A stretch of DNA of 64,000 nt from Sistotremastrum niveocremeum HHB9708 (Eukaryota > Basidiomycota > Agaricomycetes > Sistotremastrales > Sistotremastraceae): NCBI GenBank assembly GCA_001630475.1, contig KV419419.1, positions 1-64,000 of the forward strand. Direction: 5' to 3'. The notes beneath the pieces were generated by a model. That model was not told the origin of the DNA. It worked only from the letters and a program-made list of their open reading frames with translations, and made no database searches. The translations under genes were made by a program, and so were the position numbers. Of the stretch, positions 1 through 64,000 are shown one piece after another (position 1 is the first letter of the stretch; every line of letters begins with the position of its first letter).

Positions 1-308
1 GCACAGTAGTATATACATGTATCAAGGAGATAATCAGAGGCAATTTTCTCCAAATGGTAAAGCACATGAAAAAATAATACAGATAATAAAACTGTGTCCC
101 AGGCAAGTCCCAGGCTTGAACGTTCGACGGAGAGACGAGATCATGTCACTTGACAAGGTGGACGCTTCTTGATTTTCCGGCCACTAGAATTCATGGCCTC
201 GGTATAACGATATCGATATACATCGCAATCTGGGTGACTTGTGGATGCAAGGATGTCAAGATCAGGGTCAGGAGGAGAAGGCGGCTATTGCCGCGGCCGG
301 ATAGTAAG

Positions 309-776
309 TACAGTCGCCTCCCTCCTTTCCCATACCCCTCATAACCCATAACCCCCCTTATGCCATAGAGAAGCCTGTCCACGGCATCGGTTCCTAGGGA
401 TTATGGCATGTCTCTCACATACTCCGTAGTCCATAGGATTTCCAAGGGTCAAAACCCATAGGTTCATTATTTAAATGATTTAAATAATATATTTCGGTGG
501 TTTTAGTCAGGCCGGACCGCCGATGAGTGCCGAGGGAACGGTCTGATACCCTTTGATATCGGTCATTCGAATCCAGGAATAGGTAGCCGGGTACACTGTC
601 GGTCGGTTATAGCGTTGTACAAGAGCCGAGGTTCATTTTGGGGCTTCAGAAAATAATTAAAATATTCATTAAAATATTCATTAAAATATTCATTTATTCT
701 CACATCCCATACTCTCACATATGCCATAGAATAAGCGGTCCACCGAACGCTATGGGTTAGGAGGGAGGCGACTGTA
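309..776. mobile_element. Tc1/mariner-like MITE with 16-bp perfect TIRs
   Basis: Two perfect inverted copies of CAGTCGCCTCCCTCCT lie at 311-326 and 759-774. Each is flanked outward by TA, which fits the TA target-site duplication and CAGT terminus of the Tc1/mariner superfamily. The interior (about 430 bp) codes for nothing recognisable. It holds three exact tandem copies of a 12-bp unit (AAAATATTCATT, 659-694) and a diverged direct repeat ('tatgccataga' near 358-372 and 719-733). This is a non-autonomous element; its transposase source is not in the window. An alternative reading, TIRs one base longer with a 3-bp AGT duplication, cannot be excluded. Confidence 0.7.
659..694. repeat. 3 x 12-bp tandem repeat inside the MITE
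   Basis: The unit AAAATATTCATT occurs three times in a row without mismatch (659-670, 671-682, 683-694). It is AT-rich and lies wholly within the MITE. Confidence 0.9.
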
Positions 777-923
777 GTCATTACCCTTTAATAAATTACG
801 TCAAGTAGCTGACACACTGATACGCTCAACCCTGCAACCATCGGAGGGCCATCAGCACAGCAACAAGGACAGATCTACCGCTGCAGAGCGCGTCCTCAAG
901 AGCGAAGGGTTTATCTGTACAGG

Positions 924-2573
924 ATGGCTCACTTCGAGAATCTGCCACCGGAAATTTTATTCATACTTCTCGATGGATCGACGGTCATTGATCTGAGCAA
1001 CTATGCCCAGGTAAGACCAACGCCTCTTGATATGCTTGGAATCTCTTACCATTAGAATATGCGTGTTTATCGTGGCTTTAGACGGCACCTTTCCTCCGCA
1101 ATATCATCCTGTCCGATAAACGACTGTGGGCTGCTGCCCCTGATGGTCGCACCTTACCACTTCCTATCGAACTTTCAGTCAATGCCGCCCCAACCGATGT
1201 CCTCCTAAAGCATGCTATCAGGGCTCGTTCTTTAACTTCATTATGGCTTGACAAGAATGTCGGAAAACCAAAGCGAAAATGGAAGATTCCATACGTGAAG
1301 CCCGAAGAGCCGGCGAGTGATGGCGCCGTCATAACCGTGCTGCCGTCCTTCTCTATGAGAGGAATAGTGCACCTAATAAAGGGCGGAAAATGGATTGCTC
1401 GCTTCGCTGGAAATCGACCGCCTGTCATCCAGACTATAGACAGGGTGCAGTCCGCCTTATCGACGGAACTCTATCCTGTTTTCACACCCATCCTGTGTCG
1501 AATCTCTTATGACAACAACGGTCAGGTAACGTTGGCGCTAGCAACTAGGGGCCGCTTTTCCAGAGGCCGCGATTCCAGAATGTAAGTTCTTTCTATTCGA
1601 TACTCTGACGACTGACTCATTATCATCTTCAAGGGATAATGTAGAGCTGTTCACTGTCCAGCTCAATGATACAAACCCCGTGCCTCCAATTGTCCTGTCT
1701 CAAACATTGATCCCAATGAACATTGAGATTGGAGATCTGTGGATAGGAGACGAATATTTGATAGCCGTTTTCGAACGCGATCCTCGCTTAATATTGGCCG
1801 ACCGAAGCGGTCATTCGGGTTGCATCCTTCGGGCGTATGACTACGAACCAGCCGTCTGTATTCTCTCCGTCTTTCTTTATCCAGAGCTGCTCATATTTCG
1901 ACTTCAGGACTTCCACCTTGTATATTGGAAGGCCGAGATGCAGCCTCGATTGAAGATCATGGTCCTACAAGAAGTTGTGGCGTCCTACTTTCTGATCGCT
2001 GAAGTCCCCTTCCACATCCCCCTAGTGAACCCAACAGCAAACAGTCGTAGTCCGGATCGGTGGACAACCCTTCCCATGGTCATTCTCAGGAGCATTTCTG
2101 TATCTCCTTCAGCCCAATTATTCCTCCCGCCTTCTCAGAGTTGGCCAAGCCTATCGTTCCCTTATTGTGTAGTGACTGGGTTACCCAAGACAGCCCCCGA
2201 GCTCTCTTCAGAACAGGACTCGTGCGGGCCTTCTTTCGAAGCACAGTGGTACTCCGTCCCGAAAGATGGTAATCCGGTCCCAATCTCGAACAAAGCTCTA
2301 GTTTTGGACTATGAGCAACGCGATTTACTTGTCGAATTCTGCGGTATATCCATTATTGGCAGTCGAACGGTTGTATTTCCATTCCATAGCTTCGACTTCA
2401 AAAAACTCTGCTCCAAAGAGCTGGATGTCGGCGACTATACACCGGATCCAAGCATGACCATGTTTGCAACCATAATCCGTGGGTTCGATCCTGTCTACGG
2501 TCGATTGATCATCGAGTCCGGAAGTGGGGTTGGTTGGGGAGAAGGAGAGGCGCTGGATGTCTTGCAATTTTAA
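924..2573 (+). CDS. F-box domain protein, 508 aa
   Basis: Three exons (924-1010, 1082-1581, 1634-2573) join in frame with GT..AG introns of 71 and 52 nt. The start ATG opens directly into an F-box (residues 1 to about 45, 'FENLPPEILFILLDG' followed by 'LRNIILSDKRLW'). F-box proteins bind Skp1 and present substrates to SCF ubiquitin ligases. The remaining 450 residues show no LRR pattern; hydrophobic and aromatic strands recur, as in mushroom F-box proteins with a propeller-like C-terminus, but I cannot name the fold. It lacks the intron after 'ITHM' that marks the other F-box genes here, so it belongs to a different subfamily. Confidence 0.85.
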
Positions 2574-2988
2574 TGAAGGAGTAATGGATCTTGATTTGAG
2601 ATGGAACGTGTTTCATCCATCTTACTGCAGCTGGCTAGTAAAGCGGTGTCAGAATTCTCGAATATAGTATTTGCGTCCCATTACGTAATCGTCGAATTTC
2701 TCAAAATCGACGCAAGCTCCTTGCTGCCCACCATTGGTCGAAACCTCATAATTGACACGATAATCAAGCAATTATTCCTCCATCCCCGTTGAAATTCGCT
2801 CAGTGGTACTAGCTGTGGATCCCCAGAGAGGCAGAAGAGGGAGCAGATCTGTTCAAGACCCGTCAAGCACTGCAGTCCACAGATACATCTGCAGTCTATA
2901 CACACGATATTGGTGAGACAACGCGTTCTACCACGTCGACATCGCACTGATACCACTTATAAGATCACGGGAATCTGATACACCCGAC
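2574..2988. other. Intergenic spacer, nothing seen
   Basis: This spacer lies between two F-box genes on the same strand. No coding exon, repeat or RNA gene could be recognised. Confidence 0.5.
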
Positions 2989-4793
2989 ATGACGCGTCTT
3001 TTCTCAGAGGAGCGGGTAGATAAACCGTCCGAGAACAGTAAAGCGAACGACGCAAAGTAAGTTACTGCTTCATGTTATACTACATGTCTAACCCTGATTT
3101 CTCGTGGATAGCAAACCGCACATAGACCTCCACACTTCCCAACTCAAGATCCGGCCAGTCAAGGGTCGCCGGGTTGACGATTCTGTGAGCCGCGAGAGAA
3201 AAGGCCCTCTTACTCGGTCTTCTCTCAAATCTCGACGAGATCTCAACTTCCAAATACCTTTCCTTCAAATGCCAGAAGAGCTCCTCCTGCAGATCATCCG
3301 GATTTTCGTGCGCGACTATCCTCCATGCTGGGATGTGCGGAATGCAAAAGGGCAGATTGATTGGTACCGATATACGAGTGGAAAACTTAACAACTTCCTT
3401 GTCATCACCCATATGTGAGTCGCTCTATCTTTGTCGCGCTGAGCGAAAAGCTTACACCTGGCACAGCTGTTCACTCTTGCGCCGGATCTGCCTTCGAGCG
3501 CCCCTATTATGGAACTACATAGATCTTCGGTGGCCACCGGCTGCGGTTGAAGAGTTCTCAAAGCGAGCTCAGAAGACCCCTCTCTCATTGGAGCTCGATA
3601 TCAGAGACTCACCCGGTTCATCTTCTCGGGATCGCTTTTTCGTTCAAGGCTCGACCTTCTGCATCCGATTCCTTCGCCAAAACTTGAAACGCGCTCGCGA
3701 TTTCGAGTTGAATGCTTGCATTGATGACTTGAACTACGATTTCGATGACTTCTGGAGACATGTCAGACGCGTGGAGGCCCCGAACCTCGAGAAGTTCTCC
3801 TTATATGTTCGGCCTGAAGCAGAGGATGAAAATGATCTTGCAAACCTTTTCTCTCGCAAAGCTCCTAAGCTGAGAGAACTCACCATCGATGGTGCCTGCT
3901 ATCACAAGTTCAATCCCGAGGGCTTTCAATCTCTCACCTCCCTTACCCTGCTTGGGTGCGATTTCAGTAGCCTCGGCGACGTCTCACGCCTCCCCCGCAT
4001 ACTCGCTCAGACACCCAAGCTCATCGAACTGGAGCTTCACGGAGACCCCTCCGAATATGACGCATACGTCTCCCCTCTCGCCAAGCCATTGGCAGAGCTT
4101 CGTGACTGCGTGAGCTTTGAAGTGGGTGGATTCTTTGCCGATCACACAGGATATCTCTTCTCTGCAGTATCTTTCCCATCATTGCGCAAGCTTCAAGCCT
4201 GGAGCTTGGCTCGCATTCATAATGATTGTTATGACACCAGTCCGTTCGTCTCACTTCCGCCTGCGTTGGGAGCACCATTCTCTACGAGTCGTCATCTGCA
4301 CTTTTCCCTCGAAGAGTCAGCAGTCGTGATTCCTTCAGAAGTAGAATTCGGGGATGCATGCGACATGGAACTATCCGAGACCCATGATGCGTCTTCGGTT
4401 GCGAATAGCATACGTTCCACCGAGTCCTTCATGCTCTCGCCTATGAAGATTCTCAACATTGTCCCTGAATCTCTGAGCATCTCCACTTACTCAGAGATCA
4501 GTGATGAAGTCTTCACAAAGGATCTTTGGAAGTCCGTTCTTTCCGAGTGTTCTCGCGTCACCGAAATTACCATTGAGGGCAAAGTTCCGATGACGAATCT
4601 CATTGCGGCATTGATGGATCCAGATTTAGTCTGTCCGTCTTTGGATATTCTGGATCTGCAGACTGAAGACAGTGTGGAAGAGTCAGAAGATTTCAAGGCA
4701 ATGCTCAGGTATCGAGAAGAACGCAACGCCAAAATTCAGACCAATATTGAGGAAGTCGATAGTGGATCCGATTCTGACGTGGAGACAGAGTAA
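2989..4793 (+). CDS. F-box/LRR-like protein, 565 aa
   Basis: Three exons (2989-3056, 3112-3414, 3467-4793) join in frame. The N-terminus 'MTRLFSEERVDKPSEN' is followed by the F-box core 'FLQMPEELLLQIIRIFV'. The second intron falls directly after 'VITH', in phase 2, a position shared by most F-box genes in this window. The long last exon has irregular leucine-rich repeats ('LRELTIDG', 'LTSLTLLGC', 'LIELELHGD') and an acidic tail ending 'SGSDSDVETE'. The likely role is substrate adaptor of an SCF ubiquitin ligase. Its closest relative here is the damaged minus-strand gene at 41024-42861, which shares the same N-terminus and repeats. It is followed on the same strand by a gene of unknown family whose intact paralog sits next to that same damaged F-box gene. 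Confidence 0.85.
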
Positions 4794-5269
4794 AGATCTT
4801 CACAAATTATAGGTCATCTTTCTCTTAATTTGATCATGTAATTTGAATAAATAGCCCAAGTAGATCTACCACTAATACAATTTTTAGAGTAGAGCGAGAT
4901 ACTTGAATTGCACATGAGCTGGGGCAGAGCGGAGTTTCAATCTTATTCGCCGTGTCCACCCGCGTAGTCTAAGATCCTAGACGTCGTCTTTGAACTCATC
5001 GCCTACGCGATAGCACGGGGAGCAAGGACATATTTTGAACATCACGGACCCTGATCATCTTCCTCTGCACCAGAATCACGCTATCTCCAAATCCTGAATA
5101 TTCGGATACCCAATCAATGACGTGGCAAAAAAACAAAGACAATTATAGAACTCACCGAACGATCAGTATGTTGAACGCAACACATAACGTAGCTGCTGTC
5201 AGTTATTCAAGCGTATTTTTCCGATTTGTTAGCTAATGCTTTGACTTTGTTCAGGGAGAAGACGTCGAA
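4794..5269. other. Intergenic spacer
   Basis: This separates the F-box gene from its co-oriented partner. A pyrimidine-rich acceptor ('ttgttcag') at about 5247-5254 suggests the next gene may have a 5' exon or leader in here. Nothing else was recognised. Confidence 0.4.
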
Positions 5270-6613
5270 ATGCCAAGCTCAGAACCGAACATCGACGCGT
5301 ACTTATCTATGCCCGTTCCATCTACATCACCAAAGAGCAGACCAGCTGATGAGGCTATGTTTCTACACCCCTTGCAGTTGGCCAAGAGTAAAAAAAAACA
5401 GCACTCCACTCGTGCAGCTGGCCCGCCATCCCGCTACGATGTTATATTCACCGCGGAGGATTGTTCGATGTGCAAGCATCGCCCAGGTTGCCACCACTTC
5501 CTTCAGCAGCGAACGGTTCCTCCAGGATGCGGCGAAACGCAAAATATATTAGGCAATCATGACCTGCTCGACGTGTACCTTGCGTCGTTGAACCCTCCAT
5601 CCTGGAAAGGGTTTGACTGGATTATCTCGAAGACGGGGTTTGAAAGCGTCGCAATCAGTGCATCTAGAGGACACTATGCCGTCAATACCGAAAGCAGGCG
5701 TGCCTTATGCCTTGCAATTTGCTATAACTGCGAGGCATCCAGGATATTCTCAGTTTACGTAAGCACTTTGTCATGTCGCACCCGCAGCTGATGGTTATGT
5801 TAACTGTATCCCGCAGGGGTATCAAAGTTATGGCATGCCGACTGTCCAAACGATCCTGGAGGAGTGCATCCACGCTCTTCGTAATGCATGGGACGACATG
5901 AAGCGATGCAATCTGGAGAACACTGACATCGATTCGGACCTGGCTTTCGTCGGAGCAATGTAAGCGAGCTGATAATATCTTCGGATTGGGGTTCTTACTT
6001 ACTGGATGAATCAGAATCTTCCTCGGCGTTCAGTACTTTCATCGGCCGCTGGAAGATCAGGCCGAATTCGTGCCGGTGCTGGCCATTGCCAACGATCTCC
6101 TTAGCCGGTGTGAGCTGCTACTGCAGCGGCTGAGCATGCAAGACAGTCCAATGCTTACTTCCCTGAAAAATGTTCAGTAAATCTTTTTCTGAGCTTGCGG
6201 GGAGACTTACCTCATTGTAGCAGTGGATATACCTCAAAGAAGCGATAGTAATACTGCAAGCTACGCTCGGCGTCCATTACGACATCACATTCGATTACGT
6301 TTACCGGAACGGCGCAAGACGTGCGTTGAGGGAGCTGCGATCAGCGCTCGACGATATCCGACGAGGATCGGACATTATTGCTCGAGGTCAAATCATGTTC
6401 CTGGCACGGAAAGCTGCGGCTCAGCTATATCTCTCAAGCGTGAGTCTTGACTCGTTAAACGTGTGACAGTATGTGAGACAGTATCTTCAGCTTGTGTGGA
6501 AGAGTTACTTTCGGGATGCATCCGAAGCTGAAAGAGAGATGCCGGAGTTGCAGCAGCAGCTAGACACATTGCTCTTCGCGGCAAACCTGAATCGAGGTGA
6601 CGTCATCTTCTAG
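5270..6613 (+). pseudogene. Damaged member of an uncharacterised cysteine-motif family
   Basis: Not a family I recognise. Exons at 5270-5758, 5817-5959, 6015-~6172, 6221-~6439 and ~6489-6613 align throughout with the intact minus-strand paralog at 39089-40443, with the same intron positions and an identical 143-nt second exon. Shared motifs are 'IFTAEDCSMC' followed by 'RPGCHHF', 'WKGFDWII', 'ATLGVHYDI' and 'DTLLFAANLNR'. Against the paralog, this copy has a TAA at 6178-6180 and one extra base a few positions later, so the exon no longer reads through; the final TAG at 6611 replaces a CAA of the paralog five codons before its own stop. A weak GT..AG intron (6173-6220) would skip the lesion in frame, so expression of a shortened protein (about 40 residues lost) is possible. 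Confidence 0.65.
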
Positions 6614-9600
6614 TTTGGCCGAGGTTGACATCGAGAGCATGAAAGAGAGGAAGACATAGGCCCTACGAAGGGTATAAGTTCTATCTAGCAGTCATGAGCT
6701 CGGGTTGCGGCTTCGAGGTTGATATGCAGTATGCTTACAAAATCGCTCCAATACATATATTACCGACTGCTCAATGCCATGCCCAGAATAAGAGAAGATT
6801 GGGGTCGGATGTGAAGAGACCGTGGACGCGATGATGTCTCTTCGTTCCGCGTTGTGCATTATGGGAAGACTTGGCGGCATAGTGAAACGGAGGTCAAGGA
6901 AAGTTTCGGACGCTGCTTCGTATCCGCACTTCGGGAGATTCAAGCGGCGAGACTGCAGGGCGACGATCCGATCGCAACGACGTACATGCGGCTCCGCGCT
7001 GCTGATCAAATTCGGGACGCTATAGTGCGCCGTGAGATTCACGTCCTATATCATTGAGTGCAACATACTGGATGCTGCGTTAGGTTGAGAATAGCTCCTT
7101 AGTTGAAGGATTAACATCGTTGTAAATAAAACGGGCTTCATGTTGCATCGTCGAAGAAACGCTGCATTCATTTCATTGGTAGCTGAGACGACAACTGAAT
7201 GCAGAACACGTACTAGTTTGATACAGGCATCGAACCTGTATGAACGATGAACGGGCCCACGTCGGGTTTCCTGACATCACATATCTGGGCTGTAGAGAAT
7301 TGGATCCGGAAGATGAAATGCGTTCATCCCAGGGTGCGAATGAGGTTGATGCAGCAAGAGATGCCCGACGCTGAAATCTCAGCGGCCGTGATTCTGCGTT
7401 GTACAGGTTATTAAGCTGATAGAGGATTAGAACGTTGTGTTGAGTTGGTTTCATGAATATGATGACAATGCCATCCATTATCTCTCTGACTGACGTGCTC
7501 TGAGCGGTAGCAGATTTCCGAGGTTCAGTCTCAGCCCAAGTGTATTAATGTTGTGGTCTGCAAAATCCGGAGTTGGTTCTCGGAATGCCTGACGATAAGG
7601 AAAGCACAAGATTATATGGCAGAATGGAGTGACGTGGCGAGCAGGAGATGTGAGCGACTTGAAAATGGAAGCGCTATTGGTAGTGCGGTCAAAGCGTTTC
7701 TGATGAGATCTGAATGCCAGTCTGCTTGTTAGATACTGAGATCAAGAGTACTGGTATATAGAACCCATTGGCTAAAGACATGGGGGTGGATGCAGTGTAG
7801 TCGCTGTAGTCGAAAAGCGGGTGAGCGCTCGGATCGCCCCGGCAAAGCTCTTTCTCGAACCTAGCTGAACAGTCTGAACCAGCGAGTAGACATGAGACGA
7901 AGGGGTAGATTCACCTCGACTTATCAAGCCTGAAGGCTTCTGTTTATTTTCAATGGCATGGCTGCCTCGACGGCACTGGCTGAAGAGCTCGAAGAAAAGT
8001 TTGCATGGTCGCAGCTGGACTTGACAGGTCGTAAGAGTGTTTCTCCATCGAATGCTCAGTATGTACGCATGAGTCTACATACACATTTAGTTCATTGACA
8101 GCGATCTATAAGGTTTGTAGATGAAAGGAGTGTCGCGGGCTAAATCTTCGAACGCAGCATCGTCAGTGATCTCAAACGGCAAGGGCATAACTCAGCTAGC
8201 TCACTTTCTATGTCAAGCTTTTCTACAGCATGCCATTTCAATAGCACTGGAAAATATCAGAGCATGTTATGTCGCCTCGGGATTCCACGACCGTCAACCA
8301 CGACTGATGCTCATGCATAATTCTCCTCAGGCAGTGCACACGAGATCTTAGCTAGATGCTTCCCGAAGTCCATGACAGCAATACCTTCGAATATCCCAAA
8401 AAGACCAGCGACGAAGTGAAATCATGGCGATTGTGAAACACTCCAGGAGGGCCGACGGCATTCTGGTAAGCAGTCCACTTTAGAGAGCCCATTTTCAATT
8501 ATTGCGTCAGAGGCCACGCGCTTATATTCATGGCAGGTCGAAGATTCTGTTCCCTTTCATCGGAGTCTCTGACGCTACCTCGTAGGGCGGTCCCTTGGAA
8601 CGGAATGTCCGAAGGTTCAGGTTTCCATTCGTATCGGAGAAAAATAGGCCCTTGAAACCGTCTGGATGTCGTTGGATATTGCAAGTCATAGGGAGAGATG
8701 GTCTTCAAGTGCTCGGTGTGTCGCGAGTCCTGCTTTTCTGCTGTCCGGAGGCTCAAGAATGCGTGAATGACCCTTGTCGAAAATCATTTACCCAGATATT
8801 GTTAGACTGACATTACTCTGTCACGTTGGCTAGCCGCATCGTCGGTATGCATGCGCGTGACATGCGCTGCTGTCGAGCCCTTGTCGCCGTCTTCGACAGT
8901 TCTGGCACGTTTTCTGAGCAACGTCATTTTTGCGACTTCAATCTCCGCCTCCTTGATCAACATGTGCGCAAACGAGTCTGACATCTGAAACTCTCTGTAT
9001 CTACTGTCAGAGCCGGCTCTAACGGATCTTTGAAGAGCTTTCAACTCTTTCTGCGCCGATGGCTTGCCCACATTCTCGCACTGATATTTCTATGGATCCC
9101 ATAACCTCTCCGTGGTTGTGCATCCAAAGCTTCGCGTTAAACGATGACCTCAATTTCTTCAAGCTTGCCCGAATCCTGAGCCATCATGCCCCGTCCTTGC
9201 CAAGTATCATCTCGCATTCGTCCTTGATCTGCCATTGTCCTGCTCCTTCAGGCTGTTCGCAATCCCAACTTGAACATCGGCATCAGCAATTGGGGAACGC
9301 CCGTGAAACCTTCGGCCTCTCTGAGCATCACAGAACATAATACTCTCTAAGTAACCTGATCGCGTCCTTGACGAGTCATTGGCTTTGTGGTGCTGACTAG
9401 AGGTCTGTTTTGCGAGAGCAGCCTTGTCAGTATATACTCCGAGAAATAATATACTCATGTTGCAAATTTGGCACCAATGTAACCACTTCAGCATCTGATA
9501 GTTATAAGCCCAAGGCTACGTGTAGCGGTGGCAAATCCGAGGACTGTAGAGGTACAAAATGAATGTTCCACTTCTCGCAACTTTGTCACGGTAACGCGTT

Positions 9601-9863
9601 ACAGCGACCTTGTCTTCTCACTCTGTCCTCGCAACCGTGTGGCAACCCTGTATATTCCCCTCCAGGTTTGTTCCTACGGCCTATCTTCCTTTGAATGTGA
9701 ATTAAACCTCTAACGCCCCGTAGACGAACTGCATCGCACGCGAAGAATATCTACTACTCGATTTAGTCAGGATTTAGTGTCGGATTTACACGCGAAACTA
9801 GTAAGTGTGGAACGAAACATCACGATCATGCCCACACCTATACTGATTCATAGTCTCCGAAAG
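6614..9863. other. Gene-poor region with possible coding remnants
   Basis: No convincing gene in 3.2 kb. Two stretches look faintly protein-like. Around 6850-7057 (plus) a frame reads 'ALREIQAARLQGDDPIA'. Between about 9340 and 8802 (minus) short pieces such as 'ADVQVGIANSLKEQDNG' and 'MLIKEAEIEVAKMTLLRKR' appear in successive frames broken by stops. They could be decayed exons; neither matches a family I know. No repeat ends were found. Confidence 0.4.
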
Positions 9864-11808
9864 ATGACTCGTAATAATTCTGTTACGATAATCTCGGATC
9901 ACGTTAGTTGACATGCCGTGTTTCAGACGACATCGAGGTCCCCCAACCATCGCGTCTTCTCGCTCATGCCACCATTGGCGAACTGGCCGACGCGTTGATG
10001 CAGAGAATTCGCGAAGGGTGAGTCTCAAAAGGCGATTTCCGTATACCCTCCACTGAGCCTTCGCACGATAGGACGACCATTCCAGCGTTAGAGGCGATAC
10101 CTCGTGAGAGAGCCCGTGCAACCTCAGGCCCAGTCTCGATCGTTCCGGTCTCGGAAGCCAGCCAAATTCCAACGATCCACGCGTCGTTGTCTATTCTTCA
10201 GGCGGAGAAAGCCATCACGCAGGCTTTCCTGTATTCCAAGCGGCTTGCCAATCGTCATGTTCCCTTTCTTCAGCTCCCCGAGGAAATCATCATCATGATA
10301 TTTTGCGAGTACCTTGACGACCCCATTTTCGTGGAGCACGGACGTTGTCCACTAATGTCCACTCAATCAGAGTGGTACTATCTGAAAATTTTGATACTGA
10401 AAAAACATACTTGTCTCACGCACATGTAGGTTCATAAAAATATGGTTTCCCCACACTGCTAACCGTCAATGTCTGATTTAGTTGCTCTATGCTACGTCAT
10501 ATCGCAATTGGTAACTCACGCCTGTGGCATGATATAGATCTTATGTGGCCCCCGGAAGCAGTCGAATCGTTTGCTGCGCGCGCGAGAAATCATCCTCTCG
10601 CATTGAAAATGCACTTCGAGAACAACGGTGCCTCACACATGAATCCTCCCATCGATCATATATACTTGAAAAACATGAGGGGGTTCTTGCTCCCCTTCAT
10701 CAAGAAAAATATGGGACGAGTGAAAGATCTCGTCCTTCGCAGACACTGGGACGGATATCTAAATCCCATTTTGGATATGGTCCGACTGTTACCCGCTCCT
10801 AGGCTAGAAAAATGCATCATTGAGGTCCCCATGCACATGCAGATCGATCAGCTGTTTTCGGGAGACGCTCCACTTTTGCGAGAAATGTCTCTGAAAGGGC
10901 CATGCACTGGGACGTTTGCAGTCGCACCATTCGAATCTCTGGTGTCTTTGAAGATTGATAGATACCGCTCTTCGTTTGAGCAAAGTTCCGCTGCTGCCAT
11001 TCCTTTCACTCTACCTCAAATGACTCAACTTAGCCACTTGCATATCTCAAATTGTGAACTCTTTGAGCATCATAGCTCATCGCCTTCAGTCAACATTGCG
11101 ATGACCAAGATTCCAGCATGCAGGTCACTCATTTTGCAGGACTTGGGAGTCCACGACATTCTTCACTTTCTATCATCGTTCTCGCTCCCTTCTCTGCGTC
11201 ATCTTGACGTAACGGCAATCTTAGCCAAGGCCTCGGACGCCACTCTCATACTCTCATCATTGCCACTCAGTTTTATGACCCCTTTTACTGAAGCAACAGA
11301 GGTTCGGTTCGCGCTTTGCAACTATAGCACCCTCATGGAAGTTGAATCTCCGCCGGAGCATCCTCACACGTTGAAGATTGCAAATTACTTAAGTGGTGAG
11401 GCACACCAAGATTCGGAGGAGATGACTCAACTTTTCACACGCACTACCACTGCCCCTTTTGAGATCTTGAACCTTCGTTCCGAGATCGTATCCTTTATGA
11501 ACCCTGAGGTCGGTCGGGTCATCGAAGACCACTACTCAAAGGATATGTGGAGAAGCTTGCTTTCCGCTGCTCCATTCCTGGTAGAACTTCACATTTATGG
11601 TTTGTTCGCCTTTCAAACCTTCGTCGAGGCCCTTCGCGATACAGCTATAGATATTCCGTCTCTGCGGTCGTTGATCATCATCCCGGACTCGGACGGAACA
11701 CGATCTGAAGAGGAAGAGAGAGCTTTCCGAGAAAAAGCAGAAGAAGCGAAATGTGCGCTGCAAGAGAGAAGGAGATTGCGAGAATTGAAGGGACGCGAGC
11801 TTCTGTAA
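9864..11808 (+). CDS. F-box/LRR-like protein, 592 aa (tandem copy 1)
   Basis: Four exons (9864-9870, 9927-10017, 10072-10425, 10482-11808). The first holds only seven coding bases (ATG ACT C), exactly as in the neighbour at 12305, which supports the model. Residues 3-33 carry a motif shared with that neighbour ('LLAHATIGELADAL'). The F-box reads 'FLQLPEEIIIMIFCEYL' at about residues 95-115, and the last intron splits 'LTHI' in phase 2. The last exon has LRR-like leucine spacing and a basic/acidic coiled tail ('EEERAFREKAEEAK'). A probable SCF substrate adaptor. Together with 12305-14345 it forms a tandem duplicate, clearly diverged in sequence. Confidence 0.85.
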
Positions 11809-12304
11809 AATCATACCGTGATCTTCTATTTTTTTATTTTTTAAAAAGAGACGTCTTCGAAGGCCTCTCGATTTCCCCCTGCCATGTAGACTATTATTAA
11901 TATTATTTTGTGTTTGTCATAGCGGAATGTTACTCACATCTGAATCGGTCCCCGAGAATCATGGGCTTGGGGGCCTATTCAATCAATAGATCTGGCAATA
12001 AGCTCTGGAATGTAGTAGTTGGGAGATCCGCGGGAGGTCGAAGACAAGTCCCAATCCTCTGTCACGCGTTACGACACTACCTCTTCTTGACCACTGTGTG
12101 GCAGTTCGGGGGCATCCACCGTTTGATTCTATCCAGCGTAAGTGTTATATGTTTTTGACCCAAAATAATCAACGAAGGTCCACCAGTGGAGCGGCGTGTA
12201 CATTACAGGACTGCAAATTGACACAGCCCAGTGATACAGCGGCAAAGAGCTCAGTGGATCGTGCACATCTCTCCATAATTCCATTGCCTTCCAAACTCGA
12301 CGAA
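11809..12304. other. Intergenic spacer, nothing seen
   Basis: Spacer between the two tandem F-box paralogs. It has an AT-rich start just after the upstream stop (poly-T/A at 11827-11845), probably 3' UTR. No other feature was recognised. Confidence 0.4.
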
Positions 12305-14345
12305 ATGACGAGTACGTATCCTGTCTACCAGTGACTGGGATCTCAGAATATCTTCGCTCATAGGTTTCGATTCAGATAATCTCAGGGTCACCGAAACAAC
12401 ACGTCTTGAAGTTCTGGCTCATGCCACCGTAGAAGAACTGGCAAACGCGTTGGCGAAGAGAATAATGGAAGATCAGTGAGCCACATACGCATCGAACTTC
12501 ACTCTCACCTACCTATCAACATTCATTGTGACAGGGAAAAGGCCACTTCAGCAGTTGAAGCATTAAATTCTGCCGATGTCGTCGCCAATGCTGCTCTCGA
12601 GGGAGACTGGACTTCAGTGACAGAAGCTCTCCGTATTATCAATAATGCGGAGAGGTCGATAAGTCAAGCTTCTTTACGTCCTCGGAGGCTACTCAATAAT
12701 CAAACGCCATTATTGCGACTGTCCGAAGAAATAATTCTCGAGATCTTCCACGAGTATATTGAGGACACAATCGACCATCCCGAGAATGATGACACTCTGA
12801 TGCATGGTGCTGACTGGTATTTGGTCCGGAGACTTTACCTGAAGAAGTATACATGTATCACCCATATGTGAGCACAGTCCACCTACTCATCACGCGTCAT
12901 ATGGACGATCTCATAAAATACGTTACAGATGTTATAGGCTTCGTGACGTCGCGATTCAAGACGCACGACTGTGGAGTGACATCGATCTACTATGGCCACC
13001 CCAAGTCATCGAAGAATTCGCCCTCCGTGCGAAAGATTTCCCCCTCTCACTTAACCTCAATTTAGTTCGCTATCATCATGATCCCACCTACATGCCACAT
13101 ATCCTGGATCCGTTCACAATAGCAATGTCCAAATTCTGGATCCCATTCTACGAGAAAAATGTGGATCGAGTTCGACATCTCACCTTCCACAACCGCATCA
13201 GGATAGGCGAACATGGTTCCAACTTTCGCGAATTTCATCTACTACGTGATCTCTGGAATGTGATAAGAGCTTTGCCCGCTCCCAAGCTCGAGACTTGCTA
13301 TCTCGAGGCGCAGCCATGGGAGAGAATCGATAACCTATTCTCTGGCCATGCACCTCTCTTGCAGTCGATTGTTCTCGCGAGTCCATTTCTCGGGCTCCTT
13401 GGTCTCGAAAAATTCGAGTCCTTAGTTTGTCTCGATCTGAGCGGAATTAACAATGAGCCTGAGCAAAGCGACTTACCGGATATTAGGGTCATATTATCCC
13501 ATGTCCCTCAACTACAACGCCTTAGCATCTCGTGCTCCCGGCTCTTCAAGGACTCAGAGTTTGCATCTACCGAGATGGGTAGTACCTCGAAGAACGAGCT
13601 TTCGAATTGTTCGAAGCTTGTTTTACAGGACCTACTTGCTACCGACATTATCCATCTGCTCTCTATCATCTCATTCCCTGCCCTCGAGAATCTCTGCATA
13701 GAGGCCTACATAACGGAAGCATCACAAACTACGATCGTATACTCGTCCCTCCCATCCCGATTTGTCGATCTCTGTTCTCGATCTCGTGAAGTTCGCTTTG
13801 AGGTGCAGAACAATATTATTTTCATGGAAGCTGGATCTTCGGTCGATAAGCCTCGGACGTTGGAGTTTTTGGGAAGGTTATGTGACGTGGCGGTGGAAGG
13901 GATAGCTCAATTTGCCACGGATTCCCTCACTGCCCCATTCAAGACATTAAAGATGCGTCCGACAACCTTGGGCCTCCGGTTTATGGAAACTCTTGACGAG
14001 GAAATCTACTCGACGAAGTTTTGGAAAACAGTCTTCGCTTGTGCACCAAAGCTGGTGAATCTGGTGAATGTTCAATCGGTCCCTTCGATGCCGTTCATTG
14101 AGGCGCTCGACGAACTTGATGTTATCTGTCCGTCTCTCAGACGCATCAGATATGACTCTGCGCAGCAGCCATTTAAACCAGATATAGAAGACGATACAGA
14201 TCTTCCGATGCGGCAGAAACAACAAGATGCAGTACGTAGATTTTTCCAGCAAAGGAAGGAGCGAAGGAAAGAGCGAAAGAGAAGCATGAAACAAAAGCAA
14301 GGCGAGGGATCGATGGCGCCACCCCTTCCGCAGCAATCTAGGTAA
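12305..14345 (+). CDS. F-box/LRR-like protein, 619 aa (tandem copy 2)
   Basis: Four exons (12305-12311, 12364-12475, 12535-12867, 12938-14345), with a seven-base first coding exon as in the paralog at 9864. The N-terminal motif reads 'VLAHATVEELANAL'. A helical linker follows, then the F-box 'LLRLSEEIILEIFHEYI', and the phase-2 intron after 'CITH'. The last exon opens 'LRDVAIQDARLWSDIDLLWP', the block that follows the F-box in all members here, and continues with LRR-like repeats. The C-terminus is strongly basic and Gln/Arg/Lys-rich ('RRFFQQRKERRKERKRS'), which could act as a nuclear localisation or nucleic-acid-binding tail; that is inference. A probable SCF adaptor. Confidence 0.85.
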
Positions 14346-15071
14346 TAGAGCTTCTTTCTGTTCTTACTAGTTTCACGTCTTGTAACATTGATGGAACGGA
14401 GGGATAAATTAGGTTGAAGGTTGAGAAAGACGGGAACGCAAACGGCAAGCTTGAATCAAACAAACCTAGCGAACAAGGAATTTCTTAGGAAACAAACGCT
14501 CGATATTCCCACGAGCTCTCCTCGGCCGATCGTCGGCAGCTTGACCGAAACCCCGAAAACCTTCCCAAAATAGAAGAAGGCAACGGAACTCCGACGCTGT
14601 TTCCATATCGGGTTGCTGCCGATGAGCGGGCGAAACGTGCGCCGAGGCTTTGTCGCCGATGTGACGCGCACGCATTCGTATGCGTGTGCTGGAGGCCGAG
14701 GCCGAATGGGAAAGAGGAGGCTACTTATACAAAATGCTTATGAAATGAAACGGTCTAAACATCTGCTTTGCTTTACTCCTCTCGTCAACCAACTCCGGTT
14801 TTGCCACTTTGTTCGTCGAGCTCGAATCTGGGGTTGAGCTTATCTTGCAACAGAATATTCTCATAGCCAACGCACACGGCACCCGGGTCCAGACGGTACC
14901 TCGATCGATTGGGTTCACTGTGCGTTTACGCCTGCAACGTTACCAGTGTTAGCTAGCAAGCCACGAACGACGACGTAGAACGTGCGTGAGTTGACCAACG
15001 ACCTCTTCAAATGCATCAGGACTGACTTGACTGGTCTTTAGACGTAGTACACTCCCAAGACGACATATACG
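14346..15071. other. Intergenic spacer, nothing seen
   Basis: Contains the 3' end of the F-box gene and the presumed promoter and leader of the lipase gene. Open frames here lack codon structure and splice support. No repeat was recognised. Confidence 0.4.
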
Positions 15072-17124
15072 ATGTCCTCAACACCAGTTCTCCCCTCTTC
15101 GTCCACAAATACCCTCGTACCCATGTCCCCTCCTGCTCTCACAACTGCATCATCTTCGTCTTCCGTCACCAAACTCCTTCAAGGCTCGTCGTCGTCCATG
15201 GCTTTCATCGCGCCCTCGCCCTCTTCTCCCGACATTAATAAGGAACACGAAATTGGCGCTAGAGAGGTCGAAGTTCATTTATTGGTGCTCGTTCATGGCA
15301 TGTGGGGAAACCCATCCCATCTCTCGGAGCCGGAGCGTATAATTCTCGAGAAATACGGCTCTTCTCCGCCTTCAGCATCCACCTCATCGAAGCCGACCAA
15401 GACCGCAAAGTCGAAGAAAACGTCACGTCCGTCGTCTCCTCTATCGACATCGAGCTCTACGCGCGAGCCGAAGAAGGATATTGAGACGGGCCTCGATGTA
15501 CCCCCAGCTGCCACGGATGTGGATATCGACGCAGTCGCTGGGCAGGATGCCAATGTGACAGCGAATGGCAACGAAGGCGACGCGCAAACCCGTCGTGTAG
15601 GGTCACGCGAGCTGTCCGTCTTGGTGGCATCTACGAATCGAGAGGCCAGCACATATGACGGAATCGATTGGGGCGGCGAACGTATCGCTACTGAGGTACG
15701 TTCATTCCATATCTCAGCCAGCGCATCACTGACGACCCTGCTCGTAGATCCGAGAAAGAATTGACGAGATTGAAAAAGACTCTGAGAAGAAAGTGACACG
15801 GTTCTCAATCGTAGGATACAGTCTCGGGGGCTTATTATCGCGCTACGTCATTGGGTCAGTCTAACTCATTCATCTTACAGCTCAAGTCTTAACCGGTCGT
15901 ATATGCTATAGGATCCTTGAATCCCGAGGTTTCTTCAAGACAGTCAAACCAGTCTCATTCACGACCATCGCTACCCCACATCTCGGCCTCCCGCGATACC
16001 CCTCCTTCTTATCCTACCTCACCACAACCCTCGGCCCACGTCTCCTCTCTCGAACAGGCGAACAATTCTACGGCGTCGATAAATGGAGCGGGAGTAAGAG
16101 CGGCCGAAGTCTGCTGCAAGTGATGAGTGATGAACGGAGGGTGTTTATGAGGGGATTAAAGAGCTTTGAGAAGATATCCATATATGCTAATGCGTATGTC
16201 CCCTCTCCACTTCGTTCCTTCCGCTACGACGATACTGATAGGATTGATTGCAGGGTTAATGATGTCACCGTGCCCTACGTTACAGCTGCGATAGAGACGT
16301 TCGATCCTTTCGTCAATCACTTCAAATCAGATATAGACATGTATGCTTCTCTTGCCTTCTCCCTCCTCTAGCTGACTAATCGTTGAACAGTATAATCGAT
16401 GACCAATACGCACCATTAATTAAATCCTTCACGCCTCCCACGCGTTCCAAGTCTCCTCGCTCGAAGCCCCGTGCTCTCTCCCGCGAATGGTGGAGCAACC
16501 TCAAACCTCGTCGGCCTATCGTGCCGCCCTTCCTCCAGACGAAATTCCCTTTGAATATCGTTCGTCCTCCTCCCTTCTTTAACGCCAGTGAATGCTCATA
16601 TATCCTTATCGCAGCTTATATACATGGCCCTGCCCATATTAATGCCTACGTTCCTCTGTCTGGCTATCGTCCGACTCTCGCTCGATTCGCGAGCTTCGAG
16701 AGCTCGGATAAAGCTCTTAGAATCAGGCGCCTATCCAGATTCTTCGACACCCGCGTCCGCATCTGCACCGACAGCAGCGAGCGGAGAAGAACGTCTCGTC
16801 ACGCTCCTCCGTACACTCGAGAAAGAATTCGACGACGCCGTCGCGGACATGATGGATGATCCTTCACCTCTCCCCCCTCCTTCCAAATCTAAGTCAAAGG
16901 CAAAATCAGTCGTAGAAGCTGACCAACCGCGTCTCACACCCACCCAACAGTCCATCGCACGCTCTCTGAACGCCCACCTCCCCCAAATGAAGAAATACCT
17001 TGCTTTCATCGACCCTGTGAGGAATTCACATGCGGTTATTGTTTGTAGGGATGTGGGGAGGTTTGAGAGTCATAGAGAAGGAGAGGGGGTTTTGAGGCAT
17101 TGGGCGGATGGGTTCGAGCTTTGA
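15072..17124 (+). CDS. DUF676 serine lipase, LPL1/ROG1-like, 592 aa
   Basis: Six exons (15072-15695, 15748-15854, 15912-16193, 16254-16340, 16391-16559, 16615-17124) join in frame. The alpha/beta-hydrolase start 'LLVLVHGMWGNPSHL' (about residue 74) is followed by a Ser/Thr/Pro-rich insertion of about 110 residues, then the nucleophile elbow 'IVGYSLGGLLSRYVIG', 'IATPHLGLPR', and the acid/His region 'VNDVTVPYVTAAIE'. A hydrophobic segment near the C-terminus ('LIYMALPILMPTFLCLAIV') is a likely membrane anchor. Yeast LPL1 is a lipid-droplet phospholipase and the family is DUF676/PF05057. The low-complexity insertion between the first strand and the nucleophile is unusual; it sits in continuous exon sequence, so it is not an unspliced intron. 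Confidence 0.88.
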
Positions 17125-17869
17125 GCTATCTTTGACTCTGTGCCGACGAACTTAGGTTCGTCAGTCGAGGTCTATTTTTGGATCATTTCTGCTCCTTGTG
17201 GTGTGCTTGGTGATTTGTGGAGTTCGTTCTTCGGTTGGATGATGAGGCGTGGAATGTTGGAGTGCCCAATCGGTTGAGTGTTGAACGGTCGGAAGAGTGA
17301 AATGAAACAGGGACGGGGCGCGATTGTGCTTGCGTTGATTATCGATTGGACGCTTCCTGAGCACTCGATGTTGAAACGCTTTTGACGGGTTGGGATTATT
17401 GGTGTTATTATTGGATTGGCGAGCGCAGATATCGAGGATCAAGTACTCAAGGAGACCGTCCTCGAGATCGTCTAGGAGCTCATAGCCTCGTAACCCCTGT
17501 CCGCAGTGATGGCAGTGCGGTGGGTTTTCCCCTCAAAGAAGGGGGTATCTCGGCCCGAAAAGAAAGAGAAAAAGAAAGGAAAAGAAAGAAAAGAAAGAAA
17601 AAGAAAGAAAGTTGTCAATATCATTTGAGTCTCGAATATAATAATTCATTTAATTATTCAAATAATACAGCACATCTCTGAGCACATTTTGGTTGCGGAA
17701 AAAATTATGGAAGGCTCATAAAAAATAATCTTGGCCTCAAAAATTCATGTAAATTTGAAAAAAATAAAATTGTGAGTGCAGAACATTTATGCATTTATGA
17801 TTGAGAGTCATTCAAAATACAGACATTGCAAGCAGACAAAACAGTGTTCAGATGGAAGCTTGTATATTA
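17125..17869. other. Intergenic region with a polypurine stretch
   Basis: Lies between the convergent lipase and exonuclease/transposase genes. It holds an almost pure A/G run at about 17556-17611 (repeats of AAAG/AAAAG) followed by AT-rich DNA. It may contain the 3' end of the mobile-type gene on the minus strand, but no terminal inverted repeat pairing with the other side was found. Confidence 0.5.
17556..17611. repeat. Polypurine (AAAG)n-like microsatellite
   Basis: About 55 bases of almost only A and G on the plus strand, built from AAAG and AAAAG units. This is a simple repeat with potential to form non-B DNA. Confidence 0.85.
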
Positions 17870-20800
17870 TTAGTTTGCACCAAAGGAACAAGAACGACCC
17901 TTGTCAACGCCTCTACACCCTTCCAGCCTTCCACATTTTTGACATGGAGTTGTGCAAGGTTGGGGACATCGGAGAATGTCGCTGTTGCCTGGGCATGAAT
18001 CATTGTGACATCTTCGACAACTCCGAATATTCTGACGCTTGCGCTTCCCAGACGCCACAACCTCGCGACGTCGCTTCAATGTTTGGGGACCAGGGCCTGG
18101 GTTTTCCTGCACCTCGGTTTCATACGGGAGGTTCTGATCATTGGTCCTGAAGTGCAATACATTACATCCACCTTGTCATCAGACAAGAAAAATAACAACT
18201 TACTGAAGATCGAAAGCGTGAACATTGTTGTCAATCATAGCATCAGCACGATCAATCTGTACATTTTGACGGGGAGGACTCGCAGGAGGTCGAATTGGAA
18301 TTGGATGTGATATTGCAGGTAGATCAGATATAGAGGACCCAGCCAAGGAATTGAACGACTCTCGCACACCTTGTTGAGGCTGTGGCGCAGTTGGATGCCC
18401 CTGTAAAAAGACAGGGAATTGTGAGTTTTCTGCCTGAAATGCTGTCTGTGTCCGTGCTGTTGCCTTCAGCTCTGCTGCCATTATTTCCTGTGATGCTGCA
18501 ATGTTATTGCTTTTCCCCCAGGATTTACCATACCCAGCCAGAATCTCTGCCGTCACATAGAAACGATCGCTGCCATCTGCTGTGGTGTTCCAGTCTCGTG
18601 CAAACTGAAGATAGTTGACCTGATGATGCTGATCGTTTGCTGCATCTCGAACATAGTCTTGGATCTTTGAACGAAAGTATCGACGAGATGAATCACTGCA
18701 TAGAGGAAGGACAGGAAGGGCCAATCCTTGGCGGCGACGAAGCCAATCATTTGATTCCTTGAGTTTAAACTGCTCTGCGGCAGCAAACGAGAATGGCTGC
18801 ATGTTCAGACGGTTGCGAAGAGTCTCTATGGTCACATATTCATAAAATGCAGGATCGCAGAACAATGAATTGACAGACCTGGAAATGCACATATCCCAAA
18901 TGTTTCTGGACTAGTTTCATATAAATCTCCATTGCACCAATCTGAATACGATTGTGCTCCATCAATGAAATCAGAAAGATAGTTGAGCAGGAATGATGTG
19001 CGATTGATCAGACCAAGATTATGATGATATTCCCAGTCTGCATTATATATATGTTTGGCAAATGCCTGTCAAATATTGAGAAATGCAACAGACCATTTTA
19101 AGAATCCTTACCTGCAGATTGTACCATGTCCTGTGATCAGTCAGGCAATTGACAGCCAAACGTGGGCCTGCTATCAAAATCATAGAGATAAATTAACAGC
19201 AAAGAAGAAGATAGATTGACAAACTAACCATTCAATGCACCAAATTTACGATAAATATCACCATGTGGACCTCCTTCAACCTTATTTGTGCCTCTCGTAG
19301 AACGAAATTTTTGAAGACCATACTGATCCACACCTGCTTTTTCATACACCGGAAGTCCATCGATATCAGAGAGATAACCTTGGCGAGCTAATTCAACCAC
19401 AGCAGCAGCTTTTTCGTGTGCCACTTGATTGAACAGCGGGGCTCCTGTTTTTGCATCTTGGCTGTCAGCAAAATGATTGATGACATATTGCAAGGCTGGG
19501 ACCAAAACCGAAGGCGACGGAACAAAACGTGGGATGCGGGTGGTGATGAAACGAGGATATCGGATAAGCATTTGGTTGAAGGATAATTTGAACTTGTCCT
19601 GACAAAAGGTTTCAATCTGCTTCTTAATAACAGGATCCCAGCGCATCATATGGTCACGGAAGATCCGCAGAAATGTGGCACGGGTCCCATGGTTGATGGG
19701 CAATGGAATCATATGGAAAGCATGAAAGATATCTTTCTTGATCCGTGTATGTGTATCGTTTGGAGCATCCACAGCTGCAATGATTTTATCAACAGTGTCT
19801 GTGATCTCACTGTCAATAATTGGTGGAACATTATCTGGTGCTGGTGCTGAAAATTGAATTGAATAAGGTTTAACACGAGTCCAGGCAAAAAACAGGTACC
19901 CGCAGGTATACCTGGCAAGGTACCTGCTTACTAAGCAAGGGGCAAGTACCAAGTATCAACTTTTTGGAAAAAACACTGACAAAGCAGGTACTTGGACCAG
20001 GTACCTGCTGTTTTTAGTAGGGAAAACAGGCAGGTACCCAGGTATGAGTACCTGATTTTGGGGGTTTTTTGGAGGCAAGTATGAGCTCAGGCCCTGAAAA
20101 AAGCAGGGAGGTACCTGCCACAGGTACCCAGGTATGGCAAGTATGGACTCGTGTTAAACCTTAGAATTGAACAACAATTGTCGCAATAACAAACTACTAC
20201 ACACCTGTTGCAGTTGACTGATTTTCCAAAGAATCCATCTCATGCGGATCATCATCTGAATCATGTTCTGAGATTCCAGGCTGTTCGACACCTTTGTCTG
20301 AGTTATCATTATGAAGTGCATGATATGGGGCTTCAACAGATCCAATATCTTGAATGATTGGATCTGGACGAGTGTTGGTTTCATGGCCAACTCCCCTACT
20401 CTGACGATTCTGAATAAAGAGTATGAGCATTGCAATTATCAAACCAAATGTGAGCTTACAGTCATTCCATGATCTTGAATAAGTAGCGCAATTGGAACCA
20501 CAAGTGAAAAATTGGTGCCTCCAGATGCTCCTTGTATGTCTCCAAGTCTTTGGCAACCAGACTTTGTTTTCCGACTTCGAGTGGCCTGCGGAAGCAGGTA
20601 GAGAATGGCAGCAGCAGAAGGAATCATAAGCTCATCAATCTCTATGATGACTCGACTTTTTGTGGGAACCCGGACCCTGATCCCATCAAGAACTGCTGTC
20701 TGATTGGGCGAGATAAATCCATAAGCAGCAATTTCACCTCCAGCATGAGTCAAAAGTGCGACACGAGTATTTGCAGGGGTGGTCGCCTGAACGTGATGAT

Positions 20801-23733
20801 TTTGCGCAATCTCCTGCATTTTTTCAAAGATACGAAAAGATGCGCAGACATCTCGAACTGCATATTCCTCCAATTCGGTACGCAACTTCTGGTCTTCCCA
20901 TGCATCACATTGTCGGATGTTCTCGTCTTTAGGCAGATACGTCCCAAGGAGCTTCCGTGTCAGGCTATCAAGCGAACCTGATTCGGTAGTACCGAGTATG
21001 CCAAGTTCAATGGCGTACCGCTTGAGATCAATGCAACCAGCATGATTATCAAGACAGAGAGCAGGGAATTGGTTCTGCAGCCGAGTAAGATCACCTTTGA
21101 CAGAAGAACCAATCTTATAGAAGTTGCCAGAAATTAAAAGACGAAGCAGTGATGGAGGCAACTGTTTCAATTGGTGCACCTGAAAATAATTAATATAGTT
21201 TTTGGCAAATATCCAATGACTTACGTGGATTATGTAAACCACACTTGGACTTGAGTGGAACAATAATTGCAATATGGACACTCCAGTGGGGCGCGAGATA
21301 TTCCACTCTGCATCAAGACTCACACACAAAGGTGTGGCATTGTCAGATGCAGTTGATATCATTGAAGCCATGCATGCTTCAATCAGACCGGAATTGCGCA
21401 GATGAATCACTTCAATATCCTCGGGGGATTGAAATGGATCCAGACCGCTCAATGAGGGAACTAAGACTAAATCTGATGCCATCGATGGAAATGCAGAGTA
21501 TACCAGACGTTCATCCTGTTGGCACTTAATAGAGAACTTGTATAAGAGTATGTGGTGTTACCTTTTTAGGATCATCTGAGTAACATATCTGAGGGTCGCT
21601 AAACCCAAACCGATCAACTGTGTTTGCCAGTTCCATGAAAGGTCCTGATCGTTCTTCGTGCGACTTTGTCAAAGTAAGGACTTGACATCGTATGTAGCGT
21701 GAATCCATCAATGTCCATAATGCATTGAACACTGGTATGCCATCAATCTTTGCAATATGTTTGACAACCTGGAAAGTACAACTCATCAGAAGGATCCAAT
21801 CTAGTGTCATACCACATGACTTACTTTGAAGGAATCATCAATAGCCAGTTGATCAGGCGCCAAACACGATGTATGCTGATTTGCATCAGGCTCATCCCGC
21901 TCAATCGCTCGATTTAGCATGGCTGTCAAATATGTTTCACTTGGAACAAAGCCTGCATATCGATCTGGATCACCAAAATTGCCAAACTCAGGCGCTCGTG
22001 GGAACATGTAAGAGGCCGTCACTGTTGCTCCCTGGGGTTTGTGGGCTTCAAGAGCCCGCTCCATGAGGACTTCGAGATATTGATTGTGCAAGATATTGAA
22101 ACGGAGTGTGTGAAGCTCGAAGAGTAGTGACTGACATCCTGCAGGACCCATCTTGTGCTGATTCGCAACACGGAGATGGTTAATAACACGGTGCGATAAT
22201 CCACTTCGATGAGATAACATGGCTGGGAAGGCTAGTCGTATATGAGCAGGCAATGAAGCCAATAAACGCTGGCCCCATCCCGCAAAAGCTTTGCGACAAC
22301 CTCCCTGTGAGGTGCATCGATAGCGCCATGCCACGATGTAGAAGCAGTTTTCTAGATCCACGATGCGACGAGGACGAAGAGCGCCACACTTCTCAAGAGG
22401 TTTTTGGCAAGCCGGGCACTTTAGTTGAGCGTAAAAGTGAGGCAACCAGAGGAATATGGGTGGTCGGTAAAGCAGAGTGGGATCCATTTTCCCAGTGGCA
22501 AGGACAACCACCGGTTCAGGTGGATTAATCCAGAACGATGCGGGTACATTATGGGTGTTGGAAAATATGAGCGGAGTTGCATATTTACGATGATCGTCAA
22601 CTTCTTTTCGCATAATCATGCGGCTGATGGTGTCCGCAAAGTAATTGTACAGCCATTTTGGCATATATTTTGGCCGTTTGAACCAAGCTGGACAAATTTC
22701 AATAGGTTATAGTCATTACAGAGCCACCACGCATGCAACATACCTTTTCCAATTTCTTGCACAGCTTCAACCTGGCCGTCATCACCGATTTCATTCCCGG
22801 TGACGTCAACCGTGTCTTCGTTTTCGTCGTCGTCTTCGTCAATAGCATAGTCAACACTATGATTTGTAAAAAATGGCTCTGTCAACAGAACTTAAATGTT
22901 CAGTTGCAATATACCCAGATCATTTGCTTACTAGGCCGAGAAACAGCTACCGCGCGGGCCAGCTGCTGCCGGAGATCGTACACCTCGACGCGCTCTTCTG
23001 CCGTGGAGACGGACGCTTCGGTGGTATTGGTATTGGTTTGCATTTGAACTGGGGTAGGCTGATTTGATACCTGAGCCACCGGATTTGACAGTGCCAGTAA
23101 TTGGGGGTCAATCACGAGGCCTGCGGAAAGAATAAGTAAAGAAAACAAGAAATATGGGTTGACGGACCATGGGTATTGCTGCTGCTATTGTCAGCGGCAG
23201 GCGCATCAGGCCCATGCGTCGAGATTGTCACTAGAATCGAGGGTGCAGAGTCATTATCATAGGTGCTTCGAGAAAGGAATAAAAAAAGAAAACTCACCTT
23301 GGTCATCAAAACGAGATAATTCCGCCAATTCTTCATTACTCAACTGTTCACCTATGTTATAGTCGTCGTAGTCATCTGATAGGGGACCCGTGCTTGTACT
23401 TGGAACGAGTGCGATATCGAGTGTCGGTTGGAGAGAAGGGGATGCAGGGGGTTGCGCTGATGGTGGTGATGATGATGGTGATGCCGCGGCGATCTGGGAT
23501 TCTATAAACAGTTGTTAATATACTCATAACCCGATGGCTCAACGTTGCGTACCTTTCGCCTTTCCCTTTCCCTTCCCTTTCGAACCCTTCCCTTTGGACT
23601 TCGTCGGCTTCTCCTCCCCTGGTGCATTCGGCGGTCGACCTCGCTTCGGAGCTCCCGGTGGTCTGGGGCCATCCTGTTTTCCCTTCGGTCGGCCGCGAGT
23701 CTTCGGTTCTTTGTCTTCTGCGGGCGAGTCCAT
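17870..23733 (-). CDS. DUF6729 / 3'-5' exonuclease protein with split DDE-like core; transposon-type gene
   Basis: About 15 exons, all joinable in frame. Order from the N-terminus: AT-hook-like repeats ('RGRPKGKQ', 'KRGRPPNA') and a Lys-rich tract; acidic linker; DUF6729-type block (about 22710-21820) with zinc-ligand pairs 'CPACQ' and 'CTSQGGC'; a segment with 'IDDSFKVVKHI' and 'CYSDDPKK'; a DEDDy 3'-5' exonuclease (about 21480-20780) with 'SLDAEW' (Exo I), 'GSSVKGDLTRL' (Exo II) and 'YAVRDVCASF' (Exo III); a C-terminal block with 'RGTNKVEGG'; then a Cys-rich end 'CRRCHNDSCPG...CQKCGR'. The aspartates before and the 'N..E' motif after the exonuclease resemble the catalytic spacing of DDE transposases interrupted by a nuclease domain; this is inference. 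No terminal repeats were found, so mobility is unproven. The frame seems undamaged. A hAT-type MITE occupies one intron (19864-20163). Confidence 0.7.
19864..20163. mobile_element. 300-bp hAT-type MITE inside an intron
   Basis: Perfect 20-bp terminal inverted repeats (TAAGGTTTAACACGAGTCCA at 19864-19883 and its complement at 20144-20163) are flanked by an exact 8-bp target duplication GAATTGAA (19856-19863 and 20164-20171), the duplication size of hAT transposons. The interior is non-coding and crowded with GGTACCTG-like words on both strands. It sits between donor and acceptor of an intron of the DUF6729/exonuclease gene, lengthening that intron from about 60-70 nt to about 370 nt without touching the reading frame. 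A relative lies at 31135-31755. Confidence 0.92.
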
Positions 23734-24650
23734 TGTCGTGGGTAGAGCGGGTGTTCGAGACGACGAAGACAGCAGCGCAGGGCTCGCTGTGTGTGCGTGT
23801 TTGTATTTGTATTTGTCGCTTGTTATCTCGTAGTTTATTCGTCGACTACGATTTCGATAGATAGTTTAAGCCAAATTTGTATATAATGTTCGTTCTAATA
23901 CATATAAGTCTACCATATTATTTAAAAGATTTGTGTTCGTCCGTAACGGAGTACGAACGCGCCATACGAGATAACATGCGAGATAACATGTTATCTCGTA
24001 TGTTATCTCGCATGTTATCTCGCGTGGGAACCCCTACTTTGAGCGGTAAGCCGTGCGGTGTGATGGTGATGGATGACGGATGCAAACACTAATTATAGCA
24101 GATGCGGGAGACACGTATAACGTTATTTTCAGGTTAGACCATGAACACGAGATCATACATGCATTGCTTCATTAGTATTAGTATTATTAGGACTTTTCGC
24201 AGTTCTTCCGTTCCTCGAATTAGCATTGGCATTATAATATTTCAGGCATTTTTCTACTACGATAAAAGTCAGGTTTCAAGTTGAATGGGAGCGTTTCAAG
24301 GGGCATCGATAAAGATAGAAGTGAGAAGTGAGTCACCCAGTGGAGGTAACTGTAGCAGATTTCCGAATGGAGAGAAAAGAGGCCAATCTAGATTCGGAGA
24401 TACGGCGGTAACAGGTACGTTTCGGCATCGGAAGCCGGACGGGGAAAGATATGACGACTATTCTTGCGTCGACCTCGTTACGCGTGCTCTGCATTTCGGT
24501 TCCATCCTCTTCCTCTCTCATCCATGCCAGCAGCTCTCTAGATCTCCTTTTCTTGCACTTTTTGGACGAACACGCTTTATCTTGAACAGCAACGACGACG
24601 ACGAGGTCCAGTACTCTCACGAACACGAACTACGATACGGATTTGGAAAG
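23734..24650. other. Divergent promoter region with hairpin array
   Basis: Divergent intergenic space between the minus-strand exonuclease/transposase gene and the plus-strand mannosyltransferase gene, so it should contain both promoters. Its notable content is the inverted 12-bp repeat array at 23968-24021. The open frames here look non-coding. Confidence 0.5.
23968..24021. repeat. Near-perfect palindrome built from five 10-bp units
   Basis: GAGATAACAT occurs at 23968 and 23980, then its complement ATGTTATCTC at 23988, 24000 and 24012, on a 12-bp period. The two orientations meet head-on, giving a palindrome of about 44 bp with a single mismatched pair. A related 'TGTTATCTCG' also occurs at about 23820 in the leader of the minus-strand gene. 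This could be a clustered protein-binding site, a transposon end, or a replication-slippage product. Confidence 0.8.
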
Positions 24651-26294
24651 ATGTTGTGGAGCTCAACTAGGATTCATGGACAGTCAAAGATCTTTGCTTT
24701 GGTCTTGGGCGTCGTCGTAAGTCATCCCAGCGCGCGTTGAAGACGGTCTAATATAAGTTCAACAGTTCGCTATGCATTTGATTCTACAATCAGCTAGCGA
24801 GACATACCGCGATTCAACGAAATTCCCAGAATGGGTGGATCAAGTCTCAGATACATACCAAGATCTCTACTTCTCATCGCCATCATCCCAATGTCATGTA
24901 TCATCACCAAAATCGACAACGAACTCTACACTATCTCAAACTGAAGATCCAAAATTCTCATCACCCCAATCACCGCCCCCGAGAAAAGCGAACGCAACGC
25001 TCATAATGCTTGCGCGGAATAAAGAAATTTATCAAGCTATTTCTTCTGTGAAACATATGGAAGACAGGTTTAATCGAGCGTTGCCTTCGCCTTACCCTTG
25101 GATATTCCTCAACGAAGAACCCTTCACGGAAGAGTTCAAAGAGAGGATACGGGATGTCGTGAGCGGGGAAGTGGAGTTTGGATTAATACCGAAGGAACAT
25201 TGGTTCCAACCTGAAGATATCGACGAGAAGAGAGCTTATAGAGGGCGGTGGGAGTTGATTATGAAGGGAATTATCTATGCGGATAGCGTTTCGTAAGTCT
25301 GGACTCCTTGCTTGTGAGGGACGCGTAGAAACTGATGCGACTCAGGTATCGAAATATGTGTCGGTTTAACTCGGGGGTGAGCTGCGTCATGTTACCTTAA
25401 TATGGAGTTGCTCACGATGCTATAGTTCTTCTATCGACACGAATTGTTGCAAAAGTACAAGTGGTACTGGCGAGTGGAGTGCGTGCTGCTATTCCTCTAT
25501 TTTTATCTTCTCATTGATGATGGATTAGGCCGAATGTGAAATTCTTCTGTGATCTCGATTACGACCCCTTCCTCTTCATGGAAGATAACAAGAAGGAATA
25601 TGGTATATCTCTATTTACGCCCTCTGGAACTTTATTTTGACGTTCCTGCTCCAGGCTTCACGATAACGATGGAAGAGTTCGAGCCTACCATTAGATCGTT
25701 ATGGCCAACCGTAAAACGTGGGTCCTTCCCACGCTAGCAATATCCTGATGCTGATGGGAGTGACGCTACCGCAGAGTTCATGGCCGACCATCCCGAATAC
25801 ATCGCCCCCGACAACGCCATGAAATTCATCTCACACAACAACGGCGACACCTACAATCTCTGTCACTGTAAGCCCCTCCCCTCCCTCTTCCCAAACCCAA
25901 ATTAATCCCACCGTCATAGTCTGGTCAAATTTCGAAATCGCCTCCCTCGATTTCTACCGCTCCGAAGCTTACACATCCTACTTCAAAACACTCGACGAAA
26001 CCGGAAACTTCTACTACGAGCGATGGGGCGATGCACCCGTTCATTCGATAGCTGCATCGTTGTTCTTGAATAAGAGTCAGATACACTTCTTTTCGGATGT
26101 GGGGTATCGGCATGAGCCTTTCCAACATTGTCCGCAGGGGGTGGAGAATGAGAGGGGGAAGTGTTCGTGTGATCCGGATGATAATTATGGTGGGTCTTTC
26201 TTTTGAGTTTTGTGAGTTGGATGAGGGAGGCTGATTGGGGATAGATTATACGGGAGCTTCGTGTCTCTCGAGGTGGGAAGATGTTTTCCGATGA
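24651..26294 (+). CDS. Alpha-1,2-mannosyltransferase, KRE2/MNT1 (GT15) family, 408 aa
   Basis: Nine exons (24651-24716, 24766-25292, 25346-25376, 25426-25478, 25529-25602, 25655-25717, 25775-25867, 25920-26189, 26245-26294) join in frame. The first exon plus the start of the second encode a short cytoplasmic tail and a membrane anchor ('IFALVLGVVFAMHLIL'), giving a type II Golgi protein. Family landmarks are 'YRNMCRFNSGFFYRHELL', 'YKWYWRVEPNVKFFCDLDY', 'DTYNLCHFWSNFEI', 'FYYERWGDAPVHSIAA' and the Cys-rich end. These enzymes add alpha-1,2-linked mannose from GDP-mannose to O- and N-linked glycans in the Golgi. Length is typical. A low-complexity Ser/Pro stem follows the anchor. Confidence 0.93.
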
Positions 26295-26755
26295 GAGCTA
26301 GATCGGAGTAGAAAGGAGGGGGGGATAACATTTATTGCATTTTATCTTGATTTTATCTGTTCATTAACGGACGCTAACTGTACATACTCATTTGATCTTT
26401 TTCTTGTTGCTGTTGCTTGTTATTATTGTCTGTTCTTTTATAGTGTAATTTTCGAAACGAAATACTAGACTTGTATTGAAACTTTGCCGACTTCGAGTCA
26501 AGGCTAAGGTCAAGGCTCGCGTCGTGGAGAAAATTTTGAGTGGTGACGTCATGGAGTCGAAAGGTCTTCGGGTGTATCGGAGGCTTCGATCGGAGGTTTG
26601 CTCCATGTTCTCCGTCCACGGACTTTGCGTTAGTCTATTCCGAGAGGTTAACTCCATGTTCTCCGTCCACGGACTTGATGCTGCTCAATTCCGAAACGCT
26701 GCCTTTGCTCCGCCAGTTTATCTAGAAAAATTCTATGACTACAAAACACAGCCCT
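26295..26755. other. Intergenic, with a duplicated 51-bp unit
   Basis: 3' flank of the mannosyltransferase gene up to the Copia insertion. It contains a diverged 51-bp tandem duplication around 26590-26690, and the left copy of the Copia target duplication (GCCCT, 26751-26755). Confidence 0.6.
26601..26676. repeat. Two copies of a 25-bp direct repeat, 51-bp period
   Basis: A 25-base word starting CTCCATGTTCTCCGTCC is found at 26601-26625 and again, identical, at 26652-26676. The flanks are partly similar, so the duplicated unit is about 51 bp. Confidence 0.85.
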
Positions 26756-27027
26756 TGTTAGTAAGCGAGGGCATCGGCCATAGCCGTCACGCCAGCCGGA
26801 GGGGATATTAGCCAGGCCCCACGGTCAGGCTCGGATCGGATCAGCGTATGTCGTAAGGCCCCCAGTCACCTCGTCCGACTACAGTAGTAGTCGGTCTTTA
26901 GTTAGTCGATGATTTGGATTCATCAATATATTGTTAGTAATAAAAATCGAATTAAATTGTATATAGCTAGCTGAAATGTAGTACGAATATACATCTTTAT
27001 ATCTACTCATTTACCTGCGCAACATCA
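26756..27027 (+). repeat. Left LTR of Copia element
   Basis: 272 bp, begins TGTTAG and ends CATCA. It matches the right LTR along its full length by eye. Confidence 0.95.
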
Positions 27028-27109
27028 GGTTATGAGCCCTGCTCAGCTATAATCTTCACAAAATCAATATTAATATTCATATTCCCACTCCTATCCTATC
27101 TCCGACATT

Positions 27110-30100
27110 ATGTCACTCGAGAACTCTACTTCGGGGATGTTCAAGATCCCGATCCTTACCGGGACCAATTGGATCCCGTTTAAGCGACGGATGACCGGAG
27201 TACTCAGGGAATTGAAGTTATACAAATATGTCGACGGCTCGGCAACGCTTATAGTCCCACTACATCCGACAGCTCTCACGGCGGCAGAGATCACCGAGAA
27301 CGAAGCATGGGAGGAGGGGAATGACAAAGCGATGAATAGGATCGTGTTATCGATCTCAGATGAGCAATCTATGCATGTGATGGATGCCGAGACGGCTAAA
27401 TCAATGTGGGATAAGCTACGTAATATTCACGAGCCGCACGGTCTATTGGGGATTCTAGCCGCGCGTCGGCGTTTGTATCGTACGATCGCTGACAACGGAT
27501 TTAATCTTAGAGATCATCTTGCCCAACTTAATCTGATCCGGATCTCACTCCATCAGATGGGCGATTCACTCTCCGATGTCGACTTTTCATTAATTCTATT
27601 ATCCTCGCTTCCCCCATCGTGGGAACCTTTCGTCCGATCGTTCCTTGGATCTCACACCGGCACGACCCTCTCCATTTCCTCCGACAATCTCATCCAGATT
27701 CTTATCGAAGAGTCTAATGATAAAGAGAATTCTCGGGCCGGAAAGCGGGTGAAGGAAGAAGTCGCGCTCGTTACTGGAGACCAGCGCGGGAAGAAAAGAA
27801 GCGGAGGAGATGGAAAAGGAAAGGGTTCGGAAGTGGAGTGTTATAATTGTGGGAAAAAGGGGCACAAGAAGCCCGATTGCTGGGCGTCTGGCGGAGGGAA
27901 AGAGGGTCAGGGTCCCAATCAGAAGGGGAAGGCTTCTCAAGCCAAAGACTCGGGTTCCGCTCTAGCCGAGATGGCTTACAGCGCAAATGACGATCAAGGG
28001 TCTCTAGGACCTCAGGATTGGATCATAGACTCAGCTGCGACGTCACACGTGGCTACGGATAAGGCTATGTTCTCTGAATATCGAACACTCGCTAATTCTA
28101 CTATGGGTGGATTAGGCGGTAGCCATCACAAGGTCCTCGGCGTCGGCACGGTCGTTCTAGACTGCCGAGTCGGGAATGCCGTTGCCAGGCACATCCTTCG
28201 TGACGTACTCCACGTGATCACCGATCACTGCCTTCTCTCGGTACCTCGCTTCGACGACTCCGGAGGTGAAACATCCTCTGCCGATGGCTTATTCAAGCTA
28301 TTAAGGACAGGAGGACTCGTGGGAATAGGGAAGAGAGTGGGAAGAATGTGGAAGCTTCAGGGGCAGGCGAAGATGCATGCCGCAGAGGAGGAACGAGCGA
28401 TGGTCGCAAAGCCAAAGATCTCGTGGGACGATTGGCACCGACGATTCGGCCACGTTCATTTCGGTGGCCTCGAAACCCTTCACCGGCAAAATCTCGTCGA
28501 CGGTCTAGACATTGACACCGGAACTACCCCAAATCGGGAATGTGGTGCCTGCATCGCGGCAAAACTTAGCCGCCGACCTTACCCGAAAGAAGCGAGTAAT
28601 CGATCGGAGATCTCAGGAGAACGGGTAGTAAGCGATGTATGGGGTCCGGCTAGGACGCAATCCATTTCCGGCACTACCTATTTCATCACATTCACCGACG
28701 ATGCTACCCGATACGTCACCCCTCTATTCATGAAATCGAAGGATCAGGCTCCGGAGAAGATCCGGGAGTTCTGCAACGTCGTTGAGAGACGATTTGGGAA
28801 GGCGCCGAGATTCCTCCGAGTGGATAACGGTGCCGAGCTAGTGGGAGGGAAGGTCCGAGATTATTGCCGCGAGAAGGGCATATCGATCGAGACCTCGGCT
28901 CCACACTCTCCTTCCCAGAACGGTATAGCCGAGCGCTTTAACCGAACGCTGGTCGAAATGGCTCGCGCGATGCTTATCGACGCTGAGCTACCTCCATTCC
29001 TATGGGCCGAAGCTATCTCACACGCTGCCTATATTCGCAATCGATGTCCTACTCGTGCCTTGAAAGGCAAAACTCCTACCGAAGCTTGGACTGGAGTTAA
29101 GCCGAATGTCAGTCATCTCCGGCCATTCGGCTCGGAAGTCTGGATTCTAGACGAGAAGGACCGATCGAAGCTCGCTCCGAAGGCGCTAAAGATGCGCTTC
29201 GTCGGCTTCGCGGAAGGAAATGGAGGGATCCGGTACTTTAACGCGGCTATCCGACAGATTGGCGTGACAAGGAACTTTGCCTGGACAGGCTCAGGGTCCG
29301 TTGTCATTCCTGGCTTAGCGACCGAGGGGGAGGATAGGGTTCAGGGGGAGTCAATTTCGATCGATCGCCAAGCTCAGGACCAAGCCGGTTCTCACGCGAC
29401 CGCCGAAGATCTTCCCGATACCCCTCCTACCATCGTTAGAGTCGTTCGCCCAGTCGAACCTCGCGAACCTCACCCTAGACGAGCCAAAGAAGGAGTTGAT
29501 TACCAACGCCTGCATGATCCCTGGGCAGCGGAGGGGCATCTCGACGCCGAAGCTGAGATAGCCTTGGTAGTCGGACGCGCCTTCATTACCGACGCTTCGG
29601 GATTGGAAGTCCCTGATACCGAGGATCAGGCTCGGAAGACTCCGGAGTGGCCGGAATGGCAGAAAGCGATCGGAGTGGAGCTACTTCAATTAGAAGAAAG
29701 AGAAGTGTGGGAAAAGGAAGACTTGCCGATAGGGGAAAAAGCGATCGGATGCAGATTCGTATTCTCACGGAAGTTTAATGCTAAGGGTGACATCATAGGA
29801 CACAAGGCTAGACTCGTCGTGCTCGGCTATGCACAGGAATACGGTCTACACTACAGCGAGACATTCTCTCCTGTCATCCGGATCGATACCCTGAAGACCC
29901 TCTTCGCTCTCGCTCAGCATTTCAAATGGAAAATGGTCCAGATGGATATTAAGGGTGCGTACCTTTACGGCACGCTAACCGAGAAGGTCTATCTCCGGCA
30001 GCCGAGGAACTTCTCCGATGGAACCATGAAAGTCCTTCGACTTCGACGCGCGCTTTACGGACTTAAGCAAGCCGGCCGCGAATGGAACAAGACCCTGCAT

Positions 30101-31252
30101 TCGGCCCTTACCAAACTCGGCTTCCATCGACTCCTCACCGACACCTGCACTTACGTCCGCGGGACCGGGACCGATATGATCGTATTGGGGATTTGGGTTG
30201 ACGATTTAGTTGGTATGGGAGGAGAGACAGCGGATTTAGAGGAGGTTAGGAAGGGCATAGAGGCAGAGTTCGAGACTAAGTTGCTCGGTGAGCCGAGTCT
30301 ATTGATCGGGATCGAGATCTCTAGACCGGCCGATGGATCTATGACGTTATCTCAGAAGAATTACATCAATACGATACTCCACCGCGTCGGACTCCAAGAT
30401 TGTAATCCCTCTCCCACGCCCATCGATCCTCATGTTAAACTCACTAAGAACCTCGGCACGGCAACGGACAAATTTCGGCTCGATTATCAGATCGCCCTCG
30501 GTTCGCTTAACTACGCTTCCAACACTACCCGTCCCGACATTACCTTCGCGTGTCAGACGCTCGCTCAATGGGCCGGAAACCCGTCCGAGGAGCACTGGAC
30601 CGCTTGCAAGCGGGTATTCCGTTATCTTGCTGGGACGCGAGACTACGGGATTACCTATGCTTCGAAAGGGGGAGAGTTGGAGATCGTGGGATATTCAGAT
30701 GCCGATTGGGGATCGTCCGACGAGAAGCGGAGATCGATCTCAGGGGTTGTTTTCACGCTAAACGGTGCCGTAATAGCTCATTCGGCTAAGAAGCAGGACG
30801 GAGTTGCCCTCTCTACCGCCGAAGCCGAATACGTCGCTGCTGCCTTAGCGGTTAAGCATGCGCTCTGGACTCAGCAATTTCTTGAGGAACTTGGTATCTC
30901 GGTAACGAAGCCATGGACCCTTCGTTGCGATAACAAAGCCGCGATCGACCTCACGCGCAACCCGGAACATCATACCCGAACGAAACACATCGATATCCGG
31001 TTCCACTTTATCCGGACCGAAATCGAACGTGGGAATATTGCTATCAAGCATATTCCGGGAATCGAGAATCCGGCTGATCTATTCACTAAGGGTCTACCTA
31101 AGCCGGCTCACATGGGATACCTAGTAAGGATGCCCACGAGTATAGCAAAAAAATTGGTACCCGTGGATGTACCTACCCAGGTACCTGTCTTTGTCAGCTT
31201 TTACAGGTACAGGTACACCACCTGCACAAAATTTCACAGGTACAGGTATTGA
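27110..31252 (+). CDS. Copia Gag-Pol polyprotein
   Basis: One frame carries, in order: a Gag-like capsid region (UBN2/Retrotran_gag type); a zinc knuckle 'CYNCGKKGHKKPDC' (27839-27880); the aspartic protease core 'IIDSAATSH' (about 28020); a GAG-pre-integrase segment 'WHRRFGHVHFGGL' (about 28432); the integrase core with 'VSDVWGPA', 'DNGAE' and 'SPSQNGIAERFNRTL'; reverse transcriptase (RVT_2) with 'MDIKGAYLYGTL' and 'WVDDLVG'; and RNase H with 'STAEAEYVA'. The protein copies the element's RNA into DNA and integrates it. The end of the frame runs into the nested hAT-type element. Confidence 0.93.
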   Translation: MSLENSTSGMFKIPILTGTNWIPFKRRMTGVLRELKLYKYVDGSATLIVPLHPTALTAAEITENEAWEEGNDKAMNRIVLSISDEQSMHVMDAETAKSMWDKLRNIHEPHGLLGILAARRRLYRTIADNGFNLRDHLAQLNLIRISLHQMGDSLSDVDFSLILLSSLPPSWEPFVRSFLGSHTGTTLSISSDNLIQILIEESNDKENSRAGKRVKEEVALVTGDQRGKKRSGGDGKGKGSEVECYNCGKKGHKKPDCWASGGGKEGQGPNQKGKASQAKDSGSALAEMAYSANDDQGSLGPQDWIIDSAATSHVATDKAMFSEYRTLANSTMGGLGGSHHKVLGVGTVVLDCRVGNAVARHILRDVLHVITDHCLLSVPRFDDSGGETSSADGLFKLLRTGGLVGIGKRVGRMWKLQGQAKMHAAEEERAMVAKPKISWDDWHRRFGHVHFGGLETLHRQNLVDGLDIDTGTTPNRECGACIAAKLSRRPYPKEASNRSEISGERVVSDVWGPARTQSISGTTYFITFTDDATRYVTPLFMKSKDQAPEKIREFCNVVERRFGKAPRFLRVDNGAELVGGKVRDYCREKGISIETSAPHSPSQNGIAERFNRTLVEMARAMLIDAELPPFLWAEAISHAAYIRNRCPTRALKGKTPTEAWTGVKPNVSHLRPFGSEVWILDEKDRSKLAPKALKMRFVGFAEGNGGIRYFNAAIRQIGVTRNFAWTGSGSVVIPGLATEGEDRVQGESISIDRQAQDQAGSHATAEDLPDTPPTIVRVVRPVEPREPHPRRAKEGVDYQRLHDPWAAEGHLDAEAEIALVVGRAFITDASGLEVPDTEDQARKTPEWPEWQKAIGVELLQLEEREVWEKEDLPIGEKAIGCRFVFSRKFNAKGDIIGHKARLVVLGYAQEYGLHYSETFSPVIRIDTLKTLFALAQHFKWKMVQMDIKGAYLYGTLTEKVYLRQPRNFSDGTMKVLRLRRALYGLKQAGREWNKTLHSALTKLGFHRLLTDTCTYVRGTGTDMIVLGIWVDDLVGMGGETADLEEVRKGIEAEFETKLLGEPSLLIGIEISRPADGSMTLSQKNYINTILHRVGLQDCNPSPTPIDPHVKLTKNLGTATDKFRLDYQIALGSLNYASNTTRPDITFACQTLAQWAGNPSEEHWTACKRVFRYLAGTRDYGITYASKGGELEIVGYSDADWGSSDEKRRSISGVVFTLNGAVIAHSAKKQDGVALSTAEAEYVAAALAVKHALWTQQFLEELGISVTKPWTLRCDNKAAIDLTRNPEHHTRTKHIDIRFHFIRTEIERGNIAIKHIPGIENPADLFTKGLPKPAHMGYLVRMPTSIAKKLVPVDVPTQVPVFVSFYRYRYTTCTKFHRYRY

Positions 31253-31755
31253 AAATCTCAAAATTCCATTTACTCAGGTACCTCATGGAGGTACCTGTCT
31301 ACAGGGCAGGTCTCTTCTGAGACTTGGACCTACCTCTATGTCCAGAAATACATGTTGAAAACTCACTTTGATACCACTTATTCCATGAGTATATAAGTCT
31401 TACTTGAGTTTCTGGTACCCATTGAGCATTTATTTGGACTTGAGTTGAGGTACTTGGATCCATTCTGGATATCAAAAAGCACTTAGGTGCTTGAGTATGG
31501 GTGTTCAAACAAGTATTTTTACCACACATTGGTACTCAGGTACAGATACTTGAGTCCAATATGGATACCCATTTTACTCAATTCTACTGAGTATCCATGG
31601 ACTCACAGGTTACTCAGGTAACCTGCCCAGGTACCTGAGTTGTTTGAAATCAAGTTGCCCAAAATTTTCACAGGTCCGAGTACAAGGCCCTGAGGGCTAG
31701 GGTACCTGCCTGTAGGGTATCCATACTCACGAGTATATACTCGTGGGCAACCTTA
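31135..31755. mobile_element. 621-bp hAT-type non-autonomous element nested in the Copia element
   Basis: Terminal inverted repeats TAAGGATGCCCACGAGTATA (31135-31154) and its complement at 31736-31755 match at 19 of 20 positions. They are flanked by an exact 8-bp target duplication ATACCTAG (31127-31134 and 31756-31763). The interior is non-coding and rich in GGTACCTG/CAGGTACC words, like the 300-bp element at 19864-20163, and the termini share the TAAGG..CACGAGT pattern. It must be younger than the Copia insertion that contains it. Confidence 0.92.
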
Positions 31756-31796
31756 ATACCTAGCGACACTCCGCTTGGGTCCTGTCTAAGGGGGAG

Positions 31797-32068
31797 TGTT
31801 AGTAAGCGAGGGCATCGGCCATAGCCGTCACGCCAGCCGGAGGGGATATTAGCCAGGCCCCACGGTCAGGCTCGGATCGGATCAGCGTATGTCGTAAGGC
31901 CCCCAGTCACCTCGTCCGACTACAGTAGTAGTCGGTCTTTAGTTAGTCGATGATTTGGATTCATCAATATATTGTTAGTAATAAAAATCGAATTAAATTG
32001 TATATAGCTAGCTGAAATGTAGTACGAATATACATCTTTATATCTACTCATTTACCTGCGCAACATCA
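31797..32068 (+). repeat. Right LTR of Copia element
   Basis: 272 bp, begins TGTTAG and ends CATCA, directly followed by the second copy of the GCCCT target duplication. Confidence 0.95.
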
Positions 32069-32116
32069 GCCCTCACGCTCTCGAATTCAGTCATTCCATC
32101 CAGATGATCTATTAGA

Positions 32117-33632
32117 TCAGTAGTCGAACCACGGATGTCGCACCACTTCGCGCATAGTGATCCTTTCCTCCGGATGAATTTTCAACATTTTCAACAACAA
32201 ATCCTCCAGCAAATCGATCTCTTCTTCATCGATACGTGTCCCAGGTTTCGCAGCCATAGACCCCCTATCATCTGCATCGTGATCGTCGTGCGTTCCCACC
32301 TGAAGCAGCTTCTGGCGAATAGTAACCATCTTTGTCGGATCGCTGATTTCATCAAACCATCCCTCCTCTTCGTAGGATCCGCTTTTCCAAGTAGTCCACC
32401 AAGGGTTGGGCAACTTTCCGAGAGTAAAGACAATCTCTTGGAAGACGGCATCACGAGTGTGAAAGAACGTATCGAAAAGTGGTCGCGTCGTCCGCATCTC
32501 GAAGATGATACATCCCAAGCTCCAAACGTCGGAAGCGGAGCCTGTCGTAGATTCGAGGAGGTTCTCTGGGGAAGCGTAGGGGATGGGGGTAGGAGGATAA
32601 TAATCTGGCGGTAGAGGATGGTCGGAATCTAAGGATACGCCAAAATCGATCAATAGAATCTCATCTTTGATGAGCGGGGGACTTGGAAAACAAAAGTGAT
32701 GGACGTGTATGGGAGCGACGACCTCTTTAGGTGCAGAGGGTGATGGAACACGACCTTCACATAATTCAAGCTCTTCAGTGACAGGAACGCCGAATATCTG
32801 GTCGACGCTATGCGCGGACAAGACCTTCTTGGATATTTTGAGCAAGATATTCGAAGGAGTTAGATCTGTGAATGGAAGAAGACAGGAATAAGAAGCTAGT
32901 AAGTGGATATTCGAGAAAACGTTTTCATTTGTGACGAACCCGCATGAATGAATCCTGCAGAATGGGTAAGTTCCACTGCATTAGCCAATTGTTTTGCAAA
33001 CTTCCTGCAGAGGTCTCCCCGCATCCGTCTCGGATGAGGAGGTCTATTCCCAAATTTCTGCCAATGCATGCCGGAGTTGAACCAGTCAAATAAAGATCGA
33101 AGGCTGGGCCCGGCAAACTCGGAGACGAGACATAAATGACGGCCATTGGGACTTTCTTCGAAAAAGTGATTCCTGACGGTATGAATACTTTCTTTGCTTG
33201 TGTGACGAATACTGGAGGCGAATGTGTGGATTTTGTGAGAGATGTAAAGGTCCGGTGTCTCGGTGAGCGGGATTGAGGATAGCCGAGCGAACATAATTTT
33301 CAGGGTAACAAGCCCTTCCACTGCGCTCAGGTCTTGCGGCGCGTGTAGATCTCGAGCGAGCCATGCCGTTGATGCACCTCCGTGACCAAGCTTGTTCAAT
33401 ATTCTGTATCTTCCTTCGCCAAGGACATCTCCTATGGCTACTGGATGGTAACCGCCCAATGTGTAACCATCGATATTCTCTACATTTTCCATATCAGGAT
33501 CGAAATATACTTGATCACCTGAACGTAAGTTATATAGCGCGATGAATGAGGTTGAAATCCGTTTTCCCGAAAGGAAATAGACTCACGTGCACGGGCTGTC
33601 AAGGGAATTATATCGGGCGACGTAGGGTCCAT
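32117..33632 (-). CDS. SRPK-like serine/threonine protein kinase, 457 aa
   Basis: Three exons (33632-33587, 33518-32940, 32865-32117). The N-terminus 'VYFDPDMENVENIDGYTLGGYHPV' and glycine loop 'LGHGGASTAWLARD' are typical of the fungal SRPK-related kinases that phosphorylate SR-type splicing and mRNA-export proteins. The catalytic loop reads 'HADLTPSN' (HAD instead of HRD, as in many SRPK relatives), and the metal-binding motif is 'LIDFGVS'. The substrate-lobe motifs 'YASPENLL' and 'SDVWSLGCIIFEM' follow. The usual SRPK spacer is nearly absent. The VAIK-like lysine is probably in 'LVTLKIMFA'. A predicted active kinase; its substrate is unknown. The Copia element lies just beyond its stop. 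Confidence 0.88.
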
Positions 33633-34179
33633 CTAAATACTTGTCGAGTTAAAGAGACAATTCGGGCAGCTGATGACGGACGTTCATTCTTCCTATTATA
33701 CAGCACACGGAAGGGTTCGATCTATGACCTGTTCGAATTGAAGCTCCGATGCGCCATTTTCGGCCTCTCATTACAATCAAGAAACATTTGCCATGTCATT
33801 AAGATTCTTCGTGCAACATTCAAAGTTCAGAGCGCGACCATGAAAAATTCATCACGCTTCCGAACCTCTCTTCATTCCCCCGGAGATGCTTGACGGAATG
33901 TAAATTTACTACGAAGATGATGTCTAGTCCGAAATCTGGCACCTTGGATCGTCTGACCCATTCCTTCATTGATTGAGCATCCGGCATGGGTTGCTACTCT
34001 GACCGTTCGTGGCGGGCCTGGTGGCAGGTGTCGAGAGATCATTACAATGTACGTGGACATTCGCACACGATATCTATTTCCGAGACATCTTAATTGTCAA
34101 ACGCTCCAAGGAACAACGTGATGGTTCACTTACCATGTCATTCCAACTATTCCGAATCTTCATCAGAGAGACCAACAGC
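33633..34179. other. Intergenic spacer, nothing seen
   Basis: Upstream region of the kinase gene and 3' flank of the minus-strand F-box gene. No repeat, RNA gene or credible exon was found. Confidence 0.4.
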
Positions 34180-35937
34180 CTATATTTGTCTCTCCCGAAT
34201 CGTCACAGTTTGTATCTCAGCTCCTCTACTCATGCGATTGGAGAGCATAGCTTGGAACGTCGAAAGCGATTGGAGATTCTCGCAACTCACTAAATCCAAC
34301 TCCGTCAAGGCAGGGCAGACAATTTCTGGATCATCCAGCACTTTGATGAGAAGGGCCAAATGTGACACATTGTCCACAGACAGCTTCTGAGCACAGGCTC
34401 CTAGTGAAAGAGCGGTTCTCCATTCCTCTTCGGTAACGGGGGAATGAGGGAAGGGACCCCTGATGTGCAATTTCTGAGGCTTTAAGTCGAAAGCGGCTAC
34501 GGCTGCAGAAAGGACGAGGGTCCTGTTCTGAGGGTCCCATCTGCCGTCGTCTGTGCTGTTGAAATCACATCTCTCTCGGAAACTGAGGATAAATGGATCC
34601 CTTCTCTCTGGTTCAGGGAATATCACAGATATTCCAACGTCCCTACGACGGAGAGACAATGCGAGACCGTCTGCGTTTGCAATGCGCTTTTTCACCGCTG
34701 GATACAAGTGAGAGAACACGGTGATGAGTTTACCGTCGTCTGCAAGGTGCGCTTCGCTAAGGATCTGAATTTCATTGGGTTCGGAGAAATCTACCGCGGA
34801 GAAAATATAGTTGATTGTTCCCGCCTGCATACGTTGAAGCTCGACGATACGACAGTGTGAAAGTCTAGTTATCGGATTTTGCAACAGAGTTGGAGGTGGT
34901 CCACTCTCAATGTCACTCCCAAACACCAGAAGGTTCTCGAGCAGCGGGGTATTCGAGAGCATTCGGGTGAGGTTTGTGATTGGGGTGTGCGGCCTGAGAT
35001 GCAGCTCCAAGGACACAAGGGATTGGAATGCTTCCGGCTTGATGAGGCTGAGCGAAACCGCCAAAAGAGTCACGTCGCTAAGTCGGGGGGTGTCCGAAGA
35101 AAACAGGTTCTCCAATAAGAACTCAGTGTTTGCATTTGGTCGAAGGTCTGCGAACGCGAAGTTCTTTAGCACAGGTGCATGCAGACGTTTCAGGTCCTCC
35201 CAGAATCCGGATACGTGCGTCCCCCGTAGGTCGATCCAGATTTCGAGTTCTTCCACCCGATACATGTTCCTGGTCAGAAAATCGGAATAGAAAGCAATCA
35301 AAGGCGTGAGATCGAAGTTTCGGGGCATCTTAATATCTCCTTGGTACAGACTTGCATGCACGGAAAGAAATTTCCCTTTGGACCGTGCAACGAACTCATT
35401 GATCACTGTTTGCGGCCAAAGCAGTTCTATGTGACTCCAACATGCTGGAGTATTCAGGATGACATTTCGCCAAAGCGAAAAGCTACGTGTCAATGTTGAA
35501 GTCAAATCGGATTCGATGGAAGGAAATGATTACTGACACATGAGAGATGACCAAGATTTTCGGTATCTTTTTTCGCGGAGCTTCCAACCAACATATCTTA
35601 TCCAAGTCTTCTGCAGATTCTCTGATGTCGGTAATGTGACATTGGGCGATTTCGGCCAGAGTTTCGGGAGGTAGCCGTGCTAGAAGTGATTTTGCGTTAT
35701 GGAAGACTTTCAGATAAGTGAGATCGAGGGTATCAGAGTTGGGATTGCTTTCGATTTCTTGCTCTACGTCCGTCTCATCAGCGAGGGCGTGGTCAATCAA
35801 GGTGCGCAGTGACAAACCCTGGCTTCTGGAAGTGAGAAAAAACTTAGTCTCAGTGATCTGAGGGTCTCGGGAAACTCCTACCTCTCTCGTTGCACCCCAT
35901 TCAAACTACGAATGGCTTCTGATGCGGTAATGTTCAT
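34180..35937 (-). CDS. F-box/LRR-like protein, 548 aa
   Basis: Three exons (35937-35882, 35825-35538, 35482-34180). After the short N-terminus 'MNITASEAIRSLNGVQRE', the F-box reads 'LLARLPPETLAEIAQCHI', a diverged version of the PEEILLxI core. The intron after 'VISH' is in the same phase-2 position as in the other members, followed by 'FSLWRNVILNTPACWSHIEL'. LRR-like repeats fill the long last exon. A probable SCF substrate adaptor. The start codon overlaps the stop of an upstream 68-codon frame as ATGA. Confidence 0.82.
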
Positions 35938-36140
35938 TCTGGTTGCGACATCGAGATCATTCTGGGGGCCGACATTCGCATCGCTCTAAGAATACGAAAG
36001 GCCGAGTAAGACCCTAAGCTGGATGTAGGTGTAGTTTGAGTACCATAGAAATAATAGCCTTGGACAGTGGGTGAGAAAGGTTGCACTGGAAGTGAGAAGC
36101 TCGCGTCGTCGATTACATAATTCTCAATCTCGTCCGACAT
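35934..36140 (-). other. 68-codon upstream reading frame overlapping the F-box start
   Basis: A frame starting MSDEIENYVIDDASFSLPV ends in TGA that overlaps the F-box ATG (ATGA at 35937-35934). It could be a uORF in the leader, a small separate gene, or chance. Composition (acidic start, aromatic middle 'VQGYYFYGTQ') is protein-like, but I recognise no family. Confidence 0.35.
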
Positions 36141-39088
36141 GCCATTGATGCAACCTCATGCGGCCGCCTAATATTCTTGCTCCAGTTCCGGACTTCACAC
36201 AAGTATTAATGTCTTGATCTAACACCCCGTGATATCCTAGTCGAGACCAAGGGTACCAATGTAGATGCATCTTGAATTCAAAAATATATCAGTATCGATA
36301 AATGCTCAGCTCGGGTTCATGAAGTATTGAGTGGTTGTGGCTAGAGCTGTGGCGTACAACTTTGGGCTCTCGTGAGGGCATGCTCGAGGCGACATCTTAA
36401 GCGATGTCGGATCGTCGGACACTTTCATTCGACTAGAAGGACAGTCTAGATCTCGTTAGGGGATTGCGGAGAGGCAGAAGACTCATTCCATGGCGAAGGA
36501 CAGTGAAAAGGTGGACTGGAGGGGTTGACGCGCGTTGTAATCAGTCTAGGCAATCATGTTCCCATGAAAACGCGGGTGGCGAATTGACCAAGTCATTTGT
36601 GAATCGCGTAGGCAGAAATCGTTTGGATTGGCGGTGCATGCCACCAGAGAGAAATCACGTTTCCAGATGCAGACGCGCTGAAGTGAGAAGCGGAGCCTGA
36701 AGCTTGACGCGTCGAGCCGCGAGAACATCCTGCCACAGAAAATCCTCCGGAAAAGCCGAACACGTTCACAAATCTTCACCAATGGCAAAGGAGGCTTTGA
36801 ACGGCTAACACGATAACTGGGAGACGAGCAAGGGACTCAAAGGAGGCTTCGTGTCCGGCGCCTGTGAATAATGTCATCTTGTGGACCGTCTAGAGGGGCA
36901 ATTCCAGAAACTCTAGCTGTCCGGGATATTTCATCGTTCCACCAATTTTCATTCCAAGGAAGACCGATGTGAAGCAACGAAGCAACGGAACCCGCATGAG
37001 CCTTTCTTTGCGATTGAGTGCGTAAGGATCCGCTTCCATCGTCGAGAATAGGCTGATGCCAGGTAAGAATGGTATTTGAACAGACAACGACACCAGCTGA
37101 TCGTGTAGCTCCTCTGAAACGGTTTACCCAGTAGTAAAGCCAGAGTCCGAGGTAGCTCGAAGACCGTATCGTCAACCTGGACCGGATGTTAATGCGTTTC
37201 GTTAACCTCGCGTTCCGAGGAGAGGAATTCTTGTGATAACTGCGTCCCTCAGAGGCGTCCTTCCAATCTCCTGGGCAATGCGGACGAAGACGAGCCCTTC
37301 CTGATGTGTAGGATACTGAGATACGAGAAGGTACTAACGTTCTTGTGTCCGTCAATCACAGACATGGAGAATCACTGCAGGTTATTGGGGTCGCCCAGCG
37401 ATATCTTGAATTGAATTTCCATCAGATGTTTTCCATCACATATTCATGGCAATAACTTCCCAATTTGTCTGGTTTCTGTCGTGAGTCATCTAGGTCCTTT
37501 CCTGTCAATCGACTAGGCACTCACTCACGCTATATCCATAGCTACACCCAATGAGCAGGTCCTGGTCGCTTTCATGGCATCGCACGACATCAACATTGAA
37601 AGCACAGCTCATGCTGGCGCACTTGAGTGCGTAGGAGGCAGTCCTGAGCATTGAAAAATTCGGCCATCGCAGCCGAGAAACTTTAGCTCTGTTTGATATC
37701 CTTGTTCGTGTTCGCCAGCTAGCTTAAAGGAAAGACTCTGGTACGGAAGCTCAAGAATATCAGAGGCTCATACATTGCCGTCAAGTGTCGCGCTGCTGGT
37801 GGTCGAATCCTAGCTTGGTCCAGCGAAGTCGCAGCGACAGAGAGCGAGCCCGCGCTCCGACTCTTCTTCCGCTTTGAGACGTACTTGCGTCGAGCCTACA
37901 CTCTGCGCTATTCCCTGCCTTCGCACTGAAGACACATATTCCGACTCGTGAAGAGCATATTTCAGTGTCCAGCCTCCGACTTTCTGTCCACGTCAACGCG
38001 GTACCTTCGTTCACTATCAGTAGCACTCCTATGCTAGAGCTGGTCGTGTCGTTTCTCGCCACGTCACCCCCTTAAACGACAGGATCTATCTACATCTACT
38101 GTCAAAAGTCTTAGGAAATGCATAGCCAAAAGTCACTCGAATAGGAACCAGCAAGCGATCTCGCCCGACCGCTGCGACAAGACCTTTGATGCAGCGCAGA
38201 CTACCCTGAGGCCTGCATGACCTTAGATTGAGATTGAGCGCAACGAACGGTATGACCATTCTATAACTACCCTATCCCAGATCTTCTGATGGCCTCGATC
38301 AGCCTATCGCTCAATTGAGCACACCGGATTGTCAAAGAGTTGGCGACCCTGGACTGACTCAGCAATAACCACCTCTTTCATCCCTCCAATCCATGACACC
38401 ATCTTCATCATCTATCATTGCCCTGGATGCTCCGGATCCCATGTGCTCTGATTAAAGCCTTCGATTATAAGGAAATAAATACGTGCAAGGGAGATGAGTC
38501 CGGTAGAAATGCGTTAGCACCATAAGGTACGCAAAGATTAGTGCAAGTTATGTGTACAGAATGGTACCGACATTCATTGCAGTCGCTATTTATTGTGTGC
38601 CCCTGATGCCCTCCCCGCTTCTCCGACGCGTTTTCTTTGACCCATGAGCCATTGGAAGAGATCACATTGTCCAGGATCTCTCGGTTTTGTTGCAGTTTTG
38701 AAAGCGGTTCGATGAGATGGCCCCGTGGTGCTCATGGCTTCTTTGAGAGGACTGCTCAGCGCCGATCTCATCATCCCATATGCCCAGTATGTTGCCGCCG
38801 CGTAAACTCCATCACGACATCGGGCTTATTCCTGGCACCTCTTCCAGCTTTATTTCCTGTATTTCCATTCTATGCACCGTCGCTGCAGCCATTTCCCTTT
38901 CAATCCTCCACATCGTCTTTACACCTCCACTCCTGAGAGAGCAATTGAACTTGAGCATGTGTGCAGGTCTAGTTTTGTTAGTATCTTCTGGATCTCGCCT
39001 CCAGCAGTTTTGTTTGACATAATGTTTATTAGAGATACACGATCATCCTCATAATCCCGTCCTCCCAGCTATGCGTAGATTTTCCATA
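36141..39088. other. Gene-poor region, nothing recognised
   Basis: 2.9 kb without a gene I can support. Open frames around 36837-37355 (minus) overlap one another in different frames and lack splice-consistent continuation or known motifs. No terminal repeats or tRNAs were found. Confidence 0.4.
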
Positions 39089-40443
39089 TCAACGGGCACC
39101 GAATTGGAAGATGACGTCATCCCGATTGAGCTTTGCCGCGAAGAGCAACGTGTCCAGTTGCCTCACCAACTCAGATAATTCACTTTCAGCTTCCGTTGCA
39201 TCACGAAGACGACCTTTCCATACGATCTGCAGATAATCAGCGGGTTGTGACATGGTTCGACGACTCAGGGCTTACTGTTGACAGATAAAGCCGAGCCGCG
39301 GCTCTCCTCGCTAAAAACATAATTTCACCCCCAGTAATAAGGCTTGATCCGGTTTGAAGATCTAACAATGCTGCTTGCAGCTTATTCAATGCCCATCTTA
39401 CGCCGTCGCGGTATACGTAATCGAAACAGATGTCGTAATGAACTCCAAGCGTAGCTTGCAGTATCAACACCGCTTCCATGAGGTATGGCATATGCTGAAG
39501 TGAGGTAAGTCTCCAAACAAACTCAGAAAAGATGTACTCAACGATGCGCAGGGAAGTAGGCAATTGACTGCCTTCCTTTACCATCTCCAACCGTATCTTA
39601 TCATACCGATTGAGGAGATCGTTGGCGATCGCCAGAACGGGTACGTATTCCGCCTGATCTTCGACCGGTCGATGAAAATTTTGAACGCCCAGAAATATTC
39701 TGCGATAATTCGTATGCGGAAGGATATTACGATTACGACTAGCTCACATTGCTCCCACAAAAGCCAGGTCCGACTCGATGTCGCCAATCTCCAGACCTCG
39801 TCGTTTCATCTCTGCCCAAGCCTTGCGTAGGCCATCTAGGCATTCTTGAAGAATGCATTTGACGGATAACAGCTCATAGCTCTGAGCGCCCTTGGAATCG
39901 AATTAATCGTGAGCCAGCAGTCTTGCATGGCCAAGGATGATGGCTTACGTAATAGGAGAAATTAGCGAATGCTTCGCAGTTGTAACGAATCGCCATGCAT
40001 ACGGCGTGCTGGCTTTCGTTATAGTTAACGTCGCGCTCCTGGGAGACCCGAATTAGCAGATTCTCGAATCCTGCTTTCGGAATGATCCAGTCGAATCCCT
40101 TCCAAAATGGCTGTTTCAAAGATGTCAGGTATAAGTCGAACAGGTTGCGATCTCCTGATCTATCTTGTGTACGACTTCTTTCTTGGATCTCCATTTGATG
40201 CAGAGGGAAATGAAAGCATGCTGGGCGATATCGGCACATGGAACAATCTCTTGCGGAGAATATCGTTCCATATCGCCATGGCGTATCCGCCAGGCTAGAG
40301 TGTTGTCTTCTTTGCTCCGTTGTAACAGACTGCGACGAGTGTGCGAAGACATCTCGGTTAGCCTGGGCTGGTACGACATATGTTGGTACGAGTGGTAGGG
40401 GTGTCGTCGGCGACCTATGACTACCCCATTTGTAGGTTGACAT
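39089..40443 (-). CDS. Uncharacterised protein, intact member of the cysteine-motif family, 399 aa
   Basis: Family not recognised. Four exons (40443-39949, 39890-39748, 39699-39276, 39226-39089) join in frame. The N-terminal 60 residues are poorly conserved against the paralog at 5270-6613. The conserved part starts at 'IFSARDCSMCRYRPACFHF', three cysteines and a histidine that could bind metal, then 'FWKGFDWIIPKAGFENL', a mostly helical middle ('ILQECLDGLRKAWAEMKRR'), 'ATLGVHYDICFDYVYRDG', 'IMFLARRAAARLYLS' and the end 'LDTLLFAAKLNRDDVIFQF'. There is no signal peptide or membrane segment. It lies immediately downstream of, and co-oriented with, an F-box gene, as its paralog does. An additional 5' exon upstream cannot be excluded. 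Confidence 0.75.
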
Positions 40444-41023
40444 TTCAACGTCCGCAGCCTTCGCAGGTAAAGTTAAGGGTGACGGCACACAGAGCAGGCT
40501 TATGAATGCTCACGTAAGGGTGCTGTATTGCTGTCGACACCGTCGATGTCGTTGTGTGAGTGGTTTCCTCACGCCACGTCATCAATTGAGTCGGTGAATA
40601 CTGCAGTCTTGGGATTCTGTCTGTGCCACGTTGTTGGAAAGCGTAAAAGCCTTGCGCTGTGAGGATAAGCTCACCTGGTTCGTGGTCTTGCCTGTCAAGT
40701 CCATCCTGCATGGACGACATCAAAGGATACATAGTCCGCTTAGCGAAGTCGAACAATAGATGCAATACAAACTCCGCTCGAGTTCACTTTCTACAACTTT
40801 CTACATGTCAACACCAAAGCAACGCGGAGAAGTCATATTCTAGACCTGATCATTATTCCCTGCATTCACGAGTCCTTGAGCGGTGCTTGCAAGCACGTCA
40901 ATCGATCAAGCCCCATCATTGCCTACATTAGTGACGAACGAGTTAGACATTTGAACTGCGTATGTGTAGACACTATACGAGTATTAGGTGGTTATGATTC
41001 CATTGATACAGACATAATAAAGG
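40444..41023. other. Intergenic spacer
   Basis: Between the damaged F-box gene and its co-oriented partner. It may hold a 5' leader exon of the partner (the sequence upstream of its ATG ends in a possible acceptor). Nothing else was recognised. Confidence 0.4.
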
Positions 41024-42861
41024 TTACACTACATTCCTGCATTGTTCAGCGAAACGCTTCACTCTTGAAAATTCTATGTACGCGACGAGTGCGCTAATAG
41101 ATAACGGTCTCGATTTTGGCATCGCGCTTCTCTCGATACGCCAGCATCGCTTCAATGCTTTCGTATGCACCCTACTTTTGGTCTCCAAGATCAAAGTCTT
41201 CAAGAATGGGCACACTAAGTCTGGATCGCGCAAGGCCGCGATTAATTTGGGTGTCGGAACTGTACCTCTGATCGATATCTCAGTAACGTGAGGTGTCTCC
41301 AAAAGGATCGCTTTCCAAAAATCCTGGGTATAAAGCGATTCCTCAAGTCGGTCCCCACTCGAAAAGGCCAGCGATTCCGGTGCAAGGTTGAGTACCTGCA
41401 TGGGCGCAACGATGAAAGACCTGAGGGCCCTGCCAACGTCACTGAGATGCTCCATGTGGTAGTGACTCTCAGAGAATTCCAGAGTGTAAAGGTCTTCAAC
41501 CTCCGAGTAAAGCACCACCCCTTCGTCTTCTAAGCTGAAGGTCAGAGTTTCTGACTTAGAGAACGGCACTTTCACTGCTGGTGGCAAGCAGGAGAAGGCG
41601 CTTGTAGTGTCAACGTCATCGATGACCCTAGCCTGAGCCCAGATTTCCAGTACTTGGACGATTGGGAGCGATATGGCAGAAAGAAGATACGCTGTTTGAT
41701 CTGCCGAGAACCCTGAGAGACCGCAATTGATGCACTCTCGTAGCTCTGCGATCGGTTGGGTGACGACTGGAAGGTATGGCCATGTCGCTGAGACATCACC
41801 ACCGATACTCAGCTCGACGAGTCTCGGGGTTTGCGCAAGGATGGAAGGGAAACGGGTAATCTGTTCGGCATCGGCCACATAACACGTGTCCAATGCTAGC
41901 GAGACCAGGGAATGAAAGGAGCCTGGGTTGAGAGCTTGGTGTGAAGCGCCTTCCGTGGATATGTCTCTCAACTTTGGAGCGTCACCAGAGAACAAGTCAC
42001 GAAGAGTGTCCTCATCCATTGATTTAGGCCGAATGATTAGTTGGAAGATTCCAACTAATCGGCGCGTTCAAATTTCTTATAGATGCCCACAAGCCTGTGA
42101 AGTCAAACTCTTCGGGCATGAAGCATGTCCTCACATCAAAGTGTTGGATCCGATGAAAATTCTTGCGAAGAAAATTGATCCAATAGTCCATACTTTCCTC
42201 AAAGAAATGGACTGGGAAATGTGACATCTGTTTGCCGACCACGTGAAGGTCAACTGATAGAGGGGCGCTATGCGATCGTATTTCAAACTCATTGACTGCC
42301 TCAGATGGCCACAGAAGATTGATGTAACTCCATAACAAGGAGGAACGAAGGCCGATCCGACGCAAAAGCTTACAGCTGGATGAAGGTCGTCACTATGAAG
42401 CAAGCGTACATCATGAAAATCGAAGTACAAACATTTGGGTGACGAGAAGGTGCTTTCTCAAACTCCTCATCATGATCACATACATATCGAACTCTTTACT
42501 ATCGTCCGATTCGTCTCGCACGAAAGTCAGAAAAATCTCCAGGATAATTTCTTCGGGTATCCGGAGAAGAGCCGATTGATAGTCGTTCCTTTGAACAGAA
42601 GTATCACAGGAGTTGGGGGATCTGTGATCGTCTTCCAGGATGCCCGGATGGTGGGGATGGTCATTGGCAGGATGGCCTTCAGGGTGCTCAGTAATTCGTC
42701 GCTGTGCGGCAGCCAATTTATCCTCGCTGTACATACAGTTAGAATCTATGTTATTATACGAAGGGAGTCCGGGCTCACTGTTCCTTACTCTTTTCACCGG
42801 ATGTAGTGGTGATGGTTCCAGACGACTTATCGACGCGTTGCTGAGAGGAACGACGCGTCAT
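41024..42861 (-). pseudogene. Frameshifted F-box/LRR-like gene
   Basis: Exons 42861-42789, 42745-42433 and 42375-41024 carry the same plan as the intact paralog at 2989-4793: start 'MTRRSSQQRVDKSSG', F-box 'LLRIPEEIILEIFLTFV', intron after 'LVTQ', then 'LLRRIGLRSSLLWSYINLLW'. In the last exon the frame is lost near 42035-42065: upstream it reads '...IRNLNAPISW', while the conserved continuation 'IFQLIIRPKSMDEDTL' is in another frame. A second shift lies near 41150, where the paralog-like end 'AMLAYREKRDAKI' is again out of frame (its stop would be at 41094). Two frameshifts make this a probable pseudogene. The first sits exactly on a 26-bp perfect palindrome. Confidence 0.8.
42035..42060. repeat. 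Perfect 12-bp inverted repeat with 2-bp loop
   Basis: GATTAGTTGGAA, two bases, then its exact complement TTCCAACTAATC. It lies inside the last exon of the damaged F-box gene at the point where the frame is lost. Confidence 0.95.
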
Positions 42862-43548
42862 TCCCCACTATTTTCCAAATCAAAAACTGAAAGCGCGTCC
42901 TAGGACCAAGGTCGTGCAGCCAAAGACTGAAAATTCGACAGGGAGACCTACACGAGTAACACGACCTGATCGCCTTCAGCCAAGGTGAGCTGACTGCGTT
43001 CGCCGTTGAAGTCGCGTCGTTGTTTTTGCAGATATGTACTGGCGGTTATACGCAGTGTAGAGATCAGACTTCGCTTTCAGGCGATAATGTTGAGGATGAA
43101 GTAGGGAACGTCGAGCTCGCTGGGACTGATGACGACGGCACCTCGGAGTCGGACCTCGGAGCGCGTTGATCCACTTCGGCATTACTCGGCAATCATCGGG
43201 ATTTCCGCAAACCAAGACTCGGAGGCTTTGGCAATGGCAAGCTCCTAGAACGGCTGAGTGACCAGATGAATTGCTTCTTTGACCAGTCCGAGTATAATCG
43301 ACAGGAAAAAGACATTTTTTGGATTCAATTTCGGCTTGTCGCCGACTCGCTGCAGCCTTGCAGAATATAAATCAGTACGCTCGGGAGCATGCCCTCGAAA
43401 GCTGCACTCCTTCAAGAGGCCATCAGACAATTCAGACGTCAATGCGTTGAGCGTTTGCCATACTGAAAATTCAAGTGCTTTTAGATTCTACACTGTACAC
43501 GATAGGAAAAATACACAATGCCCCTTTTCATAGACAGAAAATCGTAAC
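42862..43548. other. Intergenic spacer, nothing seen
   Basis: Upstream of the damaged F-box gene and downstream of the permease gene, both minus strand. No recognisable feature. Confidence 0.4.
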
Positions 43549-45726
43549 TTAATGACCTTTATATACGTTGACCTCAACATCCGAGGCCGTTCTTTCCTTC
43601 TCCTTCTCATCACTCTGGCTATCGCCATCTTCGCTATGCCTCTCATGCTCGACGCCAAGTCCTTTCCATTCGCTGACATCGACTTCTTCCCATCCTTTGA
43701 CGCGGCCAGGTTGTGCAGGGAAGAACACGTGAAGGAGATAATACACCAAACTAGAGACTCCGAAGCCAGTGAAGAAACTCATTTGGTAGATATGAGTAGC
43801 GGCGATGGGAACGGTGCGGCCAGTAGCGCCAGCAAATCCGACGACGTTAATGAGGATACCGGAGATGTAGGCAGCGTAAGCGCGGAGATTGACACCGTAG
43901 GTGTAGTAATACCAACCGTCGCTGCGGGAGGTGTAGAGGTCTGAGACGCGGACGCGACCCTTTTTGACGATGTAGTATTCGGTGATCATCACACCGGCGA
44001 TGGAGGAGAGGAAGACGGAGTAGGCGGAGAGGTAGGATGTGAAGCTGTTGCTGGATTTGAGGAGTTGCCACGGGCACATGGCGAGACCGATGATGGCAGC
44101 GATGTATCCACCTCGACGGATGTTCTGAAACAGTTCAATTAATTTCAATGGGCGAAGCTGAAGTAAGAAGCACGTACAATGAAACGGGGGAACAGAGAAG
44201 TCAAATCACAACCAGCACTGATGGAGTTGGCGGAGATATTGGTGCCGAGTTGAGCGAGGATGAAGGCAGCGCTGATGAACCATACACCAAATCGAGTGGC
44301 ATGACTGGGTTCTCCGTCGAGGAGCTTGCCGAGAAGGTCGATCGGCGACCAGATGGCTTCACCGTAGATGACTTGAGAAGATGAAGACACGATGATACCG
44401 ATGAAAGACACGAGGGAGAAGGCGATGGGGACTGAGAGAAGTTGGGTCCAGACCGCATCGCGGGGCTTTCGGGCACGGGATGCAAAATCGGGGGCGTTGC
44501 TGCGAAGAAAACATTAGATCATGGTTGTATGATCGGGTAGAGAGAATAGCCTACGTGACGAGAGTGGCCATGTTACTGACACAACTCATGAGAGATGATA
44601 CCATCGCCCAGCCGAGTTCAGCTCCATGGATTTGGGAAGGCTGGTGGATGATCGGACCGACACCTTTTGCTTTGACGATAGACCAGATGAAGAAGGTGAT
44701 GCCGGCAATGGGAACGAAGATGGCCTTCGCAGTGAAGAGATGACGGCTAGAAAATTTCAACGTTAACGAAAGTCTCCCAAGGAGGTCGCGTGACGTACAT
44801 CTTGTGAATCGGGAACCAGATTGCCGGAAGGGAAATGAGCCAGAACAGGAAGAACGCCATGAAGTCGCGCGTGGTGATTCCGGCGGATTCAGGGAGATGG
44901 TTCGCTATGCGAGCTCGATGAGTCCGGTGAAAAATCAGACCGGTGGCAAGTGGGACTCACGGATGTTATTGACGCTAGGCCACATGGCACGGAGCATGAC
45001 GAGGACGCAAGACCCGCCAATGCTCGCTTGGACACCATACCAGATGCTAAGACGAATTGTTGAGAATTTGAAATCACAGAAAATTAAATAAATTTACCAA
45101 GCCATGACACCACGATTGAACGTGCACCAGAGTGAACCCCAAAGGCCAAAGCTTTGTCTGAAAGCGGAAATGAAGAAGAGATTAGATAAGGTTGGGCGTG
45201 GGAAGGGGGGACAGAAAGAAGCACACCTTGCTACAACGGGGAAGGTAATGTGATGCATGGCACCAGGGCGGGCGTTAAGGACGATGAATGGAGCGACGAC
45301 CCCGTATCCCAGCCAGACACAAATCCAAGCTTGCCACCATGAAAGGCCAATCTGGATCATCGAAGACACGATCATCCATCTGGAAATTGGACAGTTCAGC
45401 AAGGGCCTTCGAAGTCGAAGAAAAATGAACGGACGTGTTGATGTTGAATGAATCGGCGATCCAACTGTAGTGAAGAGTTAGGTTTTGGCCAAGGACAGGT
45501 GAAGAGATGCAATTCGTACAAAGTAACGAAATTCCATGCTTTCCAAGCCCGTTTCTCGGGCGGGACTGGTAGGAGATCTTCGTTCTAGATGAAGGTTGTC
45601 CAGTAAGGAGGCGAAACCCATTATGATATCGTAGCGTTGACGAACAGAAAGAAAGAGCTCAGAATGAGTGAGGCCTTTCGGATGGTCGACCTCGATGAGA
45701 CTAATGAACCGACTGAACGCGCCCAT
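43549..45726 (-). CDS. NCS1-family nucleobase/allantoin-type permease, 556 aa
   Basis: Ten exons (45726-45646, 45584-45520, 45464-45435, 45379-45227, 45157-45098, 45046-44961, 44904-44799, 44746-44555, 44499-44178, 44124-43549) join in frame. Hallmarks of nucleobase:cation symporter 1 proteins: '[14 protein letters not shown]', '[14 protein letters not shown]', '[14 protein letters not shown]', '[17 protein letters not shown]', '[16 protein letters not shown]', '[15 protein letters not shown]', '[16 protein letters not shown]' and '[15 protein letters not shown]'. About 12 membrane helices are expected. Yeast relatives FUR4, FUI1, DAL4 and THI7 import uracil, uridine, allantoin or thiamine with protons; the substrate here cannot be read from sequence. 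The start at 45726 is favoured because homologous sequence begins there; an in-frame ATG at 45999 would add 91 low-complexity residues. Confidence 0.92.
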
Positions 45727-47687
45727 ATCGTCAGATGAATCTGGTGAGGGTTGAGAGGAGAAGACAGAGAAGCTCTGGTCCTCCTCTTGGGGCACAGAAG
45801 CTGCAAGATATACGCTTTCCTTATCCGTTGGAGGAAGCGGCAGATAAGCCACGTTTTCTTTTCGGTTACTTGATAACGAGAAAATTTTCAAGACCCAGGA
45901 ACGAAAAGGCGGCGCACTCCAACTAGACTGTGCTGAGCGGCGAGCGGGGCCCCGATATTCCATCTTTGGGAACGAATTTTGCGCATAAGAAAATTTCAAC
46001 GTTGGAGTTCAAGCGAGAGATAACGGGATCAACAGTTGCCGAAAGCATGCCGCTAAGCGCCGGACGCAAAATTTGCGAGCTCCGTCGCTCTGTCGCGCTC
46101 TGTCGCGCTCTGTCGTCCATCTCCTGTCGCACTCGCGCTTCCATCCATCAGCTGGCGGGATAGCTGCAGCGTTGGCGGTATGGTCCCTCACTTGAGTGGG
46201 AGCTCGCTGATCCTTATCTTTCACCTAGGATATTCAATACCGATCAGGTCTCGTTCAGGCTAAGCGCCAGGATCCTGTAAGCTTTACGAGAATGGAGTCA
46301 GATCCATCTTGGTGGATATCTAGACTGCACCCTGTATGGGCCTTGGAATTTCCTCATCAGCCCGATATCATCTTGATATCCGTTCGATCGGCGCGCAACT
46401 GAATTCAGTTCGTTATCGTCCAGGTTCTCCGGTACCGAGCTCATCAAATAATCCGACAAATCCGATGCCTCTGAAAGGTGCGATCGACAATGCTCTGAAA
46501 CATCGCCGTGAATGTACTGGACCTGGGACTCTGGATTCTCGCCGGCAGTCCGTTGGCGTTCCGGCCATCGTTGCCACGTCGCTGGCCCGTGTCTCATCAA
46601 GAGTCAAGACGCTTGATACGCCGTATCTTCCGGAGCTTCAGTACAACGCTTGCTTTGAATCTTTCATTAGCAGATCTCCCGTGCAAAGCCCCAAGAATTC
46701 GCTCAAGGTTCCATATTGGTTGCGTATCGGAAATGATCTGTTTGTTGAGCCTGGGCACCACTTCTCTTACCTCGGACCCACGGACGCAACATAATAATAA
46801 TAAATGGGGCCTCCTCTGGGTTGACGTCGTGTTCCGTTGCTTTTCAGTCTTTTTTGAGAGAGACCGGGATTCAGCCCGCCACCCAGTTCCTGGAGCCATG
46901 ACGTTCTCTGGGCTAAGCTCCAAGGGTGACATCCGGACTGACATTACGAAGGGTCAAAAGATAATTCGCTGCTTTCTCCCTTGATCAGCATGTTAATCTC
47001 CGCAGGCCCTTTGGAGGGGCCTCCCTGGAAGTTCTCTCTGGCCTCACTACCTTCGTGTGTACGACACGACCTTTGGAAGCGTGTATTTCGGCTTCCGACC
47101 TCCTCTCTCTCAGTGCGACCCCGCCAAGGCATCTTACGACCTGGATCCCGGAGTCTTCTACAACTTGAACATGGTGATTTCTCATTGTTCCCTTCAGGAT
47201 TCACACTGTTCGTCGACACTACGTTCAGAACTCAATGGGTCTCTCGATCTGCTACTCGCTCCTCCTAATTGTCAACTGTCAATGACCTCCTGACGAGGCC
47301 TGACGAACTCTCCTGACTTCACGAAGGAGGGAATTGCGCGCCGATTCCGACGCCGAAAACTTCTCACGACCCTTGAAGAAGCTCGTTCACGTGACATTAG
47401 CAGCCTCGAGGCAGGCGCGTCTATTTGTGGGCTATTGTTTTTCTCGGTAACCGACGTCTTGTTCAAGAAACAATTACAACAACAGTTTTGTTCTTATAAA
47501 CTGACAACAAGATGCCACCTTCTTGTTGTCGTCTTCTCAACAAGACTCGCCTCCCACCCCATATATGAGGTCTTGTTCTTCTTTCAGCTCCTAGACATCG
47601 CTTATATCCTGCTCCCCTTCTTCACAACCTACGCCCACAATTGCAAAGCGACTTCCCGTCATCCTCTAACCTCTTACAATTATCGAT
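45727..47687. other. Divergent intergenic region
   Basis: About 2 kb upstream of both the permease (minus) and the hypothetical gene (plus). Short repeats of TCTGTCGCGC occur at about 46088-46113 and an (ATA)n run at about 46791-46802. The open frames here have no recognisable motifs. Confidence 0.4.
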
Positions 47688-48368
47688 ATGAAGATGCGAA
47701 GCGCTGCTCCACCCGTCTCCTACGCCGCTTACGGTGATCGCATGCTACCCAAATCCTCGTCACTATCATCTTGCTCCTCTATCCAACCTCCACCAGCAGT
47801 GGCACGATATCCGTCCGACGAAGCTCACCAATGGTACAACTTCGCACAACCAAGAGCATCGTACATCGATAGCACCGATGATGTCTTGCCAGGCAAAGTC
47901 AGCGTGCGGATTGAAGGGTACGTCTTGATAATGTCGATGCTTCAGTATCTCATCTAATGTATATTTAGGAGCAAGTCCTCCTGGTCATCATTCAAAGCTT
48001 TCTTCTGCTGCGGGTCCAGCGTAGACGACCGCGACCCATTAGACTGTGGCAAGCTAGAGATCCACGTCGTGACGGATCAGTTTGGTCCCTCCATTCGCGA
48101 TAGGAGATCGTACATGCAACCTAGACTTCCCCCCTCCCAAAATCCTCGACCAAGTGAGTATTTTCTGGTCCTGCGTCTTGTACCCTTTTCGGGATGCTCA
48201 TTCATCTTCCGTGCCTCTCTCAGTTTCCGCGCAGACTTTCTGATCTTCCCAAAAGATCCTGGAGATCAACTTTCAACCGCATTGTATACTCTTCTTGGCA
48301 TCATTCATCATCCCTTACATCTCTTTTCAACTAATATTTCGCCGCATTTGTCTTCCTTTGATTCATAA
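47688..48368 (+). CDS. Hypothetical protein, about 190 aa
   Basis: Not recognised. Exons 47688-47917 and 47969-48153 join in frame through a 51-nt intron; a third exon from about 48231 to 48368 is less certain. The first part is Ser/Pro-rich with a Tyr/Trp segment ('AHQWYNFAQPRASY'). The second has 'WSSFKAFFCCGSS', whose paired cysteines after an amphipathic stretch could be a lipid-modification site (inference), and 'LEIHVVTDQFGPSIRDRRS'. No signal peptide. Low confidence in the 3' end. Confidence 0.5.
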
Positions 48369-48550
48369 GCTTCCCATGTCCACGCTTGTAGATTGTATCT
48401 CCATCCAACCTTGTATTCTCACCTTGGACTATTTAACAATCACAATAATCATATTTAGTCTCATATCGACGCGTTTGGTTCCGATGGCTTGCCTGGCGTG
48501 ATGAAGCGCTTCCCGCGGAAATCGGTCGGAAACCGGAAACCTTCTTACCA

Positions 48551-49196
48551 ATGTCGTCGGTCGACGTCTTCCAGGGCCCGGGAGAGACTTATGGTCGAAA
48601 AGTGCTCAGAAAGGTCTGCTTTTTTGATCGAGGACGTATCATGATACTGATTGCTGCAGTTCAAAGAAGAACCTCTCGTTCCAATCGGTGACTAACTCCC
48701 AAAACTTCACTTGCGATGTCGAAACTCACGCGACAATCCAGGCGTCGGTTTAACATGTCTCGCCCTGATCAATGCCACTCGAAAGATGCATCGCGGTGAC
48801 CGTGCATCGATGAACTATTGGCTTCGAATGCGGGTTGCTGCTCAGGGGCTGACAGTCGCTGCCGTTGTAGCTGGCTCGTACTTCTACGGATGGAGCGCGA
48901 CGAGTAAGGAGAAGAACAAGGCTACGACTGAACAGAGGATGAAACTTGATAATGATAAGGAGAGAGAGAGGTTTGATCAGCGGATGAGGGAAGCTGAGGA
49001 GATGCATCGTCAGGATGAAGCTTTGAAGGCACATGTCCCTCCTTCGTCGGCTGATCTCAAGGCCACCCCTCCGCCTGTCTCGCTAAGATCAGAACCGCCT
49101 GCTTCATTAACGCCTTCAAAAAGCTGGACTAGTTGGATCTGGGGTGGCGGGGGTCGAGGGTCTGGTGGGTCGTCTGATGGCGAGAAAAAGGTTTGA
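48551..49196 (+). CDS. RCF1: Respiratory supercomplex factor 1, HIG1 domain, 181 aa
   Basis: Three exons (48551-48613, 48660-48687, 48742-49196) join in frame. The HIG1_N domain starts at about residue 20: 'FKEEPLVPIGVGLTCLALI', helix one, 'ATRKMHRGDRASMNYWLRMR' (loop and signature), then helix two 'AAQGLTVAAVVAGSYFYG'. A charged coiled coil ('DNDKERERFDQRMREAEEM') and a Gly/Ser-rich tail follow. In yeast RCF1 sits in the mitochondrial inner membrane and helps cytochrome c oxidase associate with complex III and assemble. Length and layout fit the fungal family. The very short second exon (28 nt) splits 'FKEEPLVPIG' from the rest. Confidence 0.93.
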
Positions 49197-49531
49197 AGGT
49201 GCGTAACGATTACTTTTCTTCGCAGATGTTGTTCACGCTGACCACAGTCTCACATGCAGATCTTGTACATTATTCAGCTGTGATTTTAATTCTCTCGCAC
49301 TACCCGATAAACCGTTCACCTTTCATTTCTCTGCCGATGACGTCATCGATGCGATCCGACCCCATGTTCTCTCATCGACGTCAAATACATCTGGACAGAC
49401 ACAAAGCCGCACCATACACCCTTGTCACTGCATATCCTCCGTCTTTTGTCGCAGACCAGTCACGGACATTAGTCTGGCTAGCTACCGATCCAGAAATGAA
49501 TGCTTGAAAAAGCTGAAGAACCGAAGGCAAT
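49197..49531. other. Convergent intergenic spacer
   Basis: 3' ends of RCF1 (plus) and the MLKL-like gene (minus) face each other here. No feature recognised. Confidence 0.4.
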
Positions 49532-52377
49532 TCAACTGGTGCGACCTGCGACTTTCGACTTTCTGATCCGTTTGATTTGAAATCGTCTAGTCCAAGGGCT
49601 CCAGATAGATCTCCCTGAAAACGACTTTGAGAGTTTTATGTCGTTGTCATTGTCTTGGATTTCCTCTATGAAACCTTGGGCAGCCTGATTTGCAACTTCG
49701 ATATCCGAACGTGGAAGCAGGCCTTGCTTTTCGACTTCCTGCAGTAGAGCAGAGAGCTCTACTCCGATGCAAGTGTAGTTGGCATACGGTTCCCTAGCTC
49801 AACGCATTTAAGCTTTACACAGTCACAATCCTTGCTCACGTGAACCGACTTACGTCCTGTAGTGTTGCTCGAATACGTCAGGGTGCAACTGATTTATTTG
49901 AGCGGATGGGAAGTTAGGATAGAATGACCAAAATCCTTGACTGCTGTTCGCGACCTCCACACCACTTGGTGTTTGGTCAAAAAAATACACCTTGCTGCCG
50001 CCAAGGTTCTCTGGGTCGTTGTTTGGGGGTATCGTGATCGAAGAATAACATTTGAGCCCGATGGTCGTGACTGATTTGCGGATGTAGCTCATATCACGGC
50101 GAATGTCTGAAATCTGGCTTACCCAGCCTAAGCATGTGCACGTCAACGCCGGCCATCCGGGCTATGGTCTGGACGTTTCGAGTGAAAAAAGCGTTCAGCT
50201 TGGAAGGGGTGGAGCGAAAAAGGTCCGTTCGAATAGTAATTTTCTCTCCTGGTGTTGCGGGTAAAGACCATCTGAGATACAAAAGTTCAGGTAAATAAAT
50301 TGACGGGAAATTGTAGATTTCACCGAAGCCAGGTTCCCTCCATTGAGCCAGTCACCCACTCATCGGTGCGACAGTCCTTGCAGTTCCTTGTATAAGAAGT
50401 GACTCCATCCAGGGGAACTTCATGAGCTACTGAGACTGGGTGCCAACTGCCAAGTCTGGGTACCTTCCTCAGTCATGGCTATGTAGCCTATATCACCGAC
50501 TGCGAGACCGGGTACCGTTGAATTTACGACTTCGGCGTCGAAGGAATCATAAGGAGAAGCCCAGGTAAGACCCTCCAACACAGCTGCCACGGTTTCTCCT
50601 GTAGGATCGTTCTTCCATGCTTGAAGACTCTTGTACATATGCTCATACTCGGATTCCATGCTTTCCAGAGACACACCCGTGCCCCAAGTTCGGTCTATAG
50701 CTGGTCAGAACCATCGTCATTGTAAAAAACGGGAAGACAAGGACCATATCCACAAAATAGCTACGTTCAATCAGTGATGAGGAAATCAGCAGGGCTCTTA
50801 TGACATGCAAGTACCTGATATCTCGCACTCTGAAGGCGAAGGGGGGAACTGAGGACACCTTCATCCAGATCTCCTAGGGTACCAAGGCGCACGCGACCCG
50901 ATTTTTCATCCAAAACAATGTCATTCACCTATGCATCCCCATGTCAAACGTAATGTCAGAAGTAATCTCGGGAACTCACGCGTCCTTTCCACGACACTGC
51001 TTGTTCCTGATAATACGAGAGCGCTGCCTTGATGCATTACTGCTCAGCTGCCGTAATAAGCAACAATATGTTTTAATCTATTACCGCGATTTCTGTCGTC
51101 TTAAGCTGGCTTCAGAGATGCGAAAGAATATTTCGACACTTTACATACAATCCGATAGTTCTCCATAAGACGATCGATAGGCTGAAGACTCTTCAAATAG
51201 TCCAAAGCGTTCAGTGCATCTAGTTACACCCTTTAGCAGTTTTCTGTCTCTCTACGGCTTGACATCCTTACTTGTTCCTAAAACAATCAGAACGTTCTGA
51301 TCGTCTGTCATAGCGTATCCTTCAAGTTTCGGCACGGATGGATGTCTGATATCGCATTACAATGTTTAGCTCGAGGCCAATGATGAAATTCCACTCATAC
51401 GTCATTTTCTGCCACATTTTAATTTCGCGATGCTATCTTTCTCGGCTGTTGATTCCCGCAACAGTCGATTGAGAAGCCCTGACAATCACCTTTTTCGAGC
51501 CCATTGTACCTCGATGGATTCGCGTCACGACTCCGTCTTTATTGGGCAACTTTGAGATCTCCTCAACGAGTTCTAGATCATGGAACGATATCCGCCTGGG
51601 CTGAAAGTTCGAGGGTTACTGAAATTGTAGTTAATTCCAAACATATAATCATTACCGCACCTCTTCGGGTCCTCCCAACAACGTAGAACTTTCACTTGAA
51701 CTTTCGGGTGATAGGCTGGGCCGCTGGATTATAGCAAGACTGTCCATTTTCTCTGAGATACTTGCAACTTCACGGTGCAGTATAGTCACGGAGCCAATCT
51801 GGTTCAGGTCGAGTCAAACATTAGATATAGCAAGGACTGAAATTTGTCTCTGAACAGTTACGATGTGCAATTTCCAGGCATCATACAGTTTTGTGTCGCA
51901 TTTCTTGATTTCTTCTCGTACCTTGGTTTCGTTTCCAAAGCGCTTCCACCAAGACTTTTCCGGGCCTAGCGCTTCCAGCGTCTCTTGCACTTCTTTTAGG
52001 GCCCTAAGTGCCAGTCAATACCCCAGGGTATGACAAAAATGTGATAATGGGTTACGAAAGAAAGCTCCGAATTTTGATCTCGAGATTAGAGGGTAGTTTG
52101 CTAGGATCTTGGATCATTTCAGAAAGGTCCAAAATGTACCTCGCCGCTCGTTCTGCCAATTCAATACAGTCATCTTTATTCGTTCGAACTCTCTGTGTGT
52201 CAGTCAGATCCCCTCAGGTTATGAAGACGTATTGGCACGAGAACGTACCTCAGCGGTTTCCAATAAGACTATTCCACTCCCAGCAATCGCCTTGATGATA
52301 GAACCGGCATGCGGAATAGCTTCGCCCGCCTTTTCCAATAGTCTCAGCAATATCAGGGCGTTACTTGAAGCGGCCAT
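49532..52377 (-). CDS. MLKL-like N-terminal bundle with degenerate kinase domain
   Basis: A gene of about 15 short exons; those I could fix are 52377-52249, 52192-52056, 52003-51862, 51798-51661 and 51600-51490, plus several downstream. The N-terminal ~180 residues are helical, opening 'MAASSNALILLRLLEKAGEA', with 'AERAARYILDLSEMIQD' and 'REEIKKCDTKLYDAWKLH', resembling the four-helix MLKL_NTD/HeLo-like domains of fungal proteins. A kinase-like part follows ('HREIKMWQKMTHPSVPKLEG', 'RLGTLGDLDEGV' at the DFG position), lacking a clear VAIK lysine and HRD loop, hence a pseudokinase. The C-terminal part has 'GLAVGDIGYIAMTEEG', 'FFTRNVQTIARMAGVDVHML' and 'NYTCIGVELSALLQEVEKQG'. Such proteins may act in fungal signalling or regulated cell death; the function here is inference. 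Splicing in the middle (about 50930-51490) is unresolved. Confidence 0.65.
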
Positions 52378-52907
52378 GAATTTCGTAGACACAGGAACGA
52401 TTGAAAGGGTGTCCCCCTACAGGAACACGTTGCGGCGTAGTTTAAATAACGTTGTTGAGGCTGCGCAGAGGTGATGTTACCCATGCATGCACACCCCTTG
52501 GGCGCCTTCCGCCTGAAATAAATTTTCCTATTCAGTCTCAGTTGAGTATATTCGACCCTACAGCTGATGGTGGGATGTTATGAGAAATCTCGATGTCGCT
52601 GAGTCATGACCGTGCGCGTGCCCGAGTCTGCAGCAATTTAGAGTATTTCTCTATTATAATAGTAACATCTTGAAAGTTACTCATAGGTATTTTGTGTGTC
52701 ACAAGTAGGGAGCCAAAGAGCATTTACTGCAAGACCCAAGTCGGCCTTCTAGTCATATAGCGGTGGAAGTCATCACAAGTTGCGAGCTTGGGGAAGTGCT
52801 GTTTATTTATGTGTACATCCGCTTTTGGCTCAAGCGGCATGCGCTCGGCTAACTCGGGCAATTCAAAGTGCAGGTGACTCGACGGGCAACGTTCTTGGTA
52901 CTCAGGG
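52378..52907. other. Divergent intergenic spacer
   Basis: Between the divergent MLKL-like and phosphotransferase genes; should contain both promoters. No repeat or RNA gene recognised. Confidence 0.4.
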
Positions 52908-54321
52908 ATGTCTTCTACCCGATCTTCTTTCCCCTCGACGTCCTCCAGCCTTCCAGAATTCGCACCACTCATCCAAGCAATTAAGACACAATCTATCGCC
53001 AGTCTAGTCTGCGCGACGGCAGGATGTGGATCATGTACTGTCGAGGAGGTTCCAAAACAAGGTTCCTATAATCTTGTATACAAAGCTCAACTGTCCGCTG
53101 GAGATATATGGATTGTGCGTTTTCCTCACCCAGCAGTACACGATCCCGTCACTATGGAGGCTGACTTGCAAGTGCTGAGGATGCTTCGCCGCGAAACATC
53201 CATCCCAGTACCACACGTTCATGCATACGACGTGACTAACAACAACTCAATCGGCTTCGCTTATTCATTTCTCTCCTATATACCCGGAGTAGCACTTGGC
53301 CTGGATTGGGTCAGAGTTCTAGATGACGAGAAAAGACACCGTCTCCTTGATCAAATTGCCGAAGCGATGCTTCAGCTCAGAAAGTTCACTTTCCATGCCA
53401 TCGGTGACCTTGTCTGGGACGAGACAGATTCATGCGTCGTCGTGGGGCCATTGCGCGAAAATCCCGCCCTTGATCCCATGTATGAGTTCCCTGCTGTCAG
53501 TGAGACCGAGGTCCCTAGTCAGATAACGGAACGAGGTCCGTTCTCCAGTGTTCGCAAATACCTGCTATCATCGTTAGCATGTCAGAGGGAACAGTATCCT
53601 ACGCAAGGGTGGGTTCATGCCTGGCTTCACCTATTCGCTATGGCCCTTCCCGATGCCAGGTACGACGAGGCACCCTTTGTCCTCCGTCACCCAGATTTTA
53701 ATCCCCAGAACGTCATTATCAATCCAGATACTGCCGAATTGATGGGTTTCATCGATTGGGATGGGGTGAGCACTACCCACCCTCGCGAGCAGGGATTTGC
53801 GTGCTATCCGAGTTGGATCACAAGAGACTGGGATCCCATTATGTACGTCTGGGGAGGACCGAACCACCATGTTTCTTCCTCGGTTAGTGATTCTGAGGCT
53901 CTGCGTGATGGAATTGAGGTTTTGTCCCATTCAAGCGATTCTGAGTCGGTGAGTCTTGCTCTTGATCATGAAGTTTCGTCAGGGGACTGACATGATTCCT
54001 TCTCAGAATGAACCTATTGAAGAGTCACCGGAAGCTTTGGCTGCCCATAGAGCCTACTATCACTCAGCAGTAGCACGTATTGATCCCGAGTTAGCCAAGA
54101 TTACTCGCAACTCTCATGTTCCAGAAGCTTTGCTCAGTGCCATTCACTCGAATCTGACGCGTTCCGGAATCATAGATAAGCTGATGGACTATATGTTCAA
54201 TCCAGATCCAATCAAAACTGGGTACCTGGATGGGGCTCTGGCTGATGGAGATTGGTACAAAGAAACATTTCCGGAGTTGGTTGAGGCAATGAAAAATATT
54301 CGTAGATCTGACGATACATGA
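52908..54321 (+). CDS. Aminoglycoside phosphotransferase-like (APH, PF01636) protein, 451 aa
   Basis: Two exons (52908-53948, 54007-54321) join in frame. The protein-kinase-like APH fold is shown by 'GSYNLVYKAQLSAGDIWIVRFP' (nucleotide-binding strands with VRFP in place of VAIK), the Brenner motif 'FVLRHPDFNPQNVIINPD' (HxDxxxxN) and the metal-binding 'MGFIDWDGV'. Fungal genomes carry many such genes; substrates are mostly unknown small molecules, and this does not imply drug resistance. The second exon encodes a helical C-terminal extension ending in 'EAMKNIRRSDDT'. There is no signal peptide. Confidence 0.9.
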
Positions 54322-54618
54322 TATAGATGGGACTATCTAGCGTGTATAACCTCTTCCATCACTTAAATTGATGCATCGGGTCTTGTCGAATGTTCGCAAC
54401 ACGACGACTCCGAATCGATTTGAATCACCGAAACCGCACATTGTGTATTTTGCCCGAAACGGATTGATTTTAGAACTTGCTTCACGAAAATGTCACTCAA
54501 GCAAATCATATCTCAACTGCGACCGGTTTGTTATTGAATTTATTAGAATGATGGGTGAAATTATGTAATGTAGGTGTGCGACGAAACAGACAAAGGAGAA
54601 GGAACGGGCCAATTTCCT
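54322..54618. other. Convergent intergenic spacer, nothing seen
   Basis: Short spacer between convergent genes. No feature recognised. Confidence 0.4.
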
Positions 54619-56315
54619 CTACTTAGGATAAGGTGGTAATTCTGTATACATGGAAGGCTGGGTTACGCCCGCCGATCGGTTGATGTACTGAGAATACCAG
54701 TACGGAAGTATCACAGCAGCCTTCCAGGATTCCGAACACAAGCGAAATTCTACGCACGCGAATGTCATCCACTTAATAAGAAACTCATAAGATCGTGAAT
54801 TCATGCCGGTCCACATTCGAGGTAGGAGCCCCCGAGCAGCGAGAACCCTAAATAGAGCATTGACGAATGATTGCATATCGGCGAACCGCTGGTCTGAGAC
54901 CTTTTGGCCTTGAGAATCAATGAGCCAGCAGTGGTTTTGTCCGGAGAATTCGGGAAGTGATAGCTCATAATGTGTGGGTGGGTGCCAATATCTTTGAGCG
55001 TGAGGATAGTCTTCAACTCGGTTCGGCAATGTATGTGGTGGAGGCAGGTAAAGGTCTAGCGATGGACGGACCATCTGATCCCTCTGAACGATTTCTTCGC
55101 CGAGCATCCTGAGAGGACAATGAATTGAGTAAACACTTGTACCTTTGAAAAATCGTACACGTACTCGAGATGAGACTTTTGACTGACTTGAGGGTGAAAG
55201 TTTAGAGGCCTCGGTTGTTCCAAGGGTGGATTGGGTGGATTGGGTGCCGCACCATAGAGAGCTCCCATGTAAGGTGAGGAAGGTCTCGGAGCAGTATAAT
55301 GATGCCCCGTATATCCACTTCCACCTTCTTGCGTACTCCCCCCTCCTGATTCCCTGCTGCTGTATGGGCTGCTCGTAGGAGATAAAGAACCAGCAGGACG
55401 TCCCAAAGCTGCCAGTACCTCGAGAAGCTGGGCTAACTCGGCGGGCGAGATTGAAGGTCGAATTCCCATATCACCATCCCGTTCGACCGAAGGCCCGGGC
55501 TGCGGGACAGAAGGCGGAGGTGCGGGAGGTTTTGCTTCCGGAGCAGCTTTCGACTGCTTCGTTCCTTGAATCTGCATGTCACGGTCTTGCACCTCTGATT
55601 GTTTACCTTTGCCTTTCTGTTGGCGGACACTCCGTCCGGATCCTGTATTTAAGTCCAGCGAAGACGAGAAATTTCGAAGGTCACGAAGCGTGCTAATGTG
55701 TTCGAATTCCTTCTGAATTTGACCGAGCTCATGTCCGGGATGGCCTTCGTCATCGTAGTCTGGGTCCGTCATTGTGAACAGCGCTTGGGCCATCACAATC
55801 CGCGCTCTGGCAATGAGTTCCTTCATTCTCTTCTCGAGAGCGATATTCTGCCTGATCCCAGACCCTGAACTCCCGGCGCCGTGCTGAGCCTGGCTGACGT
55901 GTCTAAGAGCAGGTTTTGTAGGGCGAGCCTTGGAAGGAATGGGTGTCGAAGACGCGTCATTATCGGAAGGGGGAGAAGATTTGGAAGGCCCCGGGACGTT
56001 GCTAGGTCGTATCTGCCATTGAGGCCCGTAAAGGAGCGTATTCAACATCTTCAGCATAGGCTCAGGAGGTGCCGGACGGGGAGATGAGAGGTGATTTCCT
56101 GCCATATGCCCAGGATTTTGCGCACATGGGGGTCCCTGACGCGGTGCAGCGCGGTCCCCCACTTTCAACGGACCAGGGTCACTGTAACGGCGACGTATGG
56201 GTTGCCCGAAGCCCGTGATGAGGTAGGGGAGATAAAGTTGGGTCAACACCTCAAAGAGGTGCTTATCGATGTCATCATGGGGTATATGATCTCCGGGAGC
56301 GGCTGTGGAAGGCAT
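54619..56315 (-). CDS. Hypothetical protein, 546 aa, disordered middle and conserved-looking C-terminus
   Basis: Family not recognised. Two exons (56315-55165, 55108-54619) join in frame. The start 'MPSTAAPGDHIPHDDIDKHL' leads into a short helical region ('LFEVLTQLYLPYLITGFG'), then about 300 residues rich in Pro, Ser, Gly and Gln that look disordered. One helical patch in it is 'LEKRMKELIARARIVMAQAL'. The C-terminal 160 residues look folded, with many aromatics ('RYWHPPTHYELSLPEFSG', 'VNALFRVLAARGLLPRMW', 'EFLIKWMTFACVEFRLC'). No membrane segment or signal peptide. An in-frame ATG at 56489 would lengthen it by 58 residues. Confidence 0.7.
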
Positions 56316-56831
56316 CTTTGCTAGAACAAGTCGCAGAGGCCCGGCCCCTGCTAAGCAACCCAAGGGCCAAGCTGGCCAAGGCTGGCGCGAGTTGGGCGCG
56401 AGGATGGTTTCGGTTCCGAACTCCGAGTTTCTTGCTTGATGAAAATTCACTACGCCGATTTGAATATATTCTCTTTGGAGATTTTTCATTGTCCACAGAC
56501 ATTAACACTATCTACATGTAATCAGGATTGGCTTTGTGTCTTGGATTGGTTATATATGGGGATTTTACACTACAAGCCCCAAATTGGCGAGTTTGTTCGG
56601 CGACTCTGGTGGGAGCTCGAATTCTGACGCACTAACGCAGCCAGAACTTTTGTGAAACTCTGAATCTTGTGCAACACTATAAAGTATTCCTGTATCAACG
56701 ACTGTTCAGGACTTAGCTGAATCAACAATGAAATGACATCGAGGAAAAAAGACAAGCATGATTAGAACTCCGCTCCGAGTGCTGCGACGGCAACCTCTCT
56801 CCAATGAAGTGTTTCACTCCCAGTATTCATA
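56316..56831. other. Divergent intergenic spacer
   Basis: Promoter region shared by the hypothetical gene (minus) and the PSO2-like gene (plus). No repeat recognised. Confidence 0.4.
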
Positions 56832-59694
56832 ATGCCAAAAGCCACTAAATCACGACCTTCGCCCTCACAATCAAAGACACTTTATAATTTCTTCAAGACA
56901 GGTTCGTCGAGCAAGTCGGAGCCAGCAAAATCTCAACAAGGCGCGAACGTGAAGCCCAAATCACGGACACCTACTCGAGAAAATGGAAGAACATCGACCA
57001 ACGCTGAAAGGACGCCCTTGACGGACATCATTGTTATCGACGACTCAGATGACGAAGAGGACGACCTATATGTCGATGCTCATATCTCCAGACCGCCGCC
57101 GCCGGAGCGACGATCGAGTCAGGGTGGTCTTGTGGCAGGGAGATCAGCCTCAAACCATGTCAAAACGGAAGTTCAGGAGGTGGACATCAGAGAGAAAGAG
57201 GATGATATGACCTTTGGGACGCCCATATTTTTCATGGAGGATACTTTGGCGACTTCGACAACAGAGGCCACGGACAACGAACCTTCCAGCTCTGCGATGG
57301 ACACGAGCGAGGAGACTCCGAACACTTCAGCTGAAATCATCGACATCCCTTCATCACCCGTCCATACCATAACATCATCTCCAACTCACTGCGCCGACGA
57401 TCACTCGTCCACCGAATTTTCTACCCTTGCTCCAACCCGTCCTCCTCCAAACCCCCTATATTATTCGCGAGCCACTTCAAATCCTACACCCAGCAAAGCT
57501 TCTGAATCGGAGCAAGACCTATCATCGCTGGTCGATGAATGGAAGACCGGAGATGATGAAGTTTTCGACAACTTCGACGAGGCAGGCGAGGAGGACGAAG
57601 AAGACCTCGAGTCGTCTTCCAAAGCGGAGTGTAAACAAGCGTGTCCCATTTGTGGAACGAGTACTGCGGGTATGGCGAGCAAGGTATGTCCACGTCATTA
57701 TTGTGAAATAGTATCCCTCATCCGAAGCGTGACAGGATGTCGACGAACATGTCAACTCGTGTATTGATTCACTATCAGCACACAAACGAGATCCATCTCC
57801 CTTTTCATCATCCAAGACCTCAAGCTCCTCTTCCTCCAAACCGAAATCGACTGCGAACGCCTTCTCTGTCTTGATGTCTGGCCATGGCGAAAATGAAGCC
57901 TGGAAAGAAGCTGCCGAAGCTGAAGATCGCAATTTCCGACCTACGAAGGGCCAGCCTCGGCGGAAAGCCCCCTTTTATAAGGTCAGCATTACTCTGCACT
58001 ATGCCCGTGAGCTGTACCTGAACCCGATGGCAGGTTATGCCCGGCATGCCGATCGCAGTGGATGCGTTTCGATACGGGAAGATACCCGGTGTCACTTCTT
58101 ATTGGCTCTCGCATGCTCATTCGGATCATTACACCAATCTCAGCTCGAATTGGAAGAACGGACCGATCTATTGCTCAAGTAAGTCCAGCGGTGGCATTCA
58201 TTCACGATTGAACCAATCTCAATGGGACGACAGTCACGACAGCAAACTTGATCATACACATGCTTGATGTAGATCCGAAATGGGTTCACCCTTTGCCGAA
58301 CAATGTCAAAACGCTCGTACCGGATTCAGGAGGGGTATCAGTGACAGTTATTGAAGGTAACCCCTCTTTCTTTGTCCTAAACCAATTTGACGAAATATTT
58401 ATCAGCGAATCACTGTCCCGGCTCATCTCTCTTCCTCTTCGAGGGGCCTCAGACCACAAACGCAGGAGACAGTAACTTCCGATCGCCCTTCGTAGGTTCA
58501 AAACGGACATTCCGGTACCTTCACTGCGGAGATTTTAGAGCATGTCCTCAGCATGTCCTTCATCCCTCGATTAAAGGAAAGCACTTGGACCAGATATATC
58601 TCGACACTACGTATCTGAACCCCAAGGTCCGCATTTCACTTCCGGCTTGCCGACATTGACGTCGAAGCTGACTGTCCTATCCAGTATTGTTTCCCCCCAC
58701 AGCCGCTTGTTATCGACGCGTGCGCGGAGCTTGCAGTGAAGATCGTCAACGGCGAGAATGTAGAGGCGTGTCAAGTCGGTTTGGGAAGCGAGGGCGTCAA
58801 GCCACAGGGATCGATCACGGACTGGGCAAAGGTTGTGAAGGAGGAAGGTGCTGAGAATGTCAAGATGGAAGAGGGGAAAGAGCGGGTGTTGGTTGTTATC
58901 GGGTGAGTTTGCTTGAGCAGCCACGGATCGGGACGATGCTGACGTACCCGATCTAGCACATATTCGATAGGGAAGGAGCGTATTGTTAAAGGTGTGTGTT
59001 GACCAGCAATCTGCTTGGCATCTTCTCACAGGGCGTATACAGCTGTTGCGAAGGCGCTGAATAGCAAAGTGTACTGTGACGCCCGGAAAGCAAAGCTTCT
59101 ACGCTGTCAGAATGATCCTGAGTTGCATGCACTTCTGACCAGCGATCCGTATGAAGCGACGATCCATGTCGTTCCTTTACAATGCATCAATTCGGACCGA
59201 TTTGGCTCGTATCTGGAACAGTACGGACGGGTGTTCAAGAAAGCAGTCGGATTTCGCCCCACTGGATGGACGTACGTTCAAGCCATCTGACTGTCGTGAA
59301 ATCGTCACTGAATCTCTGCTACAGATATTCACCTCCGGCAGGCACAGATATGATGCCGTCCATACCTTTTGTCATATCACGAGATCAAAAGCGAACCTTC
59401 ACGTGGTCCTCGCTCAAGCCGATGCGCAATTCGACTCCTACAGCCATGCTCTACGGCATCCCGTACTCGGAGCATTCGTCGTTCTTTGAGCTAACGTGTT
59501 TCGCGTTAAGCTTGAGCTGGGGGAAGATGATCGCTACCGTCAATGTTGGGAGTGCGACTTCGAGAGGCAAGATGATGAAGTGGTTTGAGAGGTGGGAGAG
59601 CGAGAGGAAGAAGGTCGTCAGGGATGCTTCGTATATGAAACGCGGCGACGACAAAGACAGTGTCATTGCCTATCGGCGTGTGGACTACTGGTGA
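56832..59694 (+). CDS. PSO2: DNA interstrand-crosslink repair nuclease, PSO2/SNM1-like, 812 aa
   Basis: Nine exons (56832-57683, 57736-57981, 58034-58178, 58234-58356, 58406-58626, 58685-58902, 58957-58991, 59043-59271, 59325-59694) join in frame. The N-terminus has a PCNA-binding-like motif ('SKTLYNFF') and SUMO-interaction-like acidic patches ('IIVIDDSDDEEDD'). A UBZ4-type zinc finger follows ('CPICG...DEHVNSC', about residues 274-298). The catalytic part is a metallo-beta-lactamase fold with 'SHAHSDHY' (HxHxDH), 'EANHCPGSSLFLF' and 'LHCGDFRA', fused to a beta-CASP domain ending 'YSEHSSFFEL'. Family members are 5' exonucleases that repair DNA interstrand crosslinks in the nucleus. The seventh exon is only 35 nt. 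Confidence 0.94.
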
Positions 59695-59833
59695 TATATT
59701 ATTTGTAATCTATTGTATTGTACAATCCAGAAGTTTGACTATCATCTTCATGTGGGCGGTCAGGCATTCATCCGCAGCAACAGCATGAAGGTTACAAAAC
59801 GTTATATATGCACAGAGTCTCTGGCTTGACAAT

Positions 59834-59913
59834 GGCCTGATGGTCTAGTAGTATGATTCGCCGTTCGGGCTTGTGTTTCGGCGAGGTCCCGGGTTCAATT
59901 CCCGGTCAGGCCC
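59834..59913 (+). tRNA. tRNA-Pro (anticodon CGG), with a short intron
   Basis: Acceptor arms GGCCTGA / TCAGGCC pair exactly. The D-arm reads TGGTCTAGTAGTATGA and the T-arm CCGGGTTCAATTCCCGG. The anticodon stem CGCCG/CGGCG encloses TTCGGG with CGG at 59866-59868, and about 8 extra bases between positions 37 and 38 form an intron. CCA is not encoded, as expected for a nuclear gene. Confidence 0.93.
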
Positions 59914-60477
59914 TTGTTTTGCTTCGGGCTCCACCTCCTCGATATCATTTTGTCCGTTACGTGTCTCTCGAAGGGAACGTCGCCTCTTCTTTTTCCGAAT
60001 TAGTACGAATCTTCGTATTTCGTGCCGGCAAGCACGGCTTCCGGAGGCCCACAACGATGCACTGTTGAGCGAGCGAGGGTGACAACCCTCCTGAATCCAC
60101 TGCGGTGTCGGGACGAAGATTGAGATCTGATACAAAATGATGCGCGTTCTTGTGTCACAAAATTGGAATCGAAAGAGCTCGGATCACTTTAATGGATTGT
60201 CGGTGCGGAGACTTTCTTTTTCCTTGCCTCAAGGCGGATCACTCGTGCTTTGAGAGTGAGTAAATCCGCATTCCGCAAGGGTCTGAGCCCTGCCCACCCC
60301 CGAACTTAAAGCTACCAACAAGTGCGGTTTCTCACTCGTTGAAAGTTTATGCTAAGATTGCCCTCAATCTAGAGCTTCGGGTTAATTTGGCAGCTTGGCT
60401 CGCTAGATCGCGGCCCTCCAGATAAGGCAAAAGAACACAATCTGTACACAGGCACACAGGGGGGACGGCATTATATC
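59914..60477. other. Spacer between the two tRNA-Pro genes
   Basis: A T-run that could stop RNA polymerase III directly follows the first tRNA (59914-59920). The rest shows no gene or repeat I can support. The nearest 5S-like wording does not match the 5S rRNA consensus. Confidence 0.4.
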
Positions 60478-60560
60478 GGCCTGATGGTCTAGTAGCATGA
60501 TTCTCCGTTTGGGTTTTCCTGAGTTCGGAGAGGTCCCGGGTTCAACTCCCGGTCAGGCCC
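60478..60560 (+). tRNA. tRNA-Pro (anticodon TGG), with an 11-nt intron
   Basis: Same acceptor (GGCCTGA / TCAGGCC), D-arm and T-arm as the tRNA at 59834. The anticodon stem CTCCG/CGGAG encloses TTTGGG with TGG at 60510-60512; the intron between positions 37 and 38 is about 11 nt. Followed by TTTT at 60561-60564, a pol III terminator. Confidence 0.93.
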
Positions 60561-60988
60561 TTTTGACCTATCGTTGCTTGAGTGTTTTCAGTTGTTGCTC
60601 ATTCTCCACCTTCTCGAAGAGTAATGTCTTTTGTTCTGTTCGATTGAAGGACCGTCGTTTTTTTTTTTTTTGCACCGTTCAACCAACTTGCCAATCAGGC
60701 CAGGACAGCGCTACCGACGGAAAGTTCCGCTTTACATGTAACTCTTGTTCCTTCCATCATCCGCCTGAGAGCTGGACGCTATTGACGCGTTGCGAGCTTT
60801 CGAGGCGTCAGTAAAGTTCACTGGCAAGTTCATTGGTGAACTCTGTTGACGCTGACTCACGAAAACTGAATTCTAGGTGTTATTCTCGGCTTCAGATCAT
60901 CGCAACATCCTAGGCTTCCTTCAGGTTCTCTGAGAGTGCGTAGACCTCCAACTTGCAATGCTATCGACACTTACCGGGTCGTACAGGA
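60561..60988. other. Intergenic spacer
   Basis: Begins with the tRNA terminator and holds a long T-run at about 60658-60671. The remainder is the presumed upstream region of the F-box gene. Confidence 0.5.
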
Positions 60989-62823
60989 ATGACACCCAGG
61001 GAACTCGCGGATGTATCGAGGATGAGTGTCAGTGAGCTCTCTGAGTTGCTTGTCGCGAAAATGTGGGAGGAGCAGTGAGTATGAATTCAAAGTCGGCGTT
61101 GTCAAATCCTCCTTCTAACTGGACATTTTCTCAGCACCCGAACTATCTCAGAAAATTCCCCCTCCCAGAGTTCTCATGAAAGAGTACGAAAGGTCCTCCA
61201 ACTCCATGACGAGCATGTCTTATACTTGGAAAGCATTCGCCAATGCGTGGCAGGCATCGGAGCCCAAACGCGCCGATTCTCTAATAAGCAGTCGCTGCTA
61301 CTCCGCATGCCTGAAGAGATCATCCTGAATATTGTCGCTTTTTATGTCTGTGCGGTTGACTGCGTTTCGGAAGTGAAAAGTGTTCCGTATCCAATCCCGT
61401 ATTATTCGTTCCAACGGCTTGTCAAGCTTCTTTCCATTACTCATATGTAAGTGCTATTGAAATGGTGATCTACTCGCTGCTGAACTCTTTCACGAACTGT
61501 AGATGCTTTGAGCTGCGCCAGATGTGCAACTGCTCTGCTCATCTATGGACTAAACTCGACTTGTCCTGGCCCCCTGCACTCATTGAAACTTTTGCTGAAC
61601 GAGCCCAAAATGCCTCACTGTCGCTGAGGTTGCCCATCTTGTTTGAATCAGCTCATACAGTACCCGGTTTCTTCCGGAGAATGCTGGAGTTTCTTCCTCA
61701 TTTCTTGAATCAGAAAATGCATCGTCTTCGAGAGCTGAGACTTGTGTTTTCAGATTGGCAGGGTGGTGGAGCCTTTAACTACCAAAAGATCTGGAATGCG
61801 ATTAAAGACTTACCTGCCCCCATACTTGAAGTCTTTGAATTGTCAACGTCATCCATCTTTCAGGAGTTCCGTCCGGATCATTTTTTTGGCAATCAAGCTC
61901 CTCTGTTGCGCAGCATAGAACTCGAGAGCTGCTGGAACCAGAACGTGAATCTCAGAGCGTTCGCATCACTAGTGTCGCTTAGACTGGAGCTCACCGACCC
62001 TCAGTTGATCCTGAGTCAACTAAGAACTCTTCCAACAACTCTTTCACACTGCCCTGGGCTCGAGGTACTACGTTTGTATGGTTCACAGGATGACACTGAT
62101 CTTGTCACTGACCCTGTCGCGCCGGCGATCCAACCGATGGTTGAGCTTGAACATTGTATTTCTCTCACCATGGGAGATTTCACGAGCGACGCCATCGTGT
62201 TTTTCCTATCTGCTGTGTCATTTCCTGCTCTGCGACATATTTCTGTCCAAGGGGCGGCGTCTACAACGTTCCCATTTCCTCGCCTTCACTCCACAATCCC
62301 ATCCTCGTTAAAATCACAATGCTCGAGCGCCTCTAGATTAAAATTCGATCTTTATCATGGGAAAGTTGGTGCTGAAATGAGGGTACCGAAATCCTCTGTC
62401 TATGTGGCCGAGCACGGGCTGCGATCCCGCTCGTCTGAGGCTCAACTAAATATGGTCAACCGGCTCCTGACTGCTCCCTCACACATTCTCCAGGCGCGAC
62501 CACGATATCTGTCATTTTCGGGTGACGATTGGGAAACCCTCCCCGAAGACGTGTATACCAAAGAAACATGGATGGAGGTTCTCTCCTCCTATCCCTCTGT
62601 TCAGAGAATATCCCTCAGTGGGAAAATCAAGCTAGCCTCATTCCTGGCGGTACTCAACTCGCGAGAGATGTGTTGTCCAGAATTGATGGGCATGAAGGTT
62701 GCCGTGGCTAATAGAGTCGGAGACGACGATTGGCATGCCATTGAAACACTGCTCCATCACCGTCCTAACCTTCGTGAAGTCATAGTAGATGAAAGCGAGC
62801 AGAGCCAGTCGGACTCAGAATGA
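60989..62823 (+). CDS. F-box/LRR-like protein, 572 aa
   Basis: Three exons (60989-61074, 61135-61446, 61503-62823) join in frame. The N-terminal part 'RELADVSRMSVSELSELL' resembles the short helix found before the F-box in the tandem pair at 9.9-14.3 kb. The F-box reads 'LLLRMPEEIILNIVAFYV', followed by the phase-2 intron after 'LSITH' and then 'ELRQMCNCSAHLWTKLDLSW'. The long last exon has LRR-like spacing ('LVSLRLELTD', 'LEVLRLYGSQD') and ends in an acidic/Ser tail. A probable SCF substrate adaptor. Confidence 0.85.
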
Positions 62824-63482
62824 CAATCGTTGGGGAGTCGTATATGAGTCGCATTCAGACGTATGCATAGGGACTATCCTATGTTTGCGAATGTTGCTGG
62901 GAAGCAGCTCCCAGGTCATCGAACGATTTTCTCACTGGAAAACAGTCTTTGGTGTTGGATTCGCGCGGTTCAGGAATTTCATCTGAACAACTTGCATCTG
63001 AATCCGAGTCAATCAATCCCATTTCGCTGACTGAGCTAGTAGACATGTTGTCTCGAGCACCAGCATGCTCCCCTCATTTTGAAATTAAATATAAGAATGA
63101 CTGAATCGTCATTGGTCCAATAGCTTGCAATTCCTATGCGGCATCATGATGAAATTTATTTCGCGAATTTTGTCGAAGTTATTATAGAACTCGGAATTCC
63201 GGCTCGTTGAAGTTGACGTTGTTGACCATGCTCACAATATCTCAGACAACCATCTAGAATATTTCGAACGATTAGCTGCTTGATAACCTGGTCTGGTCTT
63301 GCCTCACCTCATTGGACACGGCTCACATTGAAGGGCCACGTAAGCTGCCCCGGTCATAATAATTGGATCGTACGAGACGGAGGCTGCCCCAACGTCTCCA
63401 AGGAAAACCAAGTAAGTGGGAGCATACCTTTTCCATGTATTGATTAATGGCGACTGAAATAGAGATACAGGAAACACAATTC
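62824..63482. other. Intergenic spacer, nothing seen
   Basis: Between the F-box gene and the truncated F-box fragment. No recognisable feature. Confidence 0.4.
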
Positions 63483-63904
63483 ATGGCATCATCTGATGTC
63501 CCTGGAAGAGTTTCGGCTTCCGACTTGACCGTCAACGAGTTGACAGAGATGTCAATAAGCTCAAGCAAGAACAAGGATGAGAGGTCTGTAGTTTGTTCCA
63601 TCATCATCATCCGTATGATCCCGACGACGTCAACTATAGATTTTGTCTCCCTGATCACTCCTGCCTTGCGAATAGTCCGACTTCAACTGACGTTGCTGCC
63701 ATGGCTCTTCCAAACCAAACACGCATCCCTCTCAAATTCGAACCGGTCAAACGGTCTCCCAGCGGACCCGCGCTGCATTCTCGTCAAGCGTCTAATAGCA
63801 CCTCACCCTTGCTTCGAATCCCAGAAGAAATTCTTCTCAACATCGCTGACATCAGGAAACACCCCCCTGATACGCTAGCTGCTCTCAAGCCAAGCCATAC
63901 TTGA
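63483..63904 (+). pseudogene. Truncated F-box gene fragment
   Basis: Exons 63483-63583 and 63676-63904 join in frame to give 'MASSDVPGRVSASDLTVNEL...', a basic linker and the beginning of an F-box, 'SPLLRIPEEILLNI'. The frame then leaves the F-box pattern and stops about 18 codons later, with no 'ITHM' intron and no LRR exon in the remaining 96 bases. Either a decayed copy or a gene whose continuation is disrupted near the window edge. Confidence 0.6.
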
Positions 63905-64000
63905 AAGCACTCTCAAGAGTCGTCAAAATATAGCGCTATGTATCATCTAGGGTACACGGGTTGGGTTTCCTGATGGACGAGTATGTCATGCTACCGGGAG

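Follow-up and report, generated by a model that had tools for sequence, protein, structure and literature searches.

The question raised by this locus is whether a pair of neighbouring genes found twice in inverted orientation, one F-box-like and the other of unknown family, represents two genes that work together, or whether a single duplication of neighbours is enough to explain the arrangement. The preliminary description had proposed the first and had added that the two copies decayed reciprocally. The window, i.e., the whole stretch of 64 kb that was analyzed, is the first part of contig C26 (468,435 bases) in a genome of 34.7 Mb and 111 contigs, which resembles that of a basidiomycete in its gene structure and content. 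The features on which the answer rests are the following:

2989..4793, plus strand: FB1, intact F-box-like/LRR-type gene, 565 aa, exons 2989-3056, 3112-3414 and 3467-4793 (gene model, family tree).
5270..6613, plus strand: PA, partner gene of unknown family, 376 aa, exons 5270-5758, 5817-5959, 6015-6171, 6221-6439 and 6491-6613; intact if intron 3 is spliced.
6172..6220, plus strand: intron 3 of PA, 49 nt, GTTCAG...TAG, containing the stops and the shift first taken for damage.
39089..40443, minus strand: PB, second copy of the partner gene, 383 aa, intact, exons 40443-39949, 39890-39748, 39699-39543, 39494-39276 and 39226-39089.
39495..39542, minus strand: intron 3 of PB, 48 nt, GTTGAG...CAG, in frame and stop-free.
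41024..42861, minus strand: FB2, second F-box-like/LRR-type copy, sister of FB1, broken by two frame changes, exons 42861-42779, 42726-42433 and 42375-41024.
42035..42060, minus strand: perfect inverted repeat with 12-base arms and a 2-base loop, where the first frame change of FB2 occurs.

All four genes, the two of F-box type and the two partners, were found where, and on the strands on which, the preliminary description had placed them, and FB1 and PA (block 1) were shown to be paralogous to FB2 and PB (block 2), in the same order and inverted. The shared start MTR..S..RVDK.S and the shared ILAQTP and DPDLVCP stretches of FB1 and FB2 were all recovered, and the gene models agreed with the common intron positions and 143-nt exon 2 reported for the partners. 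PA and PB were identical at 196 of 363 residues (54%) in a gap-free alignment (blastp E 1e-137), and exons 2, 3, and 4 were of equal length (489/143/157/219/123 nt in PA and 495/143/157/219/138 nt in PB). FB1 matched the two pieces of FB2 with blastp E-values of 6e-35 (79/239 residues identical) and 1e-83 (130/288). Homology and order of both pairs thus support a duplicated, inverted two-gene block. The spacer and the 400 bases upstream and 300 bases downstream of the blocks aligned no better than shuffled sequences, so the detectable duplicated unit consists of the two genes only, about 3.7 kb, and the edges of the blocks are invisible. Within the window, no further gene pair common to the flanks of both blocks was found apart from F-box family members and the partner.

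Sister status of FB1 and FB2, which the preliminary description had named as a point at which its reading could fail, was obtained with 100/99 support in a tree built from 28 rows of exon-3 sequence, in which FB2 was entered as two pieces joined by X. The duplication is old. Between PA and PB, dN was 0.33–0.36 compared to a dS of 0.99–1.26, and the NG86 dS values (1.26 for PA/PB, 2.26 and 3.13 for the F-box pieces) were near saturation. The F-box pair was shown to evolve faster than the partner pair, since NG86 dN was 0.53 for the combined F-box pieces and 0.33 for PA/PB. Differences at fourfold sites (47/92 for PA/PB; 65/104 for the pooled F-box pieces, i.e., 18/35 and 47/69) did not differ significantly (Fisher p 0.11). 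These figures are compatible with, but do not prove, a common date for the two splits, although the saturated dS values taken at face value differ between the pairs.

We consider it probable, at about 0.85, that one old inverted segmental duplication inside a growing F-box-like/LRR gene array made both blocks, that FB2 lost its frame later, and that the partner is a carried neighbour. PA and PB would have stayed functional proteins, moved along with the F-box gene beside them, and no functional tie between the two kinds of gene would be required. The locus is an ordinary case of an old segmental duplication followed by the loss of one gene. The array around it is interesting but of a known kind, and the locus offers an inside view of array growth through the inverted duplication of blocks that carry passenger genes.

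FB1 reads through three exons to 565 aa without a stop, as had been claimed, and the two frameshifts ascribed to FB2 were also found: the reading leaves the first frame near 42,050 and returns to it near 41,170. The first break coincides with the perfect inverted repeat listed above; a scan of the window for repeats with arms of at least 11 bases and loops of up to 6 bases gave only one besides this repeat, an AT-rich 11-base repeat at 466. Perfect inverted repeats are a known kind of mutation spot, and the first break perhaps arose from a template switch there. The end branches in the family tree were 0.58 for FB1 and 0.64 for FB2; FB2 thus lacks the accelerated divergence expected of an old pseudogene, and it may have been constrained until a recent loss of frame. 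The nearly equal branches would also be expected if FB2 were unbroken, with both blocks fully intact and the frame changes being assembly errors. The breaks could be sequence errors, but the position of the first at a perfect inverted repeat and the presence of two separate breaks make this explanation improbable. Three candidate GT-AG introns that would bypass the first break were also considered; the best of them had a poor acceptor and would remove a near-invariant LFSxxAPxL stretch of the family, and none was accepted.

The assignment of FB1 to the F-box family comes from its relatives. No F-box family in Pfam matched FB1, the N-terminal piece of which gave nothing at E up to 10; its sole Pfam match was PF24758, which covers the LRR part in a family of F-box proteins, with an E-value of 0.052 and 13.6 bits compared to a cut-off of 27. 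A piece of FB2 matched PF12937 (F-box-like) at E 0.57. Ten N-terminal pieces chosen from the 28 tree rows were scanned against Pfam, and four of them (L031, L032, L036, and L034), all in a separate five-row clade, exceeded the cut-off for PF12937. Within the 20-row clade of FB1 (support 83/86), L014, L011, L019, and L020 matched the same family below its cut-off (E 0.0015 to 3.6e-5). A profile of 20 exon-3 sequences matched LRR structures at the level of sequence (LGR4 best, E 2.2e-5; TIR1, E 0.0087), which concerns the part following the F-box. In addition, a phase-2 intron was located just ahead of an (I/V)CSxWR stretch in 27/27 modelled members, in a search centred there with the phase left free, and likewise in FB2. 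These results suggest that FB1 is an F-box/LRR adaptor by descent in which the F-box has diverged. F-box/LRR proteins act as adaptors of SCF ubiquitin ligases, the F-box binding SKP1 and the LRR part binding the target, and by analogy FB1 would be a putative SCF substrate adaptor. Members of the family resemble FBXL-type and TIR1-like adaptors in having an F-box region of the LPxE...C(S)xWR...LW type followed by a part that matches LRR profiles, whereas the F-box of FB1 itself lies below Pfam detection and its binding of SKP1 is only putative. A search of plasmids with the FB1 DNA gave no match.

A search of the genome with FB1 gave at least 79 matches with E-values of 1 or less, among which some genes are represented by several pieces. 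Seventeen family genes were present in C26:1–220,000, including six whole genes in the window and a seventh that crosses its end. Mushroom-forming fungi have many F-box genes, often expanded, and the present locus is similar to them in that many F-box-type genes occur in tandem and in duplicated blocks. Ubiquitination genes in orthogroups specific to complex multicellularity are reported to include F-box proteins (PMC8893723), in passages that mention neither this locus nor a partner gene. Among open-licence papers, nothing recognisable as this locus or as such a gene pair was found, which says little about print overall.

A second inverted block was detected in the array, in which L027 and L016 (128 and 132 kb of C26) correspond to L017 and L025 (210 and 214 kb). 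Its neighbour is an O-FucT-like gene (L016:2-1051, minus strand; PF10250 at E 8.5e-6 and 26 bits, below the curated cut-off of 31.5), which showed 80.7% nucleotide identity over 753 bases between the L016 and L017 sides. This block duplication looks younger. Besides, a stretch of 450–580 bases with 82–90% identity was present downstream of three F-box members (L016:3140-3703, L033:316-763, and L019:546-1115); its copies resemble each other more closely than do the F-box genes L016 and L019, and it is probably a repeat element.

These data bear on the proposal that the linkage of the F-box gene and its partner reflects joint function, the partner being a co-factor or target of the F-box/LRR ligase, linked in both copies for that purpose, with FB1 now serving both PA and PB in trans. 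Order and orientation have been kept in both copies despite a divergence that nearly saturates silent sites, and both partners are conserved, as this proposal would have it. The two linkages nevertheless count as one event, because both descend from one duplication. In this F-box-dense region, duplication of an array block can carry whatever adjoins, as the different neighbour of the second block illustrates, and one retained neighbour is thus no sign of joint function. That PB persists beside the broken FB2 speaks against the need for a cis-linked pair. No partner-like frame was found in the flanks examined of 26 other F-box members (936 to 1500 bases downstream of the stop codon, with a median of 1338; weaker members were left out). 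Linkage as a sign of joint function was not supported, and a functional module is considered quite unlikely.

Searches of the whole genome with PB and with PA as single proteins found only the two partner loci, and the best match of a two-sequence partner HMM outside the blocks, among frames of at least 25 aa from the F-box member loci and the window, had an E-value of 0.57. Pfam gave L71 as the best match of PA (E 0.32, under the cut-off) and no match for PB. One PDB chain matched PB at E 0.63, and a profile built from both partner sequences found none with an E-value of 10 or below; viral contigs searched with PB gave no match either. AlphaFold2 models of partner pieces were unusable (mean pLDDT 42 and 51). 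A C-x2-C-x5-C-x-H pattern conserved near the N-terminus of the partners may bind metal. The partners form an orphan protein family, constrained since the old duplication and worth characterising.

The reciprocal decay described previously required PA to be damaged and PB to be intact. The second part was confirmed, as PB reads 383 aa over five exons, and the first was not: the stops and the length change in PA are located in a 49-nt GT-AG segment, and removal of this segment gives a stop-free frame of 376 aa. Given splicing of this intron, the PA frame is open, and one of the four genes (FB2) is broken rather than two in mirror image. The corresponding segment of PB, being in frame and stop-free, can be taken for coding sequence. 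Splicing of intron 3, through which PA would be intact, has an atypical donor: position +5 is A in both copies (GTTCAG and GTTGAG), compared to G in 10/10 other modelled donors of the four genes.

Intron 3 was the most conserved of the four partner introns (58/55/49/51 nt in PA and 58/48/48/49 nt in PB), with 39/49 positions identical (80%) compared to 55–67% in the other three (Fisher p 0.026 for the comparison with the other three combined, selected post hoc and without correction). The differences at codon positions 1, 2, and 3 were 5, 1, and 3 (each of 16), and the exon rates were 0.29, 0.27, and 0.48; the pattern of change in intron 3 is not that of coding sequence. RNA folding gave z-scores of −1.89 for PA and 1.41 for PB and no shared hairpin. 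The conservation may reflect constraint acting on an intron that is weakly spliced, a small patch of gene conversion, or chance.

The same observations bear on the suggestion that PA is a pseudogene and that the segment was exonic in the ancestor and is still exonic in PB. The open frame of the PB segment, its identity to PA above that of the other introns, and the donor lacking G at +5 would be in agreement with this. In PA, on the other hand, the stops and the single-base change in length are confined to the 49 nt, with none in the 1131 modelled coding bases save for a stop five residues earlier than that of PB; intron 3 lacks the third-position excess seen in the exons, and the PA frame is open and conserved on either side of it. 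This explanation is very unlikely, and the claim of mirror-image decay was removed, since the damage on which it was based is most likely an intron that had been misread.

In both partners, intron 3 differs from the other introns in its conservation and weak donor and is a possible retained or regulated intron. A more elaborate proposal is that a regulated, weakly spliced intron 3 was preserved in its nucleotide sequence through a duplication old enough for silent sites to be almost saturated and switches between two products per copy, with FB1 and the partner as a dedicated pair and FB1 serving both PA and PB. We regard this as highly doubtful. If true, retention would add a 16-residue insertion to PB and truncate PA. 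PB intron 3 is similar to exitrons and retained introns in being a multiple of three in length, stop-free, and conserved, with a weak donor; retention of PA intron 3, in contrast, would terminate the protein.

Two further features were observed between the blocks. A 3′–5′ exonuclease-domain frame adjoins a DUF6729 frame at 20439–22706 (minus strand), and the two are possibly parts of one gene or mobile element. A Copia-type LTR retrotransposon (27074–31252, plus strand) contains an open frame of 1392 aa, and its direct repeats (26756–27028 and 31797–32069; 273 bases) showed 100% identity, which indicates that the element is young.
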